A DNA stretch of 64,000 bases from Microcella alkalica. GTDB lineage: Bacteria > Actinomycetota > Actinomycetes > Actinomycetales > Microbacteriaceae. The notes under the pieces are model-generated. The model did no database searches and was not told the DNA's origin. It saw only the letters and a program-made list of their open reading frames with translations. Where the stretch lies: assembly GCF_014137945.1 (NCBI RefSeq), contig NZ_JACGWX010000002.1, forward strand, positions 186,001-250,000, in the 5' to 3' direction. Numbering within the stretch: the stretch's first letter is position 1; each line of letters begins with the position of its first letter. Below are positions 1 to 64,000 of this stretch, piece after piece. The translations under genes were made by a program, and so were the position numbers.

Positions 1-916
1 GCCCGACGGCCGCGACCGGCACGTCGCCTTCCGAGCGCACGTGCGCCGCGAGCGGCACCTGGTAGCCGGGACCGACGGGGATCTTCGCGCGCACGAGACC
101 GCCGCTCGAGATGTCGAACAGGTCGGCACCCGCCTCGAGCGACCAGGCGGCGACCAGCGCGGTCTGCTGCTCGTCCCAGCCGCCCTCCGTCCAGTCGGTC
201 GCCGAGAAGCGCACGAGCACGGGCACATCGACGGCCGCGCGCACCGCGCGCACCGTGTCGAGCACGATGCGGGCCCGGTTCTCGAGCGAGCCGCCCCACG
301 CGTCGTCGCGCGTGTTCGACAGCGGCGAGAGGAACTGGTGGAGGAGGTAGCCGTGCGCGGCGTGCACCTCGACGAGATCGAAGCCCGCCGCGACGGAACG
401 GCGGGCGGCGTCGGCGAAGGCGGCCACGACATCCGCGATGCCCTGCTCATCGAGGGCCGCCGGGGTGTCGTATCCGTCGAAGGCGATCGCCGACGGGGCG
501 ACCGTCTGCCAGCCGCCCTCGCTCGCGGGCATCGTGCCGCGGCCCGAGAAGCCCTCGCGCGTCTCGCCCCACTCGGGGTAGATGCTCGCCTTGCGGCCCG
601 CGTGCGCGAGCTGGATGCCCGCGGCCGAGCCCTGCGAGTGGATGAAGTCGACCACGCGCGCCCAGGCGTCGGCCTGATCGTCGTTCCAGATGCCGGTGTC
701 GTGCGGGCTGATGCGACCCTCGGGCGTCACGGCCGTGGCCTCTGCGATCACGAGGCCCGCGCCGCCGCGGGCGAACGAGCCCAGGTGCACGAGGTGCCAG
801 TCGGTGGGCACGCCGTCGCGCTCGACGACGGAGTACTCGCACAGCGGGGCGACCCACAGCCGGTTGCGCAGCGTGAGGGAGCGGACGGTCAGCGGGGAGA
901 ACAGGGCAGAGGTCAC
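1..916 (-). CDS. NADH:flavin oxidoreductase, old yellow enzyme family (partial, runs off window)
   Basis: Old yellow enzyme of the YqjM/NemA type, an FMN TIM barrel that reduces activated C=C bonds with NAD(P)H in the cytoplasm. The frame opens at GTG 916-914 (MTSALFSPLTVRSL) and leaves the window after about 305 residues, so the C-terminus is not visible. Seen in order: VAPLCEYS near the FMN, HLGSFARGGAGL, the QLAHAGRKAS block with the active-site His region, VEVHAAHGYLLHQFLSP and SLENRARIV, all hallmark OYE segments. The gene is divergent from nnrD with 60 bp between the starts. The physiological substrate cannot be predicted. The family call is firm; the start is likely because no upstream start fits the conserved N-terminus better. 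Confidence 0.9.
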   Translation of the reverse strand, partial: MTSALFSPLTVRSLTLRNRLWVAPLCEYSVVERDGVPTDWHLVHLGSFARGGAGLVIAEATAVTPEGRISPHDTGIWNDDQADAWARVVDFIHSQGSAAGIQLAHAGRKASIYPEWGETREGFSGRGTMPASEGGWQTVAPSAIAFDGYDTPAALDEQGIADVVAAFADAARRSVAAGFDLVEVHAAHGYLLHQFLSPLSNTRDDAWGGSLENRARIVLDTVRAVRAAVDVPVLVRFSATDWTEGGWDEQQTALVAAWSLEAGADLFDISSGGLVRAKIPVGPGYQVPLAAHVRSEGDVPVAAVG

Positions 917-964
917 GAGTCAGTGCAAGCCGAGGGCGGTCTGCGGTATTCCTAGCGCGGTCGA

Positions 965-970
965 TAGGGT
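965..970 (+). promoter_or_regulatory. -10 box of a probable leaderless promoter for nnrD
   Basis: TAGGGT fits the actinobacterial TANNNT -10 consensus and lies exactly 6 nt before the GTG start at 977, with no Shine-Dalgarno sequence between. That spacing places transcription start at or next to the start codon. The same layout recurs at 4835, 7690 and 11060 (minus strand). Confidence 0.6.
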
Positions 971-976
971 GGCCGC

Positions 977-1822
977 GTGACCGGCCCGACGCAGTTCCTC
1001 CCCGACGACGCCGCCGAGCTCATCGCCGTGCCGGGCGAGAACGACGACAAGTACCGACGCGGAGTCCTCGGCGTGGTCACGGGCTCGGCCCAGTACCCGG
1101 GCGCCGCAGTGCTCGGCGTCGAGGCGGCCCTCCGCACCGGGGTCGGCATGGTGCGCTACCTCGGGCCCGCTCGCGCCTCCGACTTCGTCCTGCAGCGGCG
1201 CCCCGAGGCGGTCACCGAGTCGGGGCGCGTCCAGGCGTGGCTTCTGGGCAGCGGGATGCCCGTGCCCGGCCAGGGCGCGGACCGCGACGCCGCGACGCGC
1301 GATCGCTTCCACCACGCGCTCGAGTCGGGGCGCCCCCTCGTGCTCGACGCCGGCGCCCTCGACCTCGCCGCATCGTCGACGGCGCCCACCGTCATCACTC
1401 CGCATGCGGGCGAGCTCGCCCGGCTCATGGGCGTCGAGGCGGACGCGGTTCGCGCCGACCCGCTCGGCTCCGCCCGGCGCGCGGCCGAGCGCTTCGGGGT
1501 CAGCGTGCTGCTGAAGGGGCACACGACGCACGTCGTGGGCGCCACCGGCGAGGAGCTCGTGGCGCGGACGGCGCCCGCGTGGCTCGCGACCGCGGGGGCG
1601 GGGGATGCCCTCGCGGGCATCCTCGGAGCGCTCGTCGCGACGCACGGCGACGCCGTCGTCGACGAGCCGGCGCTGCTCGGGCGGCTCGCGGCGGCCGCCG
1701 CGGTCATCCACGGACTCGCGGCGCAGCGCGCCTCGGCCGGCGGCCCGTTCACGGTGCTCGACCTGTGCCGCGAGCTCGGTCCGACGATCGCGCAGCTCGT
1801 GAGCACCCGCCCGCCCGTGTAG
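977..1822 (+). CDS. nnrD: ADP-dependent (S)-NAD(P)H-hydrate dehydratase
   Basis: Repairs hydrated NADH/NADPH (NADHX/NADPHX) by ADP-dependent dehydration; a ribokinase-like cytoplasmic enzyme. The 281-aa protein has the Gly-rich VVTGSAQYPGA near residue 35, GTGVGMVR in the first third, the VITPHAGEL motif and the nucleotide-binding AGAGDALAGILGAL around residue 210. It covers only the dehydratase domain, without the NnrE epimerase domain that many bacteria fuse to it. The GTG start at 977 is supported by the -10 box 6 nt upstream. The family assignment is secure. Confidence 0.92.
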   Translation: MTGPTQFLPDDAAELIAVPGENDDKYRRGVLGVVTGSAQYPGAAVLGVEAALRTGVGMVRYLGPARASDFVLQRRPEAVTESGRVQAWLLGSGMPVPGQGADRDAATRDRFHHALESGRPLVLDAGALDLAASSTAPTVITPHAGELARLMGVEADAVRADPLGSARRAAERFGVSVLLKGHTTHVVGATGEELVARTAPAWLATAGAGDALAGILGALVATHGDAVVDEPALLGRLAAAAAVIHGLAAQRASAGGPFTVLDLCRELGPTIAQLVSTRPPV

Positions 1823-1844
1823 CCCGCCGCCGCGCGCCCCGCGC

Positions 1845-2196
1845 CACTTCGATGACAACGCAGCACTTTGCCCCGCACCTGCGCGCGGATCTCGTCCTCG
1901 CGCTCCTTCTCGGCGGCGACGACCTCCTCCGCGGTGCGACCGCCGCGCAGCGCCGGATCGAGGTACTTCGCCCTGCCGTCGAACTCGAGCACGAAGTCCT
2001 GGTCGGGCCAGTAGCAGTCGACGAAGTACTGCCGCCCCGAGTCGCCGCGGATCTCCCACTGCAGCTCGGGCTGCGGCAGCCCGAGCAGGTGCAGGCTCGC
2101 GCGCAGCAGCGACTCGCCCGGGCTCTCGGCGCGAGCGTCGGCGAGCCGCACGACGGTGAGCGCCCGCGATCTGCGCGGCGCGCAGCCGCGCAGCAC
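1845..2196 (-). pseudogene. Remnant of a DUF559-like (Vsr-fold) protein
   Basis: The frame reads ESLLRASLHLLGLPQPELQWEI, then YFVDCYWPDQDFVLEFDGRAKY and TAEEVVAAEKEREDEI, which resembles the C-terminal nuclease-like domain of DUF559 proteins common in Microbacteriaceae. The usual N-terminal 150-200 residues are absent: the frame begins only just upstream of the stop of the neighbouring ABC ATPase gene. The usual VxRVxWxDL ending is replaced by unrelated residues antisense to nnrD. I call it a fragment cut at both ends. An alternative is a short functional ORF, which I consider unlikely. Confidence 0.5.
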
Positions 2197-2202
2197 GCGC
2201 GC

Positions 2203-2997
2203 TCAGGCGTCGCGGCCGCCGCGGAAGCGCGCGAGGAAGGCGCGCGTGCGCTCCTCGCGCGGGTGCGCGAAGAGGTCGGCGGCCGGGCCCTGCTCGAGCA
2301 CGACTCCGGCGTCGAGGAACACGACGCGGTCGGCGACGTCGCGCGCGAACTCCATCTCGTGGGTCGCCATGACGATCGTCGTGCCCTCGGCGGCGAGCTC
2401 GCGCACGAGGTCGAGCACTTCGGCGACGAGCTCGGGGTCGAGCGCCGAGGTGATCTCGTCGAGCAGCAGCACCTCGGGGTTCGTCGCGACGGCCCGCACG
2501 ATCGCGGCCCGCTGCTGCTGCCCTCCCGAGAGTCGATCGGGGTACTCGCGCGCCTTGTCGGCGAGCCCGACGCGCTCGAGCAGCGCGAGCGCGGTCGCCT
2601 CCGCCTCGGCGCGCGGCACTCGCAGCACGCGCCGCGCCGCGAGCGTCACGTTGTCGATCACCCGGATGTGCGGGAACAGGTTGAACTGCTGGAACACCAC
2701 GCCCATCCGCGCACGCACGCGGTCCGCGTCGACGCGCGGGTCGCTGATGTCGTCGCCGCGGAGGAAGATCTGCCCGTCGTCGATGCTCTCGAGCAGGGTG
2801 ATGCACCGCAGCAGCGTCGACTTCCCCGACCCCGATGCCCCGATGAGCGCGACGACCTCGTGCTCGCGCACCTCGAGGTCGATGCCCCGCAGCACGGGCG
2901 TCGTCCCGAACGACTTGCGCAGACCCTCGACCCGCAGCACCGCGTCTCCGTGCGGGGGGATGCCCGCGGCGCCGTCTCCGACGTCGGCCCCGCTCAT
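2203..2997 (-). CDS. Polar amino acid ABC transporter, ATP-binding protein
   Basis: Energises import of a polar amino acid (GlnQ/GltL type). The 264 residues show Walker A GASGSGKST near residue 45, a Q-loop (VFQQFNLFPH), the signature LSGGQQQRA, Walker B VLLLDEIT followed by SALDPE, and the switch His in MATHEMEFARD. Its ATG overlaps the permease stop in ATGA (2994-2997), so it is translationally coupled as the last gene of a three-gene operon. The substrate (glutamate, glutamine or similar) is inferred only from family and operon. Confidence 0.93.
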   Translation of the reverse strand: MSGADVGDGAAGIPPHGDAVLRVEGLRKSFGTTPVLRGIDLEVREHEVVALIGASGSGKSTLLRCITLLESIDDGQIFLRGDDISDPRVDADRVRARMGVVFQQFNLFPHIRVIDNVTLAARRVLRVPRAEAEATALALLERVGLADKAREYPDRLSGGQQQRAAIVRAVATNPEVLLLDEITSALDPELVAEVLDLVRELAAEGTTIVMATHEMEFARDVADRVVFLDAGVVLEQGPAADLFAHPREERTRAFLARFRGGRDA

Positions 2998-3857
2998 ACG
3001 ATCGATCCGATCTGCTCGCGCTCCCGAAGCCGCGCGGTGTACCAGTCGGTCAGCCGGATCATCGGCAGCGCGAGCAGCACGAACAGGAGCCCGGCGAGCA
3101 CGTAGGGCGTGAAGTTAAAGTTCTGGGCCGTCTCGATCTGGGCGGCGCGCACGGCGTCGACGACGCCGAGCACCGAGATGAGTCCGACATCCTTCTGCAT
3201 CGCGACGAAGTCGTTCATGAGAGCGGGTGTCACCTTGCGCACGGCCTGCGGCAGCACGACGATGCGAAGGGTCTGCCCGTGACTGAGCCCGAGCGAGCGG
3301 GCGGCGAGCCGCTGCGACGGATGCACGGCCTCGATGCCGGCGCGGAACACCTCGCTCACGTACGCCGAGTAGGTGAGGATGAGCGCGATCGTTCCCCAGA
3401 ACTGCGCAGAATTGCGGGGGAACAGCTCGAGGCCCGGCACGCCGAACCCGACGAGGAACAGCACGATGATGAGCGGCAGCCCGCGGAACAGGTCGGTGTA
3501 CCCGGCCGCGAGCGCCCGCAGCGGGAAGAACACGGGTCCGCGCAGCGTGCGCATGACGGCGAGGAGCGTGCCCAGCAGCGCGACGCCCACGACGGCGACC
3601 GCGAGCACCTGGATGTTGACCCACAGGCCCTCGATGACGCGCGGCCACGAGGCGATCGCGACGTCGAGGTCGAAGAAGCTCTGCCGCACGCGATCGAAGC
3701 CGGGCGTGTTGACGACGGCGAACCAGATGACGACCGCGAACACGATCGTCGAGACGAGCGACACCAGCACCGAGCGCGTCGTCTGGCGGCGGCGGTAGGC
3801 GCGCCGATCCAGCTCGACGGCGCTCGGCGCGGCGTCGTCGGGGTCGCGGGTCGGCAC
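2994..3857 (-). CDS. Polar amino acid ABC transporter, permease
   Basis: Integral membrane subunit of the HisM/GlnP family, 287 aa. After a charged N-terminus there is a first membrane segment (SLVSTIVFAVVIWFAVVN), a periplasmic part, and the BPD_transp_1 domain with the EAA loop (RAGIEAVHPSQRLAARSLGLS) that contacts the ATPase. The ORF stays open upstream into the binding-protein gene, but the start is best placed at GTG 3857, whose first G is the last base of the binding-protein TAG stop (TAGTG). This gives a standard length. It is coupled to the ATPase downstream by ATGA. Confidence 0.92.
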   Translation of the reverse strand: MPTRDPDDAAPSAVELDRRAYRRRQTTRSVLVSLVSTIVFAVVIWFAVVNTPGFDRVRQSFFDLDVAIASWPRVIEGLWVNIQVLAVAVVGVALLGTLLAVMRTLRGPVFFPLRALAAGYTDLFRGLPLIIVLFLVGFGVPGLELFPRNSAQFWGTIALILTYSAYVSEVFRAGIEAVHPSQRLAARSLGLSHGQTLRIVVLPQAVRKVTPALMNDFVAMQKDVGLISVLGVVDAVRAAQIETAQNFNFTPYVLAGLLFVLLALPMIRLTDWYTARLREREQIGSIV

Positions 3858-4702
3858 TACTGCAGGATAGGCGCGCCCGCGTCGGCACCGAGCCACTGCT
3901 CGGCGATCTCGGCCAGGCGGCCGGACTCGCGCAGAGCATCCACCGCTGCGGTCACTGCGTCGGTGAGGGGCGAGTCCTTCGCGAGCACGAGGCCCCACTC
4001 GTCGCTCACGCCGGCGGTGTCGGGCAGCTGGCCGAGGAGCACGCCTCCGGTGAGCTCGACGCCCGTGAGGTAGAACGCGGTCGGCAGGTCGACCACGATC
4101 GCGTCGATCTGTCCGCTCTCGAGGGCGAGCTTGGCGTCGTCGTTCGAGTTGAAGGCCTGGGCGCCGGCCTCGGGCGCGATGACCTCTTCGATGACCTGGA
4201 AGCTCGTCGTGCCGGTCGCGGCGCCGATGCGCAGCGAGGCGAGGTCGGCGAGCGAGGTCGCCGACGCGGCGGGCGACGACTCGATCGTGATGACGGCCTG
4301 CGGCGTCGCGTAGTACGGCGAGCTGAAGTCGACGTTCTCGGCGCGCTCGTCGGTGATCGTGTACTGCTGCAGGTTGAAGTCGAAGTCTTTCGGGCCGGGC
4401 TGGATCGCGGCCTCGAACGTCGTGCGCACCCAGACCACATCCTCGGCGGCGAACCCGAGCTCCTCGGCGACGGCGTAGGCGATCGCGGCCTCGAAGCCCT
4501 CGCCCGACTCGGGGGCGTCGTCGATGACGTAGGGGTAGTAGGCGGGCTCGCCCGTGGCGATCGTGAGCTTGCCCTCGGTGACGTACTCCGAGTCGGCGGC
4601 GCCGGGCTCGGTGGCGGCCGGCGCGCACGCGGCGAGGCCGGCGAGCAGGGCGGTGGCGCCGACGAGGGCGGCGGCGCGGCGAAGGGTGCGGGGTCGGGTC
4701 AT
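3857..4702 (-). CDS. Polar amino acid ABC transporter, substrate-binding lipoprotein
   Basis: SBP_bac_3 receptor anchored outside the membrane. The signal peptide ends in a lipobox, LAAC, with the lipidated Cys at residue 26. The mature part starts KLTIATGEPAYYPYV and contains FEAAIAYAVAEELG, FNLQQYTITDERAENVDFSSPYY and GTTSFQVIEE, typical of glutamate/glutamine/cystine receptors. Length is 281 aa. An AGGAG ribosome site precedes the ATG by 7 nt. First gene of the operon; divergent from the GT87-like gene. The ligand is not certain. Confidence 0.92.
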   Translation of the reverse strand: MTRPRTLRRAAALVGATALLAGLAACAPAATEPGAADSEYVTEGKLTIATGEPAYYPYVIDDAPESGEGFEAAIAYAVAEELGFAAEDVVWVRTTFEAAIQPGPKDFDFNLQQYTITDERAENVDFSSPYYATPQAVITIESSPAASATSLADLASLRIGAATGTTSFQVIEEVIAPEAGAQAFNSNDDAKLALESGQIDAIVVDLPTAFYLTGVELTGGVLLGQLPDTAGVSDEWGLVLAKDSPLTDAVTAAVDALRESGRLAEIAEQWLGADAGAPILQ

Positions 4703-4834
4703 GGGGGTGCTCCTCGGTGACGGGCGGGAGAACGGCTGCGGCCTCCATCATCGCGCGCCCGGGCATCCGTTCGCTGATCGTCAACCCGATTGTTACGCCA
4801 GGTTCCGCGGCCGACGGCGAGCAAGTCTCGCCAC

Positions 4835-4840
4835 TACGCT
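4835..4840 (+). promoter_or_regulatory. -10 box of a probable leaderless promoter for the GT87-like gene
   Basis: TACGCT ends 6 nt before GTG 4847, the same geometry as at nnrD. It supports GTG 4847 over the earlier in-frame ATG at 4790, which would lie upstream of this promoter. Confidence 0.55.
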
Positions 4841-4846
4841 GGCCCG

Positions 4847-6172
4847 GTGACCGAGCCCGCGATCGCGACCCCTGCCCCGCGCGGTCGGCTCGAGCGCATC
4901 GCGGCGCATCCGGCCGCTCTGTGGTCAGCGTTCGCCGTCGTCCACGTGTGGCTCGGTGGGCTCAATCTGCTCGGGCCGGGCCTGCCGCTCGGCGATGTGA
5001 CGCTCGTCTACCGCTTCTGGGTCGAGCAGGGCCTCATCGGCAACGACTGGGTCGGCGTCGACGTCTCGTGGGTGTACCCGATCATCGCCCTGCTGCCCAT
5101 GCTCGCCGCCTACGTGCTCGGCCCCGACCCGTACCCCGTCGTGTGGCTCACGCTCGTCATGCTCCTGAACGCGGGAGCCCTGCTCGTCATCGCGGGAACC
5201 TCGCGTCGCGTGCGCCACGTCGTCGCCTGCTGGTGGTGGATGCTCTTCCTCGCCGTTCTCGGACCGATCGCGCTCGGCCGCATCGACTCGATCACCGCGC
5301 CGCTCGCCATCGCGGCCGTCGCCGTGCTCGCCCGCCACCCGCGCGCGGCGGGGGCGCTGCTCGCGACCGCCGCATGGATCAAGGTGTGGCCCGCCGCGAT
5401 CCTCCTCGCGGCCGTCATCGCTCTGAGGGAGCGAGCCAGGGTCGTGCTCGCGGCCGTCGCGGTCACGATGCTCGTCGTCGCAGGCGGGCTCGCGGTCGGC
5501 GCGGGGGCGTCGCTGCTGTCGCCGCTCGCCGAGCAGTCGGGGCGCGGGCTGCAGGTCGAGGCGCCGCTCACGACGCCGTGGCTCTGGGCGGCGTGGGCGG
5601 GGCAGTGGAGCGCGCGCGTGTACTACGACCGCGACATCCTCACCTGGCAGGTGATGGGCGACGGCGCCGACCAGGCGGCCGCGATCGCGACGCCGCTGCT
5701 CGCGCTCGTGGTCGTCGTGATCGTGCTGCTCGGGCTCCTCGCCCGCCATGCGGGAGCCGACGAGGCACGGCTCGTGCCCGTGCTCGCCCTGGCGCTCGTC
5801 ATGGCGCTCATCGTCGTCAACAAGGTCGGGTCTCCGCAGTTCGTGGCGTGGATCGCGGCGCCCGTGATCCTCGGTCTGCTGTGGCGAGCGCGCGGCGGGG
5901 CGTCGTTCGCGGTGCCCGCCGCGCTCGCCCTCGTCATCGCCGGGCTCACGCAGCTCGTCTATCCGTTCCAGTACGGCGGGCTCCTGAGTCTGCAGACCCC
6001 GATCGTCGTCGCGCTCACGGCGCGCAATGCGCTCGAGGTCGTCCTCCTCGGCTGGGCGCTCGTCGCGCTCGTGCGCCTGTGCCGAACCGTCGAGGGCGGG
6101 GGCGACGAGCGTGGCACCCTGGAGCACGACGGCCGCGTCGGCCGCACGACAGACAGGGAGCGCTCCGCATGA
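4847..6172 (+). CDS. Polytopic membrane protein, GT87/DUF2029-like glycosyltransferase candidate
   Basis: A 441-aa protein with about ten hydrophobic segments. The first periplasmic loop holds GDVTLVYRFWVEQG and WVGVDVSWVYPI. Later come GRIDSITAPLAIAAVAVLA and the conserved-looking AAWIKVWPAAILLAAV, a pattern seen in GT-C fold DUF2029/GT87 mannosyltransferases that use polyprenyl-phosphate mannose. That family would add mannose to lipid or wall glycans outside the membrane. The catalytic Asp cannot be assigned with confidence. The start is chosen from the leaderless -10 box. The stop overlaps the next gene (ATGA), so the two are coupled. Confidence 0.65.
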   Translation: MTEPAIATPAPRGRLERIAAHPAALWSAFAVVHVWLGGLNLLGPGLPLGDVTLVYRFWVEQGLIGNDWVGVDVSWVYPIIALLPMLAAYVLGPDPYPVVWLTLVMLLNAGALLVIAGTSRRVRHVVACWWWMLFLAVLGPIALGRIDSITAPLAIAAVAVLARHPRAAGALLATAAWIKVWPAAILLAAVIALRERARVVLAAVAVTMLVVAGGLAVGAGASLLSPLAEQSGRGLQVEAPLTTPWLWAAWAGQWSARVYYDRDILTWQVMGDGADQAAAIATPLLALVVVVIVLLGLLARHAGADEARLVPVLALALVMALIVVNKVGSPQFVAWIAAPVILGLLWRARGGASFAVPAALALVIAGLTQLVYPFQYGGLLSLQTPIVVALTARNALEVVLLGWALVALVRLCRTVEGGGDERGTLEHDGRVGRTTDRERSA

Positions 6173-6489
6173 TCGTCGCCTTCTCGGTCGCCCCCTCGGG
6201 CGGCACTTCAGCCGGCACCTCGACCGACTCGGTGCACGACGCCGTGGCGGCCGCCGTGCGCGTCGTGAGAGAGTCCGGGCTGCCGAACCGGACATCCTCG
6301 ATGTTCACCGAGATCGAGGGGGAGTGGGACGAGGTCATGGAGGTCGTGCGGCGCGCGACCGAGGCCGTCGGGCAGTACGGCACGCGCGTGTCCCTCGTGC
6401 TCAAGGCCGACATCCGACCCGGCCACGTGGGCGAGCTCGACGGCAAGGTCGAGCGGCTCGAGCAGGCGCTGAAGCGCCAGGAGTCGTAG
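6169..6489 (+). CDS. Thiamine-binding-like protein (MTH1187/YqgV family)
   Basis: A 106-aa single-domain protein starting MIVAFSVAPSG, with VRESGLPNRTSSMFTEIEGEWDEVMEVVRRA and RVSLVLKADIRPG split over the middle and end. This matches the MTH1187/YkoF-like ferredoxin fold (DUF77), some members of which bind thiamine or related compounds. No enzymatic activity is known for the family. An AGGGAG ribosome site lies 9 nt before the ATG, which overlaps the preceding stop by 4 bp. Confidence 0.8.
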   Translation: MIVAFSVAPSGGTSAGTSTDSVHDAVAAAVRVVRESGLPNRTSSMFTEIEGEWDEVMEVVRRATEAVGQYGTRVSLVLKADIRPGHVGELDGKVERLEQALKRQES

Positions 6490-6495
6490 CCCGGC

Positions 6496-7692
6496 GTGCT
6501 GCAGCCCATCCTCGCCGGAGTCATCGGCGCCGTCACGGGCTTCGCGAGCTCGTTCGCCCTCGTCATCGCAGGCCTCCTCGCCGTCGGCGCGACGCCCGCC
6601 GAGGCGGCGTCGGGCCTGCTCGCTCTGTGCCTGGGGCAGGCGTTCGTCGCGATCGCGCTGTCGTGGCGCTACCGGCTGCCGCTGTCGTTCGCGTGGTCGA
6701 CGCCGGGTGCCGCGCTGCTCATCGCCGCCGAGGGCACGACGGGCTCGTACGCCGCGGCGATCGGCGCCTTCATCGTCGCGGGTCTGCTCATCGTGCTGAC
6801 GGGGCTCTGGGGGCCGCTCGGGCGGGCGATGACGCGCATCCCGATGCCTCTGGCCGGGGCGATGCTCGCGGGGATCCTCTTCCCCATCTGCCTCGCCCCG
6901 GTGACGGCGGTCGTCGACGAGCCGCTGCTCGCGATCCCCGTCGTGCTGGTCTGGCTCGTGCTCGTGCGGCTCGCGCCCCGGTGGGCCGTGCCGGCCGCGA
7001 TGGTCGTCGCGGTCGCGGCGATCGCGCTCACCGCCTCGCAGTCGCGGATGCTCGACGCGAGCGTCGCGCCGGCCTTCGTGCTGACCCTCCCCGTTCTCGA
7101 CCCGCTCGTCATCTTCTCGCTCGGAGTGCCGCTCTACATCGTCACCATGGCGGGCCAGAACGTTCCAGGGTTCGCCGTGCTGCGCACCTTCGCCTACGAG
7201 CCCGTGCCCGCGCGCGCGATCCTCGTGGCGAGCGGAGGCATGACCGTTCTCACGGCGTTCTTCAGCGGCTTCACCCTCAACCTGGCCGCGCTGTCGGCGG
7301 CGCTCATGGCGGGGCCCGACTCGCATCCCGACCCTCGCCGCCGCTGGGTTGCTCCGATCGCGGGCGGCGTCGCGTACGTGCTCCTGGGCCTCGTTGCCGG
7401 AGTCGCGACGGCCGTCGTCGCGGCCGCCCCGCCCATCCTGATCATCGCCGTCGCGGGGCTCGCGATGCTCGGCGCCTTCACGACCGGCCTCGTGAGCGCG
7501 TTCGAGGCGCCCGAGACGCGCTTGACGGCCGCGGCGACGCTCATCGTCGTCGCGTCGGGCGTCGTCGTCGCGGGCATCGGCAGCGCGTTCTGGGGGCTCG
7601 TGGCGGGCGCGATCGTTCTGCTCGTGACGACGGGGCGCCCGCGGCGCCGGGCCGCCGCGAAGGATGTGTCGGGAGCCATCGACTCTCACTAG
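6496..7692 (+). CDS. BenE-family benzoate/H+ symporter-like permease
   Basis: A 398-aa inner membrane protein of about 12 hydrophobic segments. Early motifs PILAGVIGAVTGFASSFALVIAG, LPLSFAWSTPGAALL and IPMPLAGAMLAGILFP (shown here in parts) are characteristic of BenE permeases, as is VTMAGQNVPGFAVLR in the middle. BenE proteins are annotated as benzoate:proton symporters, but members beside core genes often have no proven substrate. It follows the thiamine-binding-like gene by 6 bp and starts at GTG 6496. No benzoate pathway genes lie next to it. Confidence 0.85.
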   Translation: MLQPILAGVIGAVTGFASSFALVIAGLLAVGATPAEAASGLLALCLGQAFVAIALSWRYRLPLSFAWSTPGAALLIAAEGTTGSYAAAIGAFIVAGLLIVLTGLWGPLGRAMTRIPMPLAGAMLAGILFPICLAPVTAVVDEPLLAIPVVLVWLVLVRLAPRWAVPAAMVVAVAAIALTASQSRMLDASVAPAFVLTLPVLDPLVIFSLGVPLYIVTMAGQNVPGFAVLRTFAYEPVPARAILVASGGMTVLTAFFSGFTLNLAALSAALMAGPDSHPDPRRRWVAPIAGGVAYVLLGLVAGVATAVVAAAPPILIIAVAGLAMLGAFTTGLVSAFEAPETRLTAAATLIVVASGVVVAGIGSAFWGLVAGAIVLLVTTGRPRRRAAAKDVSGAIDSH

Positions 7693-7695
7693 CCT
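7690..7695 (+). promoter_or_regulatory. -10 box of a probable leaderless promoter for the Eis-like gene
   Basis: TAGCCT begins inside the stop region of the BenE-like gene and ends 6 nt before ATG 7702. There is no ribosome site between. This is the third plus-strand case of the same TANNNT-N6-start layout. Confidence 0.55.
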
Positions 7696-7701
7696 GGGCG
7701 C

Positions 7702-9000
7702 ATGCACGCTGACTTTCGCTCCCTGCCCGCCGACCCCGCCTCGGCCGCCGCACTCGCCGACCAGGGGCTGCGCTACGAGCTCGTCGGTGACGACGAGGGC
7801 CGGCAGGACGCCTTCTCGCAGGCGGTCGCGCGCGGGTTCCACGGCGGAGCGCCCGATGAGCAGGCTCTCGTCGAGATGCGCGAGTCGTCGCGCGAGCGCC
7901 GGGCGATCGGCGTCTGGGACGACTCCGCGGCCGAACCGCTGATCCCGATCGCGACGGTCGACAGCTGGCCGACGCCGCTGCGCGTGCCGGGCGGCCGCGA
8001 TCTCGAGGCCTGGGCGATCAGCGTCGTGACGGTCGCTCCGACGCACCGGCGACGAGGGATAGCGCGCGGATTGCTCGAGGGCGAGCTGCGTGCGGCGGTC
8101 GCGAACGGCACGCCGCTCGCGATCCTCACCGTGAGCGAGTCGACGATCTACGGCCGCTACGGCTTCGGCCCGGCGACGTGGTCGGCCGAGCTCGCCATCG
8201 ACACGAAGCGCGCGCGCTGGGTCGGGCCGACTCCCGCCGGTCGCGTGCAGCTCGTCTCACGCGAGGCGATCCGCGATGCGGCGCTCGGCATCGAGGAGCG
8301 TGCCCGTGCGGCGGGCGGCATTCCGACCTGGCGCGGGCACTGGGATCGCCAGCTCGGCCTGCGCCGCTCCGAAGCGAGCAAGTCGGCCGACATCCGCGCC
8401 GTGCGCTACGACGACGAGGCGGGCGAGCCCCGGGGCTTCGCCGCGTACCGCGTCAAGGATGCCGGCGCCGACTTCACGAGGCACCCCGTGGAGGTCATCG
8501 ACCTCGTCGCCGCCACGGCCGACGCCTACGCCGCGCTCTGGCGCTACCTGCTCGAGCTCGACCTCGTGCACGAGGTCGTCGCGCACCAGCGGAGCGTCGA
8601 TGAGCCCGTGACGTGGATGGTGTCGGATGCCCGGGCCGTGCGCACGAGGTCGGTCACCGACCATCTGTGGGCGCGCATCCTCGACGTGCCCCGGTGTCTC
8701 GAGGGCCGCACCTGGCAGCGTTCCGGCCGACTCGTGCTCGACGTCGCCGACAACCTCGATCTCGCGGGCGGGCGGTTCGCGCTCGAGGTCGACGAGGCGG
8801 GCGCCGCGCGCGTGACGGCGACCGACGAGGCGCCCGACCTGACGCTCGGCGTCGCGGCCCTCAGCTCGGCGCTGCTCGGCGGCGCGAGCCCGATCGCGCT
8901 CGCCGCCGCTGGCCGCCTCGAGGGCGACGCGGCGGCGGTCGAGCGCCTGCACGGCATGGCGGTCACTCCCGTGCCGCCGTGCCTGGGCTTCTGGTTCTAG
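7702..9000 (+). CDS. Eis-like GNAT N-acetyltransferase
   Basis: Acetyl-CoA-dependent acetyltransferase of the Eis family (432 aa, close to the usual 400-430). It carries an N-terminal GNAT domain with the acetyl-CoA loop VAPTHRRRGIARGLLEGE near residue 115 and the Eis-typical ILTVSESTIYGRYGFGPA, a second degenerate GNAT domain, and an SCP2-like C-terminal domain. The chain ends PPCLGFWF, and an aromatic C-terminal carboxylate is a conserved Eis feature. Eis proteins acetylate amines at several positions, including aminoglycosides in mycobacteria; whether this one does so is unknown. Confidence 0.87.
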   Translation: MHADFRSLPADPASAAALADQGLRYELVGDDEGRQDAFSQAVARGFHGGAPDEQALVEMRESSRERRAIGVWDDSAAEPLIPIATVDSWPTPLRVPGGRDLEAWAISVVTVAPTHRRRGIARGLLEGELRAAVANGTPLAILTVSESTIYGRYGFGPATWSAELAIDTKRARWVGPTPAGRVQLVSREAIRDAALGIEERARAAGGIPTWRGHWDRQLGLRRSEASKSADIRAVRYDDEAGEPRGFAAYRVKDAGADFTRHPVEVIDLVAATADAYAALWRYLLELDLVHEVVAHQRSVDEPVTWMVSDARAVRTRSVTDHLWARILDVPRCLEGRTWQRSGRLVLDVADNLDLAGGRFALEVDEAGAARVTATDEAPDLTLGVAALSSALLGGASPIALAAAGRLEGDAAAVERLHGMAVTPVPPCLGFWF

Positions 9001-9016
9001 CGGCTGAGCGGTCGAC

Positions 9017-11047
9017 TCACGCGGCGAGCCCGCGACGCGTCAGCAGCGGCTCGATGACCGCGTCGCGCCCGCGGAACTCGCGGTACGCCTCGAGCGGGTC
9101 GCCCGCGCCGCCGAGCCCGAGCACGTACTGCCGGAATCGGTCGCCGTTGGCGCGCGTGAGGCCGCCGTTCTCCTTGAACCACTCGACGGTGTCGGCGTCG
9201 AGCACCTCGCTCCAGATGTAGCTGTAGTACCCGGCCGAGTATCCGCCCGAGAACACGTGCGCGAAGTAGGTCGAGCTGTAGCGGGTCGGCACCGCGGGGT
9301 TGTCGAGACCCACGCGCGCGAGCGCCGCGGCCTCGAAGGCGGCGACATCCGTCACGGCGGCGGCCTCGGCGGCGCTGAGCGTGTGCCAGGCCTGGTCGAG
9401 CAGGGCCGCGGCGAGGTACTCGCTCGTCGCGAATCCCTCGCCCCAGGTCTCGCTCGCGCGGATGCGGTCGAGGATCTCGCCGGGAATCGGCTCTCCGGTG
9501 ACGTGGTGCACCGCGTAGTCGCCCACGATCTCGGGCCAGAGCATCCACATCTCGTTCACCTGGCTGGGGAACTCGACGAAGTCGCGGTACACGTTCGTGC
9601 CCGTGAAGCTCGGGTAGACGACGTGCGCGAAGAGGCCGTGCAGGGCGTGGCCGAACTCGTGGAAGAAGGTGTTGACCTCGTCGAAGGTCAGCAGCGTCGG
9701 CTCGCCCGCCGCGGGCTTCGAGACGTTGAGGTTGTTGACGACGATCGTGGGGTGGTCGAGCAGCTCGTTCTGGCCGATGAGCTCGTTCATCCAGGCGCCG
9801 CCGCGCTTCGTGTCGCGCGTGTAGAGGTCGAGCAGGTAGAGGCCGAGCTCGGAGCCGTCCTCGTTGCGCACCTCGAACGCGCGCACCTCCGGGTGGTACC
9901 CCTGCAGATCGGTGCGCTCGGAGAAGGTGATGCCGTAGACCGCGGTCGCCGCGGCGAACACGCCCTGCTGCAGCACCCGCTCGGCCTCGAAGTACGGCCG
10001 CAGGGCCGCGGTGTCGACGTCGAACTCGGCGGTGCGCACGCGCTCGCTGTAGAACGGCCAGTCGTGGGCCTCGATTCTGTGCCCGGCCAGGGCCTCGAGC
10101 TTCTCCTGCTCGGCTCGCGCGTTGCGGGCGGCGGCGGGCGCGAGCTTCTCGAGCATCTCGGCGACGCGCGCCGGCGTCTTCGCGGTGCCGTCGGCGGTGA
10201 CGAAGGCGGCGTGGTTCTCGAAGCCGAGCAGCTCGGCGCGCTCGGCGCGCAGCCGCACGATCTCGAGCAGCACGTCGCTGTTGTCGTTCGCGGTGCCGCG
10301 CGCGGCGCGGGCGCGGGATGCCGCCATGATCCGGGCGCGGACCTCGCGGTTCGTGAGCGAGGCGAGCCACGGGTGCCCCGTCGGCAGCACGAGCGTGACG
10401 AGGTGCTTGCCCTCGAGCCCGCGGTCGGCGGCGGCCTGCGCCGCGGCCGAGATCTCACCGGCGGTCAGGCCATCGAGCTCGGCGACGTCATCGATCACGA
10501 CCGCGAGGTCGTTGGTGTCGGCGAGCAGGTTCTTCTCGAAGCGGGTCTGCAGCACCGACAGGCGCTGATTGAGCTCTGACAGCCGCGCCTTCGCCTCGTC
10601 GTCGAGGCCGGCGCCGGCGAGCGTCATGCGCGTGAAGCGGCGCTCGACGAGGTAGCGCTGCTCGTCGGTGAGGCCGAGCGACTCGAGGTTCTCGTGCAGG
10701 TGCCGGATGCGCGCGTAGAGGGCGCTGTCGAACTCGATGGCATCGTCGTGCGCCGAGAGGATGGGCGCGAAGCGCTCTTCGAGCTCGGCGAGCTCGTCGC
10801 TCGAATCGGCCGACGACTGGTTGAAGAAGACGCGCAGCACGCGGATGAGGGTCTGCCCGCTCTGCTCGAGTGGCACCATCGTGTTCTCGAAGGTCGCCAT
10901 GTCGCGACGCCGCGTGATGTTCGCGATCTCGCGACGCTGCTCCTCGATGCCGGCCTCGATCGCGGGCGCGTAGTGCTCGAGGGCGATCTCGGCGAACGGG
11001 GGCAGCTGGTACGGCAGCGTGCTGGGGGAGAGGAAGGGATTGCTCAT
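9017..11047 (-). CDS. M3-family zinc metallopeptidase (peptidyl-dipeptidase Dcp / oligopeptidase A type)
   Basis: Cytoplasmic zinc peptidase that trims short peptides. The 676-aa protein has HEFGHALHG at about residue 463, the HExxH-type zinc site with the third ligand expected in the EFPSQVNEMW segment 25 residues on. The C-terminal SSTYFAHVFSGGYSAGYYSYIWSEVL region (split here) is typical of Dcp. The frame is open for another 71 codons upstream, but ATG 11047 gives the normal MSNPFLSPSTLPYQLPPF start and sits 7 nt after a TAGGCT -10 box. It is divergent from the ArsR-type regulator, with the repeat array between them. Confidence 0.93.
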   Translation of the reverse strand: MSNPFLSPSTLPYQLPPFAEIALEHYAPAIEAGIEEQRREIANITRRRDMATFENTMVPLEQSGQTLIRVLRVFFNQSSADSSDELAELEERFAPILSAHDDAIEFDSALYARIRHLHENLESLGLTDEQRYLVERRFTRMTLAGAGLDDEAKARLSELNQRLSVLQTRFEKNLLADTNDLAVVIDDVAELDGLTAGEISAAAQAAADRGLEGKHLVTLVLPTGHPWLASLTNREVRARIMAASRARAARGTANDNSDVLLEIVRLRAERAELLGFENHAAFVTADGTAKTPARVAEMLEKLAPAAARNARAEQEKLEALAGHRIEAHDWPFYSERVRTAEFDVDTAALRPYFEAERVLQQGVFAAATAVYGITFSERTDLQGYHPEVRAFEVRNEDGSELGLYLLDLYTRDTKRGGAWMNELIGQNELLDHPTIVVNNLNVSKPAAGEPTLLTFDEVNTFFHEFGHALHGLFAHVVYPSFTGTNVYRDFVEFPSQVNEMWMLWPEIVGDYAVHHVTGEPIPGEILDRIRASETWGEGFATSEYLAAALLDQAWHTLSAAEAAAVTDVAAFEAAALARVGLDNPAVPTRYSSTYFAHVFSGGYSAGYYSYIWSEVLDADTVEWFKENGGLTRANGDRFRQYVLGLGGAGDPLEAYREFRGRDAVIEPLLTRRGLAA

Positions 11048-11054
11048 GCCCGCC

Positions 11055-11060
11055 AGCCTA
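11055..11060 (-). promoter_or_regulatory. -10 box of a probable leaderless promoter for the M3 peptidase
   Basis: On the minus strand TAGGCT (11060-11055) is followed after 7 nt by ATG 11047. No Shine-Dalgarno sequence is present. It lies about 40 bp from the first TGCAAA repeat of the neighbouring array, so the regulator could also affect this promoter. Confidence 0.55.
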
Positions 11061-11103
11061 GGTCGGGCGTGCGGCGTGGGGCGAGCATCCACAAACAAAT
11101 CTC

Positions 11104-11178
11104 TGCAAAGAGGCGTCTGCAAAAACTCTTCTGCAAAGATGTACTTGCAAAGGTGTGTTTGCAAGTGTATCTTTGCGG
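11104..11178 (+). repeat. Iterated operator-like array: six TGCAAA-type repeats, 14-bp period
   Basis: TGCAAA-type cores begin at 11104, 11118, 11132, 11146, 11160 and 11174, that is every 14 bp without exception. The first four read TGCAAA, the fifth TGCAAG and the last TGCGGT. The preceding base is usually C or T (CTGCAAA/TTGCAAA). The array ends at the ATG (11181) of an ArsR-type regulator and covers its whole 5' region. Its position suggests an autoregulatory operator for that protein; this is inference. The AT-rich repeats contrast with the GC-rich surroundings. Confidence 0.75.
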
Positions 11179-11180
11179 TT

Positions 11181-11828
11181 ATGGGACACCATGATCCGAA
11201 CGCGAAGGCCGACCTCGAAGGCCTCAAGGCGCTCGCGCACCCTCTGCGCGTGACGATCATCGACGCGCTCTCGACCTACGGGCCGCAGACCGCGAGCATG
11301 CTCGCCGAGCGACTCGGCGAATCGAGCGGCTCGACGAGCTATCACCTGCGCCAGCTCGAGAAGCACGGCTACGTGCACGAGGTCGCCGACCGCGGCACCG
11401 GCCGCGAGCGCTGGTGGCAGCGCGTGCAGGCGCCCATCTACCTCGGCGACGACGAGACCATGGGCACCGAGACGGGCCGCGAGGTCTCGCGCATCGTCAT
11501 GCGCGAGTTCGCCCACCATCGCGAGCAGTACCTGCGCGACTTCATCGACCACGGCGCCACCGCGCTGAGCGAGAAGTGGCAGAACGCGGCCTCGATCAAC
11601 ATGGCCAACGTGCATGTCACCGCCGCGCAGCTCGAGCAGCTGCACCACGACGTCAACGACACGATCATGGCGTTCGTCGAGAAGCACCGCGGCCAGCGCG
11701 TGCCCGGATCGCGACCCGTGCTCGTGCAGTTCTTCGCCTTCCCGGTCGTCGACGGGGTCGAGATCCCCGACGACGACGGCGCCCCCGGCGCCACCGACAC
11801 CGACACCGCGAAGGAGGACCGAGCATGA
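11181..11828 (+). CDS. ArsR-type winged-helix transcriptional regulator
   Basis: A 215-aa DNA-binding protein. Residues 10-90 form a winged helix: LKALAHPLRVTIIDALSTYG, then ASMLAERLGESSGSTSYHLRQLEKHGYV with the recognition helix SSGSTSYHLRQLEKHG, and a wing DRGTGRERWW. The C-terminal 120 residues are helical and resemble the extension found in actinobacterial helix-turn-helix proteins of unknown ligand. No cysteine metal site is visible. ATG 11181 is chosen over the frame's earlier start (11019) because the repeat array and the M3 promoter occupy that stretch. Coupled by ATGA to the next small gene; likely binds the array. Confidence 0.85.
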   Translation: MGHHDPNAKADLEGLKALAHPLRVTIIDALSTYGPQTASMLAERLGESSGSTSYHLRQLEKHGYVHEVADRGTGRERWWQRVQAPIYLGDDETMGTETGREVSRIVMREFAHHREQYLRDFIDHGATALSEKWQNAASINMANVHVTAAQLEQLHHDVNDTIMAFVEKHRGQRVPGSRPVLVQFFAFPVVDGVEIPDDDGAPGATDTDTAKEDRA

Positions 11829-12046
11829 CCGCCATCGGCATCGACACCGGCATGATCACCATCCAGCTGCCGCGGCGCCGCACCCCCGTTCTCCGTCGTC
11901 TCGCGCTCAGCGCCGGCCTCGCGCTGCTCACCTGGTCGGGCGCGCGCGCCTCGGCTCGCGGGCATGACGAGCAGGCTCGAGCGATCGAGACCGAGAACGC
12001 GGTGCGCCGCACGCACGAGCAGCTGCGCTACGGCTTCGTGCAGTAG
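11825..12046 (+). CDS. Small hypothetical protein, possibly membrane-anchored
   Basis: 73 residues, not recognised. A basic stretch (PRRRTPVLRRL) is followed by a moderately hydrophobic segment (LALSAGLALLTWSG) that could be a single membrane anchor, then a charged tail with TENAVRRTHEQLRYGFVQ. The ATG overlaps the regulator stop by 4 bp, so the two are almost certainly translated together. A strong terminator follows at 12092. The job may be linked to the regulator, but nothing in the sequence shows it. Confidence 0.55.
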   Translation: MTAIGIDTGMITIQLPRRRTPVLRRLALSAGLALLTWSGARASARGHDEQARAIETENAVRRTHEQLRYGFVQ

Positions 12047-12091
12047 CTCACCAGTGCGCTGGCCCAGCCGCGCACTCACTCACCACGCCGC

Positions 12092-12138
12092 ACGAACGAC
12101 GGGCGCGCCGATCCCTCCTGGTCGGCGCGCCCGTTCGT
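12092..12138. terminator. Bidirectional hairpin terminator between convergent genes
   Basis: An 11-bp perfect stem (GGGCGCGCCGA / TCGGCGCGCCC) with a 10-nt loop, extended by imperfect ACGAAC/GTTCGT arms. It lies between the end of the regulator operon and the end of the minus-strand gene at 12157. No clear U-run is present, as is usual in high-GC actinobacteria. Confidence 0.75.
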
Positions 12139-12156
12139 GCGTTCAGAGTGCCGCGC

Positions 12157-12393
12157 CTACTCCGCGTCGTCGTGCGCCGAGATCGTGACCGAGCCGTCGT
12201 GCGCCTCGCGGATGATCGTGCCGTCGTCGAGCTCGACGACCGGGCGGCCCTCGAGCCACGTGAGGGTCCAGCGCCATTGCGTCGTGTCGCGCCCGAGCAG
12301 ATCGCCCTCGACGGCACGGATCGCCGCGCGCACGGCGGGGCTCACTCGGGCGGGCGGCTCGCCGCCGACGGCCCATCGGGTTCCGAGCTGCAT
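12157..12393 (-). CDS. Small hypothetical protein
   Basis: 78 residues starting MQLGTRWAVGGEPPARV, with AVRAAIRAVEGDLLGR, WRWTLTWLEGRPVVELDDGT and a C-terminal DGSVTISAHDD. It has no membrane segment or known motif that I recognise; the alternating pattern suggests a small beta-rich cytoplasmic protein. An AAGGAG ribosome site inside the end of the upstream GNAT gene precedes its ATG, and only 2 bp separate the two genes, so it is the second gene of that operon. Confidence 0.65.
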   Translation of the reverse strand: MQLGTRWAVGGEPPARVSPAVRAAIRAVEGDLLGRDTTQWRWTLTWLEGRPVVELDDGTIIREAHDGSVTISAHDDAE

Positions 12394-12395
12394 GC

Positions 12396-12848
12396 TCAGC
12401 ACTCCTTCTCGTAGGTCACCCAGCTCGTGCGGGTCGCGAGCCGGTCGTACACGCGCTGAGCGCGGTCGTTGTCGTGCGCGGTGATCCAGCGCAGCGTGCC
12501 GCCGCCGTGCGCCTCGGCATGCGCGGCGAGAGCGTCGATGAGCGCCGTGCCCGCTCCGCTGCCGCGCAGCTCGGGGTCGACGTAGAGGTCGTCGAGGAAC
12601 CAGCCGGGGCCGGCCGTGAAGGTGTCGGGCTGCTCTCGCACGTGCGCGAAGCCGCGGACCGCCCCGTCGTGCACCGCGACGAAGGCGGTCAGCGGGTGCC
12701 GGGCATCCATCAGCCACGCCCAGACGCCCTCGAGAACGTCGTCGCCGAAGGCCGTCTCGTAGAAGACGCCGTAGTCGACGAACAGTCGGCGCCACGCCTC
12801 GTGATCCGCCGCCTCGATGCGACGGATCGTCAGGGGACGAACGGTCAT
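12396..12848 (-). CDS. GNAT-family N-acetyltransferase
   Basis: A 150-aa acetyl-CoA-dependent transferase. Visible are RRIEAADHEAWRRLFVDYG at the N-terminus, FLDDLYVDPELRGSGAGTALIDAL (the acetyl-CoA P-loop RGSGAGTAL near residue 97), and ITAHDNDRAQRVYDRLATR, the C-terminal GNAT motif B. The FLDDLYVDP arrangement is common in a GNAT subgroup of unknown substrate. First gene of a two-gene operon. Confidence 0.88.
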   Translation of the reverse strand: MTVRPLTIRRIEAADHEAWRRLFVDYGVFYETAFGDDVLEGVWAWLMDARHPLTAFVAVHDGAVRGFAHVREQPDTFTAGPGWFLDDLYVDPELRGSGAGTALIDALAAHAEAHGGGTLRWITAHDNDRAQRVYDRLATRTSWVTYEKEC

Positions 12849-12941
12849 GGGCTCAGTGAACCACGACGCGCGCCCGAGCCGTCGACACGGCCGGGCGCGC
12901 GTCGTCGACGAAGACTCAGCGCTGCGGCGAACGCTGGCGGC

Positions 12942-15548
12942 TCACGCCTCGGGCAGGGGCGCGAGCTCGATCGCGAGCACCTCGACCGCGTCGCCCTGCT
13001 GGATGTCGAGCACGTCGATGCGCCCGACGGCCTTGAGGTCGCCCGCGGCCTCGGCGAGCAGCAGCGGCGCCGAGATCGTCGCGTGCGCGACGGGCGTCTT
13101 CTGCGAGGCCTTCGCGTCGGTCTTGGCGCGCCGGATGCCGATGAGCGCCTCAGACACGAGGGGCAGCAGGCCGCTCGGGCCCGCGTCGACGCCGAGCTCG
13201 GCGATCGTCGGCCAGTGCGCGCGGTGCACGCTGCCGCTCGGGCCGTCCGCATCGTGGGTCCAGCTCCACACCTCCTCCGTGGCGAAGGGGATGACCGGCG
13301 CGAGCAGGCGCAGCAGGACGTCGACCGCCCGCCGCAGCGCGGTCACGGCGCTCGCCTGGCCATCGACTCGGTCGCCCTCATCGCCGGGCGTGGAGCCGTA
13401 GGCGCGCTCCTTCACGAGCTCGAGGTAGTCGTCGCAGAAGGTCCAGAAGAACTGCTCGGTGACCTCGAGGGCGCGAGCGTGGTCGTACTCTTCGTAGGCC
13501 TTGGTCGCCTGGCGCACGACCTCGGCGAGCGTCGCGAGCATGTCGACGTCGAGCGGGTCGGTGACGACCGCGTCGCTCGCCGGAACGGGGAACGAGTAGA
13601 CGAACTTCGCGGCATTGAGCACCTTGATCGCGAGGCGTCGGCCGATCTTCATCTGCTTCGGGTTCTGCGGGTCGAAGGCCGCGTCGGTGCCGAGGCGCGA
13701 CGAGGCCGCCCAGTAGCGCACCGCGTCGCTGCCGTGCTCGTCGAGCATGCCCTGGGGGGTGACGACGTTGCCCTTCGACTTCGACATCTTCTTGCGGTCG
13801 GGGTCGACGATGAAGCCCGAGATGCCAGCGTGCTTCCACGGCACGGTGCCGTGCTCGAGCTCGGCGCGCAGCACGGTCGAGAAGAGCCACGTGCGGATGA
13901 TGTCCTGACCCTGGCTGCGCAGGTCGTAGGGGAAGACCAGGTCGAACAGCTCCGGGTCGTCCTCCCACTTCGCGGCGATCTGCGGGGTGAGAGACGAGGT
14001 GGCCCAGGTGTCCATGATGTCGACCTCGCCGATGAAGCCGCCGGGCTGCCCGCGCTGCGCCTCGTCGAATCCGGGCGCGGGCATCGACGACGGGTCGACG
14101 GGCAGCATGTTCTCGGTCGGCACGATCGGGTCGCCCGTCTGCTCGCCATTCTCGTCGAGGCGGTACCAGACGGGGATGGGCACGCCGAAGAAGCGCTGGC
14201 GCGAGATGAGCCAGTCGCCCGAAAGCCCGCCGACCCAGTTCTCGTAGCGCACGCGCATGAAGTCGGGGTGGAAGGCGATCTGTCGGCCGTTCTCGAGCAG
14301 CCGCTCGCGCAGGCCCTCGTCGCGCGCGCCGTTGGCGATGTACCACTGGCGCGTCGTGACGATCTCGAGCGGCTTGTCGCCCTTCTCGAAGAACTTCACG
14401 GGGTGGGTGATGGGTCGCGGGTCGCCGTGCAGGTCGCCCGACTCGCGCAGCAGCTCGACCATGCGGGCCTTGGCGCTGAACACGGTCTTGCCGGCGAGCT
14501 CGCCGTAGACCGCGAGCGCGTCGCCCTCGATGCCCTCCGGGGCATCGGCGAGGATGCGGCCGTCCTTCCCGAGGATCGGGCGAGTCGGCAGGTCGAGCTC
14601 TCGCCACCACACCACGTCGGTCACATCGCCGAAGGTGCAGACCATCGCGATGCCCGAGCCCTTGTCCTGCTGGGCGAGGTGGTGGGCGACGACGGGCACC
14701 TCGACGCCGAAGAGCGGCGTGCGCACGGTCGTGCCGAAGTAGGGCTGGTAGCGCTCGTCGTCGGGGTGGGCGACGAGGGCGACGCACGCGGCGATGAGCT
14801 CGGGGCGCGTGGTCTCGATCTCGATCGTGCCGCCGTCGGGCTTGTGGAAGCTCACCCGGTGGTACGCGCCGGGCATCTCCTTGTCCTCCAGCTCGGCCTG
14901 CGCGACCGCCGTGCGGAACGTGATGTCCCACAGGGTCGGCGCATCCGCTCGGTACGCCTCGCCGCGCGCGAGGTTGCGCAGGAAGGCGCGCTGCGCGACG
15001 CGCTGCGATTCCTCACCGATCGTGCGATAGGTCTGGGTCCAGTCGACGCTCAGGCCGAGCGCGCGCCACAGGTCTTCGAACTGCTTCTCGTCTTCGACGG
15101 TGAGGCGCTCGCACAGCTCGATGAAGTTGCGACGGCTCACGGGCACCTGGTCGGCGGGCTTGCCGCCCCCCTGGCCGCCGCCCTCGAAGGGAGGCGTGAA
15201 GTCGGGGTCGTAGGGCAGCGCCGGCTCGCACCGCACGCCGTAGTAGTTCTGCACCCGGCGCTCGGTCGGCAGGCCGTTGTCGTCCCAGCCCATCGGGTAG
15301 AAGAGGTGCTGACCGCGCATGCGCTGGAACCGCGCGGCGAGATCCATGTGGGTGTAGCTGAAGACGTGGCCGATGTGCAGCGAGCCCGAGGCGGTCGGCG
15401 GGGGAGTGTCGATCGCGTAGACGGCATCGGAACCGGCGGCGAGCGCGGCGTCGCGGTCGAAGCGGTAGGTGCCCTGCGACTCCCACACCTCGCCCCACTT
15501 CGGCTCGAGACCCTCGAGGGCGGGCTTGTCTGGGATCGCGTTGCTCAT
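12942..15548 (-). CDS. valS: Valyl-tRNA synthetase
   Basis: Charges tRNA-Val with valine. The 868-aa class I synthetase has the HIGH motif at residues 58-61 (SGSLHIGH), the ValS-typical YPMGWDDNGLPTER just after it, the editing domain with TTRPELIAACVALVAHPDD, WATSSLTPQIA, and KMSKSKGN near residue 584. The anticodon-binding domain follows. The ATG at 15548 gives the expected MSNAIPDKPALEGLEPKW start. The accessory island begins 92 bp upstream of this start codon, so its upstream promoter region has been altered by an IS insertion. Confidence 0.97.
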   Translation of the reverse strand: MSNAIPDKPALEGLEPKWGEVWESQGTYRFDRDAALAAGSDAVYAIDTPPPTASGSLHIGHVFSYTHMDLAARFQRMRGQHLFYPMGWDDNGLPTERRVQNYYGVRCEPALPYDPDFTPPFEGGGQGGGKPADQVPVSRRNFIELCERLTVEDEKQFEDLWRALGLSVDWTQTYRTIGEESQRVAQRAFLRNLARGEAYRADAPTLWDITFRTAVAQAELEDKEMPGAYHRVSFHKPDGGTIEIETTRPELIAACVALVAHPDDERYQPYFGTTVRTPLFGVEVPVVAHHLAQQDKGSGIAMVCTFGDVTDVVWWRELDLPTRPILGKDGRILADAPEGIEGDALAVYGELAGKTVFSAKARMVELLRESGDLHGDPRPITHPVKFFEKGDKPLEIVTTRQWYIANGARDEGLRERLLENGRQIAFHPDFMRVRYENWVGGLSGDWLISRQRFFGVPIPVWYRLDENGEQTGDPIVPTENMLPVDPSSMPAPGFDEAQRGQPGGFIGEVDIMDTWATSSLTPQIAAKWEDDPELFDLVFPYDLRSQGQDIIRTWLFSTVLRAELEHGTVPWKHAGISGFIVDPDRKKMSKSKGNVVTPQGMLDEHGSDAVRYWAASSRLGTDAAFDPQNPKQMKIGRRLAIKVLNAAKFVYSFPVPASDAVVTDPLDVDMLATLAEVVRQATKAYEEYDHARALEVTEQFFWTFCDDYLELVKERAYGSTPGDEGDRVDGQASAVTALRRAVDVLLRLLAPVIPFATEEVWSWTHDADGPSGSVHRAHWPTIAELGVDAGPSGLLPLVSEALIGIRRAKTDAKASQKTPVAHATISAPLLLAEAAGDLKAVGRIDVLDIQQGDAVEVLAIELAPLPEA

Positions 15549-15640
15549 GGGTTCTCGCTCCGTATGGGCGGCACCGTGTCAGAGGTAAGGGTGCCTGGGT
15601 GTGGGATCTACTTTTATCGTATCGGGGGGTAGGTAGGTCT

Positions 15641-16777
15641 GCTGAAGGTCTAGGTGACTCCTGACCTGTAGCGACGAGAGTCCCTGCTAGAGGATGGGCA
15701 CAATGCCGAAAGCGTCTCAGATGGTCTTCCGGGACGACGTTGTCGCGATCGCGCTGAAGCGGGAAGTCTCGATCGCGCACATCGCGAAAGATCTCGGGAT
15801 CTCCCAATCAGACGTTCAGCGATGGGTGAAGATCGCCGAACTCGACGGGGGCCGCCGGCCGGGCGTGACCTCCAGCTAGGCGGTCGAGAACCGTGAGCTG
15901 CGACGCCGCGTGAAGTTGCTGGAGCAGGAGAATGAGACCCTGCGCCGGCGGCGGCGTATCTGTCGCAGCGCATCTTTCGGGCCCAAAAGGCTCTACCCGC
16001 TCGGGAGTGAACTCGCCGCGGATGGCATCGCCGTCGCGGTAACGAGCCGGGTGTTGACGTCCCCAGGCATCCCTATTACACGTGGATCGCCTATCCTGTC
16101 TCGCAGCGGGACTGGGACGAGGCGCGGCTGACAATGCCGCGATCGACGTGCTCGATGACCCAGCGTTCGGGTATCGGTTCATAGCTGACGAGCTCGCCGG
16201 CCGGCTTCACCGCGTCGGAGCGGCGCGTCTGGCGGTTGTGCTCGCAGATCGACATCACCAGCGCGTTCGAGCGCAAGAAGCGCGGCAAGAACGGCCTTGT
16301 GGTCCCGCCGGTGCGCGACGACCTCGCCCACCGCGAGTTCAGCGTGGCTCGCCCTGATGCGCTCTGGTTGTGCGACATCACTGAGCATCCAATCGGCGAG
16401 GGGACGTTGTATCTCTGCGCGATAAAGGACATCTTCTCCAACCACATCGTCGGAAACTCGATCGCGGACAGGATGACCTCAGAGCTTGCAGTCTCGGCGC
16501 TGCGGATGGCCATCCAGCGTCGCAACCCGACCGGCACGATCGTTCACTCCGATCGTGGCAGCCAGTTCCGATCGAGGCGCTTCCATGAAGAACTCGATCG
16601 TCACGGCTTGGTCGGAACGATGGGTCGGGTCGGGGCGGCGGGCGGCAAGGCGGCGATGGAGTCGTTCTTCGCGCTGCTGCAGAAGTTAGTTCGCAACAGC
16701 CGCCGCTGGAGCTCGAAGCGATCATGACCACACGGGCCGCGTCAACGGCCTAAGAAGAGTCCCCCAAACCTTCAGCA
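15641..16777 (+). mobile_element. Degenerate IS3-family element, copy 1 (left edge of the island)
   Basis: The ends are inverted repeats (TGCTGAAGGTCTAGGTGAC at the left; ACCTTCAGCA at the right) with the TG...CA termini of IS3 elements. The trinucleotide GTC flanks both sides (15638-15640 and 16778-16780), consistent with a 3-bp target duplication. It is 1,137 bp, about 114 bp shorter than the related copy at 58701, and in the same orientation. By eye the two copies are about 75-80% identical, so they are relatives and not a recent duplication. Confidence 0.85.
15704..16735 (+). pseudogene. Broken IS3-family transposase genes (orfA/orfB)
   Basis: The orfA part (MPKASQMVFRDDVVAIALKRE, HTH GISQSDVQRWVK) is stopped by TAG at 15877-15879 and then continues as AVENRELRRRVKLLEQEN. 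The orfB part is frameshifted near 16060-16235. It then reads LWLCDITEHPIGEGTLYLCAIKD and VHSDRGSQFRSR and ends in an internal deletion that joins NSRRW directly to the last residues EAIMTTRAAS. The deletion removes about 38 codons relative to copy 2, downstream of the last catalytic Glu. Non-functional. Confidence 0.85.
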
Positions 16778-16836
16778 GTCCCGACGAGGATCGAGAAGAT
16801 TGGGTAAAGCTGCGGCGAAGGCCGAGTTCACCTCAC

Positions 16837-16866
16837 TTGAAATCGTTGGGGTGCTGACAATATAGT
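16837..16866 (+). promoter_or_regulatory. Sigma-70-type promoter for the aromatic hydroxylase gene
   Basis: TTGAAA (16837-16842), an 18-bp spacer and TATAGT (16861-16866) lie 27 bp before the start codon. A small dyad, GCTC-AACA-GAGC, follows the -10 box and could be an operator for the co-transcribed MarR regulator; that is inference. Confidence 0.6.
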
Positions 16867-16892
16867 GGGCTCAACAGAGCAGAGGAACCCAC

Positions 16893-18773
16893 ATGCAGTT
16901 CTACCTCGACGGTTATCGCCCCGGCGACCCGGAACTCCTCCCGGCCGCCCCCGGCGCCTACACCCCGGGCGACCCCCTTCCGGAGACAGTGGACGTGCTC
17001 GTCGTGGGCACGGGGCCCGCTGGCTGCGTTCTCGGGGCACAGCTAGCCGCGTTCCCGGGCATCCGCACACGTATCGTCGAACGCCGCGAGGGGCCGCTGC
17101 TGCGCGGGCAGGCAGACGGCGTCGCCTGCCGCACCGTCGAGATGTTTCAGGCCTTCGGCCTCGCCACGAGCATGCTCGCCGAGGCGTACTGGGTGAACGA
17201 AAGCGTTTTCTGGAGCCCGGATGAGGCGGATCCCTCGCGGATCGTTCGGACGGGGCGCGTGCAGGACACCGAGGACGGCCTGTCCGAGATGCCGCATCTC
17301 ATCGTCAACCAGGCGCGGCTTCAGGAATACCTCCTCGAGCGGATGCGCAAGTCACCCACCCGCATCGAGCCCGACTACGGCGTCGAATTCGTGACCCTCG
17401 CGGTCGAGCCGACGGGCGACCACCCCGTGCTCGTGACCCTGCGGCGCGGCGACGATGAATTCCAGGTGCGGGCGAAGTACGTTGTCGGCTGCGACGGGGC
17501 CCGTAGCGCCGTGCGTACGGCCATCGGGCGGCAACTGCGCGGGGATGCCGCGAACCACGCTTGGGGGGTGCTCGACATCTTCGCAGTGACGGACTACCCC
17601 GACTGGCGCATGAAGTCCTTTATCCAGTCGGCTCATGCCGGCAACATCCTGCTCATCCCCCGCGAGGGCGGGAACATGGTGCGGCTCTACGTCGATCTCG
17701 GCGAGGTGACCGATCGCGAGGAGCACAAGCAGATCACCTCGGACCAGGTCATCGCGACGGCGCAGCAGGTACTGAGCCCCTACCAGCTCGATGTGTGCGA
17801 GATCGTCTGGTTCTCGGTCTACGAGGTTGGCCAGCGCCTCACGGACAAATTCGACGACGTGCCTGCCGCGGAGGTCGGCTCGCGCCTGCCGCATGTGTTC
17901 ATCGCCGGGGATGCCTGCCACACGCACAGCGCGAAGGCCGGCCAGGGCATGAACGTGTCGATGCAGGACGGCTTCAACCTCGGCTGGAAGCTCGCCGCCG
18001 TACTCGAGGGACGCAGCGCTCCGGACCTGCTGCACACCTACTCGGCCGAGCGCCAGGCGATCGCGCAGGACCTCATCGACTTCGACAAGGCGTGGTCGGC
18101 CACGATCGCGCGGCAGCCCATCGATCCGGCTCATCCCGAACTCGGCGGGATCGAAGCGGGCGAGCTGCAGGCCGCGTTCCTCGAGTCGGGCCGCTACACG
18201 GCCGGACTGGCGACGCAGTACGAGCCGTCCGTGCTCACGGGCGAGGCAGTGCACCAGTCGCTCGCGACCGGGTTCCCCCTCGGGATGCGCTTCCACTCCG
18301 CACCGGTCGTGCGCATCGGGGATGCCAAGAACGTGGAGCTCGGACACACCCACGAGGCGGATGGGCGCTGGCGCCTCTACGCCTTCGCCGATGCGGGCGG
18401 GTCGCGTGCCGCGGCCCTGTTCGAGCATCTGCAGCGCGTCGTGCTGCCGCGGTTCACACCCGCGGGAGCCGCTCCGGATGCCGTCCTGGATGTGCGCGCC
18501 ATCTTCCCGCAGGGGCACCGTGAACTCAATGTCATCGACCTGCCGCAGGTGCTGCGCCCCCAGCGGGGCCGGCTGGGCCTGCGCGACTACGAGAAGGCCT
18601 TCGCGACCGACACCAAGGCCGGGATCGACATCTTCGACGAGCGCGGTGTCGATCGCACGGCGGGTGCGCTGGTGATCGTGCGCCCGGACCAGTACGTTGC
18701 GCATGTGATTTCGCTCGACGCCCTCGACGAACTCGATGCCTTCTTGGCCGGATTCTTGCTCGAGGCCAAATGA
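16893..18773 (+). CDS. FAD-dependent aromatic hydroxylase, MobA / phenol 2-monooxygenase type
   Basis: Flavoprotein monooxygenase that adds one hydroxyl to a phenolic ring with NADPH and O2. The 626 aa are close to 3-hydroxybenzoate 4-monooxygenase (MobA) and phenol hydroxylase. Residues 38-44 hold the Rossmann GxGxxG (VGTGPAG); VGCDGARSAVR is the DG motif; GDACHTHSAKAGQGMN at about 338 is the GD motif that contacts FAD. The C-terminal 170 residues (from about RFHSAP) form the thioredoxin-like domain of this subgroup. MobA would make protocatechuate from 3-hydroxybenzoate, but the true substrate is open. A GAGGAA ribosome site precedes ATG 16893. It overlaps the MarR gene by 4 bp. Confidence 0.85.
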   Translation: MQFYLDGYRPGDPELLPAAPGAYTPGDPLPETVDVLVVGTGPAGCVLGAQLAAFPGIRTRIVERREGPLLRGQADGVACRTVEMFQAFGLATSMLAEAYWVNESVFWSPDEADPSRIVRTGRVQDTEDGLSEMPHLIVNQARLQEYLLERMRKSPTRIEPDYGVEFVTLAVEPTGDHPVLVTLRRGDDEFQVRAKYVVGCDGARSAVRTAIGRQLRGDAANHAWGVLDIFAVTDYPDWRMKSFIQSAHAGNILLIPREGGNMVRLYVDLGEVTDREEHKQITSDQVIATAQQVLSPYQLDVCEIVWFSVYEVGQRLTDKFDDVPAAEVGSRLPHVFIAGDACHTHSAKAGQGMNVSMQDGFNLGWKLAAVLEGRSAPDLLHTYSAERQAIAQDLIDFDKAWSATIARQPIDPAHPELGGIEAGELQAAFLESGRYTAGLATQYEPSVLTGEAVHQSLATGFPLGMRFHSAPVVRIGDAKNVELGHTHEADGRWRLYAFADAGGSRAAALFEHLQRVVLPRFTPAGAAPDAVLDVRAIFPQGHRELNVIDLPQVLRPQRGRLGLRDYEKAFATDTKAGIDIFDERGVDRTAGALVIVRPDQYVAHVISLDALDELDAFLAGFLLEAK

Positions 18774-19192
18774 CCGACGAGCCCGAGCCGCTCAGGTACA
18801 CCGGTCACCTCTTCCGGCGCGCGCAGCAGCGGCATGCTGCACTGTGGCAGGAGCAGGTGTCGGCAGAGGTCTCGAGCGTGCAGTACGCCGTGCTCGCGGT
18901 TCTCGAGCGGATGCCTGGGGCGAGCCAGAGTGAGCTGGGCGCCGACCTCGACCTCGACCGTTCGACAATTGCCGACATCGTCGCCCGCCTCGAGCGGCGC
19001 GGCGTCATCGAGCGCTCGTCGCACGAGAGCGATCGGCGCCGATACTCGCTAAGGCTCACCGCCGCCGGCCTGGCGGAGGTCGGCAGGCTGCGCCCGCTGG
19101 TCGCTGAGGCGAATGCGAAGCTCACCGAGCAGCTGAGCGCCACCGAGCTGGAGAACCTGAGGACGCTGCTGAAACGGATACTGGAGTGGTGA
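18770..19192 (+). CDS. MarR-family transcriptional regulator
   Basis: A 140-aa winged-helix regulator. Core elements are SSVQYAVLAVLERMPGASQSELG, LDRSTIADIVARLERRGVIER (recognition helix) and the wing SDRRRYSLRLT, with terminal dimerisation helices. MarR proteins usually repress adjacent catabolic genes until a phenolic ligand binds. The ATG overlaps the hydroxylase stop (ATGA), so it is in the same operon and probably controls it. Confidence 0.9.
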   Translation: MTDEPEPLRYTGHLFRRAQQRHAALWQEQVSAEVSSVQYAVLAVLERMPGASQSELGADLDLDRSTIADIVARLERRGVIERSSHESDRRRYSLRLTAAGLAEVGRLRPLVAEANAKLTEQLSATELENLRTLLKRILEW

Positions 19193-19500
19193 GGTACATC
19201 CGGCTCGGCGATCTCACCGTCTCCTCGATCGGGTTGGGCTGCATGGGGATGTCGCACCTCTATACCGGGCACAGCACGGACGAAGGGCGCGCGATCCGAA
19301 CGATCCATCGGGCCCTGGACCTCGCGCCCGTTCTGCTCACCCCCGACGAGGCGGCAGTCATCCTCGGCCGCGACGTGGCAGAGCTGCGGCGGTGGCGTGG
19401 CCAGAACGTCGGGCCCACGTTCCACGACCTCGGTCGGGGACTCATCCGCTACGCCCGCGAATCGGTGATCGAGGAGGCAGCAACGGCGTCGGCTCGATGA
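19186..19500 (+). pseudogene. Chimeric fragment: aldo/keto reductase N-terminus joined to an excisionase-like HTH
   Basis: The first 46 residues (VRYIRLGDLTVSSIGLGCMGMSHLY, then EGRAIRTIHRALDL; shown in parts) are the start of an AKR family oxidoreductase. At about 19322 the match ends and the frame continues as LLTPDEAAVILGRDVAELRRWRG, the helix-turn-helix of a MerR/excisionase-type protein, with a tail YARESVIEEAA typical of that family's end. The GTG start overlaps the MarR stop. I read it as the scar of a recombination that cut an AKR gene once belonging to the hydroxylase operon and fused plasmid-type DNA to it. Its 3' end overlaps the convergent SRAP gene. Confidence 0.7.
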
Positions 19501-20200
19501 GAGACGGGTCACGGGGGTCGACCGTGCGGGAGTTGTTCACCCGCCGGTCGACCTCGTATGTGCGCATCGTCGACGCGATCGCAGACGAGGCGTGACCGAG
19601 GTCGGCCAGCAGCTCGGCGCGGTGCGCTTTCGACTGTGTGGTGTCGCCGTCCACAGTGAGCGATACCGGGCTCAGCCATTCGTCCCAGAGGTCCGGGGTG
19701 AGGAACGCCGGCATCCGGTCGTGTACCTCTCCGCTGGCGTCACGGGCCTCGCGCGTGACGACGACGAACACTCGTCGCCGCTCCCCCGCAACGTCCATCG
19801 TCCATGTCAGGCCGGCGGCCGCCAGCAGCTCGTCGCTGTGGATGAAGTGCGGTTGCTTGTCACCCTTCGGCCCGGTCCACTCGTAGTAGCCCAGCATCGG
19901 AACGATGCACCGCGCGTTCGAGAACGCGCCCACCCAGAAACCGGTCGGCAGCTTCTCCATCCGCGCGTTGATGATCGGCGCCCCGGCAGGGCGACTGGGA
20001 GGTTTCGGCCAATCCCAGCGGGCCAGCGTGACCTCCCGGTTCACGGTGCCGTCCTCACCGGCCCACTCCCGAACGATCGGAGCGTCCGATGTGGGCGCGA
20101 CCGAATATGACGGTCGCCAGTCCTGTGCGCGGCCGCCCTCAGCGACGAACTGCTCGATCAGTTCGTTCGTCTCCTTGTTCATCGCGAAACGCCCACACAT
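19442..20200 (-). CDS. SOS response-associated peptidase (SRAP, YedK/HMCES family)
   Basis: Protects abasic sites in single-stranded DNA by forming a thiazolidine crosslink through Cys2. The 252-aa protein begins MCGRFAM, so Cys2 becomes N-terminal after Met removal. It also has the conserved INARMEKLP (Asn), GYYEWTG (Glu) and the HDRMPAFL segment (His). Such genes are common on plasmids and phages. The 3' end overlaps the chimeric fragment on the other strand by 59 bp. It follows the serine recombinase gene by 2 bp. Confidence 0.92.
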   Translation of the reverse strand: MCGRFAMNKETNELIEQFVAEGGRAQDWRPSYSVAPTSDAPIVREWAGEDGTVNREVTLARWDWPKPPSRPAGAPIINARMEKLPTGFWVGAFSNARCIVPMLGYYEWTGPKGDKQPHFIHSDELLAAAGLTWTMDVAGERRRVFVVVTREARDASGEVHDRMPAFLTPDLWDEWLSPVSLTVDGDTTQSKAHRAELLADLGHASSAIASTMRTYEVDRRVNNSRTVDPRDPSLIEPTPLLPPRSPIRGRSG

Positions 20201-20202
20201 GG

Positions 20203-20781
20203 CTACCTGCTCACCTTCTCGGTCTGGGCCAGCGCGCGGCGGACGGAGGCGGAGCTGACGTGCAAGGTCTTGGCGATCGTCTCCCACGTCGCCGGCGGGG
20301 TCTGAGCGCGCATCTGGCGCGCGACCTCGACGCGCTCGGCGCTCATCACCGTGGGGCGACCGCCGACGCGGCCCTGGGCGCGTGCGTACTCCAGACCGAG
20401 CCGGGTGTTCTCCCGGATCGTGTCGACGCGCAGCTGCGCGAACACGGCCACGATGCCGAACAGGGCGCGTCCCATCGGGGTCGTGGTGTCGATCACCGGT
20501 TCGGTGAGGCTCTTGATGTCGACGCCCTTGTCCTCCAGCTCGTGCAGCGTCTCGATCAGGATGCGCTCGGTCCCGCCGAGCCGATCGAGGCGGCGCACCA
20601 ACAGCACGTCGCCGGCGCGGAGGTAGTCCATGCATGCGACCCACTGCGGGCGATCCTTGACCCGGCTGGAGTCGCCGTGGTCGACGAACACGCGCTCCGC
20701 TCCTGCCGCATGCAGCTCGGCCTCCTGGGCCTTCGGGTTCTGCTCACGCTTGGACACTCGGGCATATCCGACGACGGTCAT
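20203..20781 (-). CDS. Serine recombinase (resolvase/invertase)
   Basis: Small serine recombinase of 192 aa. The catalytic Ser is residue 10 in YARVSKREQ; Arg-rich active-site segments LLVRRLDRLGG and FAQLRVDTIRENTRLGLEYAR follow, then a C-terminal helix-turn-helix (ATWETIAKTLHVSSASVRRAL). Typical of plasmid or transposon resolvases that separate multimers or cointegrates. Coupled to the Fic gene upstream (ATGA overlap at 20778-20781). No res site was recognised with certainty nearby. Confidence 0.92.
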   Translation of the reverse strand: MTVVGYARVSKREQNPKAQEAELHAAGAERVFVDHGDSSRVKDRPQWVACMDYLRAGDVLLVRRLDRLGGTERILIETLHELEDKGVDIKSLTEPVIDTTTPMGRALFGIVAVFAQLRVDTIRENTRLGLEYARAQGRVGGRPTVMSAERVEVARQMRAQTPPATWETIAKTLHVSSASVRRALAQTEKVSR

Positions 20782-21536
20782 AGGTCCCTCCCCTGTTCCG
20801 CTTCTCGGCCGGGTGTCGTCGGCCGGCGCGAGCGGCCCGTCGACGTCGACGGTGCGGAGCGTCCCGGCGCGACGCTGCTGCTCAAGTTGGCGAACGCGCG
20901 CAGCTGCTCCATCCGTTCCGGGGTGAGCCGGCCTCCCGCGGCGGGCTGCACGATGCGGTCGAAGATCCCGCGCAGTTCGGTGAAGTCCTGGCGTTCCATA
21001 GCGGCACGTGACGCCTGGTCGTTCTCCGCCCCGGTGACTCGGCTCCAGTCGAGGTCGAATCCGGCGCCGGCGGCGATCTGTGTCCAGAAGATTCGTTGCG
21101 TGCGGCCGTTGCCCTCCCGGAACGGGTGGAGGTAATTCACCTGGTCGTAGTGGTGCGCCAGGCGATCTACGAACCGGTCACGGTCCAGGCCGTGCAGCTG
21201 GTGCTCGTCCGCGAGCTCCGCGAACGCGAACCCGGCGCCGGACTCCAGCCGAGACACGGGCATGAAGAACTCCGCGCCCGGGTCGGTGCCCTTGCGGATG
21301 TCGACGGTGCGCAGCTGGCCGGCCCAGTCGTAGACGTCCTGGAAGAGCTGCCGGTGGATTGCCTGGAGCTGTCGGAGATCTCCGGTGACCTTCACCGGGC
21401 GGGTGATCATCTCGGCCCGTCGCCACTCGGTCAGTTCCGCTTCAGCGCGATCCAGCGTGGCGCGGTCGGTCAAGCCGAGCCGGTTGCGGAGAATGCCCGA
21501 TGCGGGCTCGAGGTACGGGTCGACGAAATCAGGCAA
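20778..21536 (-). CDS. Fic-domain AMP-transferase (toxin)
   Basis: The Fic core is complete: the motif HPFREGNGR (residues 137-145) supplies the catalytic His and the Mg/ATP loop. The flap region is KGTDPGAEFFMP. Fic proteins transfer AMP from ATP to target proteins; in the VbhT class the targets include gyrase and topoisomerase IV. The 252-aa length leaves a Ser/Pro-rich tail after the Fic domain. The start overlaps the antitoxin stop by 8 bp, a typical toxin-antitoxin arrangement. Target and activity are inferred from the family. Confidence 0.9.
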   Translation of the reverse strand: MPDFVDPYLEPASGILRNRLGLTDRATLDRAEAELTEWRRAEMITRPVKVTGDLRQLQAIHRQLFQDVYDWAGQLRTVDIRKGTDPGAEFFMPVSRLESGAGFAFAELADEHQLHGLDRDRFVDRLAHHYDQVNYLHPFREGNGRTQRIFWTQIAAGAGFDLDWSRVTGAENDQASRAAMERQDFTELRGIFDRIVQPAAGGRLTPERMEQLRAFANLSSSVAPGRSAPSTSTGRSRRPTTPGREAEQGRDL

Positions 21537-21732
21537 GGCCCCAGCGGGCCCGTGTGCGGCGTCCCAGCTCGTCGACGTCGAACTCCCCCGCCGCGTAGGC
21601 GGCCGCGTCGGCGCGGTACTCAGCGCCGGCCGCGAGGCCTTCCATCGCGGAACTGTGGGCGGCGTCGGCCACGACGCGCTCGCGCAGCTCGCGCTCGGCC
21701 GCGGAGATGGTGCTGGCGGTCTTGACGCTCAT
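21529..21732 (-). CDS. Fic-associated antitoxin, VbhA-like
   Basis: 67 residues from ATG 21732, with a GAGG ribosome site upstream. It carries the class I Fic inhibition motif SxxxEG as S27-S-A-M-E31-G32 inside helix AAHSSAMEGLAAG; the Glu is known to reach into the Fic ATP site and block AMP transfer. The rest (GAEYRADAAAYAAGEFDVDEL) matches VbhA-type antitoxins. The frame is open for 38 further codons upstream, but those residues look non-coding. Confidence 0.85.
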   Translation of the reverse strand: MSVKTASTISAAERELRERVVADAAHSSAMEGLAAGAEYRADAAAYAAGEFDVDELGRRTRARWGLA

Positions 21733-22064
21733 GGTGGCCTCCCTCGTTGTTTCTAGTCTACCCGACTTGCTCAAAAACCTATAGTAGAGGTTTTGCGCAG
21801 AATAGGGTTTTGACAAGGGTTTTGAGCACCGAAGTTTCCCCGACATCTCGCGGTGTGTACCGCGCGTTGCTCGGCCTGCTCAGAATCGATCGTTTTCGGT
21901 GGATCGTTGCAGTGCGCCTCATCGGGCCCGCCATAAAGGTGGGTCGTAACCGGGTTTTGGCAGAGGGTTTCGGCTGGGGCAGAGAGCGACGGGCAGTTCC
22001 GCAGCTGCTGCACTCTGGTGCGCCAGCAGCTTCCTTTCTCGCCTAGAACTGAGCGTCGGTTTTG
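21733..22064. other. Intergenic region with GGTTTTG repeats upstream of the Fic module
   Basis: About 330 bp without a convincing gene. Close to the antitoxin there is a dyad (AAAACCT, 7-nt gap, AGGTTTT) and three GGTTTTG direct repeats (21789, 21806 and 21818), with a further GGGTTTTGG near 21952. The repeats may be an operator of the toxin-antitoxin pair or part of a replication or partition site; the sequence does not decide. The right end abuts an IS fragment. Confidence 0.45.
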
Positions 22065-22883
22065 ATCTGTGGGGGCTGCCGCACGAACAGGTGACAGTTC
22101 GGGTTTCAGGCCGCGAGGCTCACGGCCGGGTTCATGATGGTCTCGTATTCGATGGGGGTCAACCGGCCCAGGCGGGCCTGCCGACGACGGCGGTGGTAGG
22201 TCCTCTCGATCCAGGTGATGATCGCGATCCGAAGCTCTTCACGGGTGTGCCAGCGCTTGCGGTCCAGGACGTTCTTCTGCAGAAGGGAGAAGAACGATTC
22301 CATCGCGGCGTTGTCCCCGGCAGCACCGACCTGGCCCATGGATCCGATGAGGTGACGACGGTTCAGGGCGTGCACGAACTTCCGGGACCGGAACTGCGAT
22401 CCACGGTCGGAGTGCACGATGCATCCGGCGGCGTCGCCGCGTCGGGAAACAGCATTGTCCAGGGCGTTCACCGCGAGCCGTGCTTTCATCCGGTCGCTGA
22501 TCGAGTAGCCGACGATGCGGCCGGAGAACACGTCCTTGCTGGCGCAGAGGTAGAGCTTGCCCTCGTCGGTGGAGTGTTCGGTAATGTCGGTCAGCCACAG
22601 CTCGTTGACGTCATCGGCGGAGAAGTCGCGCTGGACCAGGTCATCGTGGACCGGTGGTCCCGGACGCTTGCCGTTCTTGGCGCGCTTCTTGCCGAAGACG
22701 GACCACCACTGGTTGTCGCGGCAGATCCGCCACGCGGTCCGCTCGCACATCGCCTCGCCCGCGTCTGCGGCTTCGCCGACGAGGAGCCGGTATCCGAACT
22801 CGGGATCGTTGTGGTGGGCGTCCAGGAGCGCGTTGGCCCGGTATGCCTCGGCCAGCTCGGCCTTGGTGACCGTAGTGCCTTAC
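22065..22883 (-). pseudogene. IS3-family transposase orfB, 5'-truncated
   Basis: Reads ELAEAYRANALLDAHHNDPEFGYRLL, then LWLTDITEHSTDEGKLYLC, CIVHSDRGSQFRSR and NAAMESFFSLLQKNVLDRK (each part below the whole), i.e. the D, D and E of the DDE catalytic triad are present. The frame is closed by TAA just before 22883, so orfA and the first third of orfB are missing. Beyond the stop codon lies an IS end at about 22065-22100. It is related to, but clearly distinct from, the two boundary copies. Confidence 0.85.
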
Positions 22884-22937
22884 AGTCAATTCCCCGGGAA
22901 CGGTGGGCCGTGCCTCAGATAAAAGTCCCCGGGAAAT

Positions 22938-23271
22938 CTAGCTGGCCTGCCGGCGGTGGAGCTTGATGCCCGAGGGGTTGGGGTGGGCGGTGACGGCCTG
23001 TACTTCCCGTTCGAGTTCGCGGGTCTTCTCGGCGGCCAGGCGGATCAGTTGTTGCTGGATCCGGTCGATTTCGGTGGCGATGGCCACCGGGTCCAGGCTG
23101 TCGTGGTGGGCCCGGAGTTCGGCTTGCTGGGTGTCGCTGAGGATTCCGGAGGCCAGCAGCCGTCGGTATGGGGTTTTCGGGGTGTCGTAGAGGCGTTTGC
23201 GCCGCCCGACCGCGTCGGTGGCCCAGCCGGCGGGCTTCTTTGTGGGGGTGAGGTAGTTCAGCCGGTCGTTG
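22938..23271 (-). pseudogene. 3' part of an rve-type integrase/transposase split by an IS
   Basis: Encodes NDRLNYLTPTKKPAGWATDA, RKRLYDTPKTPYRRLLASG and a helical tail ending KLHRRQAS. It is the C-terminal continuation of the gene whose front half lies at 24584-25401. The 1,306-bp IS3 element lies between the halves, with a duplicated ACC on both sides. Joining the flanks restores LWPLV-NDRLNY in frame. Confidence 0.85.
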
Positions 23272-23327
23272 ACCTGTTGCGCCCCGGGTCTGGTGGAGGC
23301 TCCTGACATCCCGAAAGGATGAGGAGC

Positions 23328-24565
<1,238 letters not shown>

Positions 24566-24583
24566 ACCCGGGGCGCAACAACC

Positions 24584-25401
24584 AGGGGCCAGAGCCGGTT
24601 CAGCAGCACCAGCTCGGCGGGGGCGTCGTACCGGTAGTAGAACCCGTAGCGGCGCACCAGGTGCCCGTTCTTAGATTCGATGGTGGCCTGGTCGTTCTTC
24701 TTGTAGGGCCGTCCGCGAGTGAAGAAGATGTCCTTGTCGGCGGCCCAGTTGACCACGTCGTGGTTGATGAACTCCGATCCGTTGTCGAAGTCCAGGCCGC
24801 TGACCAGGTACGGGATCGTGTCGAATCCGGTCTGGAGGGTAGCGAGGATGTGCACGCGGGCGTTGTTGCGGATCGCGCGGGTGAATACCCAGCCGTTGTG
24901 CACATCGGTGAAGTTCACCGAACGGGCGAACTCGCCCTTGAGCGTGGGCCCGCAGTGGGCGACGGTGTCGACCTCGAAGAATCCGGGTTCGTCCTCGACC
25001 TCGTCACCGGCCTTGCGGATCGTGACCGAGGTGCGCAACAAGGACCCCGGCTTCGTCAAGGACTTGCCGTGCACCGGGTCCTTGGCCCGGGCCGGGACCA
25101 GGTACCGGTCGGTGGTGGCCGCGCTCATCGCCAGCAGCTCGGCCCGCACCACCGGGCAGTACCGGTCCTGGCCCTCGACCAGGGCGCCGTGGCGTTCCAT
25201 CGCCTCGATCCACTCGGCCATCGAGGCGGCCAGGTACTTCCCGCACAGGCCGCCGGAGACCGCCCAGATGCGCCGGAGCACCATGAGGGCGTCGTAGGAG
25301 TACCTGCGGGGTTTGGTCTTGCGCCGGTCGAGCACCGTGACCGTCGCGGCGGCCCGCCCTGGCGGCTGATTGGCGCCGTATGACTTCGTCCGCCAGGTCA
25401 A
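24584..25401 (-). pseudogene. 5' part of an rve-type integrase/transposase split by an IS
   Basis: Front half of the gene at 22938. Reads RRYSYDALMVLRRIWAVSGG, CGKYLAASMAEWIEAMERHG, FFEVDTVAHCGPTLKGEF (first catalytic Asp), GLDFDNGSEFINHDVVNW (second Asp) and NDQATIESKNGHLVRRYG (Glu). The family is a DDE integrase found in actinobacterial IS elements that I cannot name exactly. The expected N-terminal HTH region is missing: the frame starts where the IclR fragment begins at about 25385, so the gene was cut there too. Confidence 0.8.
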
Positions 25402-25972
25402 GGGAGATCGAACCTATGTGGCCGGGCCGGTGTTCGTTGACCTGGGCCTGGCTGCGGTGCGCGGCATGGACATTCGGGTGCACGCACGGCCGATCCTCGC
25501 CGACCTGGCGGTCTCGCTCAACGAGACCGTTCATCTTGCCCAACTTGAGGGCGCGAATGTGCGGTATCTCATCGGGGCGGAGGGCGCCAACGCGCTCCGG
25601 GTGACCGACCGTACCGGACAGGTCACGCCGGCGCACACCAGCGCCACGGGGCGGGCATTGCTCGCCGACCTTCCTGACGACCGACTCGAGGCGATTCTCG
25701 CCGAGATCGAGGCAGAAGGGGTCGACGTGCCGGCCCTGCGGGCTGAGCTTGCTGAGATTCGTCAGCGTGGCTACGCCCTCAACTTCCGCCCTGACGACGT
25801 CGTATCCATGGCCACGACAGTGCGTGATCAGAACGACCAGACGGTTGCGGCGATCAACGCTGTCGGGCCCACATCGCGGATGTCGCAACGCGACCAGGTG
25901 CACGTGGCGCGCCAGTTGCACGCCGCGGCCGCGAGGCTCGAAGAGGTCTTGCGCGCCGTCCCGCAGGCGTAG
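25386..25972 (+). pseudogene. IclR-family regulator lacking its DNA-binding domain
   Basis: The reading frame starts inside the protein at FVRQVKGDRTYVAGPVFVDLG, the end of the winged helix. It then gives an intact effector-binding domain: NETVHLAQLEGANVRYLIG, TPAHTSATGRALLADLP and RQRGYALN to the C-terminus PQA. The first 60 or so residues, including the recognition helix, are absent because the integrase fragment abuts at about 25385. A short start (ATG in MAPYD) exists but would yield no DNA binding. An 82-bp piece of the same gene recurs at 44842. Confidence 0.8.
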
Positions 25973-26044
25973 GGCAGTCCCGGGCGGGTCCCTCCCCCCG
26001 CTGGTTCGCAGGAATTCGCGGTCGCCGGTGGCGGCCCTTCTGGG

Positions 26045-26809
26045 CTACGACGGCATGCCCGCGGGAAAGCCTTCGCTCGCGGCGACCGGCGATAGCGTGT
26101 CGTAATACTCGGCAAACCGAACGTCAGCGCCCCACACGGCCCAGAGCCGCTCGATCTGACCCGAGTTTGTGACATCTGCCGCGAGACCTTCGGCCGAACT
26201 GAGGGTCGCGACGCTACCCAGAGCCAGCGCAGTGGAGAGCACCCTTGCGTTCATCTCCGTGTAGATGGCCCGGTAGGTGGCGTGCTGCACGCTGGCGCCG
26301 ACCGCCACCGAGCCGTGGCCGCGCATGAGCGCGACGGATGACGCCCCCAGCGAGCCGGCGAGGCTCGCCCCCATCTTGCTGTTACGGATGAGCAGGTCCG
26401 TCTCGCCGAACTCGGCTCGCGTGTCGAACCTGGACACCCCCTCGGCGAGGAACCCCGCCGTGTGAATGACGGGCTCAAGGTCAACCTCGACGATCCCGAA
26501 CGGGATGACGGCCGGGGAATGGCTGTGGACGATTGCCATCACGTCGGGCCGCGCTCGGTAGATCTCGGCGTGCAGGAAGCGTTCGAGATACAGTCGCTCC
26601 CCCTGGCCCGCGCTGCCGTCCGCGCCGTGCAGCAAGATGTCGGCTGGCTCGACGAGTGCGGGGGCCTTGTTGCGGGACAGCAGAAAGTGGTCGGGAGCTG
26701 ATGCGGCTCTCGCGCTCACGTGGCCGAAGGCGTCGAGAACGCCGTGGCGGACCAGGATCCGGTTGGCGAGAGCGAGATCGTAGGCGAGCTCGAGGTCTGT
26801 TGCGGTCAT
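26045..26809 (-). CDS. Class II aldolase/adducin-family protein, candidate hydroxy-acid decarboxylase
   Basis: A 254-aa zinc-dependent class II aldolase fold. Metal ligands are visible in AIVHSHSPAV (two His) and in MRGHGSVAVG (third His region); the N-terminal LANRILVRHGVLDAFGHVSAR is family-typical. In phthalate-type operons such proteins decarboxylate dihydroxylated aromatic acids (3,4-dihydroxyphthalate 2-decarboxylase), so a decarboxylase role is likely here. It is the third gene of the leftward operon, 99 bp after the VOC gene; a stem-loop lies in that gap. The ribosome site (GGTAGG) is weak. Confidence 0.8.
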   Translation of the reverse strand: MTATDLELAYDLALANRILVRHGVLDAFGHVSARAASAPDHFLLSRNKAPALVEPADILLHGADGSAGQGERLYLERFLHAEIYRARPDVMAIVHSHSPAVIPFGIVEVDLEPVIHTAGFLAEGVSRFDTRAEFGETDLLIRNSKMGASLAGSLGASSVALMRGHGSVAVGASVQHATYRAIYTEMNARVLSTALALGSVATLSSAEGLAADVTNSGQIERLWAVWGADVRFAEYYDTLSPVAASEGFPAGMPS

Positions 26810-26854
26810 TGCTACCTACCCTTGGATGAGTGGTGGGAAACGCGCCGGAAGCGA

Positions 26855-26891
26855 CGAGAGGCCGCGCAGCGGCAACGCTGGCGGCCTCTCG
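26855..26891 (-). terminator. Stem-loop in the operon, attenuator or partial terminator
   Basis: CGAGAGGCCGC pairs with GCGGCCTCTCG (11 bp, perfect) around a 15-nt loop that itself holds a CAGC/GCTG stem. It lies between the VOC gene and the class II aldolase gene. There is no U-run on the minus strand. It could reduce expression of the aldolase gene relative to the first two genes. Confidence 0.5.
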
Positions 26892-26908
26892 CGCTCGCGG
26901 GTCAGGCG

Positions 26909-27478
26909 TCAGGCGTCAGGCCAGGAGTGGAACAGCTCGGTCCAGTTGGGGTGGCCGACCCCTGGGGCGCCGGCGACGCCGATCGAATACGCCGTGGCTT
27001 CGGGCTCGAAGGTGACGAGTTCGAGCTTGTGACCTTCCGGGCTCGTGAAGTATGCCGAAACGGCCTCGACCCCGCGGTGCTCGACCGGGCCGAATACGCC
27101 GATGCCGAGCCCGCGCAGGCGCTCGACGTTGTCGCGCAGGCCCTCGGCGGTGCAGCCGAAAGCCCAGTGCGGCCAGGAGTTGAAGTCGTCCTTGCCAACC
27201 TTCTGCACGCCATCCTGGGGCGACGCGAACTGCACGAGGGTGGTGCCGACGCGCATGAACACATGCTTCGAGCGGCCGAGCTCCGCATCGGCGTCGTTGT
27301 AGCCGGCGACGTAGTAGACCTCGCCGCCCAGCACCTCCTGGACGAACTTATACATGCGGTCCATGTCGAGCGCCGGCAGGGCGACGTGGTCGACGCCCGT
27401 GAAGCCGAACCGATTGTCGGTGCGGGCGAAGCGGGTGCCCGGGGCGGCGTCGTGGTTCTGGAGCGTGGATTCTGTCAT
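26909..27478 (-). CDS. VOC-superfamily protein (extradiol dioxygenase/glyoxalase-like)
   Basis: 189 aa built from paired beta-alpha-beta-beta-beta modules. A metal-binding His is expected in FTGVDHVALPALDMDRMYKF, another in SKHVFMRVG or WPHWAFGC, and the Glu in SPEGHKLELVTFEP. Family members include ring-cleaving dioxygenases and isomerases; in this setting ring cleavage or processing of a cleavage product is plausible. ATG 27478 overlaps the stop of the TAXI-like gene by 3 bp, so the two are coupled. Confidence 0.75.
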   Translation of the reverse strand: MTESTLQNHDAAPGTRFARTDNRFGFTGVDHVALPALDMDRMYKFVQEVLGGEVYYVAGYNDADAELGRSKHVFMRVGTTLVQFASPQDGVQKVGKDDFNSWPHWAFGCTAEGLRDNVERLRGLGIGVFGPVEHRGVEAVSAYFTSPEGHKLELVTFEPEATAYSIGVAGAPGVGHPNWTELFHSWPDA

Positions 27479-28425
27479 CGGTTTTCCTTCTCGTTGTTGT
27501 GGCGAACTTCCTCGTAATATGCGAGGGCCCCGGGGTGGAGGGGCAGGGACGTATCGGTCAGGGTCTCGAGGGTGAGGGGCGACGTCATGGCGCCGTGCGG
27601 TCCTTGGAAACGCGCGGTGATGTCGTCGGCCCGTTCGATGAGCGCGGCGGCGGTGAGGTAGGCGACCTCGTCGGGGAGGTCGTTGCGTGCGATCATCGCC
27701 CAACCGCTGAAGTCGACGGTCGCCACCGGCGCCTCCACGCCGCGGAATCTGCCCACGCTCACCGTGCCCCGCTGCATGCCGTCCCGTTCGAGCGCGTCGA
27801 GCACGTCGTCGTCGACGGGGAGGAAGGTCATGTCGTGGTCGTCCGTGATCTTCTTCCAACGGTGGGTCATCATCGCCTCGTCGAATACCGCGTCGAAGCG
27901 GGGGTCGACCGGGGTCGCATGGGGCGAGTTCATGTTCTTCGGGCGGTCGCTCAGGATTTCGCCGCCCCAGCGCTCGATATCGCCCGGCATGATGCCGTAG
28001 TGGGCGAGGATCTTCTCGACCACCCAGCCGGCCGGGTGCTTCATCTCTGGCGTCGGCATCGAGACCTTGAGCGGGTACTGCCGCTCGCGGATGTCATGAA
28101 GGCTGCGGATGCCCGTTTCGGTGCGCACCGCAAACATCAGGCGGTCATCGTGGGGGAACACCCCGATGACGCTGAGCGGGAGGGGCTCCGTGAAGGGTGC
28201 AATTCCCTTGATTGCGGCGTCGACGTACCAAATTGGTGTCGTGATGGCGAGGTCGTAGGTGCCGTCGGCGACGAGTCGCGGCGCCGCCATGCAGAATTCC
28301 CCGGGGTTGCCGGAGACGGCGGCCACGGTGGATCCGTCCGGGAGCTTGCTGTAGTAGCCGGCCATGCCGACCGCGACAAGCCCGCCGATGTCCATCCAGT
28401 TTTGGCCGGCGGCGAGAATTCTCAC
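27475..28425 (-). CDS. TAXI-type periplasmic-binding-fold protein without signal peptide
   Basis: 316 aa related to TRAP-TAXI solute receptors (NMT1-like). It starts directly with the first strand (MRILAAGQNWMDIGGLVAVG), so no export signal is present, and no TRAP membrane gene lies in the window. Conserved blocks shared with the paralog at 41622 are FPHDDRL, the HPAGWVVE segment, and DPRFDAVFDEAMMTHRWKKI. Start choice: GTG 28425 is the only standard start after the upstream stop; a GTAGGAG sequence lies 7 nt before an in-frame ATC at 28446, and an alignment to the paralog would favour a start there, but ATC starts are rare. First gene of the leftward operon. Function may be enzymatic (see findings). 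Confidence 0.7.
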   Translation of the reverse strand: MRILAAGQNWMDIGGLVAVGMAGYYSKLPDGSTVAAVSGNPGEFCMAAPRLVADGTYDLAITTPIWYVDAAIKGIAPFTEPLPLSVIGVFPHDDRLMFAVRTETGIRSLHDIRERQYPLKVSMPTPEMKHPAGWVVEKILAHYGIMPGDIERWGGEILSDRPKNMNSPHATPVDPRFDAVFDEAMMTHRWKKITDDHDMTFLPVDDDVLDALERDGMQRGTVSVGRFRGVEAPVATVDFSGWAMIARNDLPDEVAYLTAAALIERADDITARFQGPHGAMTSPLTLETLTDTSLPLHPGALAYYEEVRHNNEKENR

Positions 28426-28493
28426 GTGTCGGGGAGTCGTATTGATGTCGTGCTCCTACTCTCACTCTGGTGCAGAGAGCGAAGACCGGCTAC

Positions 28494-28526
28494 TCTGCCT
28501 GTCAGAATATAATTCTCCGAGGCAGA
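28494..28526. promoter_or_regulatory. 33-bp palindromic operator candidate
   Basis: Outer arms TCTGCCT/AGGCAGA and inner arms AGAAT/ATTCT are perfectly complementary around the centre ATA (28509-28511); only two 3-nt gaps (gtc/ccg) interrupt pairing. It covers the -10 box and half the spacer of the leftward promoter. Size and position suit a dimer or tetramer of an IclR-type regulator. Confidence 0.7.
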
Positions 28527-28534
28527 TAAGTCAA
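28506..28534 (-). promoter_or_regulatory. Sigma-70 promoter of the leftward catabolic operon
   Basis: On the minus strand TTGACT (28534-28529), a 17-bp spacer and TATATT (28511-28506) form a near-consensus promoter. Transcription would start near 28499, 73 bp before GTG 28425. The overlapping palindrome implies repression or close control. Confidence 0.75.
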
Positions 28535-28565
28535 GCACTGGCATCACCGCATTCTGATGTGTAGA

Positions 28566-28600
28566 GTCTTATTCTGTAAGACAGACAATCAGAACTTCTG
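28566..28600. promoter_or_regulatory. Operator-like dyads upstream of the Rieske operon
   Basis: GTCTTA-TTCTG-TAAGAC (28566-28582) is a perfect 6-bp dyad, overlapped by TCTGT-AAG-ACAGA. A second palindrome, CAGAA-C-TTCTG, spans 28590-28600. The CAGAA/TTCTG half-site matches the 33-bp palindrome next door and the site at 36334. No equally good sigma-70 promoter could be assigned to the rightward operon. Confidence 0.6.
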
Positions 28601-28642
28601 GACTGCAGCCCAGCATCCGGGGACTACCCCAGTGGAGAACGT

Positions 28643-30046
28643 ATGGACACCATTCAACAGGTCTTGGCCGACGTGCGGCGCGGGATGATTCCGGCCCACA
28701 TCTACAACGATGCCGAGATTTTCGAGCTCGAGAAGGAACGGCTCTTCTCGCGCGCCTGGATGTTTGTGGGCCACGAATCCGAGATTCCTCAGCCCGGGGA
28801 CTACGTCGTGCGACGGGTCCTGGAGGACTCGTTCATCATTTCGCGCGACGAGCAGGGAACCATTCGCGCACTGTTCAACATGTGCCTGCACCGCGGAATG
28901 CAGGTGTGCCGGGCCGAGATGGGCAACGCCTCCCACTTCCGGTGCCCGTACCACGGCTGGTCCTACCGGAACGACGGCCGCATCATCGGCCTGCCATTTC
29001 ACAAGGAGGCCTACGGCGGCGAAGAGGGGTTTGCTCGCAAGGGTGCGACGCTCCTGCCGGCCCCGAACCTCGCCAACTACAACGGGCTGCTCTTCGTGAA
29101 CATGGACCCGGACGCAATGCCGCTCGACGAGTACCTCGGCGACTTCAAGTTCTACCTGGACTACTACACCAAGCAGAGCGCCTCGGGCATCGAGCTCCGC
29201 GGCCCCCAGCGCTGGCGCATCAAGGCGAACTGGAAGATCGGGGTCGAGAACTTTGCGGGCGACATGTACCACACGCCGCAAACCCACACCTCCGTCGTCG
29301 AGATCGGCCTGTTCCGCGAACCGAAGGCCGAGAAGCGCAAGGACGGCATGACGTACTGGGCGGGCCGCGGCGGCGGCACGACCTACAAGTTGCCACCCGG
29401 CGACCTGGAGGAGCGGCTGGCCTACATCGGCTACCCGCCCGAGATGATCGAGAGGATGAAGCAGCTGTGGTCGACGGACCAGTTGCAGCTGATCGGCGAG
29501 GACGCCTTCATGATCTCGGCCGCCTCGCTCTTCCCGAACATGAGCTTCGTGCACAACTGGCCGAAGGTCGAGGAGGAGGGCGATGAGGTCGTCCCCTTCA
29601 TCTCGCTCCGCATGTGGCAGCCGGTGAGCGAAAACGAGACCGAGGTCATGTCGTGGTTCGCCGTCGACGCGGAAGCGCCGGAAGAGTTCAAGGAGCTCTC
29701 GTACAAGGCATACCTGATGTGCTTCGGCTCGACGGGGATGTTCGAGCAGGACGACGTCGAGAACTGGGTGTCGCTTACCAACACGGCGAAGGGCTCGATG
29801 GCGCGGCGGCTGCTGCTGAACAGCCGGATGGGCATGCTCAACGACGGCACCCCGGTGGTCCCCGCCCTCACCCGTGAGGAGTTTTCGGGGGCGGGGAGCG
29901 CCTATGTCGGCTACAGCGAGCACAACCAGAGGAACTTCCTCCAGGAGTGGGCGGACCATCTCGAGAAGCCGCCCGTCGTCGCTCCCTCCCATGCCGTCGG
30001 CATCACCAACGGCCAACTCGACCAGTACAGCTCGAAGGGAGCATGA
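28643..30046 (+). CDS. Rieske ring-hydroxylating dioxygenase, alpha subunit
   Basis: Catalytic subunit that activates O2 at a mononuclear iron to cis-dihydroxylate an aromatic ring. The 467 aa contain the Rieske 2Fe-2S site C81-x-H83 (CLHRG) and C101-x2-H104 (CPYHGW), and the iron site in ENFAGDMYHTPQTH with the bridging Asp and two His. The length and the separate beta subunit, 3Fe-4S ferredoxin and reductase downstream make it a three-component system like phthalate 3,4-dioxygenase of actinobacteria. The substrate is not readable from sequence. A GGAG ribosome site precedes ATG 28643. Confidence 0.93.
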   Translation: MDTIQQVLADVRRGMIPAHIYNDAEIFELEKERLFSRAWMFVGHESEIPQPGDYVVRRVLEDSFIISRDEQGTIRALFNMCLHRGMQVCRAEMGNASHFRCPYHGWSYRNDGRIIGLPFHKEAYGGEEGFARKGATLLPAPNLANYNGLLFVNMDPDAMPLDEYLGDFKFYLDYYTKQSASGIELRGPQRWRIKANWKIGVENFAGDMYHTPQTHTSVVEIGLFREPKAEKRKDGMTYWAGRGGGTTYKLPPGDLEERLAYIGYPPEMIERMKQLWSTDQLQLIGEDAFMISAASLFPNMSFVHNWPKVEEEGDEVVPFISLRMWQPVSENETEVMSWFAVDAEAPEEFKELSYKAYLMCFGSTGMFEQDDVENWVSLTNTAKGSMARRLLLNSRMGMLNDGTPVVPALTREEFSGAGSAYVGYSEHNQRNFLQEWADHLEKPPVVAPSHAVGITNGQLDQYSSKGA

Positions 30047-30630
30047 TGGCGCAGCTTCGACCGCACGCAAACTCTTCCCCGCTCGCTCGGCACGCCCCCA
30101 CCACGATGCGCACAGGCGAGGCGCTGTCGTTTAGCGACGAGCTGCACCTCGAGGCGCACCGGTGGCTGGTCAACGAGTCGTATCTGCTCGACGCGCAGGA
30201 TTACGGCACCTGGCTGGAATCGATCGCGCACGACGTGCACTACTTCATGCCCGTGCGGGTCACCACCGCCCTCGGGGCGGGCTACAGCACGTCGCCCGGC
30301 ATGGCCCACTGGGACGAGAACCGGTACTCACTCGAACGGCGGGTCGCCCGGTTCCAGACCGAGCACGCCTGGACCGAGGACCCGCCCTCGCGGCTGCGCC
30401 ACTTCATCACCAATGTCCGCACCTTCCGCACCGACGTCGAGAACGAGATTGCGGTCGACTCGGCCGTGCTCCTGTTTCGAAGCCGAGGCGATGTCAACGA
30501 GCCCTCGCTCATCTCCGCGGGCCGCGACGACCTGCTGCGCAAGGTAGACGGCCGCTGGATGCTCGCGCGTCGCCACATCCTCGTCGACGAGTCGGTGCTG
30601 CGCACGCAGAACCTGGCGATCTTCCTATGA
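30046..30630 (+). CDS. Ring-hydroxylating dioxygenase, beta subunit
   Basis: Structural subunit (194 aa) with the SnoaL/NTF2-like fold of dioxygenase small subunits. Visible are EAHRWLVNESYLLDAQDYGTW, the acidic VHYFMPVRVT strand, WTEDPPSRLRHFITNVR and LLRKVDGRWMLARRHILVDE (family hallmarks). It probably assembles as alpha3beta3. ATG 30046 overlaps the alpha stop (TGATG) and lies 7 nt after AAGGGAGC; an ATG one codon earlier is possible. Confidence 0.92.
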   Translation: MAQLRPHANSSPLARHAPTTMRTGEALSFSDELHLEAHRWLVNESYLLDAQDYGTWLESIAHDVHYFMPVRVTTALGAGYSTSPGMAHWDENRYSLERRVARFQTEHAWTEDPPSRLRHFITNVRTFRTDVENEIAVDSAVLLFRSRGDVNEPSLISAGRDDLLRKVDGRWMLARRHILVDESVLRTQNLAIFL

Positions 30631-30971
30631 GTCTCGAATGGGAGGGCGAGGCCGTCGACCGCGACGCCGCGCGCAGGGCCGCCCAGGAGCGGGAACGGCT
30701 GCTCGCGGGCCAGGTCGGCGACCCGATCACGATCGCGAATGAGTTCGCCGAGATCACGGTGCGCCGCGTGGAGACGCGCAACGGCTCGCGCCTGCTGATC
30801 GACGCGCCGCGGGCCGGCCAATGGGTTGCCATCGACCCGATCGAGCTGGAGGCGCTCACCTGGCAGACCCCGGATACGTTCTCGGCGATGATCGCGCGGC
30901 CCTTCGAGCCGCTGTTCGTCGAGGGCGCCGGCACGTATGACGCCGAGGTCTCCGGCGTCGACAACCACTGA
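30627..30971 (+). CDS. Hypothetical protein within the dioxygenase operon
   Basis: 114 residues of unknown function, not recognised. It has an acidic/basic N-terminal helix (VDRDAARRAAQERERLLAGQ) and a beta-rich remainder including ITVRRVETRNGSRLLID, GQWVAIDPIELEALTW and PFEPLFVEG. No cysteine cluster, signal peptide or membrane segment. It is tightly coupled (ATGA with the beta subunit, 11 bp to ferredoxin), so it is likely part of, or an assembly helper for, the oxygenase. Confidence 0.7.
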   Translation: MSLEWEGEAVDRDAARRAAQERERLLAGQVGDPITIANEFAEITVRRVETRNGSRLLIDAPRAGQWVAIDPIELEALTWQTPDTFSAMIARPFEPLFVEGAGTYDAEVSGVDNH

Positions 30972-30982
30972 GGGGAGATGAC

Positions 30983-31180
30983 ATGGCGATCGTCACAGCG
31001 AACCTGTCACTGTGTCAGGGCTACGCCAACTGCGTCGTCGCCGCCGACGACTATTTCGACATCGACGACGACGGGCTCGTGGTGCTGCTGAAGACCGACG
31101 TGCCCGACGATCAGCGCGAGCGCGTCGAAGCGGCCGCGCGGTCGTGCCCAGTCTCGGCGCTGCGAGTGACGGACGCGTGA
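30983..31180 (+). CDS. [3Fe-4S] ferredoxin
   Basis: 65-aa electron carrier. The motif C11-x5-C17 followed by SCPVSAL gives three cysteines with Gln/Gly in the second position of the usual CxxC, as in 3Fe-4S ferredoxins serving actinobacterial oxygenases and P450s. It passes electrons from the reductase encoded next to the Rieske centre. A GGGGAG ribosome site precedes ATG 30983. It overlaps the reductase gene by 1 bp. Confidence 0.93.
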   Translation: MAIVTANLSLCQGYANCVVAADDYFDIDDDGLVVLLKTDVPDDQRERVEAAARSCPVSALRVTDA

Positions 31181-32457
31181 TGGCAGACACGCGCGCATCC
31201 CGGCCGGCCCACCCTGACGACCGCGGTGCCGGCGTGGTGATCGTCGGCGCCTCCGTCGCCGGGGTGCGCACCGCGCAGGCGCTGCGGGCGGAGGGCTATG
31301 CCGGCACGATCACGATGCTCGACGCGGAGTCGGCCGAGCCCTACGACAAGCCGCCCCTGTCGAAGAACCTGCTCACGGGCGCGGCCTCCGCCGACGACGT
31401 GCGCCTGTTCGGCGAGGGAGAGGCGCACGAGCTCGAGATCGACCTGCGGCTCGGGGTACGTGCCGTTTCGCTCGACCTTGGAGCGCGCACCGTCGTGTGC
31501 GAGTCCGGTGAGCGGTTCCCGTTTTCGCAGCTCGTGATCGCCTCGGGCGCTCGCGCCCGCAGACCCGCCTGGGCGAGTCTCACCGGCGTGTTCACCCTCA
31601 GGTCGATGGCGGACGCTGCGGCCATCCGTGAGCGGCTGGTACCCGGGTCGACCGTGGCGATCGTGGGCGCCGGGTTCATCGGCGCGGAGCTGGCGTCGGC
31701 CGCGCAGGCGGCCGGGGTGCAGGCGACCCTGATCGATCCTCTCGCCACGCCGTTGGCCCGCATCCTGGGCAGCGAGGTGGGGGCCCTCCTCGCCGACTGG
31801 CACCGCTCGAAGGTCGCCACCGAGTTTGGTGTGGGCGTCACGGACGTATCACCGGAAGCTGGCTCGCTGAGGGTCACGCTCAGCGATGGCCGGCGCCTGA
31901 ACGCCGACACCGTGCTCGTGGGAATCGGGGTGGAGCTCAACGTGGAGTGGCTCCTCGATTCCCCGATTCATCTCGACGGCGGGGTGCTCTGCGATGCGTC
32001 CGGGCGCGCGCTCGACGCGTGGGGTGACCCCGTGCCAGACGTGTTTGCGGTCGGGGATGTTTCGCGCTGGTTCGCGCCCGGCCGCGGTGCCCACGTTCGG
32101 GTGGAGCACTGGACGAACGCCGTCGAACAGTCTCAGGTGGTCGCGCGCGCCGTGGTCGACCCGGGGGGCGCAGCCGCCCACCATCCGTCGTTCGCCGTGT
32201 GGAGCGACCAGTTCGGTTCGAAGATCCAGATGTCTGGGTACACCCAGGCGGAGGACGTCGTCGTCGTGATCGACGGCGAGCGCTGGGTTGCTCTCTACGC
32301 GGATGGCGGCTCGCTGGTCGGGGTCGTCACCGTCAACTGGCCCCGTCTGCAGATGCTCGCGCGGCGCACGATCGCCAGCGGGGGCACCAGGGATGTCATG
32401 GTTGAGCAGGCCCAGGCGCTCCGCGAGCATGCCGCAGCGGCCCGGCCTGGTGGTTGA
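31180..32457 (+). CDS. NAD(P)H:ferredoxin reductase, FAD-dependent
   Basis: 425-aa reductase of the rubredoxin/ferredoxin reductase (BphA4-like) family. FAD-binding GxGxxG variant VIVGASVAGVRTAQAL near residue 22; EPYDKPPLSKNLLTG, a family hallmark; NAD-binding VAIVGAGFIGAELA near 160; FAVGDVSRW near 290, which contacts FAD. It feeds the 3Fe-4S ferredoxin. ATG 31180 overlaps the ferredoxin stop. Last electron-transfer gene of the dioxygenase system. Confidence 0.94.
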   Translation: MADTRASRPAHPDDRGAGVVIVGASVAGVRTAQALRAEGYAGTITMLDAESAEPYDKPPLSKNLLTGAASADDVRLFGEGEAHELEIDLRLGVRAVSLDLGARTVVCESGERFPFSQLVIASGARARRPAWASLTGVFTLRSMADAAAIRERLVPGSTVAIVGAGFIGAELASAAQAAGVQATLIDPLATPLARILGSEVGALLADWHRSKVATEFGVGVTDVSPEAGSLRVTLSDGRRLNADTVLVGIGVELNVEWLLDSPIHLDGGVLCDASGRALDAWGDPVPDVFAVGDVSRWFAPGRGAHVRVEHWTNAVEQSQVVARAVVDPGGAAAHHPSFAVWSDQFGSKIQMSGYTQAEDVVVVIDGERWVALYADGGSLVGVVTVNWPRLQMLARRTIASGGTRDVMVEQAQALREHAAAARPGG

Positions 32458-32485
32458 ACGATGAGCGGTAAGGTACGTTTCTGTT

Positions 32486-33277
32486 GTGCAGAACCTGAAC
32501 ATGGGCCAGACGCCCGAGGCCGGCCCGCCTCCGCAGTACCCCATCGAGTCCGTCGACAACGCGCTGAAGATTCTGCTGCTCTTCGGGGAGAACACCGAGC
32601 TGCGGCTCACCGACGTGCGACAGTATCTGGGCGTCGCGTCCTCGACCGCGCACCGGCTGCTGGCCATGCTGCAGTGGCGCGGCTTCGTCAGACAGGACCC
32701 CACGTTAAAGGTGTACCGTCCGGGACCCGCGCTCACGACCATCGCGTTCTCGATTCTGCAGAAAATGGATGTGCCGCGCATCGCGAAACCGGTGCTCGAC
32801 GAACTCACGGAACGGCTCGGCGAAACCGTGCACCTCGGATCGCTCGACGGCGGGCGGGTTCGCTTCCTTGCCGTGGCCGAACCGGCCGCGGCCGTGCGAG
32901 TGGCGTCGCGCCTCGGCAAGCAGATCCCCGCGCACACCACCTCGACCGGCAAGGTGCTCCTCGCCTCACTCTCCGCGGAGGAGCTGTACCGCCTCTACCC
33001 AAACGAAGACTTGCCGCCGGTAACGGAACGTTCAATCGTGTCGCGAGCGGAGCTGCTGCGACAGATCGAGCGGGTGCGCATCGACGGCTTCGCCGTCAAT
33101 CGCGAGGAGAGCGAGGAGGGTGTGGGCTCCGTCGCGGTGGCGCTGCCGTTCACCGGCAACGGCCACTACGCGCTGAACATGGCCGCACCAATCCACCGGC
33201 TCCCAGCCGGCAAGGTGAAATCGGTCGCCGCCGAACTCAAGGCGGCCGCGGAGCGGCTGACGCAACTCCTCTCCTGA
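32486..33277 (+). CDS. IclR-family transcriptional regulator
   Basis: 263-aa regulator with an intact N-terminal winged helix (IESVDNALKILLLFGEN, LRLTDVRQYLGVASSTAHRLLAML) and effector domain (GETVHLGSLDGGRVRFLAV, IPAHTTSTGKVLLASL). IclR proteins bind short palindromes and respond to pathway acids. It lies 28 bp after the reductase gene, in the same direction, and is the obvious candidate to bind the TTCTG/CAGAA dyads at 28494-28600 and 36334. Starts at GTG 32486. Confidence 0.92.
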   Translation: MQNLNMGQTPEAGPPPQYPIESVDNALKILLLFGENTELRLTDVRQYLGVASSTAHRLLAMLQWRGFVRQDPTLKVYRPGPALTTIAFSILQKMDVPRIAKPVLDELTERLGETVHLGSLDGGRVRFLAVAEPAAAVRVASRLGKQIPAHTTSTGKVLLASLSAEELYRLYPNEDLPPVTERSIVSRAELLRQIERVRIDGFAVNREESEEGVGSVAVALPFTGNGHYALNMAAPIHRLPAGKVKSVAAELKAAAERLTQLLS

Positions 33278-33293
33278 ACAGGAAGGCACCCCG

Positions 33294-34139
33294 GTGGTAG
33301 CGCGCCAGATCAACGATCGCATCCCGCTTCGCAACGGCCACTCGATTCCCCCGCTCGGGTTTGGTACCTGGCCGCTGCTCGGCCCGGAGTGCGCCGACGC
33401 GGTGGCACATGCGATCCGGTGCGGGTACCGCATGATCGACACGTCGTTCAAGTACGGCAATGAAGCGGCCGTCGGCGAAGGCATCCGCAACTCCGGCGTG
33501 GACCGCTCGGAGATCTTCATCGCCAGCAAGTTCAACAAGGAGTCACACAGTGTCGACGGCGTGCTCCGCGCGTTCGACGACAGCACCCGGCGGCTTAAGG
33601 TCGACCACCTCGACCTCTTTCTCATTCACTGGCCGGTGCCATGGCTCGACCGCTACGTGGACGCGTGGCGCGGACTCGTGCGCCTGCTGGAGGAGAAGCG
33701 AGTAAGCGCGATCGGTGTGTCGAACTTCAAGCCCGCGCACCTGCAGCGGATCGTCGATGCAACCGGGGTGGTGCCCGACGTCAATCAGATCCAGCTCAGC
33801 CCCGACATCGCGCGGGTTGGCCCGCGGGCGGCACACGAGCGCCTCGGCACGGTCACGGTCGCGTGGAGCCCGACCGGCCGAGGGGACGACCTGCGCCAAC
33901 ACCCTGTCGTCGTCGACGCCGCGCAACGGTACGGTCGCTCGCCAACGCAGATCATCCTGCGCTGGCACGTTCAGTCGGGCATCGTGCCGATCCCGCGCTC
34001 CTCCAACCCGGGGCGCATCGCCGAGAACGCCGACATCTTCGGGTTCGAGCTCGACGACGACGCGATGGCGCGGCTGAATTCCCTCGACCAGGGGGAGGGC
34101 GCGGCGCGCGACTCCGACTCCCCGGCGAACGGGCACTGA
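33294..34139 (+). CDS. Aldo/keto reductase
   Basis: 281-aa NADPH-dependent carbonyl reductase with a TIM-barrel fold. The catalytic tetrad is visible: Asp in MIDTSFKYGNE together with the Tyr, Lys in FIASKFNKE, and His in LFLIHWPVPW. The NADP phosphate site is in IPIPRSSNPGRIAEN. It probably reduces an aldehyde or ketone made during ring degradation. AGGAAGG lies 6 nt before GTG 33294, 16 bp after the IclR gene. Confidence 0.92.
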   Translation: MVARQINDRIPLRNGHSIPPLGFGTWPLLGPECADAVAHAIRCGYRMIDTSFKYGNEAAVGEGIRNSGVDRSEIFIASKFNKESHSVDGVLRAFDDSTRRLKVDHLDLFLIHWPVPWLDRYVDAWRGLVRLLEEKRVSAIGVSNFKPAHLQRIVDATGVVPDVNQIQLSPDIARVGPRAAHERLGTVTVAWSPTGRGDDLRQHPVVVDAAQRYGRSPTQIILRWHVQSGIVPIPRSSNPGRIAENADIFGFELDDDAMARLNSLDQGEGAARDSDSPANGH

Positions 34140-34151
34140 AGGGCGAAACGA

Positions 34152-35390
34152 ATGGATGCACCGAAGCCGGCCCACCCGCACACCGCCAACCGGTCGCCGC
34201 GGCCGCTCGACGGGATTCGAGTGCTCGAGCTGGGGACGCTGATCGCGGGCCCCATGAGCGGCCGAATCCTCGCCGACTTCGGCGCCGAGGTCATCAAGAT
34301 CGAAAGCCCGGACGCGCCCGACCCGATGCGATCGTGGGGGCACGTCGTGGAACGCGGCGAGAGCCTGTGGTGGGCGGTGCAATCGAGGGGCAAGCGTTCC
34401 CTGATGCTCGACCTCAAGGACCCGCAGGGCAACGAGGTGTTTCGCCGTCTCGTACGAGAAGCCGACGTCCTCGTCGAGAACATGCGGCCGGGCACGCTCG
34501 AACGGCTCGGCTGCGCGCCCGACGAACTCATGAAGCTCAACCCGGGCCTGATCGTCGCGCGCGTGTCGGGGTACGGGCAGACCGGCCCTCGGTCCGGGCA
34601 ACCGGGGTATGCGTCGGTCGCGGAGGCGGCGGGCGGTCTGCGCCACCTCAACGGGTACCCGGACACCCCTCCTCCACGGGCCGGCATATCGCTCGGCGAC
34701 AGCCTCGCCGCGCTCTACGCGGTGCAGGGCATTCTCACCGCCCTGTACTGGCGGGATGCTCGAGGCGGCACGGGCCAGGTCGTCGACGTGTCCCTGACGG
34801 AAGCGTGCTTCTCGATGCTTGAAGCGGCCGTGCCGGAGTATGCGGCGACCGGCCGCGTGCCGCACGCCATGGGGTCACGGCTCGATGGCATCTCCCCGTC
34901 GAACATCTACCGCTCGGGCGACGGCGACTGGGTGGTGATCGCGGCCAACCAAAACACGGTCTTTGCCAGACTCTGCAAGGCGATGGGCCGACCCGAGCTC
35001 GCCGCGGACCCCAAGTTTGCGGACCACACGGCACGCGGGCGGAACCAAGACGAGCTCGACGCCATCGTTGCTGAGTGGTCGGCCGGCTTCACCACCCCCG
35101 CTCTGCTCTCCGTTCTCGACCGGCACGGAGTGCCGAACAGCCGGGTGAACACGGTCGCCGACATCGCGGCCGACGACATGTTTCGCGAGCGCGACATGCT
35201 CGTCGAGGTGCCGCACCCCCGCTTAGGCGCGGTTACGCATCCGGGCATCGTGCCGAAGCTTTCGGCAACCCCGGGCGTGATTCGTGCGAACGGGCCGACC
35301 GAGGGGGAGCACACTCGGCAGGTGCTGCGCGACGCCGGCTTCGACGATGAGCAAATTCGGCGTCTCACCGAACGGGGCGTGGCACGGTGA
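34152..35390 (+). CDS. Family III CoA-transferase (CaiB/BaiF)
   Basis: 412-aa CoA-transferase. Recognised blocks are RVLELGTLIAGPMSGRILADFGAEVIKIE (in parts), NMRPGTLERLG, VSGYGQTGPRS, and SLGDSLAALYAVQGIL; by family knowledge the Asp in GDS (near residue 183) forms the acyl anhydride intermediate. It would move CoA from a donor such as succinyl-CoA to an acid of the pathway. It is coupled to the HMG-CoA lyase-like gene (GTGA overlap), indicating that the CoA ester it makes is the lyase substrate. Confidence 0.92.
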   Translation: MDAPKPAHPHTANRSPRPLDGIRVLELGTLIAGPMSGRILADFGAEVIKIESPDAPDPMRSWGHVVERGESLWWAVQSRGKRSLMLDLKDPQGNEVFRRLVREADVLVENMRPGTLERLGCAPDELMKLNPGLIVARVSGYGQTGPRSGQPGYASVAEAAGGLRHLNGYPDTPPPRAGISLGDSLAALYAVQGILTALYWRDARGGTGQVVDVSLTEACFSMLEAAVPEYAATGRVPHAMGSRLDGISPSNIYRSGDGDWVVIAANQNTVFARLCKAMGRPELAADPKFADHTARGRNQDELDAIVAEWSAGFTTPALLSVLDRHGVPNSRVNTVADIAADDMFRERDMLVEVPHPRLGAVTHPGIVPKLSATPGVIRANGPTEGEHTRQVLRDAGFDDEQIRRLTERGVAR

Positions 35391-36283
35391 GCGCCCCCGT
35401 CGAGCTCATCGATGTCACCCCCCGCGACGGCCTGCAGAATGAGGCCACCGTCTTGTCGCCGACCGCGAGAGCGGAGCTGGTGCGACGCATCATCGCGACG
35501 GGCGCGAGGCGGATCGAGGCGGTGAGCTTCGTGCGCGACGACCTGGTTCCGGCGATGGCCGGCGCCGAAGAGGTGCTCGCAGGGATCGGCCCCCACGTCG
35601 GGGTGACGATTGCGGGGCTCGTCCTCAACGCGCGGGGCATGCAGAGGGCGGCAGACGCCGGGGTCGACGAGGTGAACTTCGTCATCCCGGCCACCGATGC
35701 GTTCGCCCAGGCGAACCAAAACTCGAGCGTCGCCGGCCTCATGACCGAGCTCGGCGCGGCGGCGCGGGTGGCTGCCGACGCAGCCATCCCCCTGACGGTG
35801 ACCATCGCCGTCGCGTTCGGGTGCCCCTTCGCGGGGGTTGTGCCGCCAGACGCCGTCGCTCGGATCGCGAAGCACGTCACGGGCTCGTTCGGCGTCGCGG
35901 AGCTCGCGCTTGCCGACACGATCGGGGTGGCAACCCCGTGGCAGGTGCGCGAGACCTTCCACGCGGTCGCCGCGGAGACCACGGTGCCGCTGCGCGCCCA
36001 TTTCCACGACACGCGCCGCACGGCGCTCGCGAACGTGTTTGCCGCTCTCGGCGAGGGTGTTCAGCGCTTCGACGCGAGCCTCGCGGGGCTTGGCGGGTGC
36101 CCGTTTGCCCCGGGCGCCGCGGGGAACGTGGCTATGGAAGACCTCGCTTGGATGCTCGACCGGGCCGAACTGAAGCACGGGATCAGCGTTTCGGCGGCAC
36201 TCGAGGCCGGTCGCGCGGTCGCCGCGCAGCTCGGCGTGGCGCCACGCTCGGCTATTGCCGGTGCCGGGCCTTTTCCGCGATGA
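35387..36283 (+). CDS. HMG-CoA lyase-like enzyme
   Basis: 298-aa TIM-barrel lyase of the HMGL-like family. Starts VELIDVTPRDGLQNE (Arg and metal Asp), with ADTIGVATPWQ, the metal-binding HFHDTRRTALAN and the catalytic Cys loop GLGGCPFAPGAAGNV all present. HMG-CoA lyase splits 3-hydroxy-3-methylglutaryl-CoA to acetoacetate and acetyl-CoA; related enzymes cleave other 3-hydroxy-3-substituted acyl-CoAs. Next to a CoA-transferase it likely performs the last carbon-carbon cleavage. Start GTG 35387 overlaps the previous stop. Confidence 0.92.
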   Translation: MSAPVELIDVTPRDGLQNEATVLSPTARAELVRRIIATGARRIEAVSFVRDDLVPAMAGAEEVLAGIGPHVGVTIAGLVLNARGMQRAADAGVDEVNFVIPATDAFAQANQNSSVAGLMTELGAAARVAADAAIPLTVTIAVAFGCPFAGVVPPDAVARIAKHVTGSFGVAELALADTIGVATPWQVRETFHAVAAETTVPLRAHFHDTRRTALANVFAALGEGVQRFDASLAGLGGCPFAPGAAGNVAMEDLAWMLDRAELKHGISVSAALEAGRAVAAQLGVAPRSAIAGAGPFPR

Positions 36284-36329
36284 CGAAAGATCACACACCT
36301 CGTGGCAGAAGTGTTCTTTAGAGTAGGGC

Positions 36330-36358
36330 TTGATTCTGTCTCCCAGAAAACATAGGCT
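36330..36358 (+). promoter_or_regulatory. Promoter with an operator in its spacer, upstream of the ABC importer
   Basis: TTGATT (36330-36335), a 17-bp spacer and TAGGCT (36353-36358). The dyad TTCTG-N5-CAGAA (36334-36348) sits between the two boxes, so a bound protein would block RNA polymerase. The half-sites match those in the divergent promoter region at 28.5 kb. Confidence 0.7.
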
Positions 36359-36483
36359 CTCGAATGCCCGGAGATAATCCGGACCGAAACGCAGTCTCGG
36401 TTCCTATCTGGGGGCGCCTCAACTGCCGTGGGATTCCCCACGCACCAAGGGAAACGACAGCGAACCCAATGAAGGGAAAACGC

Positions 36484-37644
36484 ATGAAGGCAACGACGCC
36501 TAAATTCCTTGCCGTCACCAGTTTTGTGGCGGCACTCACCCTCCTCGCAGGATGTTCGTCGGGTGACTCCGCCGAGCCGGCCGAGAGCCCAGACGCCGCG
36601 CCCGTCGCGGACTGGCAGGAGGGAGCCCCGGCCGAGTGGGCCGAGATCCTTGAGAAGGGCCAGGCCGAAGGGGAGGTCGTCCTCGACTCGTCTCCCGAGC
36701 TTCAGCAGTCCGACTTCGCGGCCCGATTTGAAGCGGACACTGGAATCAAGATCGTGTCGGCGGCGGGGGAGTCCAGCGCGCGGTACACCGCCATGGAACA
36801 GGAAGCTCAGGCGAACCAGCTGAGCATCGACGTTTCGCTCGGCGGCGGCACCGAGCTGGGGATGATCGACCAGGGACTGCTGCAGGACATCAAGGCGCAG
36901 ATGATCCTGCCGAACGTCACCGACCCCGATAACTGGGTCGGCGGCGACGGCCCCACCTGGATGGACGACGAGGGCAAGTACATGCTGCGCTCCTCGAACT
37001 ACGTCTTCGGCTGGGCCATCGTCAACAGCGACACCTTCGACGCCGAAGAGTTCGACAGCTGGGATGACCTGCTCGACCCCAAGTACAAGGGCAAGATCGC
37101 GACCTATGACCCGCTGAGCGGCCCCGGCCAGGCGGTCTCCGCCTTCTTCTACGACGCCCTGGGTGAAGAGTTCGTCGAGGACCTCTACGTCGGCCAGGAA
37201 CTGGTCCCGACCACCGATCGGCGCCAGCTGATCGAATGGGTCGCGCGCGGCACCTACGACATCGCGCTCGGCGGAACCCAGGCCGAGCTTGAGCGGTTCG
37301 CCCGCGAAGGGCTCCCCGTCACCGGCGTCATGCCGCGCGAGGGGATCGGCCAGTACACGGGCGGGTCCGGGGTGCTGAAGCAGCCGCTGAACGCGAACGG
37401 CTCCCTCACGCCGCACCCGAACGCCGCCCAGGTGTTCATCAACTGGTTCGCCAGCACCGCCGGACAGCAGGCATACGGCGACGCCATGCTCGAGGTCACG
37501 ACGCGCAACGATGTGGACCTCTCGAAGATCCCGGACTACGTCAAGCCGGAAGAGGACCGCGAGTACATCGACACCTACGAGGAGCACTGGTACACGGTGG
37601 TTCGGAACGAAGTCGCGGCCGAGCTTCGCACGATGCTCGAGTAG
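36484..37644 (+). CDS. Iron-type (Fbp/AfuA-like) ABC transporter substrate-binding lipoprotein
   Basis: 386-aa receptor with a lipoprotein signal ending LLAGC (lipid Cys near residue 23). The mature protein shows the SBP_bac_6/8-type fold: GEVVLDSSPELQQSDFAARFEADTG (in parts), DSWDDLLDPKYKGKIATYDP, and NAAQVFINWFASTAGQQAY. Such receptors bind Fe3+, but relatives in catabolic clusters bind small organic anions; no iron-ligand Tyr pair could be assigned. AAGGGA precedes ATG 36484 by 8 nt; ATG 36469 is an alternative. It begins the transporter operon. Confidence 0.88.
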   Translation: MKATTPKFLAVTSFVAALTLLAGCSSGDSAEPAESPDAAPVADWQEGAPAEWAEILEKGQAEGEVVLDSSPELQQSDFAARFEADTGIKIVSAAGESSARYTAMEQEAQANQLSIDVSLGGGTELGMIDQGLLQDIKAQMILPNVTDPDNWVGGDGPTWMDDEGKYMLRSSNYVFGWAIVNSDTFDAEEFDSWDDLLDPKYKGKIATYDPLSGPGQAVSAFFYDALGEEFVEDLYVGQELVPTTDRRQLIEWVARGTYDIALGGTQAELERFAREGLPVTGVMPREGIGQYTGGSGVLKQPLNANGSLTPHPNAAQVFINWFASTAGQQAYGDAMLEVTTRNDVDLSKIPDYVKPEEDREYIDTYEEHWYTVVRNEVAAELRTMLE

Positions 37645-37730
37645 CGCAAACCCTCGCCAGTGTGTCGGGCGCGAATCGCGCCCGACACACTGCTGCACCA
37701 CTAGATCCTCAGACGAAAGGCCCTGAACAC

Positions 37731-39494
37731 GTGTTCAACCCAGCCGCACCCGCTGTAACCCGCCCCCCACGGGTGGGACGACAGAGAGCCGACAAGAAGT
37801 CGATCCTGCTGGGAGTGCTCGTTTGCCTGCTGGTCGGCGCGCTCACGGTCACGCCGGTGATCTATGTGATCATCGGAAGCTTCAACTCGCAGAGCCTGGG
37901 GCAGGGATTCAGCTTCTCCCTCGAGGGCTGGAGTCGACTCTTTGCGTCGAGCGCCACCCTGGAGTCGATCTGGTATTCCTTCGTCTTCGCGGTGCGCATC
38001 CCCATCGCGCTCGTGATCGCATTTGGCATCGCCTGGCTGCTGGTGCGAACCGACCTCCCCGGGCGCAAGTTCATCGAGACGTCGCTCTGGGTCGCGTTCT
38101 TCCTGCCCGCGCTTCCCGTCACCATCGGCTGGGTGCTCCTCGCGAATGAGGACTACGGGCTGCTGAACTCGGTGGTGCAGATGATGCTGCCCTGGGTGGA
38201 GGAGGGGCCGTTCGCGATCAACTCGGTGATCGGGATCCTCTGGGTGCACCTGACGATGAGCACGATTCCCATCATGGTCATCCTGCTTTCGCCGGCGTTC
38301 GAGCAGTTCGACGCCTCGTTCGAAGAGGCGGCGGAGTCGTCGGGCGCCCGGGTCGGCACCACGCTGCGCAAGGTCACGCTGCCGCTCCTCGCGCCGGCCG
38401 TCTTCACCGCATTCATCGCGGGACTCATCAAGAGTCTCGAGGTGTTCGAGGTGGAACAGATTCTTGGGACCCCGGTCGGTATCGGCGTGTATGCCAACCG
38501 GATCTTCGAACTCGTGCGACTCGACCCGCCCGCCTACATGGACGCCATGGCCATCGGCACGCTGTTCCTGATCGTGCTCCTGGTGGCGGCCATCGTCTAC
38601 CAGATCGTGCTGCACAAGATGCAGGCCCAGGCCACCCTCACCGGGCGCGGCCTCAGGATGAATCGCAAGCTGCGCACGCGCTCGCTCTACGTCGCGTCGG
38701 CCCTCATCATCACCTTCATCAGCGTCGGGGTCTTCCTGCCGATCCTGACCCTGCTGGTCGGCTCGTTCAACAAGATCTTCGGGTTCTTCTTCATCAGCTC
38801 CCCCTGGACGACCTCCCACTGGGAGCGGGTGCTCGCCAACCCCGACTTCCTTTCGGCCGCCGGGAACTCGATGGTCATCGGAATCGTCGCCAGCACGCTG
38901 GGCACCCTCCTTTTCGCGCTGCTCGCTTGGCTGCTGGTTCGCTCTCGCATGCGCGGCAAGGCGATCCTGAACATCCTCGTCTGGATGCCGTGGGCGATCC
39001 CCGGCGTGCTGATGAGCATCGCAGTCCTGCGCATCTTCCTCACGGTGCCCGGGCCGAACCTGCTCTACGGCACTCTTGCCCCGCTCATCATCGTGTTGAT
39101 CATCAAGGAGATGCCGCTCGGCACCCAGATGTTGCGCACCGCGATCATGCAGGTTGCGCCCGAACTCGAGGAGGGTGGCCAGGTTTCCGGCGCACGGTTC
39201 CGGCAGGTCTTCTTCAAGATCACGCTGCCGCTGATAGCCCCGATGCTCGTCACGGTCTTCATGCTGACGTTCGTGACGACCCTTCGCGACGTCGGTTCGG
39301 TCGTGTTCCTTGCGCCGCCTGGAACGAAGAACCTTCCCATCCTCATGTTCGAGTATGCCAACGGCGGTGCGATGGAGTCGGGCGCGGTGCTCGGCGTGAT
39401 CATCGCCGCGCTCGCCCTGGTGCTGGTGTCGGTGGCGATGCGGCTTGGCCTTCGCATGAACCCGCACCGCGACACAAGAAAGGCACGCAAGTGA
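37731..39494 (+). CDS. Iron-type ABC transporter permease, two fused domains
   Basis: 587 aa with two BPD_transp_1 domains of six membrane segments each, the FbpB/AfuB pattern. EAA loops are visible in each half: FEEAAESSGARVGTTLRKVTLP and LEEGGQVSGARFRQVFFKITLP (each within its domain). A single chain therefore forms the whole channel. The frame is open further upstream, but GTG 37731 gives a normal cytoplasmic N-terminus. It lies 86 bp after the receptor gene and overlaps the ATPase start (GTGA). Confidence 0.92.
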   Translation: MFNPAAPAVTRPPRVGRQRADKKSILLGVLVCLLVGALTVTPVIYVIIGSFNSQSLGQGFSFSLEGWSRLFASSATLESIWYSFVFAVRIPIALVIAFGIAWLLVRTDLPGRKFIETSLWVAFFLPALPVTIGWVLLANEDYGLLNSVVQMMLPWVEEGPFAINSVIGILWVHLTMSTIPIMVILLSPAFEQFDASFEEAAESSGARVGTTLRKVTLPLLAPAVFTAFIAGLIKSLEVFEVEQILGTPVGIGVYANRIFELVRLDPPAYMDAMAIGTLFLIVLLVAAIVYQIVLHKMQAQATLTGRGLRMNRKLRTRSLYVASALIITFISVGVFLPILTLLVGSFNKIFGFFFISSPWTTSHWERVLANPDFLSAAGNSMVIGIVASTLGTLLFALLAWLLVRSRMRGKAILNILVWMPWAIPGVLMSIAVLRIFLTVPGPNLLYGTLAPLIIVLIIKEMPLGTQMLRTAIMQVAPELEEGGQVSGARFRQVFFKITLPLIAPMLVTVFMLTFVTTLRDVGSVVFLAPPGTKNLPILMFEYANGGAMESGAVLGVIIAALALVLVSVAMRLGLRMNPHRDTRKARK

Positions 39495-40654
39495 CCGTCA
39501 ACACAGCCCCCGTGACCGAAACGCTCAGCAGCCCCGGGTCCACCGACGCAATGATCGAGGTCACCAACCTCTGCAAGGAGTACGTCGCAGGGTCGGGCGC
39601 GATGGCGGTCGACAACATCAGCTTCACGATTGGCGGCGGCGAGCTTCGAACGCTGCTCGGGCCGAGCGGCTGCGGCAAGACCACCACCCTGCGAATGCTT
39701 GCCGGGCTGGAACGACCGACCTCCGGCGAGATCCGCATCGGCGGCACCATCGTCTACTCGTCGGAGAAGCGCATCTGGTTGCCCGCGAATCAGCGGCGCA
39801 TCGGCATGGTGTTTCAGTCGTACGCGATCTGGCCCCACATGTCGGTGTTTGAGAACGTGGCATTTCCGCTCCGGGTCTCCCGACCGCGCATCGCGCGCTC
39901 CGAGATCAAGCGGCGCACGCTCGAGGCGCTCGAGGCGGTCGGGCTGAGCGAGTTCGCTCAGCGCGCGGGAACGGCGCTCTCCGGCGGCCAACAGCAGCGC
40001 GCGGTGCTCGCGCGCGCCATCGTGCGTGAGCCCGACGTGCTGTTGCTCGATGAGCCCCTCAGCAACCTCGACGTGAAGCTGAGGGAGCGGATGCGCGACT
40101 GGATTCGCGACGTGCAGGAGCGCACCGGTCTGACGACCGTCTTCGTCACGCACGACCAGTCCGAGGCCCTCGGCCTCTCCGATCACATCTCGGTCATGAG
40201 CTCCGGCCACATCGTCGAAACCGCGTCGCCGGTGAGCCTGTATCGCGAGCCCGCCGACCCGTTCTCAGCACGGTTCGTCGGCTCGGTGAACTGCATTCCT
40301 GGAGTGGTGCGGGCCGTCGATGGGCGGCGAGCTGTCCTCGCCACCGTCATCGGCGATATCGACGCGCGCATGGTGGCCCCATCGGCCATCGGAGAGGACG
40401 TCGAGGTGTTCGTGCGTCCGGAAGACCTGCTCATCTCGAGGGCGGACCCGGGTGCGTCATCCGCGTTCCTCTCGTCGCTCACCTACCAGGGCTCGCACTG
40501 GGATGTCATGGTCGCCGTCGACGGAACCCCGCTGCGCGTCGTCATCGACCGGAGCCCGGGCCTCGTGGCCGGGGAGGCCGTCTCGGTGGGCATCCGCGAC
40601 GACAGCGCGGTCACGGGATTCCCGGCGAGCGCCGGCGTGAGCGAGCAGCCATGA
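39491..40654 (+). CDS. Iron-type ABC transporter ATP-binding protein
   Basis: 387-aa ATPase of the FbpC/PotA group. Walker A GPSGCGKTT, Q-loop VFQSYAIWPH, signature LSGGQQQRA, Walker B VLLLDEPLSNLD, switch His in VFVTHDQSEAL. A C-terminal TOBE-type domain (about residues 270-380) follows, typical of this group. GTG 39491 is chosen because upstream residues belong to the overlapping permease frame. Its stop overlaps the OCD gene start by 4 bp. Confidence 0.93.
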   Translation: MTVNTAPVTETLSSPGSTDAMIEVTNLCKEYVAGSGAMAVDNISFTIGGGELRTLLGPSGCGKTTTLRMLAGLERPTSGEIRIGGTIVYSSEKRIWLPANQRRIGMVFQSYAIWPHMSVFENVAFPLRVSRPRIARSEIKRRTLEALEAVGLSEFAQRAGTALSGGQQQRAVLARAIVREPDVLLLDEPLSNLDVKLRERMRDWIRDVQERTGLTTVFVTHDQSEALGLSDHISVMSSGHIVETASPVSLYREPADPFSARFVGSVNCIPGVVRAVDGRRAVLATVIGDIDARMVAPSAIGEDVEVFVRPEDLLISRADPGASSAFLSSLTYQGSHWDVMVAVDGTPLRVVIDRSPGLVAGEAVSVGIRDDSAVTGFPASAGVSEQP

Positions 40655-41625
40655 CGCTGCTGCTCAGCCGGAGCGACGTCTCCGAGATCGCCTGGGCCGA
40701 CGGCGGCCGCGCGCTCGACCTGCTGATCGAGCGCATCGAGGACGCGTACTCGCAGCTCCACGACGGGGTCGCCGCCCAGCACGCGCGCATCTACCTCCGG
40801 CCCCAGACTGAAGCGCGACGGCCGCCGGGGCTGTTCTCCATGTCGGCGCTACTGCCGCGCACCGCCCGCATGGGAACCCGGCTCATGGCCATCACGCAAC
40901 AGGGCAAAGCCGGCGCCGGGGTGCTGGTGCTTTTCGACCACGTCACCTCCGAACTCCTGGCCATCGTCGACGACGAGCTGCTGCACAGCTACCGCTCCGG
41001 CGCCCCGGCCGGCCTCGCCACCCGCATGCTCGCGCGGCCCGAGTCAGAGGTGGTCGCGTGCATTGGCAGCAGCACGATGGCGATGGGCGGCCTCGTGATG
41101 ACGAGCCGCTCCCTCCCGAACCTCTCGAAGGTGCTCATCTACAGCCCCAACGAGGAACGGCGCTCCGCGTTCGCCTCCGAGATGGCCGACACCCTCGGCG
41201 TCGACGTGGTCGCGGTAGACAGCGCGGACATCGCCGCCGCTCAGGCGGATGTCGTCGTGATCGGCACGAACGCCGACCGGCCGGTCGTCAGCGACGAAGC
41301 GATCCGGCCGGGCACCCACATCAGCGTGCTTGCGCGCAACGAGGTCCCCATGACCACCTTCCGCCGGTCGCGGATCGTGCTTGGCTCCCGAATGGCGCAG
41401 CGCGAGCTCGATCCGCCATGGAGTGACCCGATCCCCGATGGCTGGGTGGATGCCGAGCTCTCGGACCTGGTGGGCGGCACGGGATCTCGCCGAACCGAGG
41501 CGGACGATGTCACGGTCTTCGTGGGCAGCGGGCCGCTCGCAATGTGGGACGTGGCAGCGGCCGCGGTGTTTCACGAGGAGGGCACGAGGATGGGACTCGG
41601 CATGAGCATGGATTTCTCCGCATGA
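40651..41625 (+). CDS. Ornithine cyclodeaminase/mu-crystallin-family protein 1
   Basis: 324-aa NAD(P)-dependent dehydrogenase-fold protein. The N-terminal dimerisation part holds AYSQLHDGVAAQHARIYL and GTRLMAITQQGKAGAGVLVLFD; the Rossmann half has VVACIGSSTMAMGGL where most members have GxGxQA, so the dinucleotide loop is atypical. Family members are cyclodeaminases, ketimine reductases and amino acid dehydrogenases. Embedded between the transporter and the TAXI-like gene with 4-bp overlaps on both sides, so it belongs to the pathway operon. Substrate unknown. Confidence 0.83.
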   Translation: MTLLLSRSDVSEIAWADGGRALDLLIERIEDAYSQLHDGVAAQHARIYLRPQTEARRPPGLFSMSALLPRTARMGTRLMAITQQGKAGAGVLVLFDHVTSELLAIVDDELLHSYRSGAPAGLATRMLARPESEVVACIGSSTMAMGGLVMTSRSLPNLSKVLIYSPNEERRSAFASEMADTLGVDVVAVDSADIAAAQADVVVIGTNADRPVVSDEAIRPGTHISVLARNEVPMTTFRRSRIVLGSRMAQRELDPPWSDPIPDGWVDAELSDLVGGTGSRRTEADDVTVFVGSGPLAMWDVAAAAVFHEEGTRMGLGMSMDFSA

Positions 41626-42584
41626 AGCGGCTCGATGGCCCGCTTGAGGTACGCATTCTCGGCGGCGGCCAGAACTGGACCAACATCGGCAGTTTGATCG
41701 CGATGGGACTGAGCGGCTACTTCAGCAAGTTGCCTGCCGGTTCGCTCGTCTCCGCGGTTACGGGAGACCCGGGCGCCATGGCGATGCAGGCTCCGCAGCG
41801 GGTGGCGGACGGAGAGTTCCATATGGGTTTCACGACGCCGCTCTGGTACGCACGGATGGCGATCGAGGGCCGCGGCCCGTTCGCCGAACCGCTGCCGTTG
41901 TCCGTGCTGGCGGTGTTCCCGCACGACGACCGCCTGGCGTTCGCGGTGCGTCGCGAGACCGGCCTGCGCAGCCTCCACGAGGTGCGGGAGCAGAAGTATC
42001 CGCTGCGCCTCTCCACGCCGTCGCGCGAGATGAATCACCCCGCCGGCTGGGTCGTCGAGGCCGTGCTTGAGCGCTACGGCATCACCCTCGACGACATCGA
42101 GTCGTGGGGGGGCAAGATACTGCGCGACCGCCCCCGCAGCCAGAATTCGCCGAGCGCCGTGCCCGTCGACCCCTCGTTCGATGCGGTGTTCGATGAGGCG
42201 ATCATGACGCGTCGGTGGCACAAGATCACCACCCAGTACGACATGAGGTTCCTCCCCCTGGACCGCGACATCCTCGACGGCCTGGTTGAGTACGGGATGG
42301 ATGCCGGCACTATCGCGGCGGACCGGCTGCAGGGCGTGCACGTTGACGTGCCGGCGGTCGACTTCACCGGCTGGGCGCTGATCTGCCGCACCGACATGAA
42401 CGAGGAACTCGGCTACCTCACGGCCGCCGCGATCCACGAGCGACACGAGCAGATCTCCGCCCGCTTCAGCGATCGATTCGACGGGATGACCGCCCCGATC
42501 GACATGCACACCATCGCCCGGACGGAACTCCCCGTCCACGCCGGCGCGCGAACCTACTATCGGGAGCACGGCTTCCTGGAGTAA
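41622..42584 (+). CDS. TAXI-type periplasmic-binding-fold protein without signal peptide, paralog 2
   Basis: 320 aa, roughly 55% identical by eye to the protein at 27475. Begins MKRLDGPLEVRILGGGQNW with no hydrophobic signal, so it should stay in the cytoplasm. Conserved with its paralog: SKLPAGSLVSAVTGDPG, PLSVLAVFPHDDRL, HPAGWVVE, SWGGKILRDRP and DPSFDAVFDEAIMTRRWHKI. It is co-transcribed with OCD genes and an unrelated ABC importer that already has its own lipoprotein receptor. See findings for the proposal that it is an enzyme. Confidence 0.72.
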   Translation: MKRLDGPLEVRILGGGQNWTNIGSLIAMGLSGYFSKLPAGSLVSAVTGDPGAMAMQAPQRVADGEFHMGFTTPLWYARMAIEGRGPFAEPLPLSVLAVFPHDDRLAFAVRRETGLRSLHEVREQKYPLRLSTPSREMNHPAGWVVEAVLERYGITLDDIESWGGKILRDRPRSQNSPSAVPVDPSFDAVFDEAIMTRRWHKITTQYDMRFLPLDRDILDGLVEYGMDAGTIAADRLQGVHVDVPAVDFTGWALICRTDMNEELGYLTAAAIHERHEQISARFSDRFDGMTAPIDMHTIARTELPVHAGARTYYREHGFLE

Positions 42585-42630
42585 CCCGGACCGCGGCGAG
42601 CCGTTCGCCGATTTCACGACAAGGAGAATA

Positions 42631-43611
42631 ATGGCGCAATCCGACGGCGAGACCCTCGTGCTTTCGCGAGACGATGTCTCCGATCTGATCGACCTTCCGG
42701 CCGCGATCGACGTGACCCGCGAGGCGCTCCGCGAGCAGGCCCGCGGCGCCGCCGTGGAGCAACCGCCGACCCACCTCGATCTCCGCGAGCGGGCATCGCT
42801 GCGAACCGTTCGCGGCGCGCTCCTGGACTCGCGGCGCACGGGTGTGCGCGTGACGGGTGCGCATGACCTCGCCGGCCCCTCGGGCGCCGCGCTGCTCTTC
42901 GAGACGGAGCGCGCCGACCTGCTGAGCGTCATGGCGTACCCCTTCGGCACGCTCCGCACCGCCGCCGTCATCGGTGTGGCCGTCGATGTCTTGGCCGGCC
43001 CGAGCGCCGGCATCGTCACCCTGATCGGGACCGGGCGAAACGCGCTTGGCCTGCTCGAGGCGGCGGCGCTCGTGAGGCCGGTGACCGAGGTGCGCGTGTT
43101 CGGCAGGAACGACCAGCGCCGGGACGAGTTCGTCGCACTGGCCAAGAAGGCACTGACCGCAGAGGTCACGGGCTTCGCGGATCTGACGCAGGCCCTAGAC
43201 GGCGCACAGGTCGTCATCGTGTCGACCAACTCCACGGTGCCCGTCATCGAGCGTGCGGATGTCGGGCCCGACGTGCTGGTGGCCGGCATGGGGGTGCCCT
43301 CCGAGTTCCCTGACGACCTCTATCTGGAGGCCGACAGCGTCGTCGTGTCATCCAAGGCGCACGAGAAGGGCTTCGACGAGGTGTGGCACGGAACGCTGCG
43401 CAGCACGCTCGTCGACCTCGACGCCGACGGACGGTTGCCCTGGGGCTCGGTCACGCAGCTGAGCGATCTCGTCGACGCCGCGGCGCCGCCGCGGACCGGC
43501 GTGCGGGTGTTTCGGGAGTCGGCGGGCGGCTACGGCGACATCGCCCTGGCGTCGTACGTCTATGAGCAGGCGCTCAGCCGCGGTCGGGGTCACCGAGTCC
43601 GGTTCTCGTGA
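42631..43611 (+). CDS. Ornithine cyclodeaminase/mu-crystallin-family protein 2
   Basis: 326 aa. N-terminal half RDDVSDLIDLPAAIDVTREAL and DSRRTGVRVTGAHDLAGPSGAALLF (in parts); Rossmann half IVTLIGTGRNALGLLEAAALV with Gly-rich GTGRNA in place of GTGxQA; C-terminal GVRVFRESAGGYGDIALASYVYE. It is only distantly similar to the first OCD protein but closely related to the truncated copy at 54194. AAGGAG lies 8 nt before ATG 42631. Coupled to the MFS gene by GTGA. Confidence 0.85.
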   Translation: MAQSDGETLVLSRDDVSDLIDLPAAIDVTREALREQARGAAVEQPPTHLDLRERASLRTVRGALLDSRRTGVRVTGAHDLAGPSGAALLFETERADLLSVMAYPFGTLRTAAVIGVAVDVLAGPSAGIVTLIGTGRNALGLLEAAALVRPVTEVRVFGRNDQRRDEFVALAKKALTAEVTGFADLTQALDGAQVVIVSTNSTVPVIERADVGPDVLVAGMGVPSEFPDDLYLEADSVVVSSKAHEKGFDEVWHGTLRSTLVDLDADGRLPWGSVTQLSDLVDAAAPPRTGVRVFRESAGGYGDIALASYVYEQALSRGRGHRVRFS

Positions 43612-44795
43612 TCGCCCGAACTGACGAGCCTCGTCGACATACTGTCGACGAGGCGCTCAGCGGCGGCGTGTCGTTCGCGTTCTCGTTCACGCTCGGCGTG
43701 ATCGGCGTGGGCATCCCGCTCCTCGCGGTGGCCGCGGGGTACTCCGCCATCGAGATCGGTGTCCTCGTGGGCGTCGCAGGACTGGCCCAACTCGTCGCCC
43801 GACTGTGGCTGGGCAGGCTTCTGCGGGTGGTCCCCGACAAGCTCCTTGTCGTCATCGCCGGGCTTGCCATGACGGTCGCCTGCCTGCTGCTGACGTACTC
43901 GACCGAGCTCCTCGTGTTCACCGTCGCGCAGATCATGCAGGGCGCGGGCCGCGCGTATTTCTGGACCGGGCTGCAAACCCACGCCGTGCGGGTCGCGCCG
44001 CGCGCAGTCGGTGCGATCGCGCGGCTGAACTTCTCCGCCGGTGTCGGAGCGCTCCTCGGGCCCCTCGTGGCGGGCGTCCTGCTGACGTTCGGGGACGACT
44101 CCGCGATGTTCGCGGGCGCCGCGGCCGCGCTCGCCTCGGCGGTGCTTGCCGCGCTGCTCGTCTCCCTCCCGCCCTTCGCGCCGCCACCGCGACCCGGCGC
44201 GGCGCGGATGTGGCGTCGGCGCGAAATCCGCACGGGCATCTGGATGGGCGTCGTCGCCGGGGGGTGGCGGTCGATCCTGAACTCCTACATCCCCGTGGTG
44301 TTGGTGTTTGGGGGGATGTCGCCCGTCGTCGTCGGCCTCCTGATCACGATCGCGAACATCGCCGCCATGGTCGGGAGCTCCGCGATCGGGTTCTGCAAAC
44401 GGATTCGCTTTCGCATCACCCTCGCCGGCGGGGGAGTCGCGGCGGGGGCCGGCGTCGCGGTGACCGGTCTGCTCTCCTTCGACCCTTGGCTCGCGGGCTC
44501 GGGACTCGTCGTCTCCGGGGTGGCAGCCGGCATCCTGCAGACCGTGGGAACCGCCGCCGTCGCCGACTCCGTGCACCCGGAGGAACGCGGCGACGCGATC
44601 GCGGCATCCGGCGCGTACCGCGCCGCTGCCCTCCTGCTCACCCCGCTCGTCGCCGCCGCGGCGATCGTCGTTGCGCCGGTGCCCGTGGCCATCGCGCTGG
44701 TGGGCGTGCTCTTTGTCGTGCCGTCGTTCCTGGGCCAGCCGGACTCCGACAGCGAGGCGCGGCATCCCGTGGACCAGCAGGGTGAGCCAGCCTAG
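43608..44795 (+). CDS. MFS transporter
   Basis: 395-aa carrier with 12 predicted membrane segments. Segment 1 follows a charged start (HTVDEALSGGVSFAFSFTLGV); the cytoplasmic loop between helices 2 and 3 has ARLWLGRLLRVVPDK, an MFS motif A variant; the RAYFWTGLQTHAVRVAPRAVGAIARLN stretch (in parts) is conserved in the second copy at 54793. Probably imports or exports a pathway acid. Start GTG 43608 overlaps the OCD stop. Last gene of the 36.5-44.8 kb operon. Confidence 0.88.
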   Translation: MIARTDEPRRHTVDEALSGGVSFAFSFTLGVIGVGIPLLAVAAGYSAIEIGVLVGVAGLAQLVARLWLGRLLRVVPDKLLVVIAGLAMTVACLLLTYSTELLVFTVAQIMQGAGRAYFWTGLQTHAVRVAPRAVGAIARLNFSAGVGALLGPLVAGVLLTFGDDSAMFAGAAAALASAVLAALLVSLPPFAPPPRPGAARMWRRREIRTGIWMGVVAGGWRSILNSYIPVVLVFGGMSPVVVGLLITIANIAAMVGSSAIGFCKRIRFRITLAGGGVAAGAGVAVTGLLSFDPWLAGSGLVVSGVAAGILQTVGTAAVADSVHPEERGDAIAASGAYRAAALLLTPLVAAAAIVVAPVPVAIALVGVLFVVPSFLGQPDSDSEARHPVDQQGEPA

Positions 44796-44841
44796 ACCTC
44801 GAGGTGCGCTCCCGGCGCAGAACTGTCCCTCGCTCAGACGC

Positions 44842-44923
44842 GACCGTTCATCTTGCCCAACTTCGAGGGCGTGTGCAGTATCTCATCGGGGCGGAGGGCG
44901 CCAATGCGCTCCGGGTGACCGAC
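44842..44923 (+). pseudogene. 82-bp fragment of an IclR effector domain
   Basis: Nearly identical to 25525-25609 inside the truncated IclR gene, differing by a few substitutions and a 3-bp deletion; it would encode TVHLAQLRGRVQYLIGAEGA and NALRVTD. No reading frame of useful length surrounds it. It marks a rearrangement junction just after the MFS gene and before the diguanylate cyclase. Confidence 0.8.
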
Positions 44924-44938
44924 GTGATGGAACTCCCG

Positions 44939-45943
44939 CTACGAAGCGGTGGTGCCCTCCGGGATGCGGCCGGCACCGCGGGCCCGCTTCGTCTCGAGGA
45001 GCCGCTGATCGGCCTCGTCGAGACACACGTCGAAGTCGGCGCCCTCGGGCCATGACGACACGCCATACGACCAGGGGACCGTGCTCTCCCGCTGCAGTCT
45101 TGCAAGCAGCTCACGCGTCGCATCCGGTTCGACCCTCGAAAGCACAAGCACAAACTCGTCGCCGCCCAGCCGCACCACCAGATCATCGTGGCGTAAGCCA
45201 CGCACCCAGTTCTGGGCGAGCTCGCGCAACACCCGGTCGCCCTCCGCATGACCGAGGTCATCGTTGATCTGCTTGAAGTCGTCGACGTCAATCACCGCGA
45301 TGCTCCGGTGCGACAGCGGCCTGCGGTTGGTGCGGCGCAGGCTCAGATAGGTTTGCAACCCGCGCCGGTTCATCACACCGGTGAGGGGATCGAGGAGTGC
45401 CTGCTGCTCAAGCGCCGACACCAGGACCTGCAAGACGACCGTGATACCGACAGCCAGTACCGCAATCGCCGCCCACGCCGACGGGAGCACATTACTGAAG
45501 CCGCCGACTAGGACAGCCAGGCTGCCGCCGACAACAACCGCCGCGGCCACGGCGGCCGCCATCCGCCGCCGTCCCCAGAAGCCCGCATAGACGGCGGCAG
45601 AGAGCATCCCCACCATGAGCGAAACCGCACCCCCGTCGGTGGGGGCAGCGCTGATGAGGGTGGCAGTGAACGCAACCTGCACAAAAACTATCGACCACAG
45701 CAGCCACGCTGGCGTGCGTTCCCCCAGAACTAGGAGGGCCGCGGCAAGGCAGGCGGCGGTGACGATAGCGGCAAGCTTCAAAGGAACGCTGTGCCCCGAA
45801 TGCAGCGGAAACACAAGACCGGCGGTGAGGAGCACGAGACCGGCGACGAGAACGAGCAGCAGCGTCCAGACCGGCCCCGGCATCCCGAAGTGACGAACCT
45901 GCATCAGCGGTCGGGTGGACATCTGCCGGGGCGGCTGAAGCAT
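44939..45943 (-). CDS. Membrane-bound diguanylate cyclase (GGDEF)
   Basis: 334 aa. Residues 25-185 contain about six hydrophobic helices (a MASE-like sensor part), then a GGDEF domain: LLDPLTGVMNRRGLQTYL, IDVDDFKQINDDLGHAEGD and LGGDEFVLVLS near residue 262. The catalytic GGDEF is intact, and RHDD five residues before it matches the RxxD inhibitory site, so product feedback by c-di-GMP is expected. It makes c-di-GMP from two GTP. Context gives no link to the catabolic genes; it sits between them and the plasmid-type region. Confidence 0.92.
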   Translation of the reverse strand: MLQPPRQMSTRPLMQVRHFGMPGPVWTLLLVLVAGLVLLTAGLVFPLHSGHSVPLKLAAIVTAACLAAALLVLGERTPAWLLWSIVFVQVAFTATLISAAPTDGGAVSLMVGMLSAAVYAGFWGRRRMAAAVAAAVVVGGSLAVLVGGFSNVLPSAWAAIAVLAVGITVVLQVLVSALEQQALLDPLTGVMNRRGLQTYLSLRRTNRRPLSHRSIAVIDVDDFKQINDDLGHAEGDRVLRELAQNWVRGLRHDDLVVRLGGDEFVLVLSRVEPDATRELLARLQRESTVPWSYGVSSWPEGADFDVCLDEADQRLLETKRARGAGRIPEGTTAS

Positions 45944-46045
45944 TCGCCCAGTATATGGGGGACAGGTGGCTGAAGTTTGCCGTGCAACGTCAACGTTCTG
46001 TTTCGCCCTACTGCGGAGGTGGGGGACACGCAGTCGCCCCTCCCG

Positions 46046-46810
46046 CTACTCCGCCTTCGGGGTCGACGACAGGCGCGCGGCCACGAGCTTCCACTCGCCG
46101 TCGAGCAGGAACCAGGTGTACCCGCCGATGACGTCGACCGTTTTCACCCCGTTGGGGGTGTCGAGCTCCGCCAGGTACCGGCCCGCGATGAACGCCGCCG
46201 AGTCGCTGGTGATCACCTGGTCGACGATGTGCTCCGCCCGGGTGCGGTTCTTGCGCCCTGCGCTCTCGATGTAGGCATCGCGCTCCTCGCGGCGCCCGTT
46301 CGGGTGCACGTACGCGAAGTCCGGGTGCAGCAGGCCGGCCATCGTCTCGGCGTCGCCCTCCAGCAGCGCCCTCACACGACGGGCATCGAGTTCGCGGATG
46401 GTGTCTTCGACGGTGCTCATGACGGTTCCTTCGGTTGGTGCGGGCAGTGCTCCGTCCCACCGTACAAGGGGGCCCGATCGGGCAACCGTCGCTCGAGCGA
46501 GGTCTGCGCCGATGCTGTCGGCGTCGATGACTCGGCCGTATTGCTTGTTGGCGTCGTCTCCCCAGCTCGACGTGTGCTCGCGTCCGGTGACGATCACGGC
46601 GTCTCCCTTGTGCAGGGATGCGGCCGCGTTCTCGCCCAGCTCGAACCGGGCTTCGATGAAGTGGGTTGTCGGGGTGTCGTGGGCCTGCCACTTGCCCTGT
46701 CGGTACTCCCCCGTGTTCTCGATGACGCGCAGCTTGGTGATCTGGATACTGCCGGCCTGCACGACCTCGGGGTCGGCGGCCAGGTTTCCGGTGATGGTGC
46801 GGGTGGACAT
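46046..46810 (-). CDS. SSB OB-fold fused in frame to an NTF2-like (DUF4440) domain
   Basis: 254 aa. Residues 1-105 form a plasmid-type single-strand DNA-binding OB fold (TRTITGNLAADPEV, THFIEARFELGENAAASLHKGDAVIVTG in parts). The normal acidic SSB tail is missing. From residue 131 a second domain starts MSTVEDTIRELDARRVRALLEGDAETMAGLLHPDFAYVHPNG (in parts), an NTF2-like fold. There is no stop between them. ATG 46420 with GAAGGA 6 nt upstream could start the second domain as a separate protein, so the fusion may be a recombination product at about 46490. AAGGAGAG precedes ATG 46810; 11 bp from the redoxin gene. Confidence 0.75.
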   Translation of the reverse strand: MSTRTITGNLAADPEVVQAGSIQITKLRVIENTGEYRQGKWQAHDTPTTHFIEARFELGENAAASLHKGDAVIVTGREHTSSWGDDANKQYGRVIDADSIGADLARATVARSGPLVRWDGALPAPTEGTVMSTVEDTIRELDARRVRALLEGDAETMAGLLHPDFAYVHPNGRREERDAYIESAGRKNRTRAEHIVDQVITSDSAAFIAGRYLAELDTPNGVKTVDVIGGYTWFLLDGEWKLVAARLSSTPKAE

Positions 46811-46821
46811 GGTGTCTCTCC

Positions 46822-47067
46822 TTATCGGTTACTTCCGATGCGGTCGATGTGGTCGGGGCGGAAGCCGCTCCAGTGGTCCTCGTCAGTGATGACGACGACG
46901 GGTGCTTCGGTGTATCCCAGGTCCTCGACGACGTAGTTGCGTGCGTCCTCGTTCTCTCGGATGTTGACCTCTACGAACTCGATGCCCTTGGTCGTCAGCA
47001 CCTTCTTGGTGAGTGTGCAGCGGGCGCATGACGTGCCAGTGGTGTACACCGTGATCTGCTCAGCCAT
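46822..47067 (-). CDS. NrdH/glutaredoxin-like redox protein
   Basis: 81-aa thioredoxin-fold protein starting MAEQITVYTTGTSCARC. The CxxC-type pair C14-A-R-C17 is the active site; a cis-Pro segment follows in YTEAPVVVITDEDHWSGFRPDHID, where the GFRPD ending is NrdH-like. Such small redoxins are typical of actinobacterial plasmids and phages. The ATG follows a GGGAGAGG leader; the frame is open upstream, but that part belongs to the repeated leader sequence. Confidence 0.85.
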   Translation of the reverse strand: MAEQITVYTTGTSCARCTLTKKVLTTKGIEFVEVNIRENEDARNYVVEDLGYTEAPVVVITDEDHWSGFRPDHIDRIGSNR

Positions 47068-47410
47068 TGCTCTTGCCCCTCTCCCTACCAACCGTTTTTC
47101 TTTGCCTTCCGGCAATCGAGGGATTAACGACGAGCGGAGCGGAGGGAGCAACGGACCGTGGAATACCGGACTGAGCGCAGCGAGGGAGGATATGCCGCGA
47201 AAGCCGTTGGCCCGGAGCGGAGCCGTCGTATCCTCGACAGCCGGACAGGTCAAAGAATGCGTGAGAGTCGCTGTGCCGCGTAGCGGCTCCCCTCGCGGGC
47301 CGGCCTCCGTGCCGGTGCGCCTGGCTCTGCGTGCGGGCGTGCATGGCGGTCTGCGCTCAACGCACTTTCAGAGTGATATCACTGCGATAGCACGTCATGT
47401 CGGGCCTGGC
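47068..47410. other. Intergenic region: repeated leader with a 49-bp direct repeat
   Basis: About 340 bp without a supported gene. Positions 47157-47205 are identical to 51886-51934 upstream of parB. Nearer the redoxin start, a TTGCC-GGAA-GGCAA stem and AAAAACGGTTGGTAGGGAGAG resemble the parB and ArdC leaders. A TGATATCA site lies at 47374. Confidence 0.6.
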
Positions 47411-47728
47411 TTACGCGCGGTGCTCGGCTCGGAGGACTTCGAGGCCACGTTGCAGGGCGCGCAGCGCGGTCTTGTGCTGGCTGCGATCCTCTAGCCCTGC
47501 GACCTCGGCCAGTTCGGCCGGGAGGGTGGCGTCGGGCCAGCGGATCAGCAGCGTCTTGGCCACGTCGGCTGGCCACTCCCCCGGCGCCGCGGTGCGCGCC
47601 GGTACCGTCTCGCGGGGCGGCGCGGGGACGGCCGCAACCGGCGCCGGCGCCTCCGCGGAGGTGTCGGCGGCGGCGCCGAACGCCTCGATCGCTGCCGGGT
47701 CTGCCTGGGGTCGCTTCTTGATTGCCAT
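47411..47728 (-). CDS. Small partner of ParA, candidate centromere-binding protein
   Basis: 105 aa. A basic start (MAIKKRPQADP) and an Ala/Pro-rich linker lead to a C-terminal helical part, DVAKTLLIRWPDATLPAELAEVAGLEDRSQHKTALRALQRGLEVL, here split into its two halves around VAGLEDR. I do not recognise a named family; the position directly after parA (stop and start share one base, TAATG) is that of the ParB/ParR or ribbon-helix-helix partner in small partition systems. Function is inferred from context. Confidence 0.6.
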   Translation of the reverse strand: MAIKKRPQADPAAIEAFGAAADTSAEAPAPVAAVPAPPRETVPARTAAPGEWPADVAKTLLIRWPDATLPAELAEVAGLEDRSQHKTALRALQRGLEVLRAEHRA

Positions 47729-48360
47729 TACGCCACCAACTCCGCTGCGAGTTCCTGAATCTCTGCCTTGGCCTTCGGGTTGCTCCACTCGACCACGCCG
47801 AGCCCTTCACCCACCACGTCGCGGTATGCCTTGCGCTCGTAGATGACCGTCTCCAAGGGTCGAATACGGGGGTAGTCAGCCAGGTACTCCCCCGCGTCGG
47901 TGCGCTCGGTGATGTTCGGGTTGGACGGCGCCTGTGTGATCAGTCCGCGCACGTCCAGCTCGGGGTTGAAGTCGAGGGCCTGGTCGATGACTTCGGTCAT
48001 GTGGCCGAGCGTGTCGAGGTCGAGCTGGCTGGGACGGACGACGACGACGAGCTTGTCGGCGGCCGTCATTCCGGTGCGCATCTCCTTGCTGTCCTTGCCG
48101 GCGACGTCGACGATCACGACGTCATAGCGAGTGGCGAGGTCTTGCAGGGTCTGGTGGATGCTGCCGATCTTCTCGACGCACGCGATCGCGGGCTCGTGGC
48201 CTTGCTCTTCGCGGTCGGCGTGCCACCTGGCCGCCGAGCGTTGTGGGTCGGCGTCGACGAGGCAGACGTCATCACCGCGTCGGGCGTACTCCACGGCGAG
48301 GTTGACGGCGATGGTCGTCTTGCCGGGACCGCCCTTCTGGCTTCCGACGAGAATGATCAT
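47728..48360 (-). CDS. ParA-family partition ATPase
   Basis: 210-aa Walker-type ATPase of the small type Ib group (no N-terminal HTH). The deviant Walker A GSQKGGPGKTT is at residues 6-16, with LVDADPQRSAA and VVIVDVAGKDSKEM (Walker B region). It drives plasmid segregation on the nucleoid. The ATG has no upstream gene within 268 bp; AT-rich repeats in that gap are candidate centromere or operator sites. Coupled to its small partner. Confidence 0.93.
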   Translation of the reverse strand: MIILVGSQKGGPGKTTIAVNLAVEYARRGDDVCLVDADPQRSAARWHADREEQGHEPAIACVEKIGSIHQTLQDLATRYDVVIVDVAGKDSKEMRTGMTAADKLVVVVRPSQLDLDTLGHMTEVIDQALDFNPELDVRGLITQAPSNPNITERTDAGEYLADYPRIRPLETVIYERKAYRDVVGEGLGVVEWSNPKAKAEIQELAAELVA

Positions 48361-48540
48361 GCTTGCACTCTACTTTCAATGTGGTAGCAATTCGGTATCA
48401 AAACGGTTGCAAACTGATAGCAATTGCAAACTAGTAGCATCCTGAAACTGTTCTGATATCAGAGTGGCACGCTATCGGTGTGATTGCAAGGTGAAACCGT
48501 AGTGATATTACCTAGCCATTTCAGAGTGATATCAGTGGGG
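48361..48540. repeat. AT-rich region with TAGCAA and TGATATCA repeats upstream of parA
   Basis: TAGCA(A/T) occurs three times at spaced positions (about 48383, 48418 and 48435), interleaved with TTGCAAACT repeats. TGATATCA follows at 48454 and 48527, with a near match at 48503. The region is far more AT-rich than its surroundings. Location directly upstream of parA makes it a candidate parS/operator. Confidence 0.55.
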
Positions 48541-48628
48541 AGCGCGAGGGGACCACCCCTCGCCGGCCGACCGGAGGGAGGCCGCGGGGTTGCCGGAGGG
48601 GCGGCCGATGCCGCCCCTCCGGGGGCTG

Positions 48629-48829
48629 TCAGTAGGTGGCGCGGGTCAGCGTGTCGACGAACGTGACGTACTCGGGTCCGTCGATGGTGGCGGTGTGGGC
48701 CAGGTCGTAGCCTGCGCGGGCGTAGTCCGCGAGTTCCTGCGCCCGGTATCCGATCTGACGACTCTTGGCCACGGTGTCGGCGTCGCTCTTGCTGACGCGG
48801 TTCTCGATGACCTGGATGCTCTGGCTCAT
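48629..48829 (-). CDS. Small plasmid-type hypothetical protein
   Basis: 66 aa, MSQSIQVIENRVSKSDADTV to VTFVDTLTRATY. It looks like a compact alpha/beta protein with no metal or membrane motif. I do not recognise the family. It follows the ArdC-like gene by 18 bp in the same direction, with a GAGAGG ribosome site, so it is probably in one operon with it. Confidence 0.65.
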   Translation of the reverse strand: MSQSIQVIENRVSKSDADTVAKSRQIGYRAQELADYARAGYDLAHTATIDGPEYVTFVDTLTRATY

Positions 48830-48847
48830 GGGTGTGTCCTCTCGTTC

Positions 48848-49735
48848 TCAGGCCGCGACGGGCGCGGGGGAGTCGGTGGTGATCGCGTCGGCCAGGGCGT
48901 GCGCGGTGCGCAGCACGTTCGCGGCGGTGGCTTTGACGGTGTCGGCGTCGCATTTGCTCCATCCGGCGACGTAGCCGACGCTGTAGGCGCTGGTGTCCAG
49001 GCCGAGAATTCCGGCGACGATGTAGGCGACGCTCTCGGCCTCGGTTTCTTTGATCCCGCGGTGCTCGACGTACTCGGCGTGATCTTCGTCGGCGTGCAGG
49101 ATGACGTGTGCCGCCTCGTGCAGTGCGGTCTTTGCGGCCTGGGCGGGGGAGAGGTCGGCGTCGATGACAACGCGGCGGCTGTCGTCGGTGGTGGTGTAGC
49201 CGTTGGCGGCTCCGGGGATACTCTCGCGCTCGACGGTCCATCCCGTGCCGGTGAGGTAGTCGACCACGGCGTCGAGGATGCCCGCGGGGTCGTCACCGGT
49301 GAGCTGGTGCGCGATGTTGCTGGGGTCGCCTGCTTCGGGGTCGATGAGGTCGGTCTGGCTCATGTCGAACACGGACACGGGGAAGAACCGCACGCGGCGC
49401 TGTTCTTCTTCTTCGCCGGTCTGCTCGTTCTCGACCGTTTCACGGATGTCGCGGCCGCCGAAGATGCGGATTCCACGCTCACCCTTGCGCACCTGGCGGT
49501 TCAGGCTCTGCCACGTCCGGTATCCGGCGACGTGGGTCGCCTCGGGGCTCTGCGCGAAGATCAGCAGCAGGTTTCCCAGGCTGTAGCGGTGGAACGCCTG
49601 AGCGAACGCGAGGAACCGCGTCCACGTCTCGGAGTCGCGCAGCGCTTCGATCTGCTCGGCGATCGTCTCGTGCAACGCCTCGGCCTCGGCTCGGCGTTCC
49701 TCGGTGCTCTTGCGGGTGGTGACTTTGCGGGTCAT
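48848..49735 (-). CDS. ArdC-like antirestriction protein with metallopeptidase domain
   Basis: 295 aa. The N-terminal ssDNA-binding ArdC domain includes WTRFLAFAQAFHRYSLGNLLLI and WQSLNRQVRKGERGIRIFGG (in parts). The C-terminal domain has a zincin site HEAAH (in TALHEAAHVILH) with further ETEAESVAYIVAGILGLDTS, typical of ArdC/DUF955-type proteins. ArdC protects incoming plasmid DNA from restriction after conjugation. An AAGGAGAG ribosome site precedes ATG 49735. Confidence 0.88.
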   Translation of the reverse strand: MTRKVTTRKSTEERRAEAEALHETIAEQIEALRDSETWTRFLAFAQAFHRYSLGNLLLIFAQSPEATHVAGYRTWQSLNRQVRKGERGIRIFGGRDIRETVENEQTGEEEEQRRVRFFPVSVFDMSQTDLIDPEAGDPSNIAHQLTGDDPAGILDAVVDYLTGTGWTVERESIPGAANGYTTTDDSRRVVIDADLSPAQAAKTALHEAAHVILHADEDHAEYVEHRGIKETEAESVAYIVAGILGLDTSAYSVGYVAGWSKCDADTVKATAANVLRTAHALADAITTDSPAPVAA

Positions 49736-50137
49736 GGCTCTCTCCTTCCATCAACCCCTCACGTTTTCTTGCCGTGAAGGCGACTTGTCGCCGCTAGGGA
49801 GTGCCGGGTGGAGTGCAACCCGTCAGGGCGGCGGGGAAGAGAAGTTCGGCGCGATGGGAGGGAGCGCAGCGACCGCGTGCCGAAGTTGTCGGCGGAGCCG
49901 GCGGCGGAGCCGCTTGCGCGGAGGTCGGCCGACCGTATGCTGCCGAAGGCTTCACGGCAAGAAAATGGGGCCCGTCAGGGGCCGTGCTGCCCGGCCTGTG
50001 GCCGGTCCGTTTCCGTGTGCTGATTGGGTGCTGGCATCGTGCCTGCATTGTGATATCAGTGTGCATTCATCGGCGGGGGAGCGCGAGGGGGACGGCCCCC
50101 TCGCCGGCGATCGCGGAGCGGGGGCCGTCGACGTCCG
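49736..50137. other. Intergenic region with a 16-bp inverted repeat
   Basis: No supported gene in about 400 bp. TTTTCTTGCCGTGAAG (49764-49779) and its exact complement CTTCACGGCAAGAAAA (49950-49965) bracket a GC-rich stretch. The left arm is part of the ArdC leader. TGATATCA is at 50051. Could hold an origin or a regulatory RNA; nothing decides. Confidence 0.45.
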
Positions 50138-50353
50138 CTATGGGTGGGATTCGGTGACGGTGTAGCCGGGGATTTCGCCGTCCTGCATCGCGTGAATCTC
50201 GTCGATCATGTCGTTCATTACGTCGTGCTGGTCGAACGGGGGCAGACCGTCGTCCCAGCTCGCGCCGAGCTGCGCGTCGGCCCAGAGGGACGCGAGCCGG
50301 ACGTCGGTGTCGGCGGTGAAGGTGTCGCCTTCGGGTGTGGTCATAGTGAGCAT
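50138..50353 (-). CDS. Small plasmid-type hypothetical protein
   Basis: 71 aa from ATG 50353 (a later start at 50344 gives MTTPEGDTFTADT). Acidic, with DVRLASLWADAQLGASWDDG and a Met/Asp-rich helix DVMNDMIDEIHAMQDGEIPG. No known domain recognised. It lies 52 bp after parB in the same direction. Confidence 0.6.
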   Translation of the reverse strand: MLTMTTPEGDTFTADTDVRLASLWADAQLGASWDDGLPPFDQHDVMNDMIDEIHAMQDGEIPGYTVTESHP

Positions 50354-50405
50354 GCGTGTCTCCGGGGGAGTTGGGGGAGGGGCCGGGTCGGCCCCCTCCG
50401 TCGGG

Positions 50406-51800
50406 TTACTCCTCGTCGTCGCCGTCGTAGTCCTCGGCGTAGTCGGCGGTCGGGTCGTCGGCGCTGGTGACGATCTGCTCGACCTCGCTCAGCCCGTAGC
50501 CCCATGCGGCGAGTTGGGTGAAGTAGGTCCGGTCGGTGGGGGAGGGGTGCCGCCAGGTCTGCTTGCTGGTGATGTTCTCCACGGCTCCGAGCACGACGGC
50601 CAGCGCGACGTGCTGCGCTTTGCCGGGGGTGTGCTCGACGAGGGCGGCGAGCTTGTCGGCCTCCCAGTAGCCGCCTCGCTCGATGCTCAGGAGTTCGTGC
50701 GCGAGGGTGTTGCCGTCGCGGGTGGCCAGGCTCACGGCCTGCCGGTGCAGGGTGAGGCCGGTGGCGATCACCGCGGCGGCGTCTTTGGGCAGCGTCTTGC
50801 GGGACAGGAACGTGGTGAGCCATTCACGGCGCACGACCTCCGCGGATGCCCAGGCCTTGTTGTTGGCGATCAGTGTTCGGCGTTCAGCCTTCTGCTCGTC
50901 GGTCATCGGCCCGCTGTTGCTGCCGGAGCCGGTGGCCTTGCGGAATCCTGCGGCTTTCGGGTCGCGGAGGTAGTAGGTCACGTCGGCTTTGCCGGTGATG
51001 TAGACCCGGACGAACGCGGCCCGGCCCTCGGCGTTCTCGATGTGCTCGACGGTGGCTTGGTCGCCTTCCGGGGTGACGAGTTCGCTGAGCCGCGTGTAGT
51101 CGGTTTCGTAGTAGCCGCGGTCGCGGTCCGGCACTTCGAAGCCGCGGGCTGTCAGGTCCGCCTCGGTGTCGGCCTTGACCTTCGCGCGTGCCCGGTCGTC
51201 CCTGGCGCGCTGCGCGGTGTGGGCAAACTGTGCGGGGTCGTGGGTAGCCACGTCGATCAGCTGCGCTCGGGCCTCGGGGTCGTCGTCGAATTCGATGAGG
51301 ACGGCAGCCTGGTCGAGGGTCAGCGTGTGCTCGTGGATCGCGGAGACGGCTGTGGCGTTCTCGGCCACGGCGAGGGCGATCTTGACCTCTTTGGCCTTGG
51401 TGCCGGTGCGCTTGGCGATCGCGGTGACGCTCATCCCCTCGAACGCGAGTTGCTGGAACGCGGCGGCTCGGTCGCCGTCGGTGAGGGCTTCACGCTGGTC
51501 GTTCTCGACCATCTGCTGGATGATGCGTTCCGCGGTGGCCTCGTCCGCGTCGACGATGTAGACGGGGATCGTGCTCACGCCTGCTTCTCGGGCGGCGAGG
51601 GTGCGTCGCTGTCCGGCTCGCACGAGGATGTTCCCTTGTGCGTCTCGGCGCGCCAGCACGGGGGTGAGTACCCCGTGTTCTCGGACGCTCTGCACGAACG
51701 CGGCCGTCAGTGGTGCGCTGGGCCTGACGTTGGCCTCGATGACGAGGCTCTGCGGGTCGATGTGCTCGACGGTTCCGGTGTGGATGGTGGTGTCAGCCAT
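50406..51800 (-). CDS. ParB/RepB/Spo0J-family partition protein
   Basis: 464 aa. The N-terminal ParB/Srx domain has VEANVRPSAPLTAAFVQSV-like sequence (IEANVRPS) and VRAGQRRTLAAREAG, the CTP-binding GxRR-type motif in the form GQRR. A KorB-like HTH follows (LAFEGMSVTAIAKRTGTKAKEV). The long C-terminus is as in actinobacterial plasmid ParB proteins. It lies 2 kb from parA and is not in its operon, so it may serve as a nucleoid or replication factor too. ATG 51800 is preceded by GGGAGAG and the repeated leader. Confidence 0.9.
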   Translation of the reverse strand: MADTTIHTGTVEHIDPQSLVIEANVRPSAPLTAAFVQSVREHGVLTPVLARRDAQGNILVRAGQRRTLAAREAGVSTIPVYIVDADEATAERIIQQMVENDQREALTDGDRAAAFQQLAFEGMSVTAIAKRTGTKAKEVKIALAVAENATAVSAIHEHTLTLDQAAVLIEFDDDPEARAQLIDVATHDPAQFAHTAQRARDDRARAKVKADTEADLTARGFEVPDRDRGYYETDYTRLSELVTPEGDQATVEHIENAEGRAAFVRVYITGKADVTYYLRDPKAAGFRKATGSGSNSGPMTDEQKAERRTLIANNKAWASAEVVRREWLTTFLSRKTLPKDAAAVIATGLTLHRQAVSLATRDGNTLAHELLSIERGGYWEADKLAALVEHTPGKAQHVALAVVLGAVENITSKQTWRHPSPTDRTYFTQLAAWGYGLSEVEQIVTSADDPTADYAEDYDGDDEE

Positions 51801-52060
51801 GATCTGTTCTCTCTCCCGATCAACTGTTTTGTTCGCCTGTCTGGCAAGAGGATCGTTTGAGAGCGCAGCGGCGAGAGTGCCGGGTCGTGGAATACCGGAC
51901 TGAGCGCAGCGAGGGAGGATATGCCGCGAAAGCCCGGCACGGCAGCCGTGGAGCGAACTACGATTCGGCGGCCAGGCAGACGGACAACAGACAAGCTCTG
52001 GCCGCGTAGCGGCTCCGTTCATCGGTGCAGCTCGTGCGCCGATCGCGCTCGAGCGCGGTT
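51801..52060. other. parB leader with the second copy of the 49-bp repeat
   Basis: 260 bp without a gene. 51886-51934 equals 47157-47205. Toward parB a TTGCC-AGACA-GGC stem and AAAACAGTTGATCGGGAGAG match the other two leaders in order and spacing. Confidence 0.6.
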
Positions 52061-54010
52061 CTACGCCGCGGCGAGAGCTGTGGCGGGGGAGAGGATGCCG
52101 GCGTCGACGAGCCGGAGCGCTTCTTTGTGGTCGGCACGGCCATCAGGGCCTCGCGGGTACCGCGAGTAGTCGGGACGATCGTTCTGGGCGAACAGGGCGA
52201 TACCGGATGGGGCTCGACGGCCTCGGCGCTTCTTGTTCGGTTTCCGCATCCAGGTCAGCTCGGCGTTCCACCACTCCCACCGACCGCGCTCGGCGCCGTA
52301 GCGGGCTCGGCGGGCCTCCAGGTAGCCGGCGACGTCGAGGGCGTCGGCGGCCGCGTCGAGCGCCGTGGTGTCGCCTCGACTCCATCCGGCACCGCCACGG
52401 CGGGCCAGACGATGGAACCGGAGCCGGTGTAGCGCGACCCGGATGCGTCCGGCGTCTAAGCCGGTCCGGTGCACCAGGTCCTCAACTGTCGTGGAGGCCA
52501 CCTCCGGGAGGTGCTTGAACACGAGACCCGCGGTGCGGCCCAGGCTGCGCGGAGCGGCGAACGTATCGTGCGTGAGCGGGCGGAGATCAGCGGTTAGTCG
52601 CGTGGTCCAGTAGCCGGCGTTGAGCGGGTGGCGGGTGGGGGAGGGGCGTGCAGGCACTTGTGTCCGGTTACGGTCCTCCGAGTCTGTGGAGAACCGCTCG
52701 GAGAGTCGGTAGCGCTGCCCGTGGGGGGCGTCGACGTCTCCGACGCGGACGATCCATGCGGACTCCGGGTCGGCGTCGACGACGGGGCGTGTGAGCGCCT
52801 GGAGCGCGGTGTGGACGGTGGTTCGGCCGTAGCCTGTGTCGGCCGAGAGGCGCCGCACGTCGGCTTCTACGACCAGCTGTGCGGACTGGGCGATGTAGAG
52901 GCAGAGGGCGTCGAGGACGGCACGGGTGCTGTGCGTCCCAGTGCTGCGGCGTGCAGCCGATGATGCCCGGTCCGCGCCCCAGAGGCCCGGCATGGCGTCT
53001 GCGCGCTCCTGAGCGCGTTCTACGGCCGTGAGGGCGGTATTCGCGCGGGCGAGGTAGTTGGTGTCGTCGCCGGTGCCGTTGAGCGGGTGAGCCGCGACGT
53101 AGCGGACGGCGTTGTTCCAGGCGGCGTCCAGGGCGCGGATGCGGCCGCGCTCGGTGCGGGGGATGCGATCGCGGCCGTTCCTGCCGCGCAGCGTGCGGAC
53201 GTGCTCGAACGCGGGCGCGTCGACGACGGCCAGGACGTCCGCGTATCGCCAGCGAGAGTGCGCGCAGCCGGCGAGGACGGCGGCGAGGGTGTAGGACGTG
53301 TCCTCGCCGGGGGCGCCGTTCAGCATCGCGTCCACGCGGGGCGTGAGGGGCCGTCTGGGGCCGGCGATGTAGGGGTGGCCATCATCGTCGACGGCCATGC
53401 CGCGCAGCAGGCCCATCGTGGGCGACGGCAGCTCGGCGCCGGCGTCGACGAGGAACGCGGTGAGGTCGGTGATCGCGTCGAGGGCGACGGTGCAGCTGGT
53501 GAGGGCTGTGAGCGGCCCTTGGGCCACGGATACACCGCCGAGGCGGTGGGGGGCTCCGGGAGGCCGCACACAGCCGGTGGCGGGGTTGGTCAGGGGAGTG
53601 GGGTCGAGGGAGGGCAGCAGCTGGGTTGCGAGGAGCGCGAGATCTCGAACGAGGGCGGCATCGACGGATTCGGCCATGCCGATCCAGACGTGGCGGCCGC
53701 CGGTGGGGCCGGATGCGCAGATCAGGTGTGCGACGTTCAGCTCGTCGAGCCAGTGGGAGAGTCGGCCGGCGTCATAGGGGGCGTTGCCGCGGGAGCTGTC
53801 GAAGTCGAAGCAGAGGTAGTCGTAGCGCTGACGGTCGCCAGAGAGGTACATCGCCCAGGGTGTACGGGGCGGCAGCTCGTTCACCGAGCACTCGTGGTCG
53901 TACTCGTTCAGGACCTCGCCGGATGCGAGCTGTGCGGCGGCGCGCACGTGTTCCCGGGGGCTGAGAGCGCGCGTGAGCACCCACGCGGATGCCAGGTCAG
54001 GCTCCGACAC
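52061..54010 (-). CDS. Plasmid replication protein with primase-like (AEP) domain
   Basis: 649 aa. The N-terminal 200 residues show archaeo-eukaryotic primase features: YLCFDFDSSRG (catalytic Asp-x-Asp), SGPTGGRHVWIGM (the sGRH motif) and a PPGAPHRLGG segment. The middle is helical; a C-terminal winged helix reads STTVEDLVHRTGLDAGRIRVAL. This layout is typical of actinobacterial theta plasmid Rep/primase proteins. Start is GTG 54010. Upstream (54011-54190) are a GCCCG-AAAA-CGGGC hairpin and AAGTTT/AAACTT arms that could belong to an origin. Confidence 0.8.
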   Translation of the reverse strand: MSEPDLASAWVLTRALSPREHVRAAAQLASGEVLNEYDHECSVNELPPRTPWAMYLSGDRQRYDYLCFDFDSSRGNAPYDAGRLSHWLDELNVAHLICASGPTGGRHVWIGMAESVDAALVRDLALLATQLLPSLDPTPLTNPATGCVRPPGAPHRLGGVSVAQGPLTALTSCTVALDAITDLTAFLVDAGAELPSPTMGLLRGMAVDDDGHPYIAGPRRPLTPRVDAMLNGAPGEDTSYTLAAVLAGCAHSRWRYADVLAVVDAPAFEHVRTLRGRNGRDRIPRTERGRIRALDAAWNNAVRYVAAHPLNGTGDDTNYLARANTALTAVERAQERADAMPGLWGADRASSAARRSTGTHSTRAVLDALCLYIAQSAQLVVEADVRRLSADTGYGRTTVHTALQALTRPVVDADPESAWIVRVGDVDAPHGQRYRLSERFSTDSEDRNRTQVPARPSPTRHPLNAGYWTTRLTADLRPLTHDTFAAPRSLGRTAGLVFKHLPEVASTTVEDLVHRTGLDAGRIRVALHRLRFHRLARRGGAGWSRGDTTALDAAADALDVAGYLEARRARYGAERGRWEWWNAELTWMRKPNKKRRGRRAPSGIALFAQNDRPDYSRYPRGPDGRADHKEALRLVDAGILSPATALAAA

Positions 54011-54193
54011 GCGGGAATCTGTAACGATTGCCGCCCGAAAACGGGCGCGTTGAGCTACTATGAATGCATTCCTTCCAGGGAACGACAGAACCTCCGGGGC
54101 CTGCCGGCTTGGATGGGGCTGATTAGCTCGGAGTCGTAAGTTTGGCGACTGGCCGACTCGGAGCTACGAAACTTGAGGGGCCCGCCGTGATGG

Positions 54194-54796
54194 CGGAGCA
54201 TCACATTGATCGGTACCGGTCGCAACGCGATGGGCCTCCTGGAGGCCGCGGCGATAGCGCGACCGATCAACAACATCCGCGTCTACGGTCGTAATAAGGA
54301 ACGCTTGGCCGCTTTTGTCGCGACGGCGAACGGAGTCCTCGACGTGCCGGTCACGGGCTCGCACGATCTCGCTGAGGCTCTGGACGCTACGGACATCGTC
54401 TTCGTGTCGACCGACTCCACCACCCCCGTCCTGTCTCTCGCGGACGTGCCGGGGGATTGCCTCGTCGCAGGGATGGGTGTGCCATCCGAATTCGATGACG
54501 ACCTTTATCTCGGTGCCTCGACGGTCGTTGTAGCCTCGAAGGACCACGAGCGCGGGTTCGGCGACGTCTGGCACGGACGTCTCAGCAGTTCGCTCGTGGA
54601 CCTCGATGCCTCCGGTCGCCTGCCGTGGGACGCGGTAATCGAACTTGCCCAACTAATCGATGCGGCCGAGCCCGCGCGGAGCGGCGTGCGCGTGTTCCGG
54701 GAATCTTCCGGAGGCTACGGAGACATCGCACTTGCGGCGTATATCTACGATCGAGCGGTCGAGAGCGGTCGTGGGCAGCGCGTCCGCTTCGCATGA
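54194..54796 (+). pseudogene. Ornithine cyclodeaminase-family gene, 5'-truncated
   Basis: Only the Rossmann half is left: ITLIGTGRNAMGLLEAAAIA, GDCLVAGMGVPSEFDDDLYL and SGVRVFRESSGGYGDIALAAY. The first 130 residues present in the relative at 42631 are missing; homology starts at about 54194, immediately after plasmid-type DNA and an in-frame TGA. A TTG at 54206 could start a shortened protein, but without the N-terminal domain it is unlikely to fold as an OCD dimer. Confidence 0.8.
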
Positions 54797-55962
54797 GTTC
54801 GGGCAAATCCAAACGGCGGCTTGACGAGTCACTGACGAGCGCCTCCGGGCTGACCTTCTCATTCACGCTGGGCCTCCTCGGCGTCACAATCCCGCTCCTC
54901 GCGGTATCGTACGGCTATCGGATCGCTGACATCGGCGTACTCGTGGCGATCTCAGGGGCCGCCCAGCTCGTCTCCCGGCTCTGGATCGGCGCACTCTTGC
55001 GCAAGGTGTCCGATAAGTGGCTCGTGATCGCGGCCGGCGTGCTGCTCACCGCGTCCTGCCTCCTGATCACAGTCTCGAGTCTGTTCGCCGTATTCGTCAT
55101 TTCGCAACTGCTCCAGGGCGCAGCACGTGCGTACTTCTGGACCGCCTCCCAGACGCATGTCGTCCGCGTCGCGGAGAGGTCGGTGGGTGGGCTCGCGCGA
55201 TTCAACCTCGCTGCGGGCATCGGCGCGCTCGCCGGACCGTTAGCCGCAGGTATCCTGATTCAGTTCCAGGGCCAGTGGACGCTGATAACCGGCGCAATCG
55301 GGTCGGCAATCGCGACGGTCTTCGCCATCCTGCTCGTTCGCCTGCCGCCGTTTGCGCCGCCGGCGCACTCCTCCAACACGAGGATGTGGCGGCGGCCAGA
55401 AATCCGTGCCGGTATCTGCATGGGCACCATCGCCGGGTCGTGGCGGGGTATTCTGGGTTCCTACGTGCCCGTCATCCTCGCGGTTGCAGGGATCTCGCCC
55501 GTCATTGTCGGAACCCTCGCGACCGTCGCCAACCTCGCTGCCGTCGCCGGCGGCTCGGGCATTGGTCTCATCCGGCCGCTCCGACCGCGCGTGGTCCTGC
55601 TGGTCAGCGGTCTCGCCACCGGTCTCAGCGTCGCTGCTCTCGGGCTCATGGCTGGCGATCCGATCCTCGCCGGAGTGTGCCTCGCGATCTCGGGACTGGG
55701 AGCCGGAGCGCTGCAGACGATTAGCACCGCAGCCGTCGCAGACGCAGTTCACGCGGAGGAGCGCGGTGACTCGATCGCCACGAGCGGCACCTACCGTGCG
55801 GCCGCCCTCGTGCTGACGCCCCTCATCGCTGCTGGAGTCGTCGCCGTCGCACCGATCTCGATCGCCTTCGTCGTCGTGGGGCTCCTGTCCAGCGTGCTGT
55901 CGTTCCTCGGCGGCGCGGATCCGGAGCCGAAACTCGGGTCCAATGCGGCTCATCGCAATTGA
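54793..55962 (+). CDS. MFS transporter, second copy
   Basis: 389 aa, a clear relative of the carrier at 43608 in the same position relative to an OCD gene. Shared blocks: FSFTLGLLGVTIPLLAVSYGY, AARAYFWTASQTHVVRVAER, HAEERGDSIATSGTYRAAAL. Twelve membrane segments. ATG overlaps the truncated OCD stop (ATGA). Its last codons (HRN, stop) overlap the convergent ISL3 transposase gene end by 13 bp. Confidence 0.88.
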   Translation: MSSGKSKRRLDESLTSASGLTFSFTLGLLGVTIPLLAVSYGYRIADIGVLVAISGAAQLVSRLWIGALLRKVSDKWLVIAAGVLLTASCLLITVSSLFAVFVISQLLQGAARAYFWTASQTHVVRVAERSVGGLARFNLAAGIGALAGPLAAGILIQFQGQWTLITGAIGSAIATVFAILLVRLPPFAPPAHSSNTRMWRRPEIRAGICMGTIAGSWRGILGSYVPVILAVAGISPVIVGTLATVANLAAVAGGSGIGLIRPLRPRVVLLVSGLATGLSVAALGLMAGDPILAGVCLAISGLGAGALQTISTAAVADAVHAEERGDSIATSGTYRAAALVLTPLIAAGVVAVAPISIAFVVVGLLSSVLSFLGGADPEPKLGSNAAHRN

Positions 55963-57260
55963 GGGTGTAGCAGTGGCCTGAAGCCGCCGGCTTCGAGCAG
56001 TGATCTCGCGATGTAGTTGGTCAGGTTGCGGAAGCCGAGGGCGGAGCCGCGGAGATGCTCGAGGCGGCCGTTGATCGCCTCCGTCGGCCCGTTGCTGGTG
56101 CCGGGCCGGTCGAAGTACGCGAGCACGTCGGCGGCGCGCTGCTTCAGCGTCCGCCCGAGCGTGATCACCTCGCGCAGCGCCGCCGGGACGCCGACGCTGA
56201 CCGTCTCGATCAGCTCGATCATCAGCTGCTTGCCCGCGGCCCGGTCCGGTTCGCGGTAGGCGGCGACCATGCGCTGATAGATGCCCCAGGTGACCTCGAC
56301 CGCGAGATGCCGCTCGTCGGCGAAGAGCGCGTCGAGTCGTTGCTGCTGCCGCGGCGTGTGGAACGCCGCGCCGGTGTGGAGGGTGCGGCGGGCGGCGTAG
56401 AGCGGATCGCCCTTGCGTCCGCGGTGGCCGTGGAGCTGCTGCTGAATCCGCCGCCGGCAGCTGTCGAGCGCGTTCCCGGCGAGTCGGACAACGTGGAACG
56501 GATCCATCACGGCGACCGCCTCGGGCAGCTCCTCGACGGTGGCGGTCTTGAAGCCGGAGAACCCGTCCATCGCGACCACTTCAACGCCGTCTCGCCAGGA
56601 CTGGGGCCTGGCGGCGAGCCACTGCTGGAACGCCTGCTTCGAGCGGCCCTCGACCATGTCCAGCAGCCTTGCTGGCCCCGTGCCGTCGCGGATCGGGGTG
56701 AGGTCGATGATGACGGTCACGTAGCGGTCGCCGTGACGCGTGTGGCGCCAGACGTGCTCGTCCACGCCCAGCACTGCCACGCCGTCGAAGCGGCTCGGAT
56801 CATCGAGCAGGCGCCGCCTGCCCTCCTCGAGCACGGCCGTGTTGGCGGTGTGCCAGGCGACCCCCAGCCCGGCCGCGACGCGGGAGACGGTCAGGTGGTC
56901 GAGCACCAGCGCGGCCAGCGCCCAGCGCAGCCCCGTGCGGGAGATCTTCGCCCGAGGCTCCGCCGCCGCGGACGTGTCCTGCCGCCAGATGCGGCCGCAA
57001 CCGGAGCAGCGGTAGCGGCGGACGCGGACCAGCAACGTGGTGGGTCGGTGCCCGAACGGGGCATGCGCCAACCTGCGCGTGACCGTGTCCCGCGGCACGC
57101 CCTGGCAGCCGCAGGCGCGGCACCAGTCATCGACTTCCACGACCCGGCAGAAGAGCACCGCGCGGTCGGGTTCGAGCCGCTGCCCGACGGCCTCGAGGCC
57201 GAGCTCGTCCAGTCGGCAGAACGTGGTGAGATCGGGCGCGTCGAAGGTAGCGTTGAGCAC
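55950..57260 (-). CDS. ISL3-family transposase
   Basis: 436 aa, full-length. N-terminal zinc-finger cysteines (CRACGCQG; YRCSGCGRIW), an HTH region, and the DDE triad: Asp in VLGVDEHVW, Asp in VVAMDGFSGFK, Glu in GPTEAINGRLEHLRG. No stops. The gene separates the MFS gene from the decarboxylase-like gene, both of which read rightward. I could not define its terminal inverted repeats by eye, so the element limits are not given. Confidence 0.93.
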   Translation of the reverse strand: MLNATFDAPDLTTFCRLDELGLEAVGQRLEPDRAVLFCRVVEVDDWCRACGCQGVPRDTVTRRLAHAPFGHRPTTLLVRVRRYRCSGCGRIWRQDTSAAAEPRAKISRTGLRWALAALVLDHLTVSRVAAGLGVAWHTANTAVLEEGRRRLLDDPSRFDGVAVLGVDEHVWRHTRHGDRYVTVIIDLTPIRDGTGPARLLDMVEGRSKQAFQQWLAARPQSWRDGVEVVAMDGFSGFKTATVEELPEAVAVMDPFHVVRLAGNALDSCRRRIQQQLHGHRGRKGDPLYAARRTLHTGAAFHTPRQQQRLDALFADERHLAVEVTWGIYQRMVAAYREPDRAAGKQLMIELIETVSVGVPAALREVITLGRTLKQRAADVLAYFDRPGTSNGPTEAINGRLEHLRGSALGFRNLTNYIARSLLEAGGFRPLLHPQLR

Positions 57261-57398
57261 GTCGAGGTCTTTCGGACGGTGAGCGTAGGAACTTCCATCC
57301 TGGAAGACCTCGACCCCTATCCCGACAGCGACGCGGCCCGGACGTCTACACCGTCAACTGCGAAGAGCCTCCAATGCGGAGCCAGAAAGAGAGACATC

Positions 57399-58388
57399 AT
57401 GAGCAACCTCGAACTGACCATGGCGGGGGTCGACTACGATCGCTTCGTCGCCATGTGGGACGGCCGCGTGCGCGTCGAAGGCATCGACCTCAACTTCCTC
57501 GCTATGCCGGTCGAGGAGGTATTCTACCGGCAGGCAAAGTACCGCGAGTTCGACGTCAGTGAGATGAGCCTGTCGACGTACGTGCTCACCCTGAACGACG
57601 AGAAGCCACCGTTCGCGGCGATTCCGGTCTTCCCCTCCCGCTACTTCCGGCACCAGAGCATGTTCGTTAACCGCCGGTCGGGCATCACCGAGCCCAGCCA
57701 GTTGACGGGCAGGCGGATCGGCATCCCCGAATACCAAATCACCGCCGGGGTCTGGCAACGAGGCATCCTCGCTGACGAGTACGGTATCGGTCTGGGCGAC
57801 ATCGAGTACGTCTCAGGTGGTGTCGACTCGCCCGGTCGGCACGAGAAGGTGCAGTACGACATGCCGGCGAACGTGCGCCTGTCGCAGATCGGCCCGGAAG
57901 AGACACTGTCCGAGCTGCTGGTCAGCGGCTCGATCGACGGCATCTTCAGCGCGCACGAGCCCTCATGCTTCGGCAACGATCCCGACGTCGTGCGGTTGTT
58001 CCCCGACTACAAGAGTGTCGAGAAGGACTACTTCAAGCGCACCCGCATCTTCCCGATCATGCACCTCATGGTCGTGCGGGCGGAGATCCTTCAAGCGCAC
58101 CCTTGGGTCGCGCGCTCCCTCATGAAGGCGTGCGAGCAGGCGCGCTCGCTCGCTGTCGATGCCCTCGCGTACCGCAGTTCACTGAAGGTTATGCTGCCTT
58201 GGCTCGCCGACCACCTCGAGGAGACGCTCGAGGCCATGGGCGACGACTACTGGCCTTACGGCATCGATCGCAACCGCCACGTCCTCGACGCCTTCCTACG
58301 GTACTCGCACGAGCAGGGGCTCGCGAACCGCCGCTGGGCGCCTCAAGAGATCTTCGCCCCAAGCACCCGCAGCTCGTTCGTCATCTGA
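57399..58388 (+). CDS. 4,5-dihydroxyphthalate decarboxylase-family protein (Pht5-like)
   Basis: 329 aa, the size of Pht5. The sequence MSNLELTMAGVDYDRF, VEEVFYRQAKYREFDVSEMSLSTYV (in parts), FPSRYFRHQSMFVN and RRIGIPEYQITAGVWQRG is characteristic. These proteins have a periplasmic-binding-protein fold but act as cytosolic decarboxylases turning 4,5-dihydroxyphthalate to protocatechuate; no signal peptide is present. AAGAGAG lies 5 nt before ATG 57399. Its original neighbour is probably the MFS gene across the ISL3 insertion. The exact substrate is uncertain. Confidence 0.83.
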   Translation: MSNLELTMAGVDYDRFVAMWDGRVRVEGIDLNFLAMPVEEVFYRQAKYREFDVSEMSLSTYVLTLNDEKPPFAAIPVFPSRYFRHQSMFVNRRSGITEPSQLTGRRIGIPEYQITAGVWQRGILADEYGIGLGDIEYVSGGVDSPGRHEKVQYDMPANVRLSQIGPEETLSELLVSGSIDGIFSAHEPSCFGNDPDVVRLFPDYKSVEKDYFKRTRIFPIMHLMVVRAEILQAHPWVARSLMKACEQARSLAVDALAYRSSLKVMLPWLADHLEETLEAMGDDYWPYGIDRNRHVLDAFLRYSHEQGLANRRWAPQEIFAPSTRSSFVI

Positions 58389-58700
58389 GAAAGCGGGCTA
58401 TCCTCGCGAGCCGAGGCGCACCGTCGTCGGCAGTTCTCGCGCGGGAGGTGGCGACCCAACACAGCTCCCTACCGTGCCGAAACGCCCGAAGTGGGCCAGC
58501 CTCTTAAGTCACTGTGCGGTGCTTTTCTCGGCGAAGATTTGCACTCGCCCGCAGGCGACGGGGTCAAGTCCCTGGAAGTGGTGTACCGGCTGATACTCCT
58601 AATCTCTGCGCTGAGACCTGTGAGGTGTCGGCGGACCACCTCGCTGCCCATGTCGGGTAGAACGTGCATGCGGGAGCGGGCGAGCACGTCCAATCGGGAC
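58389..58700. other. Intergenic region without a recognised gene
   Basis: About 310 bp between the decarboxylase-like gene and IS copy 2. A stretch at 58560-58595 (GGGTCAAGTCCCTGGAAGTGG) resembles ends of mutator-type IS elements and may be an IS remnant, at low confidence. No start-codon-bearing ORF is convincing. Confidence 0.4.
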
Positions 58701-58764
58701 TGCTGAAGGTTTAGGTGACTCCTGACCTGTGGCGACGAGAGTCGCTGCTGGAAGGTTGAGCACC

Positions 58765-59070
58765 ATGCCAAAAGCGTTTCCGAAGGAGTTCCGGGACGAC
58801 GTCGTGGCGATCGCACTGCGCCGAGAGTCATCGTTCGCGCAGATCGCGAAAGACTTCGGGATCTCTGAATCCTGCGTCCAACGGTGGGTCAAGATCGCCG
58901 AAGTCGACGCCGGCCGCCGGCCGGGGGTGAGCACCGGCGAAGCGGTCGAGAACCGTGAGCTGCGTCGCCGGGGGAAGTTGCTGGAGCAGGAGAACGAGAT
59001 CCTGCGCCGCGCGGCGGCGTATCTGTCGCAGGCGAACCTATCGGGCCCAAGAGGCTCTACCCGCTCGTGA
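58765..59070 (+). CDS. IS3-family transposase, orfA
   Basis: 101 aa, intact. The HTH (FGISESCVQRWVKIAEVD) and coiled-coil (ENRELRRRGKLLEQENEIL) match copy 1. The GTGA at 59067-59070 overlaps the orfB start; the -1 frame opens at GGGCCCAAGAGG, the likely frameshift site, which in the orfB frame reads PKRLYPLVSEL. Confidence 0.85.
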   Translation: MPKAFPKEFRDDVVAIALRRESSFAQIAKDFGISESCVQRWVKIAEVDAGRRPGVSTGEAVENRELRRRGKLLEQENEILRRAAAYLSQANLSGPRGSTRS

Positions 59071-59924
59071 GTGAACTCGCCGCCGACGGCATCGCCGTCG
59101 CGGTGACGTGTCGGGTGTTGAAGTTCGCCAAGCAGCCCTATTACCGGTGGCTCGCCGATCCCGTCACGCAAAGAGACTGGGATCAGGCGCAGCTGATCAA
59201 CGCCGCGATCGATATTCACGTCGACGATCCGGCGTTCGGGTATCGGTTCATCGCCGATGAGCTCGCTGAGGCGGGCTTCACCGCGTCGAAGCGACGGGTG
59301 TGGCGGCTGTGTTCGCAGATGGGCATCACCAGCGCGTTCGTGCGCAGGAAGCGCGGCAAGAATCGCCTGGTCGGCCCTCCGGTGCGCGACGATCTCGTGC
59401 TGCGCGAGTTCACTGCCGATCGCCCCGACCGGCTTTGGCTGACCGACATCACCGAGCATCCGACCGGCTAAGGGAAGCTCTATCTCTGCGCGATGAAGGA
59501 CGTGTTCTCCAACCGCATCGTCGGATACTCCATCGCTGACCGGATGACCTCAGAGCTCGCCGTGGCGGCTCTGAGGATGGCGATCCAACGGCGCAACCCT
59601 GCTGGCACGGTCGTTCACTCTGACCTCGGCAGTCAGTTCCGCTCGAGGCGTTTTCAGGCGGAGCTTGACCGTTACGGATTGGTCGGTTCGATGGGGCGGG
59701 TCGGGGCGGCGGGTGACAACGCGGCGATGGAGTCGTTCTTCGCGCTGCTGCAGAAGAACGTGCTCAACAGCCGCCGCTGGGCCACGAGGCAAGAGTTGCG
59801 GCTGGCGATCGTGACCTGGATTGAGCGGACCTATCACCGCCGTCGACGGCAGCGAGTCTTGGGGCGTTTGACGCCGGTGGAGTTCGAGGCGATCATGACC
59901 ACACGGGCCGCGTCCGCGGCCTAA
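59067..59924 (+). pseudogene. IS3-family transposase orfB with an in-frame stop
   Basis: Complete in length: LWLTDITEHPT, VVHSDLGSQFRSR and NAAMESFFALLQKNVLN carry the DDE residues and the end is MTTRAASAA. TAA at 59469-59471 replaces the Glu/Asp codon found in relatives (GEGTLYL in copy 1), cutting the protein after 134 residues. The second motif reads HSDLGSQF instead of HSDRGSQF. Otherwise unbroken, so inactivation looks recent compared with copy 1. Confidence 0.85.
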
Positions 59925-59959
59925 GAAGAAGAGTCACCAGAACCTTCAGCAGTCCCCAC

Positions 59960-60238
59960 TATGCGGGATTCCACTTCGCATGGGGCGATGCCTGCAGCGA
60001 ACTCAGCATCGTCCACAAACGCACTCGCGCTTATCGGCCGCAAACCAATGGCAAGATCGAGCGGTTCCACCGCACCCTGGCCGACGGGTGGGCTTACGTA
60101 AAGTTCTCATCGTCAGAGACGCAACGACGCGAGGCGCTGCCTGGCTGTATTCACTTCTACAATCACCATCGGCGACACTCCGCGATCGGAGCCCCACCCC
60201 TCAGCAGGCTCAGTAACCTGCCTGGACATCACAACTAG
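59960..60238 (+). pseudogene. 3' fragment of an IS481-family transposase
   Basis: Translates as ELSIVHKRTRAYRPQTNGKI, then ERFHRTLADGWAYVKFSSSE, FYNHHRRHSAIGAPPLSRL and NLPGHHN before TAG, the conserved C-terminus of IS481 transposases including the catalytic Glu in KIERFHRTL. About 70% of the gene is absent; it begins 8 bp after IS copy 2. It marks the right junction of the island with the chromosome. Confidence 0.88.
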
Positions 60239-60257
60239 CCCCGCCCCACCGGAAGGC

Positions 60258-60294
60258 CAGGAGCCCCGCGGTCTTCCACGCCGCGGGGCTCCTG
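60258..60294. terminator. Strong hairpin terminator at the island/chromosome border
   Basis: A 14-bp perfect stem, CAGGAGCCCCGCGG / CCGCGGGGCTCCTG, with a 9-nt loop. It lies after the IS481 fragment and before the convergent membrane protein gene, and probably belongs to the chromosome as its terminator. Confidence 0.8.
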
Positions 60295-60330
60295 CACGTC
60301 GTCGACTCTGAACGGCGGGCCCGGGAACCT

Positions 60331-61308
60331 CTACGGCAGCAGGCGCACGACCTCGACGGTCTGGTGCGTCACGAGGCCGTCGGCGTTCTCGGCTGTGACC
60401 GTGTAGAGCTGGCTCTCCTCCGAGCATTGGTACGCGAACTCGTAGGTCGCCGTCGTCGGGACCTCCTCGAACGGCTCGGCGCGCGCGTCGTCGGTGCCGA
60501 CGCCGAACCATGCGGTCGTCGCGCCGTCGATGCTCCAGCTCCAGAACAGCGGAACCGATCCGCTCTCGTCGGGGCAGTTCGCGGTGTTCTCCGCCTGGAA
60601 GACCGTGAACGTCGGCGCCGGGGCGGGCTCGGGGGCGGCGCTCGTCTCGGTCGGCGTCGGCGAGGGCGACGGCTCCTCGGTCTCGCTCGGCGTGGGCGAG
60701 GGGGACGGGGTCTCCGACGGCGAGGAGCTCGCGCTCGGCGTGTCCGACGCCGCAGGCGCGGGCGCGTCGTCGCGGTTCAGGAGGGCGAAGATCAGCACGA
60801 CGAGCGCGATGAGCAGGATGACCGCGAGCGCGATGAGCGCGATCGCCCCGCCGCTCAGTCGGCGCGGTCCCGTCGCGGCGCTCGCCGGGGCGGGGCCCGC
60901 AGCCGGGCCGCCCCCGATGGGCGCGCTCGAGCGCGGGAAGCCGCCGGCGGCCGCACCCGCGGCGGCGCCGGCTCCGATGCCGGCGGCGGCGCCGACTCCG
61001 GCCGGGCGGAGCATCTCGGTCGGCGCGGTCGGCGGCGGGGGAGTCGGCGCGACCGGCGGCACGCCGCCGGGCTGGTCGAGCGGTCGGGTGAAGGCGCGCG
61101 TCGGGGCATCCCCTGCATCGACCGCGTCGTAGGCCTCGGTCGGTGCGTCGCCGGCATCGCCGGGGTCCCCGTCGCCGAGCGCATCGTAGGCCTCCGTCGG
61201 AGCATCGCCCGCCGCACCCGCCCCGCCCTCAGCGCCGCGCGCATCCGCTCCGCTCACCGGCCGCAGCGGCTCGGTCGGATCCTCGTTCGGCGTTCGCTCG
61301 TCGGTCAT
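60331..61308 (-). CDS. Membrane protein with repeated PTE motifs and Ser/Pro linker
   Basis: 325 aa, not assigned to a named family. The cytoplasmic N-terminus holds PTEPLRP (Thr12), PTEAYDA twice (Thr38, Thr57), PTRAFTRP (Thr70) and PTEMLRP (Thr97), then a Pro-rich and Ala/Gly-rich part. One membrane helix spans residues 155-177 (AIALIALAVILLIALVVLIF), followed by an S/T/P/E-rich outside linker and a C-terminal domain of about 95 residues with two Cys (NCPDESG, YQCSEES) that could form a disulfide. The Thr motifs suggest Ser/Thr kinase or FHA-related control; this is inference. Confidence 0.65.
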   Translation of the reverse strand: MTDERTPNEDPTEPLRPVSGADARGAEGGAGAAGDAPTEAYDALGDGDPGDAGDAPTEAYDAVDAGDAPTRAFTRPLDQPGGVPPVAPTPPPPTAPTEMLRPAGVGAAAGIGAGAAAGAAAGGFPRSSAPIGGGPAAGPAPASAATGPRRLSGGAIALIALAVILLIALVVLIFALLNRDDAPAPAASDTPSASSSPSETPSPSPTPSETEEPSPSPTPTETSAAPEPAPAPTFTVFQAENTANCPDESGSVPLFWSWSIDGATTAWFGVGTDDARAEPFEEVPTTATYEFAYQCSEESQLYTVTAENADGLVTHQTVEVVRLLP

Positions 61309-61407
61309 GGTCGCCCCCGTCCCCTGAGACGGAGACCGCCCCCGTCGCGGCCAGTGTAGGGCGCGCGCGGGGGCGGTCGCGGGAGGAGGGAGTGCGGCGA
61401 GCGCCGG

Positions 61408-62775
61408 TCAGCGCTCGGCGCCGACGACCTCCGGAGCCGTCACGGCGGGCGCATCCTCATCGCGATCGACGCGGATGCGGATCGCCACGAGCGAGGAGAC
61501 GAGCGTGATGAGCGACATGCCCGCGAGCACGATCGCCGGGTGCCACCAGGCGTTTCCGGTGGCCGCGCCGAGCGCCCCGGTCAGGCTGGGCACGAAGCCG
61601 GAGACGACCGCCGCGAGCGCGTAGGCGAACCCGAGCGCCGAGTACCGGTACCGCTCGTCGAAGAGCTCGGTGAAGATGCCGCCGAGCGCCGCCCAGCTCA
61701 TCGTCGGCAGGATGCCGCCGATCACCATCATGCCGACGAGGAAGCCGAAGGAGGCGTCCTGCAGGAAGAAGTAGATCGGGAACGACACGAGGAGCGTGCC
61801 GAGCGCGCCGATCGCGATCACGAGGCCCGATCCGATGCGCGTCGCCCACGCCCCGAACAGCGGGATCGTCACGAGCTGCAGCAGCCCGCCGATCGTCGTG
61901 GCGATGAGCAGCTCGTAGTAGTCGAAGCCGAGCACCGCCGCGCCGTAGTTGATCGTGTACGTGTTCATGAGCGAGTACGAGCCGATTCCGAGGAGCGCGA
62001 CGCCCACGGCGACGACGACCGTGACCGGCTGCGCCCGCAGCAGCGCGGCGAGGGGGATGCGCGGCGCACGGCCCGCTCCCTTGACCGCTTCGAAGACGGG
62101 CGTCTCGGTGATCGCGAGGCGCAGGTAGAGCGAGATCGCGAGCAGCGGGATCGCCGTCAGGAACGGGATGCGCCAGGCCCACTCGCCGATCTCCTCGGTC
62201 GTGAGCGAGAGCGTGAGCCACAGGAACGCGACGGCCGCGAGGATCGAGCCGACGGGGGAGCCGAGCTGCGGCATCGCGGCGGCGAACGCGCGCTTGGCCT
62301 TGCTCTCGTGCTCGGTCGCGATGAGGATCGCGCCGCCCCACTCGCCGCCGAGCGAGACGCCCTGCAGCACGCGCAGCAGCACGAGCAGCACGGCGCCGAT
62401 CCAGCCGGCCTGGCCGAAGGTCGGCAGCACGCCGATGAGCGCGGTCGCGACGCCCATCATCGTGATCGTCACGATGAGGACGGTGCGGCGTCCGATGCGG
62501 TCGCCGAGGTGGCCGAAGATGATCGCGCCGATCGGGCGGATCACGAACGCGACCCCGATCGTCGCGAGGGCGGCGAGGTTCGCGCCGACCGGGCCGAGCG
62601 GCTCGAAGAAGAGCGGGCCGGCGAAGAAGGCCGAGAAGTAGGCGAAGAGATAGAAGTCGTACGACTCGAGAGACGTGCCGACGAGGGATGCCCAGCGCGC
62701 GCGACGCGCGATGCGGGGATCGGAAGGGGCGGGGTGGAGCATGGTGGGCGCTTGGCCATGCGTATCAGTAGTCAC
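61408..62775 (-). CDS. MFS metabolite:H+ symporter (ShiA/ProP-like)
   Basis: About 455 aa with 12 membrane segments of the metabolite:H+ symporter family. Motifs: [20 protein letters not shown] at helix 1, [14 protein letters not shown] (motif A), [22 protein letters not shown], all typical of dicarboxylate/shikimate/betaine carriers. The frame opens at GTG 62775, 9 nt after a TACGCT -10 box; ATG 62742 is an alternative that still keeps the first helix. Neither has a ribosome site. Divergent from ileS and its T-box. Confidence 0.88.
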
Positions 62776-62831
62776 AAGCACAGCAGCGTAGTGACGCCCG
62801 GGCGTATTCCCGGCGGCCGGCCCTCGGGCGT

Positions 62832-63062
62832 TCGGTACCATGGACGCACAGGCGTCGATCCGGCCATCACCGGGGAGCCCTCGGAAGAACAGCGGGATGC
62901 TCGTGCTCGAGCGACCCGGCAACTAGACCTGAGCGGGGCAGGCCCGTCACAGCCGCAGAAGAGGGGCCGGAGCATCCGCCCGCCAGCACGGCGGAACGGA
63001 GAGCACCGGCAAGCGGGGTGGTACCGCGGCGGGCTCGACGAGCCCCGTCGTCCTCGCGGTGA
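62832..63062 (+). promoter_or_regulatory. T-box riboswitch controlling ileS
   Basis: The T-box sequence GGGTGGTACCGCGG is at 63016-63029; TGGT (63019-63022) would pair with the ACCA end of uncharged tRNA. Upstream, GGCCATCACCGG (62862-62872) presents ATC (62866-62868), an isoleucine codon, as specifier in a short stem I. The layout matches actinobacterial ileS T-boxes that act on translation: the segment before the start codon (GGAGACACCATG) would be freed when uncharged tRNA-Ile binds. Confidence 0.93.
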
Positions 63063-63087
63063 GTGCGCTGCAGACACCGGAGACACC

Positions 63088-64000
63088 ATGGGCTACCCCC
63101 TCCACCGCGACGACCAGGGCGTCGTCGCCTCCCCGCGCTTCCCCGAGCTCGAGCGCGAGGTGCTCGACTACTGGGCGTCGACCGACACGTTCCGTCGCTC
63201 GATCGCGAACCGCGAGGGCTGCGACGAGTGGGTCTTCTACGACGGCCCGCCGTTCGCCAACGGTCTGCCGCACTTCGGCCACCTGCTGACCGGCTACGCG
63301 AAGGACGTCTTCCCGCGCTTCCAGACCATGCGCGGCAAGCAGGTGCACCGCCGGTTCGGGTGGGACACCCACGGCCTGCCCGCCGAGCTCGAGGCGATGA
63401 AGCAGCTCGGCATCACCGAGAAGGCGCAGATCGAGGAGATGGGAATCGAGGCGTTCAACGCCAAGGCCCGCGAGAGCGTGCTGCGCTACACTTCCGAGTG
63501 GGAGACATACGTTACGCGCCAGGCGCGCTGGGTCGACTTCGACAACGACTACAAGACGCTCGACATCTCGTTCATGGAGAGCGTGCTGTGGGCGTTCAAG
63601 ACCCTGCACGAGAAGGGTCTCGCCCACGAGGGGTACCGCGTGCTGCCGTACTGCTGGCGCGACGAGACGCCGCTCTCGAACCACGAGCTGCGCATGGACG
63701 ACGACGTCTACCAGATGCGTCAGGACCAGTCGGTGACGGTCACCTTCCCGCTCGTCGGCTCGAAGGCCGAGGCGCTCGGCCTCACGGGCGTCAAGGCGCT
63801 CGCCTGGACGACGACGCCGTGGACCCTCCCGACGAACGCGGCGCTCGCCGTCGGCCCCGAGGTCGAGTACGTCGTGCTGCCGGCGGGCCCCCACGGGGCG
63901 GCGGATGACCGGGAGGCCGCGGGTGTTCGAGACGGCGCCGCGCGCGACGCGGTCGCCGGCGAGAGCCAGTACCTGCTCGCGAACGACACCCTGGGCGCCT
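63088..64000 (+). CDS. ileS: Isoleucyl-tRNA synthetase (partial, runs off window)
   Basis: The first 304 residues of a class I synthetase charging tRNA-Ile. [21 protein letters not shown] carries the HIGH variant HFGH near residue 62; [21 protein letters not shown] and [12 protein letters not shown] are IleS-typical (group of the eukaryote-like or actinobacterial IleS). The editing domain begins at [21 protein letters not shown] 63088 has GGAG 6 nt upstream, within the T-box expression platform. The C-terminus is outside the window. Confidence 0.97.

Follow-up and report, generated by a model that had tools for sequence, protein, structure and literature searches.

MqnA, MqnD, Thi5 and DszB are enzymes on the binding-protein fold, a receptor fold put to enzymatic use inside the cell, and the 4,5-dihydroxyphthalate decarboxylase Pht5 (9jp7) equally displays a two-lobed binding-protein fold and occurs in aromatic clusters. 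The TAXI receptors, represented by the solved structures of TtGluBP (1us4, 8u79) and VcGluP (8s4j, 9ibo), are the closest described relatives of the two proteins considered here. A TAXI protein without a TRAP partner, TAXI-GltS, has been described in Bordetella pertussis; this one, however, is a lipoprotein receptor that is exported, carries an additional domain and works with a GltS permease, and the same paper takes all other solute-binding proteins as secreted or lipid-anchored (PMC12344293). A signal-less or cytosolic TAXI protein was not found among the matches listed from the open-access full-text literature. On the side of the gene clusters, the Gram-positive phthalate pht clusters combine Rieske subunits, ferredoxin, reductase and an IclR regulator and are listed with phtB and phtC, and the word TRAP appears in neither text (PMC12728591, PMC10434107).

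The 64,000-nucleotide stretch of Microcella alkalica DNA analysed here (the window) encodes two proteins, A (27475..28446, minus strand, start ATC 28446 or GTG 28425) and B (41622..42584, plus strand), at the positions where the original prediction had expected two signal-less TAXI-type proteins. Estimated by eye to be about 55% identical, they share 179/309 residues upon alignment (58%, E 6e-139), including the blocks FPHDDRL, HPAGWVVE and FDAVFDEA, each common to both. The Pfam family NMT1_3 (PF16868) was the only one matched over cut-off (A 48.5 and B 44.6 bits, cut-off 27), and TRAP_TAXI (TIGR02122) the only NCBIfam match, with both proteins under the cut-off of 84.35 bits (A 53.5, B 31.9); in the same NCBIfam and Pfam searches neither belonged to the class II aldolase-type PhtC family (NF053537). 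Databases would call proteins of this type extracellular nutrient receptors, and family members in Aminobacter and Phaeobacter plasmid records indeed carry the label 'TAXI family TRAP transporter solute-binding subunit'.

The proposed TAXI/NMT1-like fold was borne out by PF16868 and by a Foldseek search with the predicted structure of B, in which the top seven matches were TAXI chains (E 8.9e-19, TM 0.69); a sequence-profile match to TAXI receptors reached E 2.5e-17. The suggested relation to Pht5, on the other hand, shrank to a distant fold kinship, as hhalign covered 264 columns of TAXI at 100% probability but only 120 columns of Pht5 at 85.7%. In the comparison of predicted structures B equally came out nearer to the TAXI receptors, with 9jp7 absent among the best 50 matches listed and with Thi5 reaching a TM of 0.48, which also distinguishes B from MqnA, MqnD, Thi5 and DszB. 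The Pht5-like homolog of the window (57399..58385, plus strand), considered for comparison only, has 9jp7 as its top structure match, followed by TauA, Thi5, DszB and MqnD as nearest solved folds, and no TAXI chain among the best 50 listed. A family link of A and B with Pht5 is not supported, given the short profile alignment and the different nearest solved structures; Pht5 represents another branch of the fold. The window copy of Pht5 does resemble the signal-less TAXI proteins in having no signal-like score, and at locus L086 a Pht5-like gene and a signal-less TAXI gene are found in one same-strand gene run.

A phylogenetic tree set all 35 signal-less TAXI-like rows apart by a single branch with a support of 100/100, in a clade that spans several phyla and extends down to 23% identity with B; three of the four nearest signal-bearing rows outside have a TRAP permease. 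From the tree and the counts 11 of 67 loci were excluded, for a broken frame (L033), as partial (L045), as near copies (L058, L060, L068, L069) or for uncertain starts (L044, L052, L066, L072, L073), while L040, L004_P7sp and L009_spTAXI were part of the tree but not of the residue tally and the signal and permease counts. Plasmid searches with three members found the best records in Aminobacter, Phaeobacter and Hymenobacter and weaker matches of 24-27% identity, with one piece at 32%, in Natrinema, Neptuniibacter, Sulfitobacter and Pseudochrobactrum.

With the TAXI receptors A and B have in common the fold, NMT1_3 and a C-terminal P-H block, as well as the DIExWGG block present in our signal-bearing rows, a set chosen by a pattern that includes WGG. 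Unlike these receptors they possess the acids D103, E192 and D247 plus an extra W251. D103, E192 and P100 were each present in 34/34 signal-less versus 0/30 signal-bearing rows and D247 in 32/34 versus 0/30, with the positions of the three acids variable across the signal-bearing rows. Six members found after the tally all have D103, WGG, E192 and D247; L099 has neither a signal-like score nor the residue signature. Hinge strand 1 begins at D103, a lobe-2 strand ends at E192, and D247 comes shortly ahead of W251, itself in hinge strand 2. The placement of E192 in the cleft is firm at the level of alignment, where it falls opposite Thr187 of TtGluBP (counted along the alignment), a ligand-contact position of the solved receptors; Thr187 touches the ligand amino group and corresponds to M201 of VcGluP, as reported (PMC11574862). 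The placement of D103 is uncertain, as is its correspondence to E125 of VcGluP, since only two of five alignments (9oz4, 4ddd) pair it with the glutamate of the receptor motif HPE/HKE and the other three show a gap there. As far as sequence tells, the receptor fold of A and B does not carry a classic receptor site only, but also conserved polar residues that coincide with ligand-contact positions or lie close to them. Acids in a cleft may bind without catalysis, which was counted against the reading developed below, as were L099, the uncertain match of D103 and the choice of the signal-bearing set by a pattern.

In the most probable explanation, at roughly 0.58, a TRAP-linked TAXI receptor lost its signal peptide and its permease partner and gave rise to A and B as cytosolic enzymes. 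The two-lobed cleft would have been retained and lined by acids that the receptors lack (D103, E192, D247), it would close around an aromatic acid or the product of its ring fission, and D103 and E192, if close in space, could serve as general base and general acid in a proton transfer or in the loss of CO2. Such a chemistry would need no organic cofactor and could amount to a tautomerisation, an isomerisation or a decarboxylation, the last being one option among these reactions for A and B. In the window A would operate with a VOC protein and B with two enzymes of the ornithine cyclodeaminase/mu-crystallin family (OCD). The wider proposition of a multi-phylum family of cytosolic enzymes on the TAXI scaffold, with D103-E192-D247 as active site and members either paired with VOC proteins or present as paralog pairs, has slightly less than an even chance.

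Alternatively, A and B might be cytosolic binding proteins that hold or sense a pathway intermediate or pass it to a VOC, OCD or oxygenase partner, an explanation that is unlikely but deserves consideration. It would agree with the receptor fold and cleft and with the lack of a nameable reaction, and a partner role would fit both the VOC subfamily near the signal-less gene in 8/11 loci of the nearest clade and the paralog pairs in the clusters of the window, L004, L020 and L085. On the other hand, three acids that remain near-invariant down to 23% identity and throughout varied clusters, at positions that vary in the signal-bearing set, resemble a catalytic more than a specificity set. Other neighbours include FAH genes, with a 4-base overlap with the signal-less gene in L085 and L087; these overlaps, those of the window genes and the VOC subfamily in the nearest clade were counted in favour of the enzymatic reading. 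A common partner family did not emerge, which was counted against that reading, as no Pfam family was found in more than 4 of 102 signal-less neighbours, a tally based on rough gene calls on GC-rich flanks in which near copies (six signal-less, two signal-bearing) were dropped, 8 of 104 signal-less neighbours removed and 6 added with frames corrected by hand, and 1 of 105 signal-bearing neighbours removed.

The gene cluster of the window itself brings in a narrower explanation. On the minus strand, gene A is followed by the gene for the VOC (glyoxalase/extradiol superfamily) protein (26909..27478), the ATG of which overlaps the stop of gene A as ATGA, and by a class II aldolase gene (26045..26809), which is the sole match of the window to NF053537 and has PhtC as best NCBIfam match far under cut-off (76 versus 200 bits). 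The plus strand encodes the Rieske dioxygenase alpha subunit (28643..30046; 832.6 bits to phthalate 3,4-dioxygenase 9jp5) and beta subunit (30025..30630, frame as searched), a 65-aa open reading frame between dioxygenase and reductase (30983..31180) read, without a family search, as putative ferredoxin, a ferredoxin reductase (31180..32457) and an IclR-type regulator (32486..33277), components in common with the pht clusters. Downstream are a CoA-transferase family III-type protein (34152..35390), a hydroxymethylglutaryl-CoA lyase-like protein (35387..36283), an ABC importer consisting of substrate-binding lipoprotein (36364..37644), permease (37662..39494) and ATPase (39596..40654, frame as searched), and two OCD enzymes (40651..41625 and 42631..43611), with the ATG of gene B overlapping the stop of the first, equally as ATGA. 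Transposase genes are also present in the window.

A special case of the preferred enzymatic reading would therefore be a 3,4-dihydroxyphthalate decarboxylase that replaces the PhtC step of the phthalate pathway, which we regard as improbable. In its favour, the Rieske alpha subunit closely resembles phthalate 3,4-dioxygenase, the host genome has no PhtC over the NF053537 cut-off, and intradiol dioxygenase genes present in the genome would be available for the product. The lack of PhtC over cut-off and the two TAXI-like genes distinguish the host from the described pht clusters (PMC12728591, PMC10434107). Yet the adjacent class II aldolase with the PhtC fold is a simpler candidate, and one step needs no two copies. 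In the window, L004 and L008, and weakly in L033, an aldolase of this class is encoded within 10 kb of a family member, and this explanation was rated lower for that reason, the TAXI-like protein probably performing another step; in L004 and L008 these aldolases accompany a member without a match to the dioxygenase alpha subunit of the window, so that the replacement is not general for the family.

A and B might also be exported by an unrecognised signal and serve as receptors for the ABC or an MFS importer or a permease still to be named, which has a small probability in the light of the permease and signal analyses. The absence of a TRAP membrane subunit from the window, as originally predicted, extends to the entire host genome, in which DctM had no match (99.99% complete; the same search was positive in 7/14 control genomes), and to five other genomes of the phylum found to carry a member and examined; P. 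thalictri, with two DctM genes elsewhere in its genome, counts against the enzymatic reading. A TRAP permease within 300 bp was present for 26/30 signal-bearing versus 0/32 signal-less rows, the latter count overstating the absence, as several signal-less contigs stop near the gene. As far as sequence tells, the survey of gene context agreed with the prediction, as signal-less homologs were beside TRAP genes in L009 and L010 only, and in L009 a separate signal-bearing TAXI gene lies between the signal-less gene and the permease. Locus L004 of Phaeobacter likewise has a signal-bearing TAXI of its own next to the permease, apart from its two signal-less members. A and B, without a TRAP permease, are very probably not TRAP receptors.

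The signal peptide was addressed with a home-made hydrophobic-core score of the N terminus, which gave 1.87 for A and 1.59 for B, between the signal-less relatives (at most 1.45, n=32, window pair excluded, with starts upstream of the fold) and the signal-bearing proteins (at least 2.05, n=30). Eight cytosolic proteins of the window scored at most 0.75, its ABC lipoprotein 2.32 and the six later-found members at most 1.28; signal-less rows reached 1.94 if internal start codons were allowed. As L094, an ordinary TAXI protein added later, scored 1.71, below A, the score alone cannot settle A and B. For A, AGGAG is located 6 bases 5' of ATC 28446 and none close 5' of GTG 28425; starting at ATC adds seven residues but no hydrophobic stretch. 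The predicted absence of a signal peptide, with the ATC start considered, stood insofar as none is clear and the fold starts close to the N terminus, and fell short in the intermediate scores. In the model of B a strand (9-13) and a helix (17-31) leave little before the fold, and the N-terminal hydrophobic stretch of both proteins is helix 1. In favour of export, the best sequence and fold matches of A and B are TAXI receptors, their scores are not clearly signal-less, and TAXI-GltS is a TAXI receptor with another permease, as reported (PMC12344293). However, none of the 32 relatives exceeds 1.45, strand 1 and helix 1 fill the N-terminal part of the model, and the ABC importer, as foreseen, is served by a lipoprotein of its own, with the lipobox LAGC. 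Moreover, where a cluster has a signal-less member, the TAXI protein next to the permease can be a different, signal-bearing one. A and B are probably cytosolic. That they are degenerate receptor remnants without function is hardly credible, since the patchy spread (3/299 genomes of the host family, host included) and the transposase genes are outweighed by other features: the frames are open, the genes overlap their neighbours, the near-invariant residues run through the whole clade, and the family has been retained in several phyla.

If A and B are indeed enzymes on the TAXI scaffold, a receptor would have been recruited to catalysis separately from Pht5, MqnA/MqnD and Thi5, in a clean receptor-to-enzyme case with the fold kept, the signal peptide and permease lost and cleft positions turned into acids. 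Database records named transport receptors would then be misnamed enzymes, and phthalate-, gentisate- and hydroxyphenylpropionate-type clusters (named by best family matches) would contain an uncharacterised step.

Two TAXI-like proteins devoid of a clear signal peptide are indeed encoded in the catabolic cluster, as the original prediction held: gene A on the minus strand (27475-28425, or from a start ATC at 28446; 316 or 323 residues) and gene B on the plus strand (41622-42584; 320 residues), with 58% identity of the products across 309 aligned positions. Both exceed the cut-off of Pfam NMT1_3 and match the NCBI TRAP_TAXI model below cut-off only. Gene A apparently starts at the rare codon ATC 28446 (site 28425-28460), with AGGAG 6 bases ahead and a stop codon immediately upstream; no AGGAG-type motif is close ahead of GTG 28425. 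A and B are the sole matches in the genome (2.74 Mb, 13 contigs; threshold 0.001). Matches occur in none of five other genomes of the genus and 3/299 of the family (1e-10), and in class-wide and phylum-wide samples in 3/394 and 2/396 genomes (1e-20), the own genome being included in the latter three counts; with so few carriers, the genes are rare and probably acquired.

The surroundings bear traces of mobile elements. Besides an integrase-core transposase (23423-24565), there is an integrase-core frame (24505-25401) abutting an IclR regulator frame (25370-25972), of which Pfam recognizes the C-terminal domain alone. Next to the cluster, genes of ParA-like, ArdC-like and ParB-like type, along with that of a 649-aa protein unmatched in Pfam (47728-54010), look like the backbone of a plasmid or integrative element. 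Two MFS transporters (43608-44795 and 54625-55962) are alike by eye, and the second has an ISL3 transposase (55950-57260) and the Pht5 gene beside it, which hints at an assembled island of catabolic genes. As the Rieske alpha subunit matches phthalate 3,4-dioxygenase 9jp5 at 832.6 bits, no PhtC decarboxylase exceeds the cut-off in the genome (best, a class II aldolase at 26045, 76/200 bits) and intradiol dioxygenase genes reside on two other contigs, the cluster probably represents a variant of the phthalate type. The frame of 114 aa lying between the genes of the dioxygenase beta subunit and the ferredoxin (30627-30971) has no match in Pfam or NCBIfam at 0.0001.

A and B are very probably not TRAP receptors: the membrane subunit DctM, noted as missing from the window, is unmatched even genome-wide by a search positive in 7/14 control genomes, and the neighbouring ABC importer has, as equally noted, a lipoprotein of its own. 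DctM is also absent from five other genomes of the phylum carrying a relative, and the two DctM of Paenibacillus thalictri are located elsewhere than its relative. Surveying homologs for TRAP genes, as had been proposed, found a permease within 300 bp of 26/30 signal-bearing versus 0/32 signal-less relatives (Fisher p 1.3e-13, nominal, as near copies are counted and part of the signal-less contigs are short or break off near the gene). Within 3 kb, a permease accompanies two signal-less genes (L009, L010), in L009 with a second, signal-bearing TAXI gene in between; on a Phaeobacter plasmid (L004) with two signal-less members, a separate signal-bearing TAXI gene sits at the permease, at least 7 kb off. 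The hydrophobic-core score used as signal test is at most 1.45 in the 32 signal-less rows, which exclude the window pair and L040, at least 2.05 in the 30 signal-bearing rows and at most 0.75 in eight cytosolic controls; A and B themselves reach 1.87 and 1.59 and one later-found ordinary TAXI protein 1.71, so that the test does not place the window pair cleanly. The hydrophobic stretch of A and B is helix 1 of the fold, following strand 1.

A three-member alignment, used in a pattern scan across species genomes, delivered 67 loci, and the tree, equally of 67 rows, comprises these minus 11 dropped, plus plasmid and genome relatives. A branch supported at 100/100 unites all 35 signal-less rows; they derive from the window, Alphaproteobacteria, bins named Deltaproteobacteria, Chloroflexota, Paenibacillus, a Hymenobacter plasmid and two genomes of the window's family. 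Four signal-bearing rows, three with a TRAP permease nearby, join this clade (96/81). With a midpoint root, the direction of change is inferred only. One TAXI-like protein (L099, G1039:C277:34593-35360) lacks both a signal-like score and the D103/E192 signature.

DctM, accounting for 25 of 104 neighbours two genes deep around signal-bearing rows, does not figure in the 25 most frequent families of the 102 such neighbours of signal-less rows. There, FAD_binding_3, FAA_hydrolase and Rieske lead with just four each, and the link to aromatic catabolism thus recurs, but is not universal. The stop of gene A overlaps the start of a VOC gene and the start of gene B the stop of an OCD (ornithine cyclodeaminase/mu-crystallin) gene, both as ATGA. 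A VOC gene of the same subfamily (at least 117 bits to the window's) is near the gene in 8/11 nearest-clade loci, adjacent in most and 1.2 kb off in L012. Locus L087 reads IclR, MhpA-like hydroxylase, VOC, FAH, signal-less TAXI, cupin and alcohol dehydrogenase, with a four-base FAH/TAXI overlap; L085 reads ABC importer, FAH, TAXI, cupin-type gene, dehydrogenase and second TAXI, beyond which follow dienelactone hydrolase-like and hydroxylase genes, with a four-base overlap ahead of each TAXI gene. In P. thalictri (L008), a Rieske ferredoxin adjoins the TAXI gene, and FAH, gentisate 1,2-dioxygenase-like (292 bits, short of the 442 cut-off) and class II aldolase genes lie at least 6 kb upstream. 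A pair of small proteins that match no Pfam family above cut-off and weakly resemble 3-hydroxyanthranilate dioxygenase (E 0.016, 0.092) precedes the TAXI gene in L008 (7667-8945) and L009 (7417-8652). A distant member (L040:76-9254) is clustered with OCD, M24 peptidase-like, ABC importer and VOC genes, closely resembling the window's second cluster. Canonical TAXI-TRAP systems have already been described in aromatic clusters, according to excerpts of PMC6362003, PMC13040137 and PMC11705938; among the matches listed from open-access full text, none describes signal-less or cytosolic TAXI proteins.

The Pht5 homolog (57399-58385; model pLDDT 78.6) best matches 4,5-dihydroxyphthalate decarboxylase 9jp7 (40% identity, TM 0.90), followed by matches including TauA, Thi5, DszB and MqnD, with no TAXI chain among the best 50 listed. 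Invoked as precedent for a cytosolic enzyme of related fold, Pht5 stands as an example of the principle rather than as a narrow-sense relative, its profile link to the signal-less clade covering 120 columns at 85.7% probability versus 264 at 100% for TAXI. For the decarboxylation step, the class II aldolase is a simpler candidate than A or B. The model of B (mean pLDDT 95.2, pTM 0.92) retrieves TAXI chains as its top seven Foldseek matches (best 1us4, E 8.9e-19, TM 0.69), the next being at E 3.6e-8 and TM 0.47. Constant in the clade and absent from 30 signal-bearing rows are P100, D103 and E192 (34/34 each), D247 (32/34) and, as an insertion, W251 (30 W and 4 F of 34); H306 and DIExWGG are common to both sets, the constancy of WGG in the signal-bearing set saying little since WGG partly served to pick it. 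Six later-found members keep D103, WGG, E192 and D247, and five of them P100, while seven ordinary TAXI proteins of the same genomes lack D103 and E192 (E at 103 in three).

Counted along the profile alignment, E192 aligns with Thr187 of TtGluBP, and with the same column in the other covering chains; Thr187 and the equivalent M201 of VcGluP contact the ligand amino group (excerpt of PMC11574862). D103 faces the E of an HPE/HKE motif in two chains (9oz4, 4ddd) and a gap in the remaining three; we infer this E to be VcGluP E125, likewise a contact residue in that excerpt (PMC11574862). Recurrent paralog pairs within one cluster (window, L004, L020, L085; 28-58% mutual identity) hint at heteromers or consecutive steps. 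The main rival reading is a role in binding or sensing within the cytosol. On balance, the best reading, at a probability of 0.58, makes A and B members of a family of acid-base enzymes that descend from TAXI receptors and would act in the cytosol by a putative reaction.
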